Source of the DNA: Antedon mediterranea
Lineage: Eukaryota; Echinodermata; Crinoidea; Comatulida; Antedonidae
DNA length: 64,000 nucleotides
Reading direction: 5' to 3'
Assembly (NCBI RefSeq): GCF_964355755.1
Contig: NC_092672.1
Location: 4,402,001-4,466,000, forward strand
Each line of letters begins with the position of its first letter. The first letter of the stretch is position 1. Of the stretch, positions 1 through 64,000 are shown in pieces. A model generated the notes under the pieces. The model made no database searches. It was not told the origin of the DNA and was given only the letters and a program-made list of their open reading frames with translations. A program made the translations under genes and the position numbers.

Positions 1-526
1 GGGCTTCTTATTGTTATCTATATATAATATAATTAGTTTAAACAGACTTTCTGTGGTCGAAAATTAATTAAACATGCCTAATATGGTGCAGAAAAACAAT
101 TAAAAAAATCGCTCCGTATTTTGTACTCACCCAATAAATCAAAACACGGCAGCACCACGTGTTTTCCCGTGTTTTAAACAACGTCACAAATGTGTGTAAC
201 GCGTTTATAGCCTGATTACATTTTTCGAATCTATTAAATTCAAAGGCGACATATAATTAATATGATCATGGAGGTATTATACCTCCATGATATGATCTGT
301 ACATTGATCTGCAATTTTTATAAGTTTCAGAAGGTAATGATTATTTTATAATTGCAAGACCTAACCTAGGATATTTAATTAGTAACTGTGTTTTCTTCTG
401 TAAAAACGCGTTTGTCATCATAGCAACAAACCAGATTTCATGAGTTGAGGCGCGAACATTTGTTGTGAGCAGCAGATTTCACGATCGCAAATTCTAGGCC
501 TATATTTTTCATAAAATATAGTAAAT
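1..526. other. 5' flank of the FKBP6-like gene
   Basis: No coding region is recognisable. The stretch holds a perfect short hairpin at 265-291 (listed separately) and a CACGTG E-box-type hexamer near 157-162. An in-frame TAA at 512-514 closes the reading frame upstream of the ATG at 527. The promoter of the FKBP6-like gene probably lies here, but I see no convincing TATA box. Confidence 0.4.
265..291. repeat. Perfect 12-bp inverted repeat with a 3-nt loop
   Basis: The left arm ATCATGGAGGTA (265-276) and right arm TACCTCCATGAT (280-291) are exact reverse complements around TTA. The hairpin lies about 235 bp upstream of the FKBP6-like ATG. It could be a small mobile-element remnant or a protein-binding site; nothing decides between them. 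Confidence 0.6.
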
Positions 527-3500
527 ATGGATGATCCAGAAAATTTAGATTTTGCTGAAATGACAATAAATGATGATGTAAGGCTTATAAATTGTCAAAA
601 TAACCATTTATTTCATTTTAGTTACTGTACATTGTAAAAATTAGCTAGGGCCTAGCCTAGGCCTAACTACGTACTACTTCATTGCTTCAAGATTCTTTCA
701 CTTGTTTTGTTGTTGGTGGCGAAGTATGGGACCGGTACGCGCATTCGCACCCGGTATCGCCAGGAGGTAGGCCTAGGGCCCGGTATCGCCTAGTAGGGTT
801 TTCTTACCAGAAACAAGTTAAAATCAGTTAAAATATGGTTAAACTTTTCATTCGTCAACGTGTCAACAACAAAACATCACTTATTTAATATCACAGAGCG
901 TTTCAGTTTCGGAAAAAACAATTATGAATTAAATTGATCGTACGGTACACCATATCCATACTTTTCTCTGCTTGGCCATTCTATTATTTTAATTTAGGAG
1001 ATTATTTAGAGGGTTTTTAATATGTGGGACAAGTTTTATATTTAGAACCGAGTTTTATATTTAACAATTTTACCGTACCTTTTAGCAAACGGAAGTAAGG
1101 ATATGGTGATCGTATCTTTAGCCACGGCATAAATTGATTAAAAATATCCCAATAACATTAAATATTATGTTAGCATGTACTTGATAACATTTTATATCAT
1201 ACATAAAACTCTACCGGGCGCTACCAAGATTTGCATGACCCGGGCAGATATTTCAGATACCATCAGACGGTCGTTTAGTTGTTCGAGGGGTGTAACATGG
1301 GGTTGTGTATATTTTTCCTCATAAATCTATTACTTGTGCTTGAGGCTAGTCTTAAAAAGTTGTTTGTTCTAGATAATGTTTTCAATGTGTATTTAATATT
1401 TATATAGATAAGAATTAAATTGAATTGTTATCTATTTTACCAAATAGAAAAGGGCCTTTGAGAAAAAAATTATAAAAATGTAGGCTACGCTACTGGTCTT
1501 GTTTTCAATATGTATTTAATATTTTTTTATATAGAAAATTAAATTAGTTATTCTTTTTACAAAACAGAAAAGGGGTCTTTGAAAAAGAATATAATATAAA
1601 AGTGTAGGCTACTGTGCTGGTCTTCATGTTTGTTACCACATTTTAAGAAATAAATTAAGAGGTGTTGTATGTTTATGTGCTTGCAGTATTGGTACTGACT
1701 GTCAAATGGCTGCTGTATTTCCCCCTTCTTTCTTCACCATCTTTTTTTCTTTCAGGATTTAATACCTGCTGACTTTTTATATCACATAAAAATAAACCAT
1801 TCAAAACTTATTTTTGGACCATAACATAGTTGTTGCTGCTCAATGGTGTTACAAACTTCTCTACCAGTAATAACTTTCTGATTTTCTAGAAATTGCATAT
1901 TCCCCTGAAAGAATGTGTTGACTTAGAGGAACTAAGGAGAACTGACGGTAAAGGATGTGAGTTTGAAATTGATGAGGATCAGTTACCACAGAGTAAGTAA
2001 ACTAAAAGTCATCTCCTGATAAAATGCAAATTCCTCCCGATATTTTGGATAAACCAGGGAGATATAAAATATTACCCTGGATAAAAAAAAAATATCCCAA
2101 TATTTCTAATTTTTATTACTCTAAATAGGGAGAAACAAATAAAATATCAGTATGCAAAATGTTTATAATAAATTTATGTATTGTTTAGTAAGTGAAATAA
2201 TAAGTTGATATCGCATTTTCCGCCTTTGGCATGTCTGACAGTTTACTATTTTGAAAATATTTGATAGCGCCCTCTTCAATTTGATGTATTTTTCAAAATA
2301 GTATAGCGCCTTCTATAGTTGGGTCATATTTTTGTTAAACCTCCCCATATATCTAATTTTTCCAAGTTGGAAGGTCTGCTGGCATATGGCCACTTATGTG
2401 AGATTATCATACAGTTCATCCTCTTTGGTACAAGAGTCCCTTTGTAAAGATGGCTTACATTTCTGTGTGCTATAGTAGCAGATCTTCAGAATTGTTTTTC
2501 ACTTGGCAAAACATTTTTTTTAATTGTCAGGCAATCAAGGACAGAACAACTTTTTTGACAATGAAGATTTGTACAAGAATTTGACTAGTGCCAGCTTAAT
2601 GAGAGCTGAGGATGACGAAAATGAAACATCAGGAGATGAAGACCTGGTAAGTATATCCTCTGGTATAATCTCACCCAGACTATACCCAGGGAAACCCTGA
2701 TTCAGGAAAAAAATATTAGTAAGCATTTCTTATAAAAATTCATCTGAACTGGTTAGAGACAGACCAAAAGTAAATACTGGGACTATACCCGGGGATATGC
2801 CTGTTTGTGAAATCAGACATAAAGTAGGGGATAGGATTAGACGACCTGAAGTGCGATTATACCCGAAGTGGGATTATACCCGAGGATATACAGGATCAGA
2901 TAATCTTTTATACGGTCTTTGGTTGAAATAATGTTTTAGAAAATCCAATCAAATCACATTTCATCTATCTATTGTCTTTAAGATGATAGACAGATACTCT
3001 TTCATTATCATTCCTCATGCCTTTAGATTGAGATTAGAGAAATTAGACAAAATATTTATAATAATTTCATTTATTCTTCAGTCTTTTGAAAAACTTGCTC
3101 TAAAAATGGAAGACATTTCTGGGGATGGTGGAGTTAGGAAGAAAATTATTAAACATGGATTAGGAGAGGTTGTGTCCACAGATAACTCTGTTAAGGGTTA
3201 GTCACAATTTTTGTTTATTAAAGTTGAATTTAAATGTTATGATCTTTGAATTATTATAGAGTAAAGTTTGATAGTGTAGACAGAGCTTTATACTGTACAG
3301 TATACTGGACCAAACCAAGTTTTTCCCTTCATAGTGATGACCTCTCAATAGGGGTTGGCTGTAATTGTTAAAACATATATTGCACCTTGTTGTTTCAAAG
3401 GTAAGTGTCCCTATAATAAAGGTGTCCCCTGAATAGAGGTAGGTTATAGTGTTAAACATTTGCACCTTGGTCATCTCATGAGAAAGTGTCCCCAAATAGT

Positions 3501-6500
3501 TCCCAGGAGTTCTACTTTATTTTACTTTCTCTGTTTTTTTTTATTGCAGTTCATTACAATGGCTTTTTAGAATATTCTGATGAACCATATGACTCCAGCC
3601 GTCTGCGTAACAGACCTCAACACTTCAGGCTAGGGAGTGGTAAGTCCTTTTAAATATGTTGTCAACATCCACACACCTTCACATCTAACCTATTAATATT
3701 ATAGATACAATAACTAGTCAATTATTAGGTTATCATCTAACACACCATGACGTATAGTGATGTGTACTTAGTCCAATACCGGACACCTTTAGGCTGGCCT
3801 AATATGTCTGGTTTTCTGGAATGTCTGGTATTGGGAATGTGTTGAATGAATGAATTTGCAACTTTTTGGACCTCAAGAAAAGTCTGAGTTTTGAGAGATT
3901 TTTCAGAGAGTTTGGTATTGGAAGGTATGGCTTTTTAAAAATGAGTAATCTATTTTTATTGAGTATTTTTGAATTCCCAGGCGAGGTGATTCCAGGAATG
4001 GACGTGGCCGTGTCCACCATGAGGAAAGGAGAATTATCTCAATTCCTTGTGAGCTTCGAATATGCATTTGGCGAAAAAGGCGTCCCGCCAAGAATACCAC
4101 AAGAAGCAACAAGTTAGTATAATGCGTAGTCATTGACAAAACATTTAATATTAGTCCATGTGGTTACATTTAAGTTGAGCCAGGCTCTATTCAAGTGGGG
4201 CCAGGCTCTATTTGAGTAGGCCAGCACCTGAGCCTCCTTTTTTGGTTGGATTTTTGCTTTATTTTTTTTTTGTAACATTTCAACCTTGGTTGTAGTGTAT
4301 ATTTATTTGTAGTAACTTGATTTAAGAATATATATATTTTGTTATTTTCAGTTTTGTTTGAAATTGAGTTGATACATTTCTCAGAAGATTGTATTGATGA
4401 TCGTCTTGATAAAGACGCAACTTTTAAAGAAGTTCTTACAGTTGTCAATAGTCTAAGACAAGTATGTTGTCAGCCTTGCTATTTAGAGATCACAGCTGAT
4501 AGAAGATAACTAACAGACCAATTTAACCGATAATTGCTGGAGGGTGTTAATATTTCCATTGATTTTCTGATCTTGATTCTGATTGTATTTAATACCGCCA
4601 TCAATAGTTTGATGTTATCAGATTTTAAAGCCCCTGTAAATAATAAGGCGCATCCCCTTCCTTCGGTTTGAGTCTTTTTTTTTGGCATGGTTGGAATCCC
4701 TTTAATCATATTAGTTTATGTAGAGCAACAACACAACACAACAACAACATTAGGCGCTATATAAATCCAGGATATTATTATTATTATTATAAATGTTTAT
4801 GAATTTGGAGAATATAGATCCAAAAGATTTAATGAGACGAAAGCAGACAGACCACTAAACAAAAAAACCAATACATAACAATTGAATAATGTTATCAATT
4901 ATCCATATTTGTTTTTTATCAGAACGGCAATGATTTGTTCAAGGCCAAAATATTTCCTAAAGCATTCTCCAGATACCAGAAGGTGAGTCTACCACATATT
5001 ACTAGATAATGGTTTTAATTTTAACCTCATTTACTATGTATTGTGCTCATATAGGTTATTAAAACGTCATTCCAATTGTCAAAATTCAATGCGAATGCCT
5101 TTCTATATTTAGGCATATTGCCTAGGATAAGTGAATTCATTCACTATCCTTATAGGTTGCAATCCTGTTCACAGGACAAACATATATATACACAAGATGC
5201 TCCATTTTGTTCATTGCGTTATGGGATTATGCAGGGAAAACAAACCGCATTTTTCAAATACTTATTATTATATTATACTTAGTTGACTGTAATTTTTTAT
5301 TTGTTTTTAGGCTCATAGACTTCTTGAAGATGTTCACTTACAAAATGATGATGAAGAGAAAGAGATGAAAGCTATGATGCTCAAAGTCTGTCTAAACATG
5401 TCTCTATGCTCCTTCAAGATGGGAAAGGCTCCAAGAACAGTCACATTTGCCAATAAAGCTATTGCCATCGACGACAAAAACGCAAAAGCCCACTTTCGCA
5501 AAGGACAGGTAGTAAATTACTGTTTGATTTGTTTAATATTTGGTGGAGAGATGTTACCTCCTAATTATGCCCTGAAATTGTTCCTACATGGGCACACCCC
5601 TGATGGGCACACCCCTGATGGGCACACCCCTGATGGGCACACCCCTGACTTTAGAAATCAATACTTTAGCACTGAAAGTGTATTCTTTCTTCCTTTCGTT
5701 TATAAGTAAACATTGCAAACAAAAATAAAACATAATACATCAAGGGAAGGGTAAAGCAATACTTACTTAAGCTTGGTTCCCACTAGCTACGCAACGCAAG
5801 GACGTAACGCAACGCAAGTGAATTGACCAATCACAAGCGATGGCTTATTCGCTTGTGATTGCTAACTGTCTATAAGTTCGCATGTCATTGGTTAAAACGC
5901 TTGCGCTGCGTTTACGTCCTTGCGTTACGTTCTAGTGGGAACCAAGCTTTAAGCCTTGTTACACCTAGCAGTGCATAGGCCATCAACTACAAGTCTCCAT
6001 CTCACACGGTTCTGGGCAATTCCTTCCACCTCTGTCCAGTTATGGCCAGCATCCTTCAATAGTCGGAACTAATCAAGTTCAGAAGAATAAATAGTTATTC
6101 AGTATAAAGACAGAATAAATATATTTTTTCTTTGCCTTGTTTAAAATTTAAAAAAAAAATCTTTATTAATGTGAAACTTTGTTTATTAACTATTCCACTA
6201 AAGGCATTAATAACTTTAGGTGATTTCAAGCGTGCACGAGTCAGCTTGAAGTCTGCACAGAGGCTAGCGCCAAATGATGGTGACGTCATCCGAGAGCTGC
6301 ATAAGTTGGAGAAGGCATCTGAGAGGTTTAAGGGTCTTGAAAAAGATATGTGTGAAAGAATGTTCAGACCAAAAGGTGAGACAGGAATATTGCGTTCAAT
6401 TATAAAAAGACAATGCTGTACCACTTGAAATATATATTTATACTGGGTAACCTCTTCAGTCAAAGACTGGTCTCCCAGAGGGCCCAATTGGTGATCAGTG

Positions 6501-7805
6501 GCTGTGATGTACTAATACACCGGGGTAACCCCTTACTCATCTCGAAAGATGTACTAGGTTCTTTAAAGTGCACACGAGCTAGATGTGTACACTGGACCTA
6601 CGGTTTATAGTCCTTATCCGAGAAGACTCGTTCTACCACCAGAACCATGGAATGAGTGAGCCTCGAACCCTTGCCGATGTTATGGCTAGGTAATTACGGT
6701 TCCACTGTCTTAACGGCTCGGCCACTCACTCACTCACTCATACAACCACAATTTTCAATAAATAACTTTGATGGATGTTTTTATAAAGTTTACTGTATAT
6801 TTGTTTACTTTCTCGACGTTTCGATCAATATACTTGAACACTGTATCTTCAGGAGTGAGATTTAATTTTGCTATACTTTTGCACTTATGGAAAGACACCT
6901 ACAATTGGTGGTCATATCAACAACTGTTTATATCCTATAACGATTTTTTTATTATTTACAGATTTAAAAGAAGCACCGAAAGAAAGCGCTACTAGAGAGG
7001 AACCCAAAGAATTCAAGATTTCTAACGATTTTGAAGAGCAGATAATGAAAGGTTTGACGTGAGTAAATTGTACATAGATAATTATATACCTCCCTCAGTT
7101 CCAACCTATGTTGTTAAAATTATTCTACTGCAGTAAATGCAGTAACCACATATTTTCACTGCAATTAATACATTATTTTAGTTAAAGATTATGATATAAA
7201 TATTTAGATTTTTTTAAATATTTTAATAGTTTTATACAGTAGAGCATAGTGTTTTAATGTTTTACTATTCTTTATGTTTTTGTTTTACGACTGTTCATAA
7301 TTTTCAGTGAATTTAAAGCTGAGGAGTCAACTCAAAAAGTGTTTCCGTGTTCAACATTTAACAAGAACGAAAAGGAATTTATTGTAAAAAAAGCGGAGAG
7401 TTTAGGGTATCGTGCTAGAGTAGCTGAAGAGGTACTATAATGATTCTTTTGTAATTGGTATTGGTACACTTTCCCTGCCCTTTTCAAATATGCGTAGCTA
7501 GCCTGGCTGATGTTGGACGCTTTGGAACCTGGCCTGGCTTGCTGTCATACTCGATAATGTAAACATCTGTAAAAATTATTATTTATAAAATGTAGATTAT
7601 AGTTCTTGTACATTAATTACAGACATGCATAAAATGTATATAATGTGTGTAATTATTAACATTGAGAGCCACGCACCTTTTTTGAGATACTAATCATATT
7701 TCATGTTGGTAATCATTTTGATAAATAGTATTTTTTTTAAATCAATTGTTTTTTTAGACTACTGGTTATGAAGTAATTAAAGTCAATAAACCTCTAGATG
7801 AATGA
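527..7805 (+). CDS. FKBP6: FKBP6/Shutdown-type co-chaperone, 13 exons
   Basis: Exons joined by eye with consistent phase: 527-577, 1890-1992, 2531-2646, 3082-3196, 3550-3639, 3981-4112, 4352-4461, 4923-4982, 5311-5508, 6204-6375, 6962-7058, 7308-7431, 7758-7805; predicted 471 residues. Residues 1-90 are acidic. An FKBP domain spans about 99-212; as in FKBP6, its usual active-site Trp is Met (VIPGMD) and Tyr is Phe (YAFG), so isomerase activity is probably weak or lost. The TPR domain (about 236-350) keeps carboxylate-clamp residues R238, N242, N288, K318 and R322, which bind the Hsp90 tail in this family. Family members act as Hsp90 co-chaperones in piRNA loading and germline development (established knowledge). 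Residues 383-471 extend past the end of human FKBP6 as I recall it and end in a weak R3H-like segment. The start ATG has a strong context (A at -3, G at +4). Confidence 0.9.
1377..1624. repeat. Two-copy tandem duplication of about 124 bp in FKBP6 intron 1
   Basis: The segments 1377-1500 and 1501-1624 align along their length. Both run from a TGTTTTCAAT-type start through an 'AGAAAAGG' core to 'GTAGGCTAC...CTGGTCTT'. They have diverged by substitutions and small indels, so the duplication is not recent. Confidence 0.75.
3261..3293. mobile_element. Solo terminal repeat of MITE-2 in FKBP6 intron 4
   Basis: The sequence matches the right end of MITE-2 (GTTTGATAGTGTAGACAGAG followed by CTTTA). 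The matching left end is not present nearby, so this is a fragment. Confidence 0.65.
5590..5648. repeat. 15-bp tandem repeat, four copies
   Basis: The unit GGGCACACCCCTGAT is repeated head-to-tail four times in FKBP6 intron 9. The first three copies are identical and the last diverges at its end. Confidence 0.95.
5767..5952. mobile_element. MITE-1 copy in FKBP6 intron 9
   Basis: Full-length foldback element. It starts AAGCTTGGTTCCCACTAG and ends CTAGTGGGAACCAAGCTT. Inside are 'ACGCAAGGACGTAACGC' and its inverted partner, and a centre with 'CAATCACAAGCGATGG'. No protein is encoded. Flanking TTAA-like bases on both sides suggest a TTAA or TA target, but this is not certain. Confidence 0.85.
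6443..6742 (-). mobile_element. tRNA-derived SINE copy 1, FKBP6 intron 10
   Basis: Read on the minus strand, it has an A-box-like TGGCCGAGCCGTTAAGAC (6724-6707) and a B-box-like GGGTTCGAGGC (6670-6660). These match a Leu/Ser-type tRNA promoter. The tRNA-like head is followed by a body containing 'GTGCACTTTAAAGAACCTAG'. Two further copies lie at about 8035-8252 and 8331-8565, which supports a SINE family. Confidence 0.75.
6808..6862 (-). ncRNA. Hammerhead-ribozyme-like motif A
   Basis: The minus strand reads CACTC, CTGAAGA (6852-6846, matching the CUGANGA core), a putative stem II, then GAAAC (6822-6818), GTC (6817-6815) and GAG. CUC and GAG can pair as stem I, and GAAAC-GTC would give a minimal stem III. 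Stem II pairs imperfectly (ATAC with GTAT). Tiny-stem-III hammerheads are known from Penelope-like retroelements. Here activity is inference from the core alone. Confidence 0.4.
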
Positions 7806-8034
7806 TACAAATATCAAAAGGTAACAACATTTCAATTTTTCATTTATATTTGTATTGTATATAATTAGCATATAAATTGTGAGGTTAACATTCATTAAAT
7901 TATATGACCACCATGTGTTTATATAGATATTAGCAAGGTCATAGGTTATATTTTTTGTAGGCATATGTGGCCAGGGATTACCAATAGTATATTAATCACT
8001 TTCCTATCTGTAGATGGTAATTTTGTGAACCAGT

Positions 8035-8252
8035 TCACCGGAGGAACCCCCTGCTCGTCTCAAATGATGAACTGGGTTCTTTAAAGTGCACTTGGGTTAT
8101 AATTGTGTTCACTGGACCTACGGTTTAGTCCTTATCTAAGAAGACTTGTTCGACCACCAGAACTAGGAGTGAGTCCGCCTCAAACCCGTGCCGATAGTGT
8201 TAGCTTTTTAGGTATGGTAAACGGCGCCACTGCCTTAACCGCTCCGCCATTT
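8035..8252 (-). mobile_element. tRNA-derived SINE copy 2
   Basis: Minus-strand copy of the SINE at 6443-6742. It has an A-box-like segment at about 8249-8231 and a B-box-like segment at about 8187-8178, and shares the 'TTCTTTAAAGTGCAC' body. It lies just downstream of the FKBP6-like stop codon. Confidence 0.75.
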
Positions 8253-8330
8253 GACTTGCTCTTAGGGCAAGATTAAGGATATTCAAAATGAGGGAGTGCT
8301 AGAGATTGGGAACAACTAAGAAGGTAACCA

Positions 8331-8565
8331 TAATTACCTAACCATAACATCAGCAAGGGTTTGAGGCTCACTCGCTCCATGGTTGTGGTGGAAGAACCGT
8401 AGTCTACACTGAGTCCAGTCTACACTAGCTCATGTGCACTTTAAAGAACCTAGTACATCTTTCAAGACGAGTAGGAAGTTACCCCGATGTACTAGTACAC
8501 CACACACAGCCACTAATCATAACTGGGCCCTCTGGCAGATGTCTTTGACTGAAGAGGTCACCTAG
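8331..8565 (+). mobile_element. tRNA-derived SINE copy 3, 5'-truncated
   Basis: Plus-strand copy. The B-box-like GGGTTTGAGGCTC sits near 8356-8368, followed by the shared body ('GTGCACTTTAAAGAACCTAG') and an end with 'TCTTTGACTGAAGAGGT'. The A-box-like head is missing, so it is 5'-truncated. With the minus-strand copy 80 bp upstream it forms an inverted pair. Confidence 0.7.
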
Positions 8566-10348
8566 TTTAAATAATTTTAATTAATATAATATTAATAATA
8601 ATAGGGAGTGCAACCCCTCCGAAACTGTACTTTTACTGTATTATTTTTTTATAGACTATCATCTGTGTCTTGAAGACTAAGTGTAATCAAAGTAAGAGTA
8701 ATTTGTTTTGTTTTACCACACAGTTTATCAAATGGTACCTGTAAATATATGGTTTTCAGAAAGAGTTAAAACATTCCAGAACAAGGCTGAGTATGGTGAT
8801 TGTTTTGACTGTAATAAGTCTAGTCAATTGACTAGACGAGCACATCATGTTGAGTTTTATTATTCCGTCTATTCCAAAAGCACACTATTTATTCTGTAAT
8901 ACCCGATTTAAATAGATTTTAACAAGTATATTTCAAAGTACTTTTGATTGTCTTTACCTCGAAAAGCATTATTTTTGATAATTGTGTATGTAACATCACT
9001 TACCGAGATGGTTTTCAGAGACGTGAGTACGTTTGTATCAGAGCATATCAGTATTATTATTATTATTGTCTTTTGTATCAGACCATCAAAGTTATTTTTT
9101 AAATAAAAAAAGTAAAATTGTTTGTTTTTGTATTATGTCACCTATTTGCAAGCTTCAGTTCTTCTTTCTTTCCTTCCTTCTTTCTTTATTTCCATTCATC
9201 ATACACATTAATAAACATACATTAATGAGCATAGTACAAAGAGAGAAAAAAGAATGAAAATATATATATAGGTATATATAAATGGAAAACAAATACGGTA
9301 ATTGGAAAGGAAAATGCATAGCAAAAAAGATAGTCTTAACAGAAAATAAATATGATGAAAGTGTAATCAAACTTTACTTACAGTAAATAGTTAAGCAATG
9401 TTCATTAACCAATTGAATGTACACTAACTAACTTTTGGATGGATGTCGATAATAAAATTGTCCGTAATTAGGATTTGGGTAGACGAGTGGCACTTGACAG
9501 TAGATAATTCCTGATAAATCCACTCAGTTATACATTTTTTTTCCATTATTATTATTATATATATATTATATTTTTTGCAAATTAGTACCGGATTGAAAAA
9601 TAATAGGGAGGATAAAAGTGGTGTGGGAAGGAATTCTTATACCCTATCACCTAATGCCCTATCACCTAATGCCGAGGCAGAAGGAATACAGTACAGGATT
9701 CGCGCGCCTTTACGCGTAGTCAATACAACATTTCCTTGCGGGAGTTTGATGACGTAAAAGGAGAGTATGGGTCGAGGAGGCAAGACTTCTCGTTCGTAGG
9801 AACACAGAACAAAAACGAGAAAATCACACTGTATAAAGTATAAGGTCATATTTGTTCAATTTGTATGGCACGCTTCACGCTGCCGTGAATATGACTGTGT
9901 CGGCCGTAAAATCTTTACAAGTGTACTAATTATTACTTTTGTTATAAATGTCTCCATATTCTAACCTTTAAAATATCGCTTTGATGCATGGCGACCCATC
10001 ATACAGTTTAACACACAACTGTGTGTACTGTACAATATTACAGTATGTTTCTATCACAGTTGGTGGAGTGTAATAGATGGATGGACTAAAATATAAAATT
10101 ATCAAACTTGTTAAATTACTGAATAATTATCGCACACACAAAAAAAGTATTGTTCGTCGAATGTATAGCCTGATAAAAATGATGAGAGATTTGAACCTAA
10201 ACAATTTTGTCTGAGGTCGAGCACCCTATCAATTAACCACACAAACCTATTCGTCACCTATGACCGAATTTGATTATTAATTAGTGTAGGGTTAACATAT
10301 TAATGACAAGTTGTTTTTTATTTGTATTCCGTCCCCCATTCCAACTCA

Positions 10349-10402
10349 ACCCCCCTCCTCCCCATACCTCCCCCCCCCCTCATACCTCCCCCCCCCCTCT
10401 TC
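10349..10402. repeat. C-rich low-complexity tract
   Basis: Runs of up to ten C are separated by CATACCT or CTCCT. The minus strand therefore has several G-runs and could form a G-quadruplex. It lies about 640 bp upstream of the PTB1 start codon. Confidence 0.8.
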
Positions 10403-11040
10403 CTATGTGTAAACTAACAAAATTGATACTGTCAAGGAATATCTCGTGATATAAAACAAAAGTGAAACAAATTGTGAAATTGTATTCATTGTTGGTCCAT
10501 TTCGGTGTATTTTACATTTATTTTTAAATATTGTGTAACCCAGAGGCAGACAGACGTAAATACTTGGTTTTGTAATCTAAACGGTTAGGCCTTCTTTACC
10601 GGTAGCGTGTTTCATGATATTTATTGTGTTTACCTGTTTTTTCAAGAAACTTAATTCGGTTGAGATGTTCGTCAATAAAATGATTATGAAGCGGAAAGAA
10701 GGCGAATTAGCATAACAAAACCCTGCTTTCAATAGTGGGTGATTACCTTTCTCGACACTATTGCCCTTATTTTGTTATTTCAGCGAGAATATTAGGTCTA
10801 TGTGTAGTTATTTCATGTCATACACTCGTTAGCTACCAATTGGTGTTTAGTTGTTTATTAAAGACGAGTACATTCAGTGTGTTTAAGACAACAGTTCTGT
10901 ATTCTGCTGTAGCGTATTTGTACACAATATAACACCGTGTTCGATTGAGTTAAGCCGCTGGTTATTATTTAATTTGGAATATAGGCGCTAAGAGCTAGGC
11001 CTAGGACAACCGCACATTTTATTCTTGTTTCGCTTTTAAA

Positions 11041-12453
11041 ATGCCTTTTCTACGGAGACTAAGTCGGACTAAAAGTGGAGAATATCAAGACCAAGAAGAA
11101 CAACCAGATAAGTCTAAAGAAAAGGTAAAACGGAGAAGTTACAGTGGATCATTGCCAGTATCAAAGGAACTTGAGAAACAGCCTGGGAAGGAGCGTAAAG
11201 CGTCTGTGAAAGACAAGAAGAAATCGAAATCTGAACCTGCTGATAAATACCCTCTCTTCTATGTACATTACTTAGGACGTGTGCCAACGAAACTAGAGTA
11301 CGGTCATGAGGCGATCGAAGGCCCGGTTGATCAGTTATGCCAACTCCGAGAAAAAGAAAAACTGCAAAAACTTGTTCTGACTTTCAATATGGATGGACTA
11401 TTCTTCCGGGAGATTACAGGACCTTTTAATCGAATTAAAAAGGATGGTATGTTCATATACATTCCATTACATATGGTAACGTATGGTGTAGGCTCTGTAG
11501 CCCACCCTAATGTGTTCGCTTGTGTCACTAGAACGGCTTTCGACAAAGCGAGCAGTACTGCAGACATGTATATCGTTCATGCTTTTCTTTGTGATAAGCC
11601 GACAGTAGCACAAAAAATGACATACTGGCAGCTACAAGCATACATAGAGGCGTATGAAACGCTGAAGAGAAGGAAAGAATTGAGATTGCAGAGAAAACTT
11701 AGTAGGAATAGTCTGAAAGCAGACAGTACGTCCATCAAAACGTCGACTACAACGGTATCGGGATCGTCGCGGGAAGGAAGTGTCGGAAGTCGGGACAGTG
11801 GCAGACGAAAGTTACATGGATCTACCTTTGTTAATCCAAATATTCCAAAAGAGCATAAGTTGGATGACAGCAAGCCTTCAAGTAAAAAGAAAACGAATGG
11901 AAATGATTCTCCGATATATGCGCAGGTTAAAAAGACGACATCGAACTCAATGGCAGATGATGAACGAACAGGTGAATTTACGCAGTCGGACACTGAACGA
12001 AAAAGTGCAACATCAATTGGAAGCCGGACGTCAAAAGATTCTGCACTTGGAGATGAAATTACATGTGAACAGGCCAATGACACATCAAATGTCACATCAA
12101 ATGTCACAAAAGAAAGCGACTCATCTATAAAAGCTACAACCTCAGTTGCGTCGTCTGTACCGGTCAATTCTACGACCTCTGATGCATCATTAACATCAGG
12201 CGCTACTGCAACCTCTGTCCCGTCTTCCGTACCCACCACCGATACGAGCGACGAAGGAGGGAAAAGTAACCCGTTTTTCATTGATGATAATTTTGATACA
12301 ATTAGTGTTGTTACCATGCCGATTGATTCAGAGTCGGTTCCAAGAGATGAAGCTTTTGAAAAAAGAATCTCAGAACTAAACAAACTAATGCAGGTAGATG
12401 CCGAAGATCTGAAAGCTAAATTGATCAAGGACAATCCAACTCTTGTTAGGTAA
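11041..12453 (+). CDS. PTB1: single-exon PTB/PID-domain protein, FAM43/PID1-like
   Basis: 470-residue uninterrupted frame starting MPFLRRLS with a good context (AAAATGC). A lysine-rich stretch (about 57-69, containing KKKSK) leads into one PTB domain at about 70-212. Its landmarks are FYVHYLGR (strand 1), a VTYGV segment, HPNVFACV, and VHAFLC before the long C-terminal helix ending LKRRKELRLQRK. FAM43 proteins share this layout, including the basic helix end. Residues 215-405 are Ser/Thr-rich and probably disordered, with one Tyr in a possible kinase-site context (PIYAQV, Y293). FFIDD at 412-416 and a C-terminal helix (about 438-462) follow. The role is likely membrane-receptor or signalling adaptor (inference). 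The final AGG-TAA overlaps a donor-like AG|GTAATA, so a spliced 3' extension is possible. An AATAAA occurs near 13291. Confidence 0.85.
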   Translation: MPFLRRLSRTKSGEYQDQEEQPDKSKEKVKRRSYSGSLPVSKELEKQPGKERKASVKDKKKSKSEPADKYPLFYVHYLGRVPTKLEYGHEAIEGPVDQLCQLREKEKLQKLVLTFNMDGLFFREITGPFNRIKKDGMFIYIPLHMVTYGVGSVAHPNVFACVTRTAFDKASSTADMYIVHAFLCDKPTVAQKMTYWQLQAYIEAYETLKRRKELRLQRKLSRNSLKADSTSIKTSTTTVSGSSREGSVGSRDSGRRKLHGSTFVNPNIPKEHKLDDSKPSSKKKTNGNDSPIYAQVKKTTSNSMADDERTGEFTQSDTERKSATSIGSRTSKDSALGDEITCEQANDTSNVTSNVTKESDSSIKATTSVASSVPVNSTTSDASLTSGATATSVPSSVPTTDTSDEGGKSNPFFIDDNFDTISVVTMPIDSESVPRDEAFEKRISELNKLMQVDAEDLKAKLIKDNPTLVR

Positions 12454-12521
12454 TACTCTTTTTCCATTACAGACATACGCACGTGCGTGTACGTACGTGT
12501 TTGATATTTTATTTATTATCG

Positions 12522-13004
12522 CATCATCATCATTCATCATTATTATCACCATTTAGCATCATTATTATCACCACCACCATCATCATCAGTATCATCATAA
12601 TTCATCATCATTATCATCACCACAATCATTATCATCATTCATCATCATTATCATCGCGACTATCATCATTGTCATCACTATCAACATCATTATAATTATT
12701 TTCATCATTTACAGCATAATTATTATCATCAGCATCATTATTATCATCATCACCACCATTATCATCATCATTATCATTATTTATCATCATTATAATCACC
12801 ACCATCATCATTCAGCATCATTATCATCACCACCATCATTCATCATCATCATCATAATTCATTATCATCACCACCATCATTTTCATTATCACCGCGACCA
12901 TCATCATTGTCATCATTATCATCATTATCAGCATCATCATAATTATTTTCGTCATCATCAGCATAATTATTATCATCAGCATCATCATCATTATTATCAT
13001 TATT
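12522..13004. repeat. Degenerate CAT/ATC trinucleotide tract, about 480 bp
   Basis: The stretch is almost wholly built from TCA, TTA and CCA triplets (ATCATCATT, CACCACCATC). The interruptions recur in similar blocks, so the tract has grown by duplication of larger pieces as well as triplet slippage. It follows the PTB1 stop codon by about 70 bp and probably lies in its 3' UTR or flank. Confidence 0.9.
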
Positions 13005-13349
13005 CTGCTTGTATTAGCCACAGTATTATGATAATAATTATTTTTTTGAATATTTTAACCAAATCAATTAATTACAATCCATGTATAGGTTTACTATCAT
13101 ACTAGACTATACTAATTTCGCATAACAGACACCACCCAATTTACCTATGGCATTGACGTCATAGTATGCCTGATAGCCCTTTGGAATTCTACTTTTCATT
13201 TACTTGAAACTAATATTGGGTGGAGTAATGGAATTCGGCATTCAAAATGTTCCCGGTCTGTGCTTTGTGTTTTCTTTGGTTCAGTGAAAATAAATAAAAT
13301 CGAATACGCTTGGAAACATTTTAGTGGAAACCAGACGAACCCATCTTGA

Positions 13350-13468
13350 AAGTTTGGTTCCCACTAGGACGTAACGCAAGGACGTAACGTAACGCAAAGT
13401 GATTTGACCAATCACAAGCGATAGATTATTCGAACAGTCGCGTGTGATTGGTCAATTCGCTTCGCATC
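13350..13468. mobile_element. MITE-1 copy, right end lost
   Basis: It begins with the family end (AGTTTGGTTCCCACTAGGAC) and continues through the inner repeats, then stops before the right terminal repeat. It is a truncated copy. Confidence 0.7.
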
Positions 13469-13670
13469 CCAATTCAATCTGTTATCGAAACCAATTTGAC
13501 CATAGTATACAATCTATATAATCGACCTACATTATATAATATTATTTGTAATATTTATTTTTATTATAACATTTTATTTAAGGCGTCTTTATTATGGCAC
13601 AATCGATAGACACGGAGTGTTTCATCGGCAAGGCCTTAACATCGGAGCAGACGCAGACACTAGCTTCGCA

Positions 13671-13864
13671 TAAAGGCTAATTTAGACGAGTCGTAACGAG
13701 TAATAGAAAAAACAGAATCTATGTTATTCCTTATGACCATTTACACACAACGCGGAGCAGATAGGTGGTTTCCGCTCAGGATAGATACAGAATCTGAGAA
13801 TGTGAGACAAGCTGTGCGATTTTCCGCTTACCGTTTTCGCTCGTCTGTGTAAATTGGCCTTTAC
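13671..13864. mobile_element. Small TIR element (MITE-4 type)
   Basis: The left end TAAAGGCTAATTTAGACGAG is close to the reverse complement of the right end, which reads (minus strand) GTAAAGGCCAATTTACACAG. The element is about 194 bp long and non-coding. I saw only this copy in the window, so the family call is tentative. Confidence 0.6.
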
Positions 13865-15450
13865 AGAAGACAGTAGTTTGGTTTGAAGACAAAGAAATCA
13901 TCATTGACCGTAAAACGGATAATGTCACTGAAGAAATAATCATTGATAAAACCACCGAATGCTGTTATTTTTATTTATGTATAAGTTATAGGAGAGGAGG
14001 TGGATACATATTTATTATTTTTATAAATTTAGAGAGTACAGATAACAGGACAAGTTACGACACAAAATGTTTGCAACATCTGGTCAATCGTTTTTGGTAT
14101 ACGTCTTTCAGACTGAAAGGTTATATATACACTATGGTATTTTACCGTAACCTGATGATTCATTTGGTAAATCGATATCGATAATGATCGATTGATATTG
14201 CTTTTGATATACTGCACTTTATTTTCTTTTTTATCTTTTGCCACCACCTTCAATGTTTCATTACATATTTTCTACCTTTATTCATTATTTTCTGTTTTTC
14301 CTCATTGATATCATTCCATTAATACAAAGTATTTACTTCTTAACATTCTTTTTTTGTTAAATCCTCTATTTACAATAACTAATTGTATAATAATTAAAAT
14401 AATTAACTACATACATCAAATGAAAGGTGTGTATATACAACAGATGGCCGTTACTTAACCTTAAATATATTGATTTATTGGTTAATCACATCGATTGATA
14501 ACGTAACTGTATCGAATTTTAATATAATGCATTTCGGAAAAGCTAGGCTTAGTTGGTCTGATGTTTTGGGTTCAAAATCTTCACTCCCTCTCGTCGAAAT
14601 TCCTTTCAATGCATCTTGAGATCAGAGATTTCCCCCTACTTGTTGATGGAAGTATTTAAGGATGTAACTAAATTGTGTAGACACAACAGCAATACAAACG
14701 AAAAAGAGGAATAAGATAGGCCCTATACCTTAATATGATGTAAATGATACTCGGTGAACAATATTACTAGTTTATACTGTATAGTGATTCTAGTTGATTG
14801 GAGGTGTACGAAGGTTAAATTGTAGTTAGTTTACTAATTATAGTAAATAGTTTATATCACGTCTTCCAAAATATGATTCAATATAATATATATGAAATAC
14901 TCTTTTATACCGAGACCCTTTGGACATTTTGATGTACTTTCATTTGCAGGTAACAGGTCTACAAATAAATAAGAATACATACCTTATTTTTTAAATTAAA
15001 ACGAAACAATAGCAAACCTGTTTTGAATTTCATTTCATAATTATATTTATTAATTTGTGTTTTATTTGGAAATAAGCATATACCGTAGTTGTATTTATAC
15101 ATATTTTTTTATACAGACCCTTAATACTCATTATTTTATTTACGTGTACATACGTAATATTATGCGAAAAATGAGAAGAAATGCAAAGTGCAAATCTGTG
15201 GATCTGGTAAGGAATGCGATTGTTTTCATTTCAAACAAAAATGAAACCGAGAATATTGTCACTTAGACAAGGAACCCTATTTGCGACATTCATTGTTATT
15301 GTCATATTACTGTTTCATTATTTGAGTTGCTTGTCACGTGATGATGGCTTCGATTTGATACGTAATCGATACGTGTGGAAATGTGCAAATTACGCGTTAA
15401 GATGTTTTCACAACCATTTCATCACAAACGCAAGCGTTAGGAACGCCTGT

Positions 15451-15634
15451 TAAGCTTGGTTCTCACTAGAACGTAACGCAAGGACGTAAACGCAACGCAA
15501 GCGTTTTAACCAATGACAAGCGAAGTTATAGACAGTTAGCAATCACCAGTGAATAAGCCATCGCTTGTGATTGGCCAATTCACTTGCGTTGCGTTACGTC
15601 CTTGTGTTGCGTCGCCAGTGGGAACCACGCTTTA
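15451..15634. mobile_element. MITE-1 copy
   Basis: Full-length copy in inverted orientation relative to the one at 5767. Its left end reads GCTTGGTTCTCACTAGAACG and its right end GTGGGAACCACGCTTTA. It is one of two copies only 29 bp apart. Confidence 0.85.
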
Positions 15635-15662
15635 GCGTTATCACGTATTGAGAAAGATAGAG

Positions 15663-15826
15663 TAAAGCTTGGTTCCCACTAGAACACAACGCAAGGACGT
15701 AAGCCGCAACGCAAGCGAATTGACCAATCACAAGCAACGGTTCGATAATCCATCGCTTGGATTGGTCAATTCGCTTGCGTTGCGGCTTACGTCCTTGCGT
15801 TGCGTTCTAGTGGGAACCAAGCTTAA
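15663..15826. mobile_element. MITE-1 copy, near-perfect foldback
   Basis: Both halves of this copy are almost exact reverse complements over about 75 bp each. The left half runs from AAGCTTGGTTCCCACTAG through 'GTAAGCCGCAACGCAAGCG', and the right half mirrors it. The centre lies around 15735-15755. Any transcript would form a long hairpin. The high symmetry suggests a young or recently corrected copy. Confidence 0.9.
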
Positions 15827-16756
15827 CATGTTCCTGGGATTGAGGGCACATAATCATAGCTTTCGGCGGGCTCAACGTGGTGTGAATCGGCTCAATTGTT
15901 TCGCCCACGTTGTCTTTACAAATATTGATAGAAGGCTTGGCTTAATCTTTCATTCCACAGACTATTATTGTTTTTTGTTGACAGATTGAAATACGATCCA
16001 TTTTATGGTTTTGAGGAGGGGTGAATCAAATGTATTCAAAATCTATATCAAACTTGGGAGATGTAAAATATCTCCCTGATCAAACATAAGGTTATAGGCC
16101 AAATAATACAAAAGAAAGAAATATAACTTCTCTAAAAATAAATTGATCCTTCTAAAAATGCCTTTTCGTTTCTAATAATTACTGAGATGATCTATTCATG
16201 GAGGTAACATTGATATTTATATATTGAAGAGAGGCCTACGGAAATACATAATTTTTTTATCGTTTGATGGCGCTTCAACATAAATTATTTTCACCATGGA
16301 AACATATAAAGCGTCTTCATTATGTAAATAGGTACTGTAATTAGTAGTGTGTTGCATTATGTCATAAAATACGGAAGTCTTTTATCTGGCGCTTCATGAT
16401 TTATCGAACGTTATTGCTGCTGTATGTTAGTTCTATGATATTGTATAAGGAAAGGTGGGGTGACCTTGAAACGCTGATGATCTAACTTGCGTGTGCAATA
16501 ATACCGGTATTAGAAAATTGTAATAAATTATCGAGTCTTAGTCAGCATACGCCCAAGATGCTGTTTAAAACGGTGGTACCGTATGATATTTTGAAAATGT
16601 ATACTTATTGAATACGGATGTCAAAATGACAGTGCCAGAAATGTATTATTGAACAGAAAGAATTGGCGGCACGGTTGATTGAATTTGGAGAATAGCATTG
16701 TAAGAGAAAACACAGTTTGTATTATTTTGCATAATCGTGTATTGTAGTGTATAGAG

Positions 16757-18286
16757 ATGAACTCCAACCTAGGTAACAATACAATAGCGAGGAGAAATTC
16801 TCCGCTCAATGGGCAGGTTGAAAAACGCCAGCCTAACCTGCGTCACACTAGTGGTAGTAAAATATTAGCTCCGTCCATGTACATCATGGCGTCGAAAATA
16901 CTTAAAAAGAAGAGTAAAAATGATCCGAAATCGGACATGTTTGCTGTCAAAGCAGATGACACGTGTCCTATATTTGACGTGCAGTATCTAGGGAAGATGC
17001 CTGCGAGAGGTGAGTTTGGAAGGGAGTTTATAGCCGAACCTGTCGAGTCGTTACTTAAATTGAAAGACCGTAGCAGGATATCTAATAGCAAGTTGACAAT
17101 ATCAGAACGAGGATTCCACTTCCTGGATCATAACGGCCCATTTGGAAAGGAAAAACACGTTGTTATACCAATACATCATATATGCTATGGTGTTGTTGAT
17201 GATCAAAATCCTAAAGTGTTTGCTATTATTTCGAAAACGGACTCGACCGCCGAAGGCTCCTTGTACGAATGCCATGCGTACCTGTGCCCTCGGAGAAGAG
17301 TAGCTAGCGAAATTACTAAATGGTTATTGCGGACATTTCTTCAGGTTTTTGATAAATTACAACAAAGGCGTCGAATGCGTTTAGAAAGGAAGGCGAAAAA
17401 GGAACAAAAAATGTTAGCTAAAGCGATTGGACTTCCCGAGGGAAGACCAAGCTTCGCGCCAAGCGAAGCGTCTAGTCCGCAATCGCCGTCAATTTCTACG
17501 GCGTCGTCGGCATTCTCCTTTGAGGAGACAACCTTTTCAGTTTTTTTAGAAGGAAAGAAAAATCACGGAGCTGCAATTCGAATTGGGAGGCAACGTCCAG
17601 CAAGTATGCAACTAGGAACTATCAATCGAGAAGGTACCCAGTTGTTAAACAGATCTACGACTTGGAATGGGGCGCATTCAAGGCCACATTCCTCCTCTGT
17701 GCCTAATACTCTAAATCCACAAGATCTTCAGCAGGTAGGAAGCGGGGTGTACCACCCAGCCCCTGATTATTATACCACACCACCGCCTACTCGTTCTAAG
17801 ACCTATGCAACTGAAAGACCGCACCAAAGTCACAAAACAACACCTTCGCAGCCGGTAAACTCTCGTTTAAAACCGCCTAAGCATAATCAAAGACAGTATC
17901 TTAAGAAACCATCAAAACGTAACCGACATGCTTATACCACGTCTACGGGTAGTAGCTCAGACAGTCGCCAAAGCGATTCGTTCTCTAGCCCGGTACAAGA
18001 CGAATCCGATTTCTTCTTTATTGACATGCTACAGGAACATGTTACATCTATGGACCTTCAATCAATAAGTGAGCACGAATCTGTTACGACTTATGGCAGC
18101 AGTGGTACACAAATTAACCCTCTGAAACAAGAGGTACGAATGGAGGACGTTGAGCGTAGAATACGCGATTGGTTACTAGGAGATAAAGAGGAGAGTAGTC
18201 CTGAAGAAACTAGCTCCTCTTATTCCGGCTCATCGGCGTTTCAGCCAAATAGACCTCGTTCGAATGGTGAATTCAGATACTTCTAA
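16757..18286 (+). CDS. PTB2: single-exon PTB/PID-domain protein, FAM43/PID1-like
   Basis: Uninterrupted frame of 509 codons from the first ATG. The ATG at 16886 (Met44, ATCATGG) has a better context and gives 466 residues starting MASKILKKKSK; I think it may be the true start. One PTB domain spans about 70-205: FDVQYLGK, then HICYGVV, NPKVFAII, CHAYLC and a final helix with LQQRRRMRLERK. Domain and basic helix end parallel PTB1 most closely. The tail is Ser/Pro-rich, with a TPPPTRSK segment (341-348) that could bind SH3 domains. FFFIDM at 419-424 and VERRIRDWLL at about 465-474 recall the PTB1 and PTB3 tails. An in-frame TAG at 16745 closes the upstream frame. AATAAA occurs near 19097. The role is probably signalling adaptor (inference). 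Confidence 0.85.
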   Translation: MNSNLGNNTIARRNSPLNGQVEKRQPNLRHTSGSKILAPSMYIMASKILKKKSKNDPKSDMFAVKADDTCPIFDVQYLGKMPARGEFGREFIAEPVESLLKLKDRSRISNSKLTISERGFHFLDHNGPFGKEKHVVIPIHHICYGVVDDQNPKVFAIISKTDSTAEGSLYECHAYLCPRRRVASEITKWLLRTFLQVFDKLQQRRRMRLERKAKKEQKMLAKAIGLPEGRPSFAPSEASSPQSPSISTASSAFSFEETTFSVFLEGKKNHGAAIRIGRQRPASMQLGTINREGTQLLNRSTTWNGAHSRPHSSSVPNTLNPQDLQQVGSGVYHPAPDYYTTPPPTRSKTYATERPHQSHKTTPSQPVNSRLKPPKHNQRQYLKKPSKRNRHAYTTSTGSSSDSRQSDSFSSPVQDESDFFFIDMLQEHVTSMDLQSISEHESVTTYGSSGTQINPLKQEVRMEDVERRIRDWLLGDKEESSPEETSSSYSGSSAFQPNRPRSNGEFRYF

Positions 18287-21200
18287 CAATATTTAACAAT
18301 ATGGAATACTTAAAGCATTGAAAGGTCTACACTACACTTTATACTAATTATCTGTGGCCGTTTCGGGATTTTTAAAAATAGTTTGCCCATGGCTTAAAAA
18401 TTGAAATTAGATTTGTTGAAATTTAAGAGGGATAATGAAATTGTAATTAGATGTTTTGCCCTACTTTGACGTAATTTGTACTTTATACTAAGTACATTTG
18501 AGAATACTTTCGAAAAATATATACTGTGATTTCGTAAAAAAAAGCCTCTTTCAAAGCAAAGAGAGTGCTGTTAACTTGGTCTGCACGTAACTAGAACCAA
18601 TATTAATTTAACTTATGAACGAAACCACAAAGTGCGATAAAATTATATTGATTTGACGAAACCATTTGGTCATAGACAAACACACGTTCTCGTTTCCTTA
18701 CGTGAACCATTCACAAACATGTTTACAAAAGTCCATTAGATTGAAATCAATTTACGCACAGTAAGCCTGTGCACATTTTGTATACAATATATTTTTACAT
18801 AGATAACAATTTCTGCCAGAAACAAACAAATTGAGATACATTTTAGCTTATACTAAGTAAAAGTTATTAATTGCTTAATATTTGTAAATAATAGATATAT
18901 TTTTATATAATGGTATTCGAAAAACAAGAGGTTTCACAGTACTTATCTGTTTAGAGGTGGTTCGAAATTGGAAAGTCGAAAAGACCCCTTTAACATGTTT
19001 TCTAAAACAAGCTTTGCGATTGCCGAACTCTGAACAAATCACTTAATGTAAAAACGCTTAATATGTATACAGTACTTATTTAATGAACTGAGCCTAATAA
19101 AAAAAAATGGGGAACAATTATTTTGAGTAAAGTATATTTGTTGCACCTTAATCGTCATTATTTGTTTCATTAGTAGCATTTTTCAACGAGAAAAAAGTTT
19201 GACATGCGCGTTGCATAAAAATTGTACCAAATGTTAGCCTCTGTTCAGGATGGCAATAAAGTCTATGATCTGTTGGAATAACACCTAAAATCCGTGAAGA
19301 AAAATAAAAACTAAATAAATATGTGACATTGCAAAACAAATAAATATTGTTTTCGTAATTGACATCGATGGTGATCACTATTTAACAAACACTATAGGCA
19401 ATTTTCCACATGACAAGTTACGAGAATAATTTCCAGACAAATAGTTTTGGGTTTCTTTAATACCGTATTGTGTTTGTGAATGCTTTTGTGGTCTTTTTCT
19501 GTGGTATTACTTCTTGATTTGACCTCGATTCGGTGGAAAGACACGGTTATTAACAGACTGTCCCATTTTATTTTTACGACGATAAACTATGCAGATACTT
19601 TATATCATATTAGACTTAATAGCATAGAAATATATCAAATCGTTAAATAACTTCACTTCACAAGTTCATATTGTGCGCGCAAACCAATCTATATACCTTT
19701 TTAATAGCAATTACATTGTTTGAACGATTTTTGGTCGTTATGCCTTGAGGAAAAATGGCCGTATTTTGTACCATTCTTTGTACCACCCTGGGATTATGTA
19801 TATATGTACCAGGGACAACTCCCTGTATGTACCTTTCTCTTTGTACTGTCAGTAATTCGCAACTAAATTCTGGTAGAGGGCGGACTATTCGTCTCGTTTG
19901 ATTTCACATTTTCTATCCAAAACTTCTGAAAATCCTCTTTATATTTACCACGAGTAAAACTTGAACCCGAGCTGTTCTCTTTGAGTAAGATAAAGTCACT
20001 ATGTCCAGAGATACACTACTTATTGTAATATCTTGACTTAACTTTTGTTTTAAGCCGATATTTGCAAGATTCAGTGACATTTCACAATTCAATTTTAAGC
20101 TAATGGTAATTGAGAGGATTATTGAACAGTAACAATGTGTAAGTCTATAGCTTCATGCAGTATCAGTAGCAGTCTAACCGCTAAACAAATTGCGTAATAT
20201 GAATAACTTACGTCTTATGTGGTGGAAAGTTACTTAATAGCTAAACCAAACAAAATGGTAGATTGGAAATACTTTGTTGTGCAGTAAAGTATTTCCTACA
20301 GTAGCAAACTTTACCGAATTTGTTTCAGACTTCCCAAATTAAGTTTATCAGAAGTGTAAACTTACTTTCTATATAGTTTGCCAAAGTTTGTCATCAGTGG
20401 TCTACGGTTGAAACTTGGAAAACCATTTTTTTTTTGGACAAACTCGGAGTTTGAAAGCAAAGGTTTGACGCCGAGACACAGAATTGTTTTATTTGTCAAG
20501 AATGAGTGCTACTATAGTTTTTTCCAAGTTTTGATATTATAAGTGATTAAACTTAAAATATTACATTTGGGTAAACGTAAGTTTATAACATAATTTTTTA
20601 AATTAAACTTTTTCATGAGAAAATGTAATTTAGAGCAAAACATACCTAAATTGTCTGTCAAACAATGTTTTTTTGGTTATAATTACTGCAACCGTTTCTG
20701 TTGCCTTATTTTAAGTGAAATAATTTTTTTTTCTACAGAAGTGAATAACTTTTAAAAAGTGAAAAACTGCAAAATGACCTATTCAAAATCTGATTTTATT
20801 AATCTTTAAGGGGTTTTCTCTTTAATGTTTACCTTACCATGTGTAATATAAAAATAGTTAAACTATGATTATTATCTTTGAAACATTGAATAACGTATTC
20901 CATTGGAGATGCACCTCCAATTACCACCTTTAATTATCAATGTGATTTTTTTTTCTGTACTCGAAAGTAAAGTATCATGAATCATGGAGAAATAATTATT
21001 TATGCTTTAAAGTAAAATACTTGTTTTGATTGTTACACATTATTTGCCAACACTGTTATGATCTCAACAAGCTCCGTGATCTGAACATTGTTGGAATTGT
21101 TAAATATGTGATATAATAATATTACAATTCTGAAACTATGAATATTTTGATGGTTCAAGATCATCATAATCATTGTCAGTCATATTCGATTCGATCGACT

Positions 21201-22240
21201 TAGTCACCATGAAATTCACACCGCAAGCAGATGACAATACCAATTACAGGAAGGAACATGGTGTACATTTGATAATTAGTTGCCAGCGATTCAATGTCCT
21301 GGTCTAGTATCTATTTTGCACCTCACTGACTTTTTTCAAACGGGTGGCTGATTGAAGAAATTCATAGCAACGCAAAATCTATTTTCTACAGGTGAATGCG
21401 CAAAGGCTTAACAACAGTATTACGTCACTCCGTACTAAATTTCTTTGCTTTATTCAAGTCGAGGATTTTGTACTTTTAAACTCGTTTCAGTCCACGGGTC
21501 ACAGACAATGCCAAGTGTTTTCTCCGGCTCTACATAAAGTAATAACAATGAAAGGTACGCCCAAAACTAAATCGTCAGTTTTTTGTGAAATTTTGCACGA
21601 ATATTAAGGTAACTATTGGTTATTAGAAGCTTTAAATTAGGTATAATCTTAGACTTTAGAGATAAATGGTAGCTGTCGTAGTATAGTAGATAACACGTAT
21701 ACTTTGTATAATATTAAGTTGAATGATCTTTCGTACAATGCTAATTAGGGCCTACGTTGTGTTTAAGGTAGGCCGAAGAATCATGAATTGCATCGGTCCA
21801 TTGGTGTATTGTAGCAGCTATTTTCCCATGCTTTTGTTGATGTTCAACGTTGTAGTTTATTTCAATTAAGGTAACAAATGTATGTATATCTAACATAATA
21901 GTACTCAGTTATGTGTGTTGACAGTTCTTTACTGTAAGCAAATACTTCCAACAATACGAGACAATACGTACCAAAATGTTCACATGACCCATTTTATTTC
22001 AGAAGTTTGTGTAAATATATTGTACAGATTTGTGTTTATACTTCTTTATTCTTCTATATTTACATACTTATTTCATTCACTTTTTTGAACTGGTCTTTCA
22101 TCTTCTTTAGTATCAATAGAGAGAGTATCATATCATAAACAGATTGATTGATGCTATATATTTAGGTAGGTTAGGTTGGTGTATCTAGGCCTGGGTGATA
22201 ATCGGATCTAATGTGATCCTCACCTGTATTCTTTTTTGTG

Positions 22241-22393
22241 TAAGCGTGGTTCCCACTAGCGACGCAACGCAAGGACGTAACGCAACGCAAGTGAATTGAA
22301 CCAGCGATGGCTTATTCGCTTGTGATTGCTAACTGTCTATAACTTCGCTTGTCATTGGTTAAAACGCTTGCGTTCTAGTGGGAACCAAGCTTA
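22241..22393. mobile_element. MITE-1 copy with internal deletion
   Basis: The ends are AAGCGTGGTTCCCACTAG and CTAGTGGGAACCAAGCTT. It is about 30 bp shorter than the full family length; part of the right inner repeat ('GTTTACGTCCTTGCGTT') is missing. Confidence 0.85.
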
Positions 22394-24476
22394 GCGATCA
22401 GTGTCAGATCAACGGCGTTTTTCATGGAAGGCATTTCACTAGAGTTCATTTAGCTATAGGTCATCATTTCTTAGCAAAATCAATTCAATCACCTTTGTGA
22501 TTTTCCGTTAATTTATTCTTACTACAGTACAGTATATATGTACTGCATTTGGTATAACCATAATTAAATATAGACAAAAACGCTGGTAGCTGTTATTACG
22601 TTTCCTATTAAAAATGGAAATATTAATTTTGCAGTGATAAATTAATGCATATATAAAACACTATTAATTGTCTTTCACGCTCACCAGCTAGTAAAGTATT
22701 TTGTGAATATTGTCATGTCGCAATGTTCGGTCTTTTTGTGTGTTTTTTTTATCACTATTATAAGTGGCCATGACCTGAACAAAAAAATATAATTACAAAA
22801 ATTTAGTATAGTTACTGTTAGAAATGATGAACTAATTTTTAACAAGTACCATGGTTCTATTTTTCATTTTTTTCGTAACCCCTCCTCGAAACCCCAATGA
22901 TGTCACTACCATTGAGAGGATTTAAATTTTAAAAAAGGGGGAATCCCCGTTAGCTAATATTGTTTTTAGTTTACGCTCTATGTTGTTCCAAAGATTTGTC
23001 ATGCCTGAAAGTTTCTTCACAGAGCATAGAGAATTCAGAGAGTAAAGTAAAGAAAGTCTATGTTTCTAAATCGTTTTGGTCATGGTTGTATGTAGTTATT
23101 TCTTTATTATATCATTTTCTTTCTTGGCTCAGCTAAGATGAAATGATATCTGAGATGTAAGTTTTATCCATAAACACTTCATTGTAGATTATCAATTAAC
23201 TTCTTTGGCCAACCGATAAATTGGGTTCGACCTTTTATAACTGACGTTGTTTAGAAGAATATATCTTAGACGTAGTCTTATCCATGATGTTGCTGAACCA
23301 GCTAATCATCCATTGCATCTAAGACAATTGCCGTCGAGATAGATATATCGTAGGATGCTCTTTGGACGTTGCCGCCGGCAAGATAGGAGACTCAATACTT
23401 TATTATTTGTCAATTACAGTATATTGATTTTGAAATAGAACCATATCGACATGGCTATTAGTCTTAAAATGTTTTGTAGTATTTTTCAGAATTAAATATT
23501 TATTTTCTAAATCTGTCCTCGTAATAATAAATACTACCACATTAGTATGACACATCCATTATTTCCAGAGTGTTTGTTTTAGTACACCCAAAATGCACAT
23601 CTGTTTCGTCAAATGATGATCCAACCTATTGACAATAGCTTAATGAACCGATTAAACAATGTATTGCAATATTGTGTTTATGAATCGTAGCTTTTCAGTT
23701 TAGTGATGTTTTGATGGTTTGTGCTTAACAACTCCAGCGAATCCCTTTTGTGTAGGTACAGTAAGGTGATATGTCCTGTTGCAATATTGTTGTTTATTAT
23801 GTATTTAGGCTGTGTATAGGGTCTGTACAAGATGGCATTTTGAACCGGTAAGTGTGAGATAGGCTGATGTTTTGTTAATTGGAAGTTTAGGCCTAGAAAT
23901 CGAGTTTAGTGTAGGCCTACAACGTTTTGTATAATGATGCGTCGTAATGTGGTTTATTCGTTTGCTTATGCCGTGACTCTGTAATGTATAGAGATAACCA
24001 AATATGCCTAAAACTAGGGAGATGTTATCAAGTAGGCCTAGTTAAAACTACCTCAATAGTATTTATAGCTAGTGATAGTAAGATTATCTCGAAAGTAGTC
24101 CTATGGGGGAGAACATGGCCTTTCTGAAATTGTGATTGTACCCAACTCTGATATTTCGTTACTACCCGTTACACATTTGGACGGTGACACCAGTTACCAA
24201 ACATTGTTTGATTCAAACATGATAGACGTATTGGATATTAATACGTTACAGTATTTTGATTTGCACATTAGAAACGTGTTAGCAATAGCCTTGAATCATA
24301 ATGAAAACATCTAGTGTCAGGCAGTGCGATTAATAACACGAGTAATGGATTCGATATTGAATATCTATGTGTAGTCCGACTCAATTATGAGCATATTGCT
24401 AACAATCTCACTCAGTCTTGGTCGTGTAGGGAAAACATCGTGTCAGACAATTCTGTTATTGTTAACCGATTCTCGG

Positions 24477-24642
24477 TACTGTATCTATAGGGAATTCCGT
24501 AATATGTAACATAAGTATCACAGGTGACGCATGTATCATAGGACATTAACATAATACAAAGTAACATGTGATACATATGTGACGCTGTATTACAATTTGC
24601 ATGATAATAGACATGTAATGCCATATTATGGAGATACAGTAA
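24477..24642. mobile_element. Foldback element with TACTGTATCT ends
   Basis: The exact 10-bp inverted ends TACTGTATCT (24477-24486) and AGATACAGTA (24632-24641) enclose palindromic pieces such as 'CATGTGATACATATG'. A related element with the same TACTGTATCTAT start lies at 26577-26742. Confidence 0.55.
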
Positions 24643-25339
24643 GTACATAAAGATAATCTGGCATGGAATTGTGCTCACTCGCAAACGTTTCTTTCTCATA
24701 ACCAGTAGGCTGTTTTTTGTTTGTTTTGTATTCTAAATGTTTTTAGAATGTTTTAGGTTTTAGCTTGTATTCGGATATTTTACAAAAACATTGAACTGTG
24801 TCAGTATGTGAGGATGTGTCGGAATCAATGTTACATCGTACATAATTATAAACCTATAGGCAGGTCTTCCTTTGTCCTTATGTGTGAACACGCACTAGCA
24901 AACAGGTGTCTCGCATTCTCGTTGTAGGCCAGAGAATTGATTTTTTAATATTGTACATGAGTCAACTTCATATCGTAGATTAACACCTATTAGTCAATTG
25001 TAAACAATGAACCTTTGGAAATGATGGAACAATTAATATATCGTAAAAAATATCTCCTAATAATGATTCACGAATGATAATATGCAATAAATTATTATCA
25101 TTGAGTAAAAGCTAAAATCAGTTTTTCTAACTCAATTGTTGGCCTACTAAGTCTACTGTAGAATCCAAGCAATCAATCCAATATAGAACTTGAACTCATT
25201 TATTGAAAGTATAATTATAAGAAATAAACTGTTTTCAAACTACCCTCAATTTGTTGTATTTTTACAGGAATTGCATGCAGTCGTTAGTTATGGTAACAGT
25301 ATAACTAAAATCTGGCAGTGAGTTTATAAACACGTTAAA

Positions 25340-26194
25340 ATGGCATTTTCGAGGAAAAAATCCGCTCAATTTGACCTCACCGAGGAGCCTCCATCGTTTG
25401 AGGTATGCTACCTTGGTAGAATGATTACGCGGGTTAAAATGGGACGAGAATGCACCAAAGACATCGTGCGGACATTGTACAATAAAGCGCGCGGCAGACA
25501 TGATTTACAACGCGTACACGTGACTATATCAACCAAAGGTATGCGAGTATCTGAATCACCAGCCATTGCTGCAAATAGACAAACCTTTATACCGATTTAT
25601 ACAGTAACGTATGGTTCTGCTGATAAAGTGTACCAACGTGTATTTTCTTTTATAACGACTGTACAAAGAGATAACAATGAGGAGTCAACCTTTGTGTGTC
25701 ATGCGTTCTTGTGTAGAGACACCTCAATGGCAAAGACAATGGTGATGCATCTCTTAAGTGCCTTCAAATGTGCTTTTGGAGATTGGAAAAAATATGCCAA
25801 TAGGCAAAAGATCAAAGATCGGTTAGAAGCTGGACCAAGTATTTCTAACGGAGTTGTTCCAGATAATGTAAATGGATCATCAACGAGTACTTCTGCAGAT
25901 TTGACAGACAATCCGTTGGAGATTATGTTGCCGCCTAAAGACCAATCGACCAGAGTTGAAAAGGTTGCTCAGTGGATGGAAAGATGGTTGCATTTAAGTG
26001 TGCCACAAGACTCTCAATATGTTGGTATTCTTTTTCCAGATGATGAAGAGGAATTTAATCGAGAGTTTGAAGAATTTTCTAGAAGAAACGGAACATCTTC
26101 TTTAGATAGACGTAATAGTCGAGAAGAGACATTGTCGCAATCTGTCTTTCCAAAAAAGGAAGTACGAAGAAAGAAAAGTATTACTACTAGCTAA
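25340..26194 (+). CDS. PTB3: single-exon PTB/PID-domain protein, PID1-like
   Basis: 284 residues from MAFSRKKS. It is nearly all PTB domain (about 18-150) plus a 130-residue tail. Landmarks are FEVCYLGR, an ECTKD stretch, VTYGSADK, VFSFIT, CHAFLC and the final helix LLSAFKCAFGDW. This layout (YLGK, then CT-x-KPV, then Y-x-x-AD, then CHA) is that of vertebrate PID1, which binds lipoprotein-receptor tails (established for PID1; the partner here is unknown). The tail contains VEKVAQWMERWL (206-217), comparable to VERRIRDWLL in PTB2, then an acidic DDEEEFNREFEEF stretch, and it ends in a basic RRKKSITTS. An upstream ORF of nine codons (ATG at 25275) lies in the likely 5' UTR, just after a splice-acceptor-like site at 25267. 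A candidate AATAAA is near 26866. Confidence 0.85.
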   Translation: MAFSRKKSAQFDLTEEPPSFEVCYLGRMITRVKMGRECTKDIVRTLYNKARGRHDLQRVHVTISTKGMRVSESPAIAANRQTFIPIYTVTYGSADKVYQRVFSFITTVQRDNNEESTFVCHAFLCRDTSMAKTMVMHLLSAFKCAFGDWKKYANRQKIKDRLEAGPSISNGVVPDNVNGSSTSTSADLTDNPLEIMLPPKDQSTRVEKVAQWMERWLHLSVPQDSQYVGILFPDDEEEFNREFEEFSRRNGTSSLDRRNSREETLSQSVFPKKEVRRKKSITTS

Positions 26195-26384
26195 CCAAAA
26201 TGATCATGTATTTCCAACTTTAAATGCAGAGTTTTTATAATGTCTACAGGTCTTCGAAAGGAATTGAAGGCACTTGTTATAACTTCTGTTATAACTTCTG
26301 TCTTATATCCGTCTTCCATTTCCAAGCCAAAAATACATGTTCATAAAACGTGATATACACGTTCTTCAATGTAATGTTCTGAAT

Positions 26385-26551
26385 TTAAAGCTCTGTCTAC
26401 ACTATCAAACTCTATATGACACAAAATGTGATGTGCCCATATATGGACAGGATGATGTCATATCACTACCATATTTGGGCATATCACTACATATTTGGGC
26501 ACAGCACACGTTTTTGGTCAAACTAAGTTTGATAGTGTAGACAGAGCTTAA
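26385..26551. mobile_element. MITE-2 copy
   Basis: It begins TTAAAGCTCTGTCTACACTA and ends with the inverse, GTAGACAGAGCTTAA. The inside holds 'GTGATGTGCCCA', 'ATGATGTCATATCACTACC' and 'ATATTTGGGCA' motifs. TTAA at both borders may be the target duplication. Confidence 0.85.
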
Positions 26552-26576
26552 CGAATATTCAAAATACTATTTTCGC

Positions 26577-26742
26577 TACTGTATCTATTTCCGAAGTATC
26601 ATAGGAAGAATATTTTTATCACATGTGTGTAGTAGTCACGTAAACCCTTTAACCTAACCTTCATGATACAGGCACCACATGTGATATAAATGAGATGTTG
26701 TATTACCAAATATTCTTATGATACTTCGAAAATAGATAGTAT
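26577..26742. mobile_element. Foldback element, TACTGTATCTAT family
   Basis: The left arm contains 'CGAAGTATCATAGGAAG' and the right arm its approximate inverse ('CTTATGATACTTCGAAAATA'). The inner arms carry 'CACATGTG'. The element at 24477-24642 shares the outer end, and the pair at 32741-32833 shares the inner CACATG-type arms. Confidence 0.6.
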
Positions 26743-28371
26743 ATGAAGATAGCACTGGGAATCGGGTAATTTTATCGCAAGACACTATTGTCCATTCAAA
26801 GCTTTTAAAAATTCAACACATTGAATTTTATATATAGTTTTTCATTGACTAAGATATGATACAAAATAAAACATACAATATAAAGTTTAATAAGTTATTC
26901 TGAAAATCATTGTTGAGTTTTGAATCCGAAAGCTGCAAGAAACGAAATAGAATCAATGATTTTAACAATATTTCTAGCCTATTTTTTACGAATAGAATTG
27001 TTAATGTTATTATATTATTCAGTTCATGCAATATTATTATTACCGTACGATATACAGACAACGCTGGTAATATTTATATATGTAAAGTACAGCGTATTAT
27101 GTAATTTATGTTATGACAATAAACATTAAACAAAGATTTGTACCGTTTTGGTCATATTATGTGTTTCCACTATCTTCATTCCTGTGTCATTAATTATCAT
27201 CGTCAACATTTGTATTCATTTATTCAACATTACTTTAATTAATCATTTCATCTCGCCCAAATTGGTTTTAACAAGTTATAATATATTCCATCATCCTTGT
27301 TTTAAATTAATGAATCATAATCAGGCATTGATATTCCTAATCATTACTGTATTTTTCGTCCGAATTTCATATACAGTCTAGTACTGTAGCGCCACCATTT
27401 TGAGATTTTTCATTTTTATCAACTTTCATTTTTGTCTTCTAATGTTGAATAGCGCCACCAAATGATTTCAGATTCCTTCAGCAACCATTTCACCACCAAC
27501 CGTTTAATTATCGATTACTCTACGTGTACGTTTTACTAAGGCAATCTAAGGACACTGAGCTCGCCTTTCCAAGATGACTTGTAACAGTCCTTTGATCTTA
27601 TGTCTGGTTGCGACAAATACTAACAGTACACTGTACTATGTGCATATTCTCCGCGACTCGCCGTGTCTGCTAAGGGGCGTGGAACTGATCGTGTCGCAGT
27701 CACAAATACACCCTTTGATCTCCGAAGCTCAGCATCCTTTTGTTAGATTGCCTTGGTTTTATCATGAATTGGTTTTGCGACGCATGGTTCTAATTTTGTT
27801 CACAAACTATCGCTTGTAAAATGTTGTGTTGCAATTTTGGAATTTGTTCTTTTGTCGACAAAACGAAAAAATGTGTCGATATGCCTACAATACAACTGCG
27901 CCCCGTATTAGTTACTATCGGACAGTTGGTAATATTAGTAGATTATTGATTTCTGCCCTTACTTATTGATTGATGAGATACGTAAATATAATACATAATA
28001 TCAAAACACACATCAGTTTTAGATTCCAATGATATATATATATTTTATACGGGAAATCATTTTTCGAAACAAACGCTTTTCCAGAAACCATCCTTTCTCA
28101 GCTCATAATGAGATGTTTGTCGAGTTTGAATTGTATTTTGTTGAAAAACCTTTGCAATTATTATTCAAGAGATTTTCATATATTTAATGAAATTGATATT
28201 TAAATGGGGTTAATTTTTTTTTTATAATAAGCATGTGCTTCTTGAATTATTTTCCCCTTTTCTTTGTTTGTTTAAATCAGTTATTTTTATTTTGTCATTT
28301 TGAAATGTCATCGCTCAAAGAAAATAAAAGAAGTTGTCATTGTCATTGAATTATGTACAATGGAAGAAACT

Positions 28372-28774
28372 TAAGGCCCATTCACACTAGGACGATAACG
28401 ATCGACGATAATAGACAATAATTTGCATTTTTCATACATAAAATAAAAGAAATATAAACCTTCATTCTAGAACTATAGAATAACCATCTATGCTTCCTTT
28501 GATAAAAATTATATTTTCACACGTCCAATCAAATGACGTCATGATTAGTAAGAGCAATAATATCGTGACAATACAATGATTTTATTGTTTTTATGTATCA
28601 TGACGTCATTTGATTGGAATTTTAAAAATATTATTTTTATCAAAGACAGCATAAATGATTATCCTATAGTCCTAGAACGAAACCCTTTCTAATTTCTTGT
28701 GTTTTATGTTAAAAAAATGCATGCTTATATATTTATCGTCGATCGTTATCGTCCTAGTGTGAATGGGCCTTTAT
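28372..28774. mobile_element. 400-bp TIR/foldback element (MITE-3)
   Basis: The ends read AAGGCCCATTCACACTAGGA and TCCTAGTGTGAATGGGCCTT. The inverted similarity extends through 'GATAACGATCGACGATAA' and again nearer the centre ('CAATCAAATGACGTCATGAT' and its inverse). Nearly the whole element is therefore one foldback. It has no coding capacity. Confidence 0.85.
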
Positions 28775-29011
28775 TCTGAAATAAAACATTTGGTCATAAT
28801 TTTGCTTTTTACATTAATATTCAACATAAACATCTGTTATGTTATTGCTACATACATAGAGCGGGTAACAATACATTTTATAATATTAACGGTATACCCA
28901 TTATAATATTACTGCTATTAATATTTATAATATCAATGCAGTGCTGTTAAATGTGATGAAACATTATTATTTGCGGGATTCTATAGTGCTATTATGGGTT
29001 CTCCTTATGCT

Positions 29012-29281
29012 AACAGTTTAACACATATCCTCGCGTGTCACACGAATATTACACATAACAGTTTAACACATATCCTCGCGTGTCACACGAATATTACACA
29101 TAACAGTTTAACACATATCCTCGCGTGTCACACGAATATTACACATAACAGTTTAACACATATCCTCGCGTGTCACACGAATATTACACATAACAGTTTA
29201 ACACATGTCCTCGCGTGTCACACGAATATTACACATAACAGTTTAACACATGTCCTCGCGTGTCACACGAATATTACACAT
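29012..29281. repeat. 45-bp minisatellite, six copies
   Basis: Six head-to-tail units of exactly 45 bp, each containing the palindrome CGTGTCACACG. The only variation I see is ACATATCC versus ACATGTCC, with the last two units carrying G. Because 45 is a multiple of 3 a frame stays open (repeating NSLTHILACHTNITH), but nothing suggests that it is translated. Confidence 0.95.
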
Positions 29282-29315
29282 AATATAATGCGTGAATTAT
29301 TATTGATGTAAATAT

Positions 29316-29362
29316 TGCGGTACACCACGTATATTAGTTCTGAAAAGAACTGTTGAGTTTCT
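29316..29362 (-). repeat. Repeat end shared with 35657-35709, next to hammerhead motif B
   Basis: About 45 bp (including GCGGTACACCACGTATATTA and TTCTGAAAA) recur at 35657-35709. On the minus strand the shared part begins AAACTCAAC, which here follows the hammerhead-like GTC by only three bases (GAG). It is probably the 5' part of a retroelement or retrozyme-like family. Confidence 0.6.
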
Positions 29363-29408
29363 CGACGTTTCGATCAATATGCTTTGATCGTTCTGAGGAG
29401 TGAGAATA
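29358..29408 (-). ncRNA. Hammerhead-ribozyme-like motif B (degenerate core)
   Basis: The minus strand reads CACTC, CTCAGAACGA, then a perfect 6-bp stem II (GATCAA...TTGATC), GAAAC, GTC and GAGAAACTC. Stem I (CTC with GAG) and stem II are present and the 3' half of the core is intact. The CUGANGA half is mutated (CUCAGAA), so this copy is probably inactive. Its sequence parallels motif A at 6808-6862. Confidence 0.4.
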
Positions 29409-29577
29409 AAGAAAGTCCAGGACACTGGGAATATAGGCCTAAGTGGAATAGGGTAGGACTGGTGTAAAAGCTAAAAACCATTGCAAGTATAACACAGTGA
29501 ATTGTTGTTATACTCTTATATTATCATTTTAATACCAAAAAAACGTGTAGTATATGTATATAAATGCTCAAGGCTTT

Positions 29578-29625
29578 GATTACAGTTCTGATGATGAGAA
29601 TAGTATTCTCGAAACTTGTCGCGTT
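29578..29625 (+). ncRNA. Hammerhead-ribozyme-like motif C
   Basis: CTGATGA (29588-29594) is followed by one extra T, a perfect stem II (GAGAAT-AGT-ATTCTC), GAAAC (29611-29615) and TTGTC. Both core halves match the consensus. The flanking bases do not give an obvious stem I, and the extra T before stem II is unusual. It lies 180 bp from motif B in the opposite orientation. Confidence 0.35.
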
Positions 29626-29730
29626 ATTTTATGACAGTCTGCATTTTCATTAAAATGCCGTACGATATAGATTCTCACTCGTAATCTATTATATTATACA
29701 TGATTTATTTGACAAAGACAATGTATTATG

Positions 29731-32250
29731 ACCTTTACCCGATGTATACCCATGTTCTACAGTGTGTCAGTCTTTTACCTTTACCCGATGTATGCCCATG
29801 TTCTACACTGTGTCTTTTACCTTTACCCGATGTATACCCATGTTCTACACTGTGTCTTTTACCTTTACCCGATGTATACCCATGTTCTACACTGTGTCTT
29901 TTACCTTTACCCGATGTATACCCATGTTCTACAGTGTGTCTTTTACCTTTACCCGATGTATACCCATGTTCTACACTGTGTCTTTTACCTTTACCCGATG
30001 TATACCCATGTTCTACACTGTGTCTTTTACCTTTACCCGATGTATACCCATGTTCTACACTGTGTCTTTTACCTTTACCCGATGTATACCCACGTTCTAC
30101 ACTGTGTCTTTTACCTTTACCCGATGTATGCCCATGTTCTACAGTGTGTCTTTTACCTTTACCCGATGTATACCCATGTTCTACACTGTGTCTTTTACCT
30201 TTACCCGATGTATACCCATGTTCTACACTGTGTCTTTTACCTTTACCCGATGTATACCCATGTTCTACACTGTGTCTTTTACCTTTACCCGATGTATACC
30301 CATGTTCTACAGTGTGTCTTTTACCTTTACCCGATGTATACCCATGTTCTACACTGTGTCTTTTACCTTTACCCGATGTATACCCATGTTCTACAGTGTG
30401 TCTTTTACCTTTACCCGATGTATACCCATGTTCTACACTGTGTCTTTTACCTTTACCCGATGTATACCCATGTTCTACACTGTGTCTTTTACCTTTACCC
30501 GATGTATACCCATGTTCTACACTGTGTCTTTTACCTTTACCCGATGTATGCCCATGTTCTACACTGTGTCTTTTACCTTTACCCGATGTATACCCATGTT
30601 CTACAGTGTGTCTTTTACCTTTACCCGATGTATACCCATGTTCTACACTGTGTCTTTTACCTTTACCCGATGTATACCCATGTTCTACAGTGTGTCTTTT
30701 ACCTTTACCCGATGTATACCCATGTTCTACACTGTGTCTTTTACCTTTACCCGATGTATACCCATGTTCTACACTGTGTCTTTTACCTTTACCCGATGTA
30801 TGCCCATGTTCTACACTGTGTCTTTTACCTTTACCCGATGTATACCCATGTTCTACACTGTGTCTTTTACCTTTACCCAATGTATACCCATGTTCTACAC
30901 TGTGTCTTTTACCTTTACCCGATGTATACCCATGTTCTACAGTGTGTCTTTTACCTTTACCCGATGTATACCCATGTTCTACACTGTGTCTTTTATCTTT
31001 ACCCGATGTATACCCATGTTCTACACTGTGTCTTTTACCTTTACCCGATGTATGCCCATGTTCTACACCGTGTCTTTTACCTTTACCCGATGTATACCCA
31101 TGTTCTACACTGTGTCTTTTACCTTTACCCGATGTATACCCATGTTCTACACTGTGTCTTTTACCTTTACCCGATGTATACCCATTTTCTACACTGTGTC
31201 TTTTACCTTTACCCGATGTATACCCTGTTCTACACTGTGTCTTTTACCTTTACCCGATGTATACCCATGTTCTACACTGTGTCTTTTACCTTTACCCGAT
31301 GTATACCCTGTTCTACAGTGTGTCTTTTACCTTTACCCGATGTATGCCCATGTTCTACACTGTGTCTTTTACCTTTACCCGATGTATACCCATGTTCTAC
31401 ACTGTGTCTTTTACCTTTACCCGATGTATACCCATGTTCTACACTGTGTCTTTTACCTTTACCCGATGTATACCCATGTTCTACAGTGTGTCTTTTACCT
31501 TTACCCGATGTATGCCCATGTTCTACACTGTGTCTTTTACCTTTACCCGATGTATACCCATGTTCTACACTGTGTCTTTTACCTTTACCCGATGTATACC
31601 CATGTTCTACACTGTGTCTTTTACCTTTACCCGATGTATACCCATGTTCTACACTGTGTCTTTTACCTTTACCCGATGTATACCCATGTTCTACACTGTG
31701 TCTTTTACCTTTACCTGATGTATACCCATGTTCTACAGTGTGTCTTTTACCTTTACCCGATGTATGCCCATGTTCTACACTGGGTCTTTTACCTTTACCC
31801 GATGTATGCCCATGTTCTACACTGTGTCTTTTACCTTTACCCGATGTATGCCCATGTTCTACACTGTGTCTTTTACCTTTACCCGATGTATACCCATGTT
31901 CTACACTGTGTCTTTTACCTTTACCCGATGTATACCCATGTTCTACACTGTGTCTTTTACCTTTACCTGATGTATACCCATGTTCTACAGTGTGTCTTTT
32001 ACCTTTACCCGATGTATGCCCATGTTCTACACTGTGTCTTTTACCTTTACCCGATGTATACCCATGTTCTACACTGTGTCTTTTACCTTTACCCGATGTA
32101 TACCCATGTTCTACAGTGTGTCTTTTACCTTTACCCGATGTATGCCCATGTTCTACACTGTGTCTTTTACCTTTACCCGATGTATACCCATGTTCTACAC
32201 TGTGTCTTTTACCTTTACCCGATGTATGCCCATGTTCTACAGTATGTCTT
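29731..32250. repeat. 42-bp minisatellite, about 60 copies
   Basis: The unit runs CCCATGTTCTACACTGTGTC then TTTTACCTTTACCCGATGTA then TA, with few substitutions. Recurrent variants are ACAGTG for ACACTG and TATGCC for TATACC. Two 1-bp deletions (TACCCTGTTC) lie near 31223 and 31307. All three plus frames and one minus frame are stop-free across most of the array because 42 is divisible by 3. The resulting 300-850-codon frames are artefacts of the repeat. The rare variant ACCTGATG occurs at 31711 and 31963, exactly six units apart, which shows higher-order duplication. Confidence 0.97.
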
Positions 32251-32740
32251 CTAAGAGACACACGAGATTAAGCCTGGATAGAGATTGTCTTATGTGATTT
32301 GTAATCGTAATAATAATTGTACCAAATTACCACGGCACGCAGTCACATACATCCTTTCCCCTTTAAAGGCAAACCATCCTGTGTGTTTTTAACAAGGGTA
32401 ACAGACTTCATGGTACCTCAAATAAAATGTCGACAAACACGACTTCGGTGGTTACGATACGAGGAGGAGTACCCAATTAAGATACAGGCGATTAAAATTG
32501 TCGGGTTGCTCAGACAGTTGTACGGCAAGTTTTCATTCTTAATTAATAAATTTGGAAGTATTTTTAATCTGAAACTAAATAAACTTGTCAACTCATATCT
32601 GTCACAATTACCGTAATTGTTCTGAAAATACAAACCTAACAAACCAATACTCGTTACTAGTAGGCCTATTTAAATCTGTCCAGTATCGTAAATGTATTGT
32701 TGAATGGATGCTAAATGAATAAATAAAAATAAAAGGCAAT

Positions 32741-32833
32741 TTCCGTTATACAGCATCACGTGTGTTTATTATGCGACGCCTAACGTTCCATGATACGTGC
32801 ATCACATGTAATATATATACTGTATCACGGAAC
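32741..32833. mobile_element. Short foldback element
   Basis: TTCCGTTATACAGCATCACG on the left matches the inverse of the right end (...ACTGTATCACGGAA). 'CACGTGTG' and 'CACATGT' lie inside. It is similar in plan to the elements at 24477 and 26577. Confidence 0.45.
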
Positions 32834-33705
32834 TTTCCTACGAACTGCACAACATATTGCTATATGTCGGGATAAAGCACTGGAAATCGGTTGGAATTAA
32901 TCATTTACTTTTTTTTCTTTACAAATTGTCTTTTTTTGTATTTTTATTTTCACTTTGTAGTTCAAACTATGAAATCCCTCCAGATTAATCAATGACTCAC
33001 TGGTTTTATAAAGATATTGTAAAAGTCATGCTTTTGTGAACAAAACATAACCCACCTTATTTGGGTAGTTATGTTCCACGTCAGCTACCATCTATACAAT
33101 TGTCTACAAAGTATATATTTATCGGCTTTTGTCGGAAAAGCCAAATTTACGTGAGAATTCCCACGCTAAAAGTTTCAAAACATATTTTTTTATTAATACT
33201 CAATTAAAAAAATGCTTATTTTGAAATTGATTCACCAATGTACAACTCTTGTAACACTATTATTATTATTATTATTTTTATTATAAACAATTATAATTTA
33301 ATTTCGATTTTACCTCCCAGGGTTGTGCCTGTTAAATTATCGATTACCTGATTAACAGGCTTAAAATATTATATTGTAATCAGTAGGTAGGACAAACGGT
33401 TGTGCTAGATATCACTAGGACTGAAGTTGAAGGGCGTTAGGCCTACAGTCTGCTGACTACACACCCGGCTCATCCACAATGGGTGTGGTTGATTCCGGTT
33501 ATTTTTTGTTTATCTTTAATCTAAATCCATTACTAAAAGCAAGAGATAATATCTCTATGTTAAAATTATTGTATATAAATGTGATTTATGACATTCATTA
33601 TTGGGGGGCGTAGGGGTAATTTCTATAATATGATATCGTTGTCAATGTATTTTTTTTTATTTTGAAGATACTAAAGTTCCCCACCATATAGAATGAGCTA
33701 GCCCA

Positions 33706-33737
33706 AAGAGGTTTTATAGTTCACTATAAAACCTCTT
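33706..33737. repeat. Perfect hairpin, 14-bp arms, 4-nt loop
   Basis: AAGAGGTTTTATAG (33706-33719) and CTATAAAACCTCTT (33724-33737) flank the loop TTCA. It sits immediately before the first unit of the 52-bp minisatellite. Confidence 0.8.
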
Positions 33738-33740
33738 CAC

Positions 33741-34990
33741 TACCTCATGGCTAGCCTTATAATTAGGTTCAGACATAGGCATATTATACAATACCTCTAT
33801 GGCTAGCCTTATAATTAGGTTCAGACATAGGCATATTATACAATACCTCTATGGCTAGCCTTATTAGGTTCAAACATAGGCATATTATACAATACCTCTA
33901 TGGCTAGCCTTATAATTGGGTTCAGACATAGGCATATTATACAATACCTCTATGGCTAGCCTTATTAGGTTCAAACATAGGCATATTATACAATACCTAT
34001 ATGGCTAGCCTTATAATTAGGTTCAGACATATGCATATTATACATACCTCTATGGCTAGCCTTATAATTAGGTTCAGACATACGCATATTATACAATACC
34101 TCTATGGCTAGCCTTATAATTAGGTTCAGACATAGGCATATTATACAATACCTCTATGGCTAGCCTTATAATTAGGTTCAGACATAGGCATATTATACAA
34201 TACCTCTATGGCTAGCCTTATAATTAGGTTCAGACATAGGCATATTATACAATACCTCTATGGCTAGCCTTATAATTAGGTTCAGACATAGGCATATTAT
34301 ACAATACCTCTATGGCTAGCCTTATAATTAGGTTCAGACATAGGCATATTATACAATACCTCTATGGCTAGCCTTATAATTAGGTTCAGACATACGCATA
34401 TTATACAATACCTCTATGGCTAGCCTTATAATTAGGTTCAGACATAGGCATATTATACAATACCTCTATGGCTAGCCTTATAATTAGGTTCAGACATAGG
34501 CATATTATACAATACCTCTATGGCTAGCCTTATAATTAGGTTCAGACATAGGCATATTATACAATACCTCTATGGCTAGCCTTATAATTAGGTTCAGACA
34601 TAGGCATATTATACAATACCTCTATGGCTAGCCTTATAATTAGGTTCAGACATAGGCATATTATACAATACCTCTATGGCTAGCCTTATAATTAGGTTCA
34701 GACATACGCATATTATACAATACCTCTATGGCTAGCCTTATAATTAGGTTCAGACATAGGCATATTATACAATACCTCTATGGCTAGCCTTATAATTAGG
34801 TTCAGACATAGGCATATTATACAATACCTCTATGGCTAGCCTTATAATTAGGTTCAAACATACGCATATTATACAATACCTCTATGGCTAGCCTTATAAT
34901 TAGGTTCAGACATAGGCATATTATACAATACCTCTATGGCTAGCCTTATAATTAGGTTCAGACATAGGCATATTATACAATACCTCTATG
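33741..34990. repeat. 52-bp minisatellite, about 24 copies
   Basis: The unit is TACCTCTATGGCTAGCCTTA + TAATTAGGTTCAGACATAGG + CATATTATACAA. Variants are GCCTTATTAGG (shortened units at about 33858 and 33960), AAACAT for AGACAT, and TACGCAT or TATGCAT for TAGGCAT. The boundaries are sharp: the array ends within a unit at ATGGTACC. No frame is open across it. Confidence 0.95.
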
Positions 34991-35656
34991 GTACCTAATA
35001 TTACGATATTCCAAAAGAAATGGGTTGCAAGTTTCAGATTGCGTATTTGTAATAGTTTTACAATGTTATTTATTAATTTAGGTACATGGGTCTCTAAAAT
35101 CATTGATGTATTTTAACATCGGATATATTTCAAATAATTACACTAGTTTAACCTTTGACCGAAGTGTATATACACTTAAATTCAACTTCATTTACCTTTG
35201 TACTCTTGTCATCAGTATCCCGCAAGCTAATCAATAGACACAAAGAACATGTAAATGTTTAATGATATGGTTTACCATATTGATTTAGATGTCCCCGGAA
35301 ATAAACTGATCTAATATGGTTGTTTCCTGTAACCACAATTTTATCTTGTTTTATAGACTGAGAATTCTTGTTCGTTATAATAAACTCCACAAAATTGAAA
35401 TAATAAAACATGAGCAAAAGATGTTTCACAGAAAGCGGAAGTTGCATTATTGTATTGAATAATATATTGCGACGATAAATCAATAGTGAAACACAATGTA
35501 TTTTGTGTCTCATATACGTCGTTGTCCAGTAGGCCTTACTGTATAGTTACCATTAACAAAATATGTCTAGACCTAGGCCTAAAAGTACTTTCATCCTTTA
35601 GTACAAACAATATTACATTTATTGTTTGAAGGTTTGATGGCGAAATCAAATGTTGT

Positions 35657-35709
35657 TAAATTTTGCGGTACACCACGTATATTAGTTCTGAAAAAAAAAA
35701 TGTTGAGTT
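35657..35709 (-). repeat. Second copy of the hammerhead-adjacent repeat
   Basis: It shares GCGGTACACCACGTATATTA, TTCTGAAAA and GTTGAGTTT with 29316-29362. On the minus strand it starts at AAACTCAAC. The bases before that (AAGGAAAG on the plus strand) no longer match the 29.3-kb copy. Confidence 0.6.
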
Positions 35710-35919
35710 TAAGGAAAGAGAGTTGTACAACTCCCTGGTGTGAACATAGTTGATATGCAATCATGAAGGTGTGATTCAATCGTATACATACTGGAATTTG
35801 AGTAACCCCTCCTTGAGACACCCCTATTAAGTGCACACTTTCCAAGTATGTTTTAACATTAAGGCCCATTGTTTCGAGGGGACCCTTCCGTAAAACAAGT
35901 ACAGTATCAATTTTCAATT

Positions 35920-36912
35920 CATCGACATTTTTATTCCATAATCAAAATAAAAACATATACAAATACAATACAAATAATAAGATAATGGAATGGGATACAA
36001 AATAAGCACAAGTGCTTTAAGCATGTAACCCTAACAAAAAGATCAAACAATTAGTACAAACAAAAAGAACAAACCAAAATAACATAATGTGATTTACTTA
36101 ACTTAAATATTTCTATTGTTATAATATTGCTTTAATCTCTGTTTAAACAAACTTAAAGTGGGGGATTGTTTTATATAGTCTGTTAAATTGTTCCAAATAT
36201 GTGTTCCTTGGTAGGAAATACATTGCTGTCCGACTTTGGTGCGTTTTAGTTGTGGACAGTAGTTTGACCTGTTTCTAGTTGAGTAATTATGGAATGAGGC
36301 AGATGTACTAAATAAGTTATTAAATGATTCAGGTAATAGATTATGTTTATATTGATACATAAATATAGCAGTGTGTTTCGTATAAAGGTCAAAAATATTT
36401 AATGTTTGGGTTGAAATAAAAAGTGGATGAGAAGGATGCATAAAATGAACATGACAAATATTTCTAAGTGCTTTTTTCTGGAGAATATGTATACGGTTTA
36501 AGTTTGTAGCAGAAGTAGCACCCCATACTGTGATAGCATACGTTATTCTAGGTAATATAAGTGCATTGTATACCGTTAACAAGATTTTACTTGATAACAT
36601 AGACTTCACTTTGTTTAAGACACCAATTATTCTAGAAATACTGTTTGCTACCTCATTTACATGATAATTAAACGATAAAGTTTCATCCAGAAATAAGCCT
36701 AGAAATTTAACTTCAGTAGCTTTTACTATACATTCATTTCCCATCCTCAATTCTAGTGAGGTAGTGTCAGCTGACTTATTTCTAGCCTTAAATATAACAT
36801 ATTTTGATTTGTTTACATTTAGCGTTAATTTGTTAGCAATAAACCAGTCCGAAAGTATAGATAACTCCTGGTTCATTGTATCAAAAGCTTGAGTAATATC
36901 ATTGTGACTATA
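35920..36912 (-). mobile_element. 5'-truncated non-LTR retrotransposon (LINE, Jockey/CR1-like)
   Basis: A minus-strand fragment that includes the last part of a reverse transcriptase and a 3' UTR of about 180 bp ending in 'GGAATAAAAATGTCG'. The 5' break lies just downstream of where the catalytic YADD motif would be. The flanking direct repeats at about 35852 and 36914 support an insertion by target-primed reverse transcription. Confidence 0.8.
36103..36912 (-). pseudogene. Reverse transcriptase C-terminal fragment
   Basis: About 270 open residues without stops. Visible parts: LSDWFIANKLTLNVNKSKYV (downstream of the YADD box), VKFLGLFLD (thumb-proximal motif), LPRITYAITVWG and LQKKALRNI. These are typical of the end of non-LTR reverse transcriptases. 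The catalytic core (fingers, palm, YADD) and any endonuclease are absent, so it cannot work. The apparent start MGLNVKT is the flanking repeat, not the element. The intact frame means either a fairly recent insertion or chance preservation. Confidence 0.8.
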
Positions 36913-37030
36913 AAATGTTTTAACATTAAGGCCCATTATGTCAAGGGTACCCTATGGCCGTATTCACCAATCACACTTAAGTAAGATATTTCCTCTAAAT
37001 ATTAAGTATTTCACTTACATTGTATTCACT

Positions 37031-37214
37031 TAAACGTGGTTCCCACTAGCGACGCAACACAAGGACGTAACGCAACGCAAGTGAATTGACCAATCACAAG
37101 CGATGGCTTATTCGCTTGTGATTGCTAACTGTCTATAACTTCGCTTGTCATTGGTTAAAACGCTTGCGTTGCGTTTACGTTCTTGCGTTACGTTCTAGTG
37201 GGAACCAAGCTTTA
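37031..37214. mobile_element. MITE-1 copy
   Basis: Full-length copy with ends AACGTGGTTCCCACTAG and CTAGTGGGAACCAAGCTT. The interior matches the copies at 5767 and 56162 closely. Confidence 0.85.
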
Positions 37215-39232
37215 GTATGCATGGTGAATACGGCAACTGTTTCTGTACACAGTGTTCTAATGGAGTCAACAGAATTGAATTTGAAAATTATAAATTTTTA
37301 AAAGTTAATAAAATGTACGTAGTTTAGTCCCTACAGTAAAATAACACTATATAAGATTACTGTACAACGTCAGTTAATATATTTTTTCAATGGTCATCAT
37401 TGATATTATCCATGGTCAAACACAGTATTCAGGATGTCCGTCAATACTTCTTAGGCCCTATACAGTTAATCGATTAACGAATGATTTTGCTATCTCCAGA
37501 GCTGAGATGTAATCAACAACCTCGTTTGATATAAAACAAATATTTTATGTAAAGACACCAGAGGTAAGTTATAGTCTATTCTATGAAACTATTAGTTAAT
37601 GTAAAACAAATAGAAATGTAGGCCGTATACTGGTGTGACGTGTCAGTTACTGGAGCAACTGCAGTAGACGAATTGTATAGTACCTTTAATTGCGATACTG
37701 ATTCTTCAGTAACTAACTTAAGTGTTAATTGACTATTTAAACCGTTTTTGTTAAGAGATTGAACTACCTTTTAAATCATTATTTGCGTTTTTCAATTGAA
37801 AGGAGGCTTATAATAATAGTAAAATATCATATTACGTCATTGAAGGGTGTATATTATTTGGAAAATATTATGACGACATTTCACGTGTATAATTATTGTA
37901 TGAGTGAACATTATTTTATCAATTTAATAAACCGAGTGAACGGGGAGTGGTAATTAAATTAGTGTGTATTTTACCAGTGATACTATACATTACAATTTGT
38001 AGCAGTATTATTTTGTATTGTTTGAAACGTGGCAGTCAATTTAATTCAACAATTGTTGCTCAATAATCGAAGTGATGTAATAATTAAAAGATAATTTCCC
38101 CGACATTTTAATTAAACAACATTTGCGCAATCGCAACACGTACGTTTGAAATGTGAGCGCAAAAAGTGTATGTGTGACCATACACCATACCGTACTGGGA
38201 CTTTCCCTAGATCATTATCTTATGATCAACCCATCTCCCTATCCATTATTCCGTGGCGGATTACTGTTATTATTTCAGCGCTAAAATGCTTTCTTATAGC
38301 TAAAGTAGTCTGTGAATGAAGGAATTAAGTATGTATTATTTCATGTGAGCTTATAACATGGATGACTTGGTTTCATGGTAATAACATGAATAGACTTGAT
38401 GTTCTACTGTGTATACGGCTAATATTCCAAGATACCATGTTTGCTGTGTAAATTTTAAAGACGGCCATGTTTTAGTCTGGAATAATATTATCATCGAGCT
38501 TAACTTTAAATACGTTTCCCCCGCAAGCAGTATGTTCATATCCTAACATAACAATAAGACACTTAATAATGTGCTTGTACATATTTGAAAAGATTCAGTA
38601 CTCCGCCTTTGTCAGTCCTTTGTCAGTGTATCTAAGTAAAATTATAAATAAAAATTAGGCCTACAATTGTGACATAACACCAGCGTAATTAGCATCCACC
38701 TTAATATTTCTTTGAAATGCAAAACAGTGCGTTATGATTCAGCGTATAAAAACCTATACAATGTATGGGTAGGTTTTTACAACACCTATTAATATTTTTC
38801 AATAGATTACATAAATATTGATTTTTCATTTCATAAATTAATTTCAAAGGAAAGTAAATTTGACTCTAATTTTTCTAGTAGTCCTGGTTGAAATCTAACA
38901 TGTTTGCCACCATTTGTAAGGGAACCCCTTCGATGGGAAAAGATGCCCGAGGCTAGTAGCCAGGTGACGTAGAGTACATATTTATTTAGACAAAAAATTA
39001 TATTGTTGAAATTTTTGAACCAGCAAATAGAACACTTCACGGTTGAGTTGAGTGGAAGCCAATATTAGAGCTGTTTTTAATAACAATTGATGAAGGACAA
39101 TACATCGTATCACGATTCAGTCGAGTTACTTCGCTCACGTCATCGTCAGTTATTGAGCCAGTGTTGGACAAAATACAACATAATACGGCTGCTTATTATA
39201 ATACATAGGTTGTGAATTTATTGTAGGTTACC

Positions 39233-40288
39233 ATGGCGTTTTGGAAGCGAAGAAGCATGACTTTTTCGCCAAATCCACCCGATACAAAACACGAGGTACA
39301 GTACATGGGAAAGGAACCAGCCGAAGGAAAGATCGGCCTAGAATGTACGATGAAGCCTGTAGAAAATTTGTATCGACGGTACAAGCAAACGAAGGGAAAG
39401 CACTGTAAACGGGTACAGCTTGAAGTAACGAACACAGGGATTATCCTCACTCATTTGAATGCCGCAGATGGTCAGCAACAAGAACAAACAGTGCCGGTTG
39501 TTAAAATGTCATTCGGAGCTGCAGACCCAGAACATCCCAAGATTTTCTCATTTGTAATGGTTAACGATCAAGCGAAAGGCCCCAATAAATGGGAATGCCA
39601 TTCATTTTTATGTGAAAGTAATTCCGTGGCAAAGTCACTGACTTTATATTTAGTGAAAGCATTTCAAAAAGCGGCAGACGGCCGAGCGGATGAGGACGAA
39701 CATTTTAAAGATCCATCTAGAAGGACTAGGCCAACTACTTTACATATTTTGCACGATCGTGGACGGCATCAGTTGGCCGATAAAGCCAAACCTCCTCCCG
39801 TGTCTACGCTCAAAGTAACAATGAACGTAGAAAACATAGAAGATTATGATAAGGTAGGCATTCGAAAACCAGAAAAGACAAAAGGTAGTTCTGTTAAACT
39901 TGATCAAAATAAACACTTTGCTATGTTGTTAGCGAAAGAGAAGAAAGAGTTAGATGCACTAAAAATGGTCAACCAGGCGAAAGATGAACACGTTGATCAG
40001 AACAATGCATTAAACAAAGAAAATGAATTTTGTAATGAAGAAGAGGTTGAAGATTTATTGAATGATGTTGCAACAGAAGCAGACAATGATGAGATAATAA
40101 TGGCGGTAAATCCAACGCTACCTTTAAGTCCAGATTCTGAAGCACCGACTGGAATGGAGATGACGGATGATGAATTAAACGGAAACGATTCGAATGGAGA
40201 CGTCGACGAATCATCGGACACAAACTTTCGTAAAACAAAACGTAAATCAGTTCGATTTACTGACGAGGAGCCAAAAATTATCGACTGA
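39233..40288 (+). CDS. PTB4: single-exon PTB/PID-domain protein, PID1-like
   Basis: 351 residues from MAFWKRRS with a strong start context (ACCATGG). The PTB domain spans about 18-150: HEVQYMGK, ECTMKPVENLYRR, MSFGAADPEHPKIFSFV, CHSFLCES and the helix LVKAFQKAADG. The spacing and the CT-x-KPV, AD and CHx features match PID1 best, more than in the other three. The tail is acidic and probably disordered, with a predicted helical stretch at about 225-260 (FAMLLAKEKKELDALK). It ends in KSVRF (338-342), which fits the RVxF docking consensus of protein phosphatase 1. It may therefore join a receptor tail to PP1 (inference). A splice-acceptor-like TAG lies 6 bp before the ATG. AATAAA occurs near 40842. 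Confidence 0.85.
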   Translation: MAFWKRRSMTFSPNPPDTKHEVQYMGKEPAEGKIGLECTMKPVENLYRRYKQTKGKHCKRVQLEVTNTGIILTHLNAADGQQQEQTVPVVKMSFGAADPEHPKIFSFVMVNDQAKGPNKWECHSFLCESNSVAKSLTLYLVKAFQKAADGRADEDEHFKDPSRRTRPTTLHILHDRGRHQLADKAKPPPVSTLKVTMNVENIEDYDKVGIRKPEKTKGSSVKLDQNKHFAMLLAKEKKELDALKMVNQAKDEHVDQNNALNKENEFCNEEEVEDLLNDVATEADNDEIIMAVNPTLPLSPDSEAPTGMEMTDDELNGNDSNGDVDESSDTNFRKTKRKSVRFTDEEPKIID

Positions 40289-41681
40289 AAATTTTGAATT
40301 TTTTTCAAGTGATTCAGATTTAAACCAAATTGAATGCGGTTTTGTCACTCTCTGGAAAGGATAAAGAATTCTCTTCTTCGGAATACAGCTTAGTGAAACA
40401 ATATTCCACCACCAGTGGGTTGCAATCCAAAGGTACACAAAATACAAAACACGTCATTGTTTTGGTTTTACGAGGAGAACAGATAGTTGATATTATATTT
40501 GTTATTAGTAATTGACTATTATGACGTCATTAAAAAATATGATCGTATTTGTGCTCTGATGATATAACCAAACACGTTAGTAACTAACACCAATGTGCAG
40601 TATGTGTGATATATTTTGAATCTTAATATAAGTGTCGTTAAAGTTATATTTATTTAAGCACATAAAACCAAAGAAAGCAAGAGTGTGGCAGTAATACTTA
40701 CATTAACTAAATTATAAGATAATATATTGGTGAAACTTAAGCCTACAGATGGGATTTAACATCTGCCTTGTTAAGGCATAATACAAGATCAAAGATGATG
40801 AAGCTAAATCAATTAAAACATTTTTCAAATTTTTCTAAAAATAAAGAAATACATGGATTCTTGAAAAGACATTGTTCCAAACAGATTTAAATATCTTTTA
40901 AAAATACAGTGGAACCAGTGGAACCCCTTTGGGAGAACCGTATTAAGGGAACATTTTGTTGAGTCCTGAAGGTGTCCCCTTAATCCGGGTTACTGTGTTA
41001 ATTTACAACCTTTACAAGTATACTTTTTATACTAAATTCCATATATTTGATAACTGTGTGAAAATTCCTCTGTATAGAACTCATCAACCATTAACAAATT
41101 TGCTTAAATAATTACATTATTACACTTTTATATTATCACTGCTACAATGCTCAGTATAATTATTTTCCGAATGTTTGCATTTTAAAAATGTATTGATGTT
41201 AAAATGGATTTGTTACTATTTTGTTACTGTATTACTAAAACGTATGTTTTCTAATTAACACACCTAAATTTATATTTTAAGTACTCGTGGTGGCTTTACG
41301 CTTTCAAGGCCGGCTATTGAATGTAATAAAGCTATCGATTGTTGTAAGTGTTGATAAACCAAGAGCGTGATCCACTTGGCTAAAACCATGACAAACATAA
41401 TGCGTTTGTTATTGATAGAAATATCCAGGGCGTTTCTTTGCCTTTATCCCGTAGCTGGAAAACTCTTTATTGTTTGTAGGCCTACATACAATCATAGCCT
41501 ACATTTTGACCAACAGGGAGGGACAGCCCCTATTCAAATGACCTTTATTCAAGGGACAATTTACCATGAAACGACCGAAGGAAATAGTACGATCAAGCAT
41601 GGAGGTATAAACATTAATTAGTTAAATCTAATTGTATACCTGTATGGGTCAAGCCTATTATTTTGGTGAACACTCCTATAT

Positions 41682-41705
41682 CAGGGAGTTGTTAACAACT
41701 CCCTG
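41682..41705. repeat. 24-bp perfect palindrome
   Basis: A 12-bp half (CAGGGAGTTGTT) is followed directly by its exact reverse complement, with no loop. Related shorter forms ('GGGACAACTCCC' near 19814 and 'AGTTGTACAACTCCC' near 35730) occur elsewhere in the window. Confidence 0.8.
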
Positions 41706-43332
41706 CCTATATTAAGAGGATTTCTTGCCTTCATACAGTGATTCTTAATGATTCTACTAATTATTATTAGGAATCTCAGATTACAAGACAGGGCTACCAA
41801 AATGTCATCTCTTATCATCTCTCATCCCAATATAGAAACGCTTAAGATGTTATAGATTTGAGCTATGCCACTTGTCGTTAAGTAATTTATCAACAACTGC
41901 AACTTTTTCGCCAGTAATTACGGGTCTATTTAGCCTATAATGTGATGTAATTTAAGCTGATTATTTTAATGGATGATGGATATATGGATTATCCTGGCAC
42001 ACTATCATCATACAGATGCTTTGTTGAATGTATAGTCTACTCATTGCCAGTAGTTTGGCACATTTTCCATTTTGTGCTTCATCGGGGAGCCTTCATGCAT
42101 AGAGATTATTATAGTGAACTATAATATCTCTATTATTCATCAAACTCTCTGGTTTCATTATGAATTGGTTACATTTTTTTTTATCAGCATGCGCCATGTT
42201 GTCGATAAATGGTTAATGCATCAAACTACCCCTCGTCCACGTAAAGATGTAAGATATTTTGCTCAATGGTTTAAGTAAAAAAGATGAGTTGTAGTTTAAA
42301 ACCTATAAGGTTATGCTAAAATAAATAAGATATCAGATAGTCATAGATGTCGTGAACGTTTCACCATAGCTACTGTGAAATGATGTGTGCTGTAATAAGA
42401 ACACCAGTAACCTATAGTTATGAGCATGTCATGATTCCATACATCACTTTTCAGATCAAAGCAAATATAAAATGAACAATATTTTTTTGTTTTTAAGAAT
42501 AATCTCTATTTTTCTGTCATTATTTTCTTACAAATTATATATCATTATTATATCATTTATGTATTGAATTGCGGTATTACATTAACGTCAAATTAAATCG
42601 CTATTAACTTGATATACTGGATGAAATGTTATTCTTTAAAATATCTAGTTGTATATTGTTATTTTATTTACCATAATCAGCTCATGTACAGACCTTAGCG
42701 TATATCGTTAAGACTTATCATAGAGCAAAACAATATATTCCGTTCCCTTTTTTGTTCGAACGTCTCGCACATATTTAGATAGAGAACAACATAATTACGT
42801 TTCTTTGTTTTTAATGATTTTCTTTCTGACACGTCTATTGACCGTATAGAAAGCCGATACATGTGTAATTATTCGTTTGTTACCGATAATATATGACGTC
42901 AAGAATATAGACTCGCAAAGTTAACGCGCGCGTATAACAGCCGTACCGTTTTATCATCGTTTGAACGCGCGTTTAATTTACTATAAACTATCACTGACGT
43001 ATTTCCTTCCAGAGAAATGTTAATTACATGCCACTTTGATTACTATGGTTTAATAATGACATGTTTTTGCTCATGTTTTGTCTCTGTTATGTTTTATTAT
43101 TTAGTGTACTCAGAGTCAATGACGATTGATGTTTCAGCTGAGTCGGTTGGATGTGACAATTTGTTGAATATGTACATTTTCATGTTTGATAGGATATAGT
43201 TCCCGTAATGTAACTGTTTTGTTGCAACATGACTAATGGTTCCAATAGTTTCACGGTGATTGATGTTTTTGTTCCTGTATGTTTTACTGTTTACAGTGTT
43301 GCAGCGTTTTTCATCAATGGTTTCTGTGAATG

Positions 43333-43476
43333 TTAAGCTCTGTCTACACTATCAAACTTTATGTGACAAAAAAGTGTGATGTGCCCAAATATGGTAATGA
43401 TATGCTTAAATATGGTAGTGATATGACATCATTATATCCACATGGACATAATGTTTGATAGTGTAGACAGAGCTTT
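43333..43476. mobile_element. MITE-2 copy
   Basis: It begins TTAAGCTCTGTCTACACTAT and ends GTGTAGACAGAGCTTTA. Two 'CAAATATGGTA' internal motifs are present. Confidence 0.85.
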
Positions 43477-45317
43477 ACATGATACGTTTATGCCTCGGTC
43501 TAAATAACCAAGACAACGTAACTTGTCAAAATTGTGTTCTTAATAGACATCATAAAATCAACTAATTTATAACAATTGCGGATCAGATTTGATATCAGAT
43601 GATAAACACAGGAACAAGGACGACAATTTGTTTTGTTCTCGGCTGTTGACAACGCCTCATTAAACCCTTTCTCTTCATTTCTATAGAAGCTCACTGCTGT
43701 TGTCAGTTGTTGATCTAGGATATAAGTGATTTCATCCAGGTAATCATTGGTCAAATTTGATATTACGTCATCAACGCCGTGGCTCTTTAGCTTAGTGATT
43801 TACGCGCGCGTTGCGTTAATTCGTGTAGTTCAGTGCATGTTCAAACCTCATCACTTCCGTTATATATGATCATACATTAGGTCTGTTAATAAAACCATGG
43901 AATAGTAACTCCAGAAATTGAGAAAACACCTCACAGTGTCCAATCTCATAACTTCCATTGAAGTAGTGTAACTGTCGCTCTTGCCGGGAATGTCATAGTT
44001 CTAACTGCAAAAGTTATAGAAAATGTAATAGTTAACATGTCTTATTTCAACATAATTATGTGGGCCTAAAGATGCAACAGTATGCGTCCTTAACCCCATG
44101 ATAACTTCAATTGAATGAAAGAAAAATATTTTAAGAATGAAAATACATCATCTATTAATGTAATGCAGGTGAGAATGCATTTGTTTTTTTGCGCGTATTT
44201 CTATTTTCGTTGATGCTTTCATATGACCTCGGTGTCATACGCAATTGAGAAACGAATGATTCTTGGAGAGTTGTATTGCTGTTTTGCTGCTATAAATGCT
44301 CATTACTGCATTTAATAAAGCAATGTCAAATGCTGTGGATCGGATATTTCGCTATCGATCTATTATCTTCTGTGAAGTTGGTGGCGCATTTCGTTTTCTT
44401 GGTATGTTTCTTTGCATACAGGTGACTATTTTCCTTGTCGGGTCGTGTGTATGGCAGTTCTATCACGGATAACTTGTTGTTTTGTTTATCATAAGTGATA
44501 TATTACTGTAAGTATAATGTAGCTTTGTAATTTCTGATAAATACCACCTATTAATCAGTATTATCTTCTTAATAATTATGGTGGCGATTAAATAGATTTT
44601 AAAATTCTCTCCTTTAAGAACAAGCCGTAGGTAGGTCACTATAAAAACCTGTCCCGTTTCACGGAACTACAGATGGTTCCATTTTAACAAAATCGTCTAC
44701 ATAACTGAACGGCTCCGTCTTCCGTTTCGGTAACGAAACATGTGGAAATGTAGCTTTATTTATGTGATGTCAGACCACATTATTTCATGTAAAACAATGT
44801 TATAACACTTTGTTACATCAAGATCAATACACTTCATTCATGTAACGAGTTGGTGAAATATCACATTAAATTTGGAAAGTCACAGTTTAATTTCGATCCA
44901 AGTTATTAAGTGTGAAGCATATTGCATTAAATCGAACACTTAATTGATGTCGGTGCGTTTATATAGCATCCACTTAAATAAGGTCAGACCCATCATTTAT
45001 AATTTAGACAATCATTTTAATGAATGCGTGGTATGATAAGAGTTTTTTTTTCGTGTCATTTATGATTGACTTACGTAAGCAGCAAAACAAAAGCACCAAA
45101 GTTTCTTCAAACAAAATGAGATATGACTTTTCACGTATGAGATAGGTGCCTATATCCACGTACGAGATATGTATCTTCGTACGAGATGTGATCCTGTAGG
45201 CCCACTTCATTACGTCTTCCCTGTCGATATTCTATCTGCCCTGCTTGCTCCTCAATGTGGCAACATGGGAAATATAGTAGCTTAACTCGACATAAAAGCG
45301 TCCAATAATACACCAAC

Positions 45318-45470
45318 AGCTCTGTCCACACTATCAAAGTTTATGTGACAAAAAAGTGTGTTCCCATATATGGACATGATTATGTCATACCACTACCATA
45401 TTTGGGCATACCACTACCATATTTGGACACATCACACTTTTTTTGTCAAACTAGTTTGATAGAGACAGAC
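45318..45470. mobile_element. MITE-2 copy, diverged right end
   Basis: The left end is AGCTCTGTCCACACTATC. The right end is degraded (GTTTGATAGAGACAGAC, missing 'TGT'). The interior has the family's 'CACTACCATATTTGGGCA'. Confidence 0.75.
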
Positions 45471-45997
45471 GCATAAAATAATAATAAAACAAACACTGTT
45501 TTGCATAGCGCTTGGTTTCATTAATTTTCGAGATAAAAACAACATGGCTACGACAGATTTATGATATCAATGAGCAATATAAATGTACATTTTAAATCGA
45601 TTGATTGACTTTATTGGAAATTCTCATCTACACAAATTTGTATCAATTTGCATTTTGATTGAAGACGAGTTCATGGGCTTTGACATATAAGAAATCCTTA
45701 ATATCACGCGCGGAACACTCGCGTGTTAACTATATTGACATTCAAGAACTAACATTGTATGATGTTTCACATACAAGACTAATTCTAGCGTTTCTCCTGA
45801 ATGTTACACGCGTTTCATACCTGTGGCAACGGGAAATGAGTTTTCATCAACCTGACAGAAACAAATTATTCTGTGCAGATTGATTACAGTTTAAGTATCA
45901 CCCCCTCTAGAAATATTTATTATCTCAGCACGCTTCAGGCCAGTTGTACTTTATTTTATGTTTGATAGTAGTAACACACTGTAGCTGAATATAGCGG

Positions 45998-46045
45998 ATG
46001 ATGAGTCTTCCTGAAAGACGGCTGTTCGTAACAGCGCGCTTACAG
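45998..46045 (+). other. Possible short first exon
   Basis: ATGATG opens a 16-codon frame (MMSLPERRLFVTARLQ) ending exactly at a consensus donor CAG|GTAAGT. No downstream exon could be matched and no homology is recognisable. It could equally be chance. Confidence 0.15.
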
Positions 46046-47110
46046 GTAAGTTAATCTAAAGCAAAATACTTAATAATAGTACATTTCAAATATAATACAT
46101 GTCTAATAATGTTTTTTAAATATTGTTATAACAATATAGTGATATATACTATGATTAGGCCTAGTTGATCTTGAACACACAAAGTTGATGCGTATATGAA
46201 ATAGCATTTTCATCACATTGTGTACGCGCGCGCACAAATGCCTGCCGCGTTTATCAACATTTTTACACGCACATTATATCAATTGTGTCATAACGTTATT
46301 CAAATTTGCAGAATATTTAATATCTGTGTTGTAACACATACTGGGCAGACATACTAGGTGAATGATTTAAAGAATTTAAAATGTATTTGAGGGAGATAAC
46401 TTGTTTTTGTATTTTAGCACAACATGTGGATCTTTTGTGTTGTTCTTTTTCAGCTGTTGTCGCATGAGCACAATTGCTCACGTTACCGTATTCTAAACTA
46501 TTTTCTCGGTAATTACGATATTATTATCTCTTGTGTATTTGCTAACGGTTACTAAAAACCCGCGTCTTTGAACTTTGTAAATTGATCTTAAGTTTGCTAT
46601 GAAAACGTATTATGTAATTAATCTTAATAATATTAGTGAATCAAAATGCATTGTCAAGGCCATTTGCGGCGTTAACAGCGCTAATGGCACTGCGTCCTAG
46701 TGCACGATTTAATCGAGTTAACGTCAGAACAATTAAATGAAAATATAATTAAGTAATACGCAACGACACCGGTACATTAACACAAGAGTAATTGTACGAC
46801 GTATTAATAATACGCATTGGGAATAAGATATAATAAAAATAATGTTGTTTGTGTCTCCTCAATTAATTTAACATCTATTATACTACCAATGTATCAAAGA
46901 CGTAGTACTGGAACTAGAACGATTTAGCTAAGAGTCGAGAAATGTAAGGCGGAATATACAGTAAGCCTGTCATATGAATATCAGAGTTGTTAAGGAAAAA
47001 CATAAATAATATTGTTATGTACATAGCGGCTTACAGGAGGGGGTTGAATAAAAAAAAGAGTAAAATCAAAAGCATCCCGCCTCCACACGTGAGGCAGTGC
47101 TCATGTAGTT

Positions 47111-47199
47111 ACGCTTGGTTCCCACTTGGACGCAACGCGAGGACGTAAGCTGCTCAGCGCAAATAATTTGACAATGCGTTGCGTCCTAGTGAGAACTAT
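47111..47199. mobile_element. MITE-1 fragment
   Basis: A short, internally deleted copy: GCTTGGTTCCCACTTGGACG at the left, 'GCGTTGCGTCCTAGTGAGAA' at the right. It directly precedes two further copies. Confidence 0.7.
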
Positions 47200-47433
47200 A
47201 GCTTGGTTCCCACTTGGACGCAACGCAAGAACGTAAGCTCAACGCAAGTGAGTTGACCAATGACAAGCGATAGTTCGAATAATCCATCGCCTGTAACTGG
47301 TCAAATTATTTGTATTTTATATTGACATTCGCTAACATTTCATTCATTGCCTGATGTTTCACATTCAAGTTAAAACTAAACAGCACTTTTCGTCGATACG
47401 TCGTTGCGTTGCGTTCTAGTGAGAACCACGCTT
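47200..47433. mobile_element. MITE-1 copy, longer variant
   Basis: The left end is GCTTGGTTCCCACTTGGACG and the right end GTTCTAGTGAGAACCACGCT. The centre carries extra sequence ('CATTCATTGCCTGATG', 'GCACTTTTCGTCGATACGTC') not found in the 180-bp form. The 62237-62502 copy has a similar enlarged centre ('TTTGCGTCGATACGTCG'). Confidence 0.75.
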
Positions 47434-47616
47434 AAAGCTTGGTTCCCACTAGAACGTAACGCAAGGACGTAAACGCAACGCAAGCGTTTTAACCAATGAC
47501 AAGCGAAGTTATAGACAGTTAGCAATCACAAGCGAATAAGCCATCGCTTGTGATTGGTTAATTCACTTGCGTTGCGTTACGTCCTTGTGTTGCGTCGCTA
47601 GTGGGAACCACGCTTT
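47433..47616. mobile_element. MITE-1 copy
   Basis: Full-length copy, nearly the same as the one at 15451-15634 in sequence and orientation. It is the third of three adjacent copies. Confidence 0.85.
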
Positions 47617-50114
47617 AGCGTTACTATTACGTACTTGTTTTATCGTCGTGAGGTGAACCAAGCTCAAGAACTGTGTGTTGAACTTAACTGGTGATGCGCA
47701 GCCTCCTACCTAAATCAACAGCGTTTTTAATGACACTAGTATTTTTAATAATCAACGTTGTAACACATTATTGATGTTCGTCTGTTTGAATAACCTTTCT
47801 TTAATGGGGCTTCGTCTAACCACATCTCTTTTAGGCTTTGATATTGTTTTCCATTTGTGGATGAGTTCAAGAATAATGGCGGAAGTTTAAAGACTCGCTT
47901 CCGGAGCTTTTTTATAGAAACATTGTAAATTTGTTTTTATTTTAATTATTTCCTTTTAATATAAAATTGTTATATGGTACATAGTCTGATTATTGTATTT
48001 ACATTCACAAGCTTCAGTTCGAATTCTTCCACATTTAAAAGGGCATTCGGTCTCCGCGGCATAGTCGTTGTCCCAAAGTGATGAAAAATAGGAAGAGCTA
48101 TCTAAAACCACACGTATTTCTCCTCGGTGTGCATCCATGTAAATCGGAAAAAAAAATTCCCGTGTGCATTTTTTTTTCTCATATGAGGCTAAGGCAGAAA
48201 TCATTAATAATTCATGAGATTAATTATGACATCATAGAGATCTGCCTTAACCTAATAGAAAAGAAATTATGCTTCCTGAGTAGGATTGGTCGTTTGTTTA
48301 GATTCCACCCAGTAAAATCGCTGTGGTAAGCCCTAGCAGGATCATTTGTTTGTTTTAAAAAATAAAGCAAATATCTAAAATGTAACTGTTGAATCTCTCA
48401 AAGTAATAAAATAAGACGTATTGTATTCATTATTTACGAGAGGGAATTCAACATGTTTTAAGATACGTGTTTTGGCATTATGTCATAAAATTTTACAGAC
48501 CAGTAAAAGATTTCACACATAATTCAAAATAAATTGAGATTGAAAAATCAGACATCAATTTCAACAGTCGTCGTATACCAGCAAGTTGAGTTAAAGATAA
48601 AAACGGCGGAATGCATTGAACCATTCGATCGTTTAGATCCACTAAATACCGTACTATTACACATTCACGGGCATAATTATACTTCATGATTTACACGAGA
48701 TGATCTAACATCATTTTGTAGCATATTATCAGACTTAGAATTATATTTGAATGTTTAAAATTTTGATCGATAAAATCACACGCAGACATATGATTTGTGT
48801 CTCTTTTTTAAGATTGGTTTCCATTAATCCAACCGTAGATTTTAGTCTTTAAAATTGTCGTCTCTCGTTACCGGATAAATTACTATCACGCCTAAGAATT
48901 ATGATTTAGTGTTTTATAGATGCAATTTCAATATCATGCATCTCAAATAATTAGGTAATCCTAAAAAATTGTATTATTATTCTTCTGTTAAAATTCAATA
49001 AATATGAAAAGTGTGAAATTTAATTTTGCACATACATCATTAATGTTCCATCAAATTTATGTTGGCATTCTGAAATGTTTGGAGAATAAGAAGCAATTAA
49101 ATTGAGTTAGTGACAAATCTCATCAAAATTGAATAATACATTTTTTTGTGCTTTCATACAGTTTTATATGATAAGAAACTCCAGATTATCAATTTGTTGA
49201 TTTCTTTAAGTGCGCAGTAGCTAGACACATCTTAATATATATTTTTTTGCCGACAAATTACATTTCGTACTTATTTCCGTGAACATATTTCAACGTGCAT
49301 GATGCTGTTACAAGTTGCGCTTGCGCCGATAAACTAACTCGTCATGGTGACGAGTTCAAATCGTAGTTATAGTAGTGTCCTATTTGCCGAAAATGTCATT
49401 CCAACCGCAAGTGGCGTCTTAAATAATCATTCTCAACATGCACCTGTTGTTGATGAGCACCCACTTTTCCGTACTTGTCGTATTATGAAACTACAACTTC
49501 AAACCTCGGTGTTTTTTTTTAAGACACTGTTGGATAATTTTCACTATAATTAGAAAGTTAAGTTGCTGATGTCTGCTGAAATAAAAACATAAAGGGTGAA
49601 TATTATGACATTTGTATGAACTGTTAACCGGTCAGCTCCCGCTATAGACTGAGTAGTTATGGTTAAATATCTAATATTCCGAGTGCTTAGTACTTGATAT
49701 ATCCATCACTTCGGAAAGAACATTAACAAAACAACAACATTATAGGTGTACTATCATAATAGTGATTTAAATTGAAAACATAGTTATCTTTATAATTGAA
49801 GGTTGAAAGTAATTGCAATGTGACTATTATCAAAATTAAAACGTCTTCTTTATAGCGAAGGTTAAAATCAAGGGGTATGTAAACATACACATTATTTATA
49901 CAACAATTGTGTATTATCATTCGTTCGTATCATCGTGCCATGTTGTGAGAGTAATAATAGATTGCGACAACTGTCTCTCGGTGTGTTTTGCTATCTTCAT
50001 CTTTCCACTTGCTGCTCATCTTATAAATTAGAGCTTTCGACGAGAAGTTATTCTGCGCATGATCAGAAAGAGAAAGAGTTATTGTAAACGTTCTAATGTT
50101 AAAAAGTTATCAAA

Positions 50115-50314
50115 AAGCTCTGTCTATAACACTATCAAACTAGTTTGATAAAAAAAGTGTAATGTGTTCAAATATGGTAGTGATATGCCCAAATATGGTA
50201 GTGATATGCCCAAATATGGTAGTGATATGCCCAAATATGGTAGTGATATGACATCATCATGTCCATATCAAGTTTTTGTTGTCGTATGCAGTTTGATAGT
50301 GTAGACAGAACTTA
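50115..50314. mobile_element. MITE-2 copy with internal tandem expansion
   Basis: The ends are AGCTCTGTCTATAACACTAT and GTGTAGACAGAACTT. Inside, a 21-bp unit (CAAATATGGTAGTGATATGCC) is repeated about four times (about 50168-50250), where other copies have one or two. This makes the element about 40-50 bp longer. Confidence 0.85.
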
Positions 50315-51204
50315 AGATGTTTGGTTGGCTCAACAAATAAATTGTGAGAGAAAAAATAAGTGTTCGTATAGAATTTTTTTTAATCTACAGATGAAATATG
50401 AGTGAGTTATTTCGCCTTTTATGATTAACTTGAACAACAAAAGCGTCTTGCTGCGAGAAAGTTCCAATTTATTGCTACAGTAGACAGAACATTGTGTAAT
50501 GTATTTGTAAAAAAAGCAATTATTAATTTGAAATAGATGCAATACGAGTTCTTTTTTTCCACTTTTCTTTATATCAAATCTGCTAATGTTATTTTGGTTG
50601 ATAATTCCTAATCTGAAAATGTGGTGTAGGGATTTTATCGAACTATCTTATCAAAGATGATAATCAGGCACGGAATGCATGTAATTGCAAAATAAAATAT
50701 CTTTATACACGTACGTGGTATTGGCAATCCAGTTTGCAGTCTTAAATGTATGCAGCAAAAACCTAAAAATATTCTTAGACGAAGATGATATATGTGCAAT
50801 TAAAAATCCGAACCTCGCGTTGCCGAAAATGTAATGCATGTTTTTTCCTTTTTTTTAGTTTGCTATAAATGTCAGAATTAATTTAGATTCTTCGACTCCG
50901 ATATTAGTTCCTTTAAAATCTCCTTACGATTAGCCTACAGATCACGTGCGATGACTTGTTTATGACACGCAAATGATATCTAAGGATTTAACTAATAGTA
51001 ATAGATATTCGGTGTCGTTGTTTTGCAATATTTTTAAGCAACGCGGACATTTGTCAAGAATGACCAACATATAAACCCGGCCGTACAACCTATGTCTATG
51101 CTGTAGTCTGTGGGCAAATACATCCTGTAACATCGGGTTTTCATAAAGACAATTGAGAACAGAAAAACTGTTTAATTGAGTAAGCCTAATATTTACTAAA
51201 GAAA

Positions 51205-51590
51205 GAAGGTTAAAACTCGCATGCGCAGATCGTAGATTTTACTCCACTTACCATCGCATCATCGAAAGCTTATTTGAAAACTTTACATAATATATTCCAT
51301 AAAAAGAAAGTAAAACTCGCATGCGCAGATCGTGGGTTTTACTCCACTTGCCATCGCATCATCGAAAGCTTATTTGAAAACGTTGCCTACTCTAGTCCTA
51401 GAGAGAAAGTTAAAACTCGCATGCGCAGACCGTGAGTTTTATTCCAGTTACCATCACATCGTCGAAAGCTCATTTGAAAACTGTACATACTATATTCTAT
51501 AGAAAAAAAGTTAAAACTCGCATGCGCAGATCGTTGGTATTACTCCACTTACCATCAGATCGAAAGCTCATTTGAAAACGTTGCTATTTT
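51205..51590. repeat. About 100-bp tandem repeat, four copies
   Basis: Each unit contains AAAACTCGCATGCGCAGA (starting near 51212, 51312, 51412 and 51513), then 'TTTTACTCCACTTACCATC' and 'CGAAAGCT(T/C)ATTTGAAAAC'. The units have diverged by several substitutions each. The most constant part is the CGCATGCGCAGA box. Confidence 0.85.
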
Positions 51591-54500
51591 TTACTAGAAT
51601 ACGAACATACCCTCAAGTATTAGGTAAAGTAATTAACACCACTAATTCAGAAGCAATCTATTTTTTTCAACGAGTTTATTTTGTATCACGCAAATCGTGC
51701 ACAAATATAAACATAAATGTATTTGCATATCTCAACGGTGCAACGATTATCCATTCAATTCAATTCAATTCAATTCAAGGAACATTTATTCACGTCCAAA
51801 AGACAAAAGTAACAAAAACAACTGTCTTATTATGGATAAAGATAATGGGTATTGTTAACGATTATTGTATATATATAGGTAAATAAAAAATACGGACTTT
51901 CCTTAGTGGGAAATTTAAAAAAAAATGTCTTCCCAAAGTATTAAATAGAAACCCAATCCAGTTTGAAAGTTTAGTGATTCGTGTTGTTGAAAAGGGTTAC
52001 CGATCTTCCTAACAACTTACTTCCCTTGACACCTTTCCTGTCTTTTGACCCTTCGCTCCAATTCAAAATATAATTTGTCTTTTGTTCGACACCTGCGACA
52101 CTGTATTCCTCTTTATTTATCATTTTTAAAGCAATTATAAAATCAGGGTTAAATAAATTAAGCGCTCAGCAACTGAGCAAAATACTTGTTAAAATAGGCA
52201 GAGCAACAGAGGGTGTGCTATTTATTATTTTTCCCCATATTGAAGAAAAAAATAACCCGAGATTTTAGTAAGTAGTTGTGACATCATCAATATATTGATT
52301 GTTGTGAATATCAATAAGCATGTTTTGTAAGTATATACCTACTAACGTCCAATAATTCTGTACGATAACGTAAATATTGTGGACGTTATCGTGCAAACAA
52401 ACAAAACAGCAACAAAGCATGCATTGTCTCGATTCTTTAAAAGGGTTCTTTCAAAAATCGTTATCGTATGTGATTTGTGTTTATCCATTAACCCGGTTGA
52501 CTGAGAGTGAGTGCAATAAAGTGGCAAAAGGCCTATAGACCAGATTGCCTGCACCAAATGACGCGTTTCTTTGAAATGTAAGCAACTAAGTAACGAAGTA
52601 ATCTGCACAAAATGTGTGCTTTTCTGATGGAATGTAAATGTATGTAACTTAGCAACTACCTGATTTGAACAGACCTTAAGCAACTTAACCTATAGTGAAA
52701 TATCCTACATAATAGGACATATATTTTTTTTAATTGCTTATAATATCAGGCATCCATTTATCTCGAAGAATTGTGATTTGTGTACAGATCTGTGTACAAG
52801 TTTGTTCGAACTAGGTAGATCAAGTTATCGGAGACAGTAAAATACATTGATCTCTCACTGTATTGAATTCCAAAAACTAAATATATATGGAGAAATATTG
52901 TCAAGAACTAAGTTTACGGAACAGAAACTAATATTAACCCACTAGTCACGGAGAGAAGAATGTCTCTTACTGTGGAATATAGTCTGACACAGTTAAATAA
53001 GAAAAAAATATCTGAAGCCAAAGATCGGAAGGAATAAAAAGAAATAAAAGAATAGAAAGTCCGAGATATCGGACACGTTTCAACAGCAACGTATGTAGAT
53101 GAACTAATAAAGAGTGTAGGTCTGGAAAAAGGAAGATGTCATGAAAGAAGAGATAGAGAGATGACTCATCACATGGAAACTGTAGATTGGACACAACAAA
53201 TTAATGCATTCGGATTGGGAAAATGAAAAAAATGCCATGAGAAAAGTTTCCAAATGTATGAAGAGGTATAATAAACCTGTGTCGACTTGCAGCCTATCTA
53301 AGCTTGCGCGCAGGTTGTTGCCGACACATAACTTTTAAATTTATTTCCACTTTAGTGAATGCCTTTGTGTTGTACAGCCGCGCCTATGGCACGCCAAGAC
53401 GGACATAACTATGTTAAGTTGACATCGCGTGTTCCACAACGACGGCAATGGTAATAGATAAAAACAAGTCACTATCGATGATCAAAACAAATCTTGAAGA
53501 TGACTTATAGTCCTAATGTAGGACAGCATCACGTACCATTTCTTTTACAAATGAGTAACTCGGCAACGCGTTGATCTTAAAGATTGTTTGAACTCTGAAG
53601 TAGGCCAATATGCGTTGCTCGATATCATAGATAACGCAGTAACGCAGTAACGCAATTATTTCACAGATACATAAACATACTGCATTAATGTATATAGCAA
53701 TGTGTGTATCATTGTACAATAAATTAATCATTGTAATACACCATTCTGACACAAACTCACATTGCTGTACGATTAATAAATGAGGAAACTAAAACATGCT
53801 CCAATTGTAATTTGTATAACGGTTAATTTCATGACAAAATTAATTGAATTATTATATTTAGTAATATGCATTAAAAAGAATTAGAGAAGAATCTGTGGTT
53901 GCTAAATTAAATTAAATTAAATTATGTAATCGAGATTAGCTTTCGAAGTTGAAACCGATATAAATTATTTAAAATACTGTAATAAAACGTTCGGTGTCTT
54001 TCCGAATAATTTTAACATTTCTCATATTTTATTATAATGTTATGTTAGTAGCTCTTTATCAAAACAGAATATATTTGGTAACATATTTTTTTTAGTAAAT
54101 TTATTTTCTGCAGTAGCCTACATTTTATTATTTATAAGTTTTAAATCAGAGTGAAATATAGAAGAATATTAGAAAATTATGAAAAAGGTGAATATTACAA
54201 AAAGAAATATAAACGAACAAATTCTACGAACATATATTTGTTACATTTTTCTTGATTAGGCCTATATTGCACAATAAATAGGAGAAAATATGAGTTGAAA
54301 AAAATCAGAATAACAATGAATATGATATTAGATATATTGTAATAATGTAATGATTTTTGGAAGTTGATATGAATAAAATTAGTAGTGAATGCCACAAAAG
54401 AAGGAAAAATCATATTATTTATTTATACAACCTTGTTATTAAAAGTAATTTTTCTATAGCTCTCTATGTTGGTCGGTTGGTCGGTAAACACTAACTCAAA

Positions 54501-55135
54501 TTTTCAGCCATGTATTTATTTATTTATACAGTTATTTAGGTCTTTTGTGTTATTTTACCATCATATAGTTTTCCAATGACGATCGACCTCCTTGTAATAT
54601 TGTAATTAAAGCATTTATTCGATTTAAAATTATTATCGATCTTAAGTAGTTTATTATTATTAGCAGTGCCAAGTTATGATAATGGCCGTGTTGTGTATGT
54701 CTAAGCAATAGACTCACTATAGCCGTGTAATGCATTGCTAAGATTCTTAAATTATTCTTAGCAGGATCTGTATTCATTACGTATCAGGGCCTTCGGTAAA
54801 CAAACTGTTTTCAAACTATTCAGCATAAATTAGCCTAATATAAATTTTGAATTATAGAAATCTGTAGCTTTTGGCAATTTGCTAATAAAAAAAGTTGAAT
54901 TGAATCTAAATGAATTATGCTGATCGATTTAGATATCTTCAAGAAAATCCGTAAAATTGTTTCTACGCTAGTTTGGAATCTATTGTGTTGAATCATACGA
55001 TATTACAATATTTACAAATTTGTAAAATGCTATAAAAAAAACACGATGAAATTTAAAAGACGAAAATTTGCCAGACTGAAATTATAAAATTGATTTTTTT
55101 TTTCGATGCTGGTTAATCTTCCATTATTTGTTGGG

Positions 55136-55198
55136 TTAAGCTCTGTCTACAAAGTGTGATATCCCCAAATATGGTAGTGATAGTGTAGACAGGGCTTT
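55136..55198. mobile_element. MITE-2, internally deleted
   Basis: Only about 63 bp: AGCTCTGTCTAC, a short middle with 'CAAATATGGTAGTGATAG', then TGTAGACAGGGCTTTA. Confidence 0.75.
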
Positions 55199-56161
55199 AT
55201 AATAAAGATTTTTTTTTAAACAAAAATTACAAACGATGAAAATTATAAGTGAAATATACTGTAAATAGTTTGGCTTTTCATTGTTTATATATATATATAT
55301 CAAATATGTTTATTGTAATGTAGTTTCAATTGTTTCCAGAAATGGATGAGAATAAAATTTGAATCTTTGAATCTTAAATTGGCTGCTTGTTTCTTCAAAG
55401 AACATGCATATCTACACTGTCGTATTTCAAATTATATAACATTGCGACAATAAAGGGCTATGACTTTTGTTGGTATATTTATAGCCGAGACGCATCAAGG
55501 GAAATCAAATACCAATCTGGCAGACAATGAGTTATTCTTTGTTTATTACAAAACAGATACATTTTATGAACATTCGTTTGTAACCGTATTAATTTTATGC
55601 CATCTTAAAGCAACCGATAATTCCGTGTAGATTATTTCAATTTCCAACTGTCATCCATTGATCTTACTCGTTGAATATCTATTACATTATCTGTCATTTA
55701 ATATGTTATAGCGATTAACTATCTGTATACATTATTACTTATTAATAATAAATAATATAACAATTCTCCTCCAATTAGCCACAAATGTTGTGCGGGGCTT
55801 TGTAACTTAGAAATTCTGATCTCAAACTAGAATTTATTATTTTCGATTGAAGATTATCACTGCGCTCATGAGCTGCAGAACTCTAGAGAATGTTGTTATT
55901 TAGCATAGATGTTTGAGTTCGAATTAATTGTCCATAGTACAATAAACCTAAATTAGAACAGAAAAAGAGAAATAGTTAATAATAATAATTCAACATTTAT
56001 TAGTTTCTATTCTATTGGTGAGAAAGAAGATTTTCTCGGTACAGGATCGACCAACTGTGACCGCCGTTATAGAAAAATACAAAACGAGATTTATGAGGTG
56101 GACAGAAGATGTGTAATCGTTAAAATGGATTACCTGTCTATCTTACTAAAGATCTGCAGAC

Positions 56162-56346
56162 TAAAGCTTGGTTCCCACTAACGACGCAACACAAGGACGC
56201 AACGCAACGCAAGTGAATTGACCAATCACAAGCGATGGCTTATTCGCTTGTGATTGCTAACTGTCTATAACTTCGCTTATCATTGGTTAAAACGCTTGCG
56301 TTGCGTTTACGTCCTTGCGTTACGTTCTAGTGGGAACCAAGCTTAA
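56162..56346. mobile_element. MITE-1 copy
   Basis: Full-length copy with ends AAAGCTTGGTTCCCACTA and TAGTGGGAACCAAGCTTAA. It lies about 100 bp from a MITE-2 copy. Confidence 0.85.
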
Positions 56347-56442
56347 CTGATCTTCTATGTCAGGGGATTACACTTGGGAATTTCTCATGCTTGGGGAATA
56401 AATACCAACAGATTCGTTGCTAAAAAACCTCTCAAATGTAGG

Positions 56443-56606
56443 TTGTTCTATCTACATTATCAAACTTGATGTAACAAAAAATGTGATGTGCCGCCACATA
56501 TGGACATGATGATGTGATATCACTACCATATTTAAGCATATCACTACCATATTTGGTCACATCAAACTTTTTGTCAAACTAGTTTGATGGTGTAGACAGA
56601 GCTTAA
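56443..56606. mobile_element. MITE-2 copy
   Basis: The left end is diverged (TTCTATCTACATTATCAAAC); the right end is intact (GGTGTAGACAGAGCTTAA). The interior has 'CACTACCATATTTGG'. Confidence 0.8.
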
Positions 56607-56692
56607 GACAGCTTAACTTGTCAGCTAAGGTCCAAAACTAGTTTTTATGGAAATATCAATACTTGCTGCTTGCTAAAAATTTTATTTTTTTC

Positions 56693-56953
56693 TACACTGT
56701 AAACGACTGAAATTGTCACTCACTGTAAAGAGTGAAACTGTTCTCACTCAATTTCAACATTTTTCAGTCTTTTTGGTTAAAATTGTCTGGAAATCATGTT
56801 ATAGCTTCAAGTTGCTCAATCTGTGAGAAGTTAAAATGATTAACTAAAGTGAATTTCACTCTTTTAATTATATGAGTGCTCATTAAGCACACTCATTAAA
56901 CGAGTGATCACTAACTCTAAAAGAGTACATTTTCACTCTTTTACAATAAAGAG
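56693..56953. mobile_element. Possible CACTGTAAA-type inverted-repeat element
   Basis: CTACACTGTAAACGACTGAA at the left and 'TTTTCACTCTTTTACAATAA' at the right are loosely inverted. Many short ACTC/GAGT pieces lie between them (TCACTCTTTTAATTATATGA, AAACGAGTGATCACTAACTC). I infer a degraded MITE. Confidence 0.4.
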
Positions 56954-58825
56954 AGTGGTGTTTTGCATTTCTCGTTGAATGTTCGTTATCCAACCGACAG
57001 AAATAACACATCATTACCATTTCTATGTATATTTCCATGCTATACTAATGAATATTTAGTCATTTTAAACAAGAATGTTTTTTTTTAAGATTGTGTGCGT
57101 ATAAGAGGAAATTCCAACCCATCTTAACCTCGTAATAATCTAAAAATACATTTATTGTAATTCAAAAATAATGGAAGAATGATTACATGGAAATAGACAC
57201 AGTTGTATAAACATTATTTACAATGTTAAATCAAAGCGAATTCACACTTTCACGAACGAAAACGGTTCCGTTTTTCGTTCCGTGAAACTAGTAGCTTATA
57301 CTGTACAATAAGTGGAAGATATTACTCTTTCGGAACGAATGTTGTTAGTTGTATGCATATTATAAATAGATATTGCTAAATATTACAAAAGCATGGAAAT
57401 AATATCATAATTTAAGTACACTTGTTAGGTCGAGCTTAGAAGATACTGCTTGCTTATACATTAATATCTACTCCTTAGAGTAATATAACCACTCATGTTA
57501 AAAGCCAGTGATACTAAGAACTTTCGTTTGAAATCAATTATTGCTATTATGTAAAACATTCAATACAATATTTTTGCACGATTTTCATTGTTATATTTGC
57601 TGATATGATTACTATGGGATAGAAATTGCTAATAATCAAAACGAATCCGTTCCATTATTACGATTATGGAACTGTGTCGTGCGTAGGCTAATGGTGTGTA
57701 TATTTTTCAGATTATACGGTTTAATAGGCCTAATACTATTTCCATCATTAACCTAGATATTGTTGTCTCGTAGATTTCTTCGTTGAAGAATTGTGTGATA
57801 ATATTTTGCTTTACTCAAACAGTGTAGATTCAAAAATGGTTTACCTGCATTGAACCGGTAGTGGTTTAGACTTGTCTGGTTACTAATCATCCTATGGTGT
57901 TTTTATTTGTGAACCTGATGATTATGGCACGCCAATTGCCTTTAGATTTCTGTTGTCTAGTCTTTCCCACATCCTTACATTGTATTAGTAAAGTTGAAAT
58001 GATCAAAATGATCTGTTAACTTCTATAGAGAAATAAAATTCAAATTCAAAATAACATTTATTTACTTCCTTTTAAGATTGAAACAATAATGGAATATTAA
58101 GAAATAACATGGACAAATAACAATAAATCTTAGTATGTATGCGTCGATTTTTGGATTTCAGTATGGCAAGCCAATTGTCTTTTCTACGATTGCTTACGTC
58201 AATAAACAAATGTAGGCCTAATACAGTCGTCCTAGCCTACTTATCATAAACTATATCGAACGGGAAATATGTCATCTGTTGCCTTGATGTCGTACAACTT
58301 TAATATTCAATGTTCTTTAATCATTGAGAATCATCTAGAATATTCTTGTAGAATAAAAATCATTGGCGTGGCCTTTTAAATGATTGATGAAAGAACACGG
58401 TAAAATGTTTTTTTCATAATGTTCATTTCCTCTTTCCATTTCCCTGCTTGGATGGACGTGATCAAAAGTCAGTGACTTAATCCGGATTTTATATTTTTCA
58501 CATAAAGTGCTCATCAATAAAGTAACAGAAAACGTATTAAGGAGTGTTAAGTGATCCAACGACAGGTCAAAGAAATATATTATGTGGTTTGGTTTTAAAA
58601 GTAGTCTTTGAATAGTCACAATTTTACTTATCCCTTCGGTCTCTTTAGCGCATGCGTCATAGTATGAATCGAGAGCGTTGGTTTCGTCATAATACCATTT
58701 GCTTTTTTTTCGCGATGGGCGGCGACCAATCAGGAATTCGCGCGAATACATTCCGCTAGTCGGTAACAAACAATATATATGTGAAGTCAATCAATCTATG
58801 TGAAATTAAATAATAGGCCTCATTC

Positions 58826-58829
<4 letters not shown>

Positions 58830-58876
<47 letters not shown>
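58830..58876. repeat. (TA)n microsatellite
   Basis: About 23 uninterrupted TA repeats, followed by CGTACGTA. Confidence 0.97.
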
Positions 58877-58877
<1 letters not shown>

Positions 58878-59523
58878 GTACGTAGGCACACTAGTGTCAT
58901 AGAAACGTAGTTATACGGTCAGTTACGGTAGTTGAATTAATATTCTAGAGCACGGATGATGTTAATTACGCTTCCTTTTCTTGACGTAATAAGTGCACGT
59001 GTGTTGTTATTACGTTTTCTTCTTTGACGTAATCAAACAGAAATAATGTAAAATGAATATCAACGTAATCCCAGTAGGCCTAGCACTTTCAGTTCAAGCC
59101 AAGATTTCTTTTTAGTTGGACCCATTTCACCATTTTAAAAATGTCAAAGGGCACAGAGAGTGAACCTAGATGTTAAGTTCATGTTGGATGACTTTCTTCA
59201 CTTTCGCAGATTATTCCTGTTATTACAACAACAATATATATGGCCGTGACGTCACTGCAACACTATTTATATTCTGTAGCGATGATGTTGTGTGTACGTT
59301 GACTTAGTTTAATTGCGAGTAGGGCCTACTTTATATACAAGAGACTCTTAACATTAGCAATGATTACATAACATTACGATAATAATTATTCATAATTAAT
59401 TTGTATAACTTTGGGTACAGCGCCTATGATTTATCTAATATATTATTTCATCATGAAAACAGTATTTATTTCCCATACAATTGATTAATCTATTTAATAA
59501 TACTGTAATTAGTTATCAAACAT

Positions 59524-60147
59524 TATCAACGACTTAACGTCTAGTTACCCGATATTGTACACGTGGCCTAACTGCTAGGCCTACTTTTACAATATCAACG
59601 ACCTAACGTCTATTTACCCGATATTGTACACGTGGCCTAACTGCTAGGCCTATACTTTTACAATATCAACGACTTAACGTCTATTTACCCGATATTGTAC
59701 ACGTGGCCTAACTGCTAGGCCTACTTTTACAATATCAACGACTTAACGTCTATTTACCCGATATTGTACACGTGCCCTAACTGCTAGGCCTACTTTTACA
59801 ATATCAACGACTTAACGTCTATTTACCCGATATTGTACACGTGGCCTAACTGCTAGGCCTACTTTTACAATATCAACGACTTAACGTCTATTTACCCGAT
59901 ATTGTACACGTGCCCTAACTGCTAGGCCTACTTTTACAATATCAACGACTTAACGTCTATTTACCCGATATTGTACACGTGCCCTAACTGCTAGACCTAC
60001 TTTTACAATATCAACGACCTAACGTCTATTTACCCGATATTGTACACGTGGCCTAACTGCTAGGCCTACTTTTACAATATCAACGACTTAACGTCTATTT
60101 ACCCGATATTGTACACGTGCCCTAACTGCTAGGCCTACTTTTACAAT
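59524..60147. repeat. 69-bp minisatellite, nine copies
   Basis: Unit: ATATCAACGACTTAACGTCT + ATTTACCCGATATTGTACAC + GTGGCCTAACTGCTAGGCCT + ACTTTTACA. Variants are GTGCCCTAAC for GTGGCCTAAC, GACCTAACG for GACTTAACG, and GCTAGACC in one unit. The GTGGCC and GTGCCC forms are interspersed in part of the array. Confidence 0.95.
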
Positions 60148-60268
60148 GGAGGGAACAACGCAATATGTCTATTTCTCAGCATAAATTGAATTTGTTATTA
60201 AAATTAATTTGTAATGTATGATTAATAATAGATCTATATTTTTGTTTTGTCATTGTTTCAATGTGTTA

Positions 60269-60295
60269 TGTTGTTGTTGTTGTTGTTGTTGTTGT
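60269..60295. repeat. (TTG)n microsatellite
   Basis: About eight TTG units, flanked on both sides by 'GTGTTATG(T)TG'. Confidence 0.9.
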
Positions 60296-61421
60296 GTTAT
60301 GTTGGGGACCCCTTTGGCAACAAGCTTTTGAGCTGAAGTAAAGGGTTATCTTCTGCTTTCCATGTTTAATTTCTCAAGTTTAATGTTTGTATTACTCTAT
60401 GTATTATTTTCATTCATATTTTATGCTGCTTTTCACATTGTAGGCCTACTGTTCTTGGAAAGCAATAAATATTACTTATACTTACTTACTCAATGCACGA
60501 CATTTTTATAATAAAGATATTTTCGATTTTTGATCTTGTTTCACGGAACGGAAGGCGACGCCGTTCAATTTTGCATTATTTAACGGCTCCGCGCTAACTG
60601 TTCTGTAAAACCGAACAAGTGTGAATTTCCCAACAACTCCTTTTCCATGTTTCTGACCCGCGCGTATTCGACGTCACCTGATATCTTCAATTTCCCACAT
60701 TCCCCCCAGTAAACCTACATTTAAAGTTTGGAACGTTATATTAATTTATGAAACGCCAAATTAATATTAGTTTAAATGTAACCAGACACAAATTTGTCTA
60801 AAAGCATCAGCACCGATATATTTACCGTCGCGGCGCTTTGCGCCCGCGGCTGATCCAATCGAGCTAATTTGCCTTACCGATTTAACCATACGTTCTGTCT
60901 TTCCTCATCTATTTTGAACTAATGATATATACACTCCGGTGATTATTGATTTATTCGAGTTTTATCCATTTCCATTCCACATCTTAGAGTTCATCAACTC
61001 TACAAGATCAAAAAAAAATTAACTGCAATTAATGTTTGCAATGAATCCGAATTGGAATAAATCATATTGAAAAATTACTCCACAGTAACAATTAAGGACG
61101 TGACCGTATCTCATCGTAAAAATGAATAGTTATAAATAGGAGAAATTTATGGAAACATTTAATAATGATACGAACATATTTAAAAATCTTAAGATGAAAT
61201 TATGTTGCCTAAAATAACGATCATCTATAATGTATTAAGTAAGATGTTTTCTTGGTGTTAGTGTACTGTATTTCGCTGTGGCTGAAGAGTTCAATCCCAG
61301 ATCAACATTTTGTCTGGAAGGGAGTGACTCATCAGTAAGTACTGAGCTGATAAAATAATAATAATGTGTGAAGAGTTAGAGTTTAAAGAATGTACGACCA
61401 ATAAAAGGTCACTTGCATATC

Positions 61422-61556
61422 TGAAGAATACAGTGCTATAGCTGCTGTCCGATAGCAGAGAGCATCCAGTTAGAGATGTCTTTTTGAAGAATACAGTAGC
61501 TTTATAATAGCTGCTGTCCGACGGCAGGGAGCATCCAGATAGTTAGAGATGTCTCT
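61422..61556. repeat. Two-copy tandem duplication, about 65 bp
   Basis: Both copies have TGAAGAATACAGT, 'AGCTGCTGTCCGA' and 'GAGCATCCAG', then 'TTAGAGATGTCT'. The second copy carries small insertions. Confidence 0.85.
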
Positions 61557-62236
61557 AGTAAAAGTCCAGTGGAATTTCCAAGATGACATGTGATCTTGCT
61601 GCCACAGAAATTTGTGTTAGAATATTCAAAATGTTTATACAAGTCTAGTGCAAGATTCTGGTTCAGATTATAAGCTTCATTATGCAGTCTTCGGTTCCGA
61701 ATGTAGTTTTACCATTCTCAAGTTAAAAAGGCTTTTTATCAAATTAGTGAATGAACTATTTCACCTTTGAAATATTTGCTTAGGGTAATTTGAAATGACT
61801 TAAGCAAATCATTGAGTTACAAAAAAGTTAAGATGATTTTTTAGCTAACCCATTTAATTAATTCCTGTTATTTATCTCGTGGAGATACGACGCCTTTATA
61901 GATGTTCTACTGCGAGTCATGGTGTTCCCGTTCTTGGAAATCTCTATCCATTAGAAACAGTTGTATATTACATATCCGAGTTAAAGATAGGTGGTTGTTA
62001 TTATATAATTGAGTTGTGTATTTTTAATAAGTCTAAATGTCAAGTCATTTCAGCTGTCAGTCAAGTGATATCTTAAAATCTTTATAGCCTCTTACTAAAA
62101 TACCAATGACATAAATACACAATTAAGCCAACATTATGGAGTAAGCATCTTGGAATTTGAATCGTATTAAACGTTTTATCCTTCAGAATCTGAATTAAGG
62201 TAGAAAATAATGGTATCGTACACATTATTGTAAGCA

Positions 62237-62502
62237 TAAAGCTTGGTTCCCATAAATCTTGGTTCCCACTAAAACGCAACGTAACGCAGCGACGTATCGA
62301 CGCAAAGTACTCAAAAGTACGCGCTGTACCATGTCTTTCAGTCTTCTTTTGCCTTGCATTTGTTTCGTAAAATCAAAATGATTTGATTTCCCGTAGCGAT
62401 GTTTGCAGCACTGTCTGCATGTTCCCACTTGTGATTACGCAATACAGCACTTTGCGTCGATACGTCGCTGCGTTACGTTGCGTTCTAGTGGGAACCACGC
62501 TT
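62237..62502. mobile_element. MITE-1 copy, enlarged centre
   Basis: The left end is doubled (GCTTGGTTCC twice, at 62240 and 62258). The right end is GTTCTAGTGGGAACCACGCT. The two halves pair through 'CGCAACGTAACGCAGCGACG' and its inverse. The non-palindromic centre is about 110 bp. Confidence 0.8.
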
Positions 62503-62504
62503 AA

Positions 62505-62686
62505 TGCGTGGTTCCCACTGGCGACGTAACACAAGGACGTAACGCAACGCAAGTGAATTGACCAATCACAAGCGATGGCTTATTCGCTTGTGATTGCTAA
62601 CTGTCTATAACTTCGCTTGTCATTGGTTCAAACACTTGCGTTTCGTTTACGTCCTTGCGTTGCGTCGCTAGTGGGAACCAAGCTTG
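62505..62686. mobile_element. MITE-1 copy
   Basis: Full-length copy, directly next to the previous one. Ends: GCGTGGTTCCCACTGGCGAC and GTCGCTAGTGGGAACCAAGC. Confidence 0.85.
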
Positions 62687-62797
62687 AGACGCAATGCATG
62701 AGGCGTAGACGCAAAGTGAGTTGACCAATGACAAGCGACAGTTCGAATAATCCATCGCTGTTGATTTGAATTTGAATTACTTATTGCACCAAGCTTA
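62687..62797. mobile_element. MITE-1 fragment
   Basis: Interior only ('GAGTTGACCAATGACAAGCG', 'TTCGAATAATCCATCGCTG') with a remnant ACCAAGCTTAA at the right. The left end has been lost at the junction with the previous copy. Confidence 0.55.
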
Positions 62798-64000
62798 ATA
62801 TCAGTTGTTGTATGCTTCTCACATTCGTGACAATAACAGCCGAAAAACTATAAAGTAGGCCTATCTTGTTCAAATATCTGGCTCTCGCACAAATATTTAC
62901 ACGCTAATTCTTTTCTTTCAACTTTTCTGTCGTCTATAATAACTCCTACTATTTCCGTCTCTTTTATTTGTTTATGTAATGACAATTCTGATGGATAATT
63001 CGATGGAAACATTCCACATTTCATGTCATTGTTCTAATGGCGTAATGGAGCAGCTGTAGATTTTGGTAGTTTATCAATCGTAGTGTTTGAAATTGTGGCT
63101 GACATTCAGGCTTTTTCCAAGTCTAGTTATTGTCTTTCTAATGTTAGTCCACCAGTCGGCTTTTCGGTTTTACACGAGCTCAAATAATATACGTATTAAA
63201 CGCCACGCCAAAATATTTAATAATAATATTAAGTCAAAACTCGGTCTAGAACCTGGCATTTTACATAGGCCTAAATTTATTTCGAATTATACTTTAGGAA
63301 ATGATCAAATATGATATTTTCCATGAATTAACCATTGGAATCATATTTCTCTTCCTGTTGACTAATCATAATAGGTCTATAACAAAAATGCAAACAATAA
63401 TTTTATGACGCGTAATCCGAAATCCGATAATTTCACATGAAGCTAACATGAGACCAGCTTTTTCTATTATTCTATTACCAGACATCAGAAAGGCCTATTT
63501 GGGTCAAAGGTTGTTCACGTAACGTTATCTATGAGTAAATAAATATTGTTTGTTATAGATCGCATAGTGAAATAGGCTATATTAGTTCGAACGTTTCCAT
63601 ATAAAAGTTGATGGCCGACTGGACGAGCTGATCGAGGTAAGATATTATTAAAAACTCCTATTAACAGTTTCAGCAAATTATTTTGACATTGTTGAAAAAA
63701 TAAATTACTTATGGTGAAAAGTATAAGCATCACGATAGTTGAACATTTGTAGGTGATGGGTTGATTGTAATAATTGATGGAGTTGTGTATACGTGGAGTA
63801 TTACTATCTGTGTAGTTCGCTTCCAATTGTAGTATTTTTAATCATCACAAAAGAGAGTAGGTTCACCGCTTGTGCATTCAATCAATTGAGCAGCCTGTGT
63901 TTTATGAAACCGCTCAGCGAAGCCTTTTTAAGCCTTTGGGCAGATTTATGGGAGCAACAATCATCGTTATAGTTACCTTTTGATAAAAAGCAGGTCTAAA

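Follow-up and report, generated by a model that had tools for sequence, protein, structure and literature searches.

The window analysed here, the whole 64,000-nucleotide stretch (C3:4402001-4466000 of a 354-Mb genome in 18 contigs), carries a cluster of four genes, each of which encodes a PTB domain followed by a tail of its own:

11041-12453, + strand: PTB1, a single-exon open reading frame (ORF) of 470 aa; PTB domain at about residues 70-230, Ser/Thr-rich tail
16757-18286, + strand: PTB2, a single-exon ORF of 509 aa; PTB domain at about residues 70-215, Ser/Pro-rich tail
25340-26194, + strand: PTB3, a single-exon ORF of 284 aa; PTB domain at about residues 15-164, short tail
39233-40288, + strand: PTB4, a single-exon ORF of 351 aa; PTB domain at about residues 13-150, acidic tail

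The preliminary description of this DNA had claimed four single-exon ORFs on one strand, and both the coordinates that it gave and the plus orientation of all four proved to be exact. An in-frame stop precedes the ATG in every case (4/4), and the frames are bounded by stops on both sides. The sequence is A+T-rich; in 60 trials with Markov-simulated sequence of equal size the longest ORF starting with ATG had a mean length of 114 aa and a maximum of 158, which all of the cluster ORFs (509, 470, 351 and 284 aa) exceed, and their G+C content differs between codon positions. Judged by eye, acceptor-like sequences occur shortly upstream of the start codons of PTB3 (tttttacag/g near 25268) and PTB4 (ttattgtag/g near 39227), so that 5' non-coding exons are possible for these two genes. 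The intronless state applies to the coding parts only of PTB1-PTB4, which are presumably expressed. An antisense ORF at 11577-12476, nearly all of which is opposite PTB1, was discarded as a shadow ORF.

The search of the 354-Mb genome detected no fifth cluster copy, and the cluster represents a single location. Two other positions were considered as further members and rejected: C3:3482727, which has one stop and gave 17.6 bits, and C3:20251001, which has 20% identity and one stop.

Several other features were seen in the window:

3854-7440, + strand, upstream of PTB1: FKBP-type peptidyl-prolyl isomerase exons (FKBP_C, 39.5 bits), then exons that look TPR-like by eye
29731-32250, between PTB3 and PTB4: tandem array of 60 copies of 42 bp, 97% alike, with several frames open
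33741-34991, between PTB3 and PTB4: tandem array of 24 copies of 52 bp
36103-36951, - strand: truncated piece of an abundant retrotransposon-like ORF, apparently young
59520-60147: nine copies of a 69-bp unit in tandem, 96% alike

The gene upstream of PTB1 is probably of the FKBP4/5/6 type. The retrotransposon-like ORF has more than 50 genomic copies at 96-99% identity, many of them open over about 988 aa, and the piece in the window gave no Pfam match at E<=0.01. The octamer TAGGCCTA occurs 18 times in the window compared with about 0.6 expected from base composition (worked by hand).

PTB domain and predicted fold

All four proteins scored above the curated cut-off (25.4 bits) of the Pfam profile PF14719 (PID_2, a PTB domain), with 40.6 bits for PTB1, 41.3 for PTB2, 61.7 for PTB3 and 47.8 for PTB4, and two of the four also passed the cut-off for PID (PF00640). 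Their alignment contains the PTB landmarks that had been claimed for them, namely YLG/YMG, a [YF]G strand, a VF/IF strand, H..LC and a long helix; it also shows G.E and, within the two strands, the G of [YF]G, which is invariant, and the F of VF/IF. AlphaFold models of PTB3 and PTB1, built on an alignment of the four cluster sequences alone, have the PTB fold; full-length PTB3 had a mean pLDDT of 58.5, the PTB1 domain one of 78.3, and the PTB core mostly reached 62-95 when scored by ten-residue block. For both models the best solved structure was 3so6, the PTB domain of ARH complexed with the LDL-receptor tail (PTB3: Z 19.1, rmsd 1.7, 133 aligned; PTB1: Z 19.1, rmsd 2.1, 132 aligned), and the next-ranked structures, at Z 17.3 and 17.5 for the PTB3 and PTB1 models, lay 1.6-1.8 below it. 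PTB1-PTB4 belong to the PTB/PID superfamily and are of the PID_2 type.

Duplication history and family placement

Four other PTB loci of the same genome served for comparison:

C5:4056900-4057457: FAM43 gene, single exon, 167.7 bits to PF14719
C7:7742883-7747057: ARH/LDLRAP1 orthologue, multi-exon, its PTB domain encoded by four exons or more
C5: L014, a single-exon PID_2 ORF of 170 aa
C7: L015, a single-exon PID_2 ORF

The first of these is named FAM43 because it matches PF14719 over its full length and resembles the human protein. As L014 and L015 are single-exon, intronless coding parts are common in the PID_2 group of this genome. L014 falls within C5:3825700-3831300 together with L044, which precedes it by about 5 kb and is a PTB exon belonging to a different gene; the two, some 0.23 Mb away from FAM43 on C5, possibly form another small PTB cluster. 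In the open literature we found no useful account of FAM43/PID1 evolution or of PTB gene clusters.

In two trees, of 14 and 11 rows, PTB1-PTB4 formed one clade (support 86/85 and 85/88), in agreement with the shared PTB family previously claimed, and the proposed pairing of PTB1 with PTB2 was recovered, the two being sisters with support of 98/97 and 94/91. The pairing of PTB3 with PTB4 was neither supported nor rejected by the trees; holding the two together came at almost no cost (AU p 0.46 and 0.28), so that the suggested history of one duplication followed by one of each product is possible. The MAF start offered as a mark of the second pair resembles the starts of the FAM43 (MVNVFKRKKQQF) and L014 (MNMFSRSKSVTV) proteins, which both have the basic 'M..F.+KK' start as well, and is, from these comparisons, probably ancestral. 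At the position where the strand in ARH, GULP and Numb reads SYC/SFC, the aligned PTB domains mostly having C, all four cluster genes have G, which on the alignment is likely to be a shared novelty. The PTB-domain identity to PTB1 is low (34, 26 and 21%), which indicates that the duplications are old.

Among solved proteins (the searches returned neither a FAM43 nor a PID1 structure) ARH 3so6 was the top sequence match for each gene, with E values of 0.009 (PTB1), 2.9e-8 (PTB2), 7.8e-14 (PTB3) and 7.9e-12 (PTB4), and a joint profile of the four gave 2.1e-22 for ARH compared with 6.1e-10 for the runner-up, GULP1. As a control, the FAM43 of this genome was searched against solved structures; its top match was GULP1, which was weak, and ARH was not found. 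The Pfam profile cannot separate FAM43 from ARH, because the ARH PTB domain itself reaches 60 bits on PF14719. In the alignment, the residue of the C-terminal helix that corresponds to the phenylalanine of ARH AQAF, presumably a peptide contact, is Y/F/F/F in PTB1-PTB4 and C in the genome's FAM43. Joining the four with ARH cost 2-4 log units (AU p 0.15-0.20) and was absent from the best tree, and joining them with FAM43 gave AU p of 0.21-0.27 in the two trees; neither join was supported, and neither was rejected. The four genes are separate from both the FAM43 and the ARH gene of this genome, and as far as alignments and trees can place it the set is a branch of its own near ARH and FAM43. The assignment to a 'PID1/FAM43 kind' held as regards the PID_2-type PTB domain but found no support in the narrow sense of FAM43, since the genome's FAM43 is separate and the four are closest to ARH.

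The likenesses to known adaptors are mixed. ARH/LDLRAP1 has the nearest sequence for all four proteins and the nearest fold for the two that were modelled, and shares with them the plan of a single N-terminal PTB domain followed by a long unstructured tail, but the ARH gene of this genome is separate (C7) and multi-exon, whereas the cluster coding parts are single-exon and clustered, and the ARH tail motifs are not conserved in the cluster proteins. FAM43 (FAM43A/FAM43B) resembles them in its Pfam PID_2 domain, its single-exon coding region and the basic start ahead of the PTB domain; it differs in that a clear FAM43 is present on C5, that the cluster genes score far lower on PF14719 and that in the PDB search FAM43 showed no likeness to ARH. 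Dab2 and Numb also combine a PTB domain with endocytic-type tail motifs, such as the NPF of PTB1, but their sequence and fold matches are weaker than those to ARH. PID1 (NYGGF4), likened here by class alone, has a single PTB domain.

These features bear on where the cluster came from. The genes could be lineage-expanded members of the FAM43/PID1 type, as the preliminary description suggested, an intronless FAM43-like ancestor having been copied to this location and then expanded, and the likeness to ARH being no more than retained ancestral PTB sequence. The single-exon coding parts, the PF14719 matches of all four and the basic start held in common with FAM43 and L014 on C5 are consistent with such an origin, as is a reduced tree with a branch (77/83) that sets the four, FAM43 and L014 apart from the rest. 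However, the FAM43 and L014 branches are long and possibly subject to mutual attraction, FAM43 reaches 168 bits on PF14719 compared with 41-62 for the cluster genes, and ARH is the best match of all four cluster genes and not of FAM43; we therefore consider this origin somewhat unlikely. Alternatively, a retrocopy of ARH/LDLRAP1 that had lost the introns in the process might have undergone tandem duplication, which would account both for the ARH-best matches and for intronless coding parts where the C7 gene has its PTB domain over at least four exons. This is unlikely, as ARH and the four are not united in the tree (although the join is not rejected either), the cluster proteins have no ARH-like tail, and the divergence is such that no trace of retroposition would remain. 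That some copies are decaying pseudogenes would fit their great divergence, but is very improbable given frames open over 284-509 codons, the retention of core residues in every copy and the differences in G+C between codon positions.

Tails

The tails had been described as completely different. Full-tail alignments bore this out, none of the six pairs being significant (all p of at least 0.10), except that a helix-like stretch is common to residues 455-473 of PTB2 and 199-217 of PTB3 (PLKQEVRMEDVERRIRDWL and PKDQSTRVEKVAQWMERWL), which is suggestive only (p=0.03, uncorrected for the six pairs). The PTB2 tail has FFFID and a C-terminal helix-like stretch, and in the PTB3 tail AlphaFold predicted a helix at 233-251 with low confidence.

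A scan of the four tails with 17 patterns found NPF (410), DNF (416) and a clathrin-box-like LMQVD (449) in PTB1, all in the last 61 residues, with p values against shuffles, uncorrected for the many motifs, of 0.014, 0.032 and 0.048. The PTB4 tail ends with KSVRFTDEE (338), which fits the RVxF pattern of PP1 binding (KSVRF, p 0.07 against shuffles, also uncorrected). As 17 patterns were tried on four tails, and the motifs listed would not survive correction, those of PTB1 and PTB4 are leads and not findings. The same scan gave no endocytic or RVxF-type match in the tails of PTB2 and PTB3. The beta2-appendage motif of ARH, in its strict form F..[FL]...R, had no match in any of the four tails, and the clathrin box of ARH itself is not conserved as such in them; EEFNREFEEFSRR of PTB3 resembles the beta2-appendage motif by eye, but does not match the strict pattern and was rejected.

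A proposed set of receptor adaptors

In ARH, Dab2 and Numb the PTB domain binds [FY]xNPx[YF] signals and the tail binds clathrin and AP-2 (PMC6912373); ARH binds the integrin beta5 tail with a Kd of 5.6 uM (PMC9234671). Because the helix aromatic is kept and ARH-type proteins bind in this way, we take PTB1-PTB4 to be receptor-tail adaptors with divergent outputs. Our preferred reading, to which we give a probability of about 0.65, is that they are old tandem duplicates encoding cytosolic adaptors that would bind NPxY-type receptor tails and, through their own tails, different partners. Tandem duplication of a single PTB-adaptor gene whose coding part lacked introns would have given the four old copies. 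The N-terminal ARH-like PTB domain would grip a peptide of the NPxY/NPxF type in a membrane-receptor tail, probably independently of phosphotyrosine and aided by phosphoinositides, by analogy with ARH, and the mostly unstructured C-terminal tails would recruit the partners. In PTB1 the NPF, DNF and clathrin-box-like site may lead to clathrin-type sorting, and in PTB4 the RVxF sequence may recruit the phosphatase PP1 locally. As the PTB domain has been kept while the tails have diverged, the copies probably link receptors to outputs that differ between them.

It is possible, albeit by no means probable, that the four represent a distinct, lineage-restricted adaptor subfamily, neither ARH nor FAM43, in which the PTB domain was multiplied and the output tails came to differ (clathrin coat in one, PP1 in another). 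As receptor-tail adaptors the four genes are probably a small, undescribed set that is ordinary in kind, and the known mechanism of the adaptor class is unchanged by them. ARH-type adaptors determine which receptors are taken up by cells. Near ARH and FAM43, whose mutual relation is poorly resolved, the set forms a further branch, and its linked old copies, with the PTB domain kept and tails unlike one another, would offer a natural series on how adaptors gain outputs.
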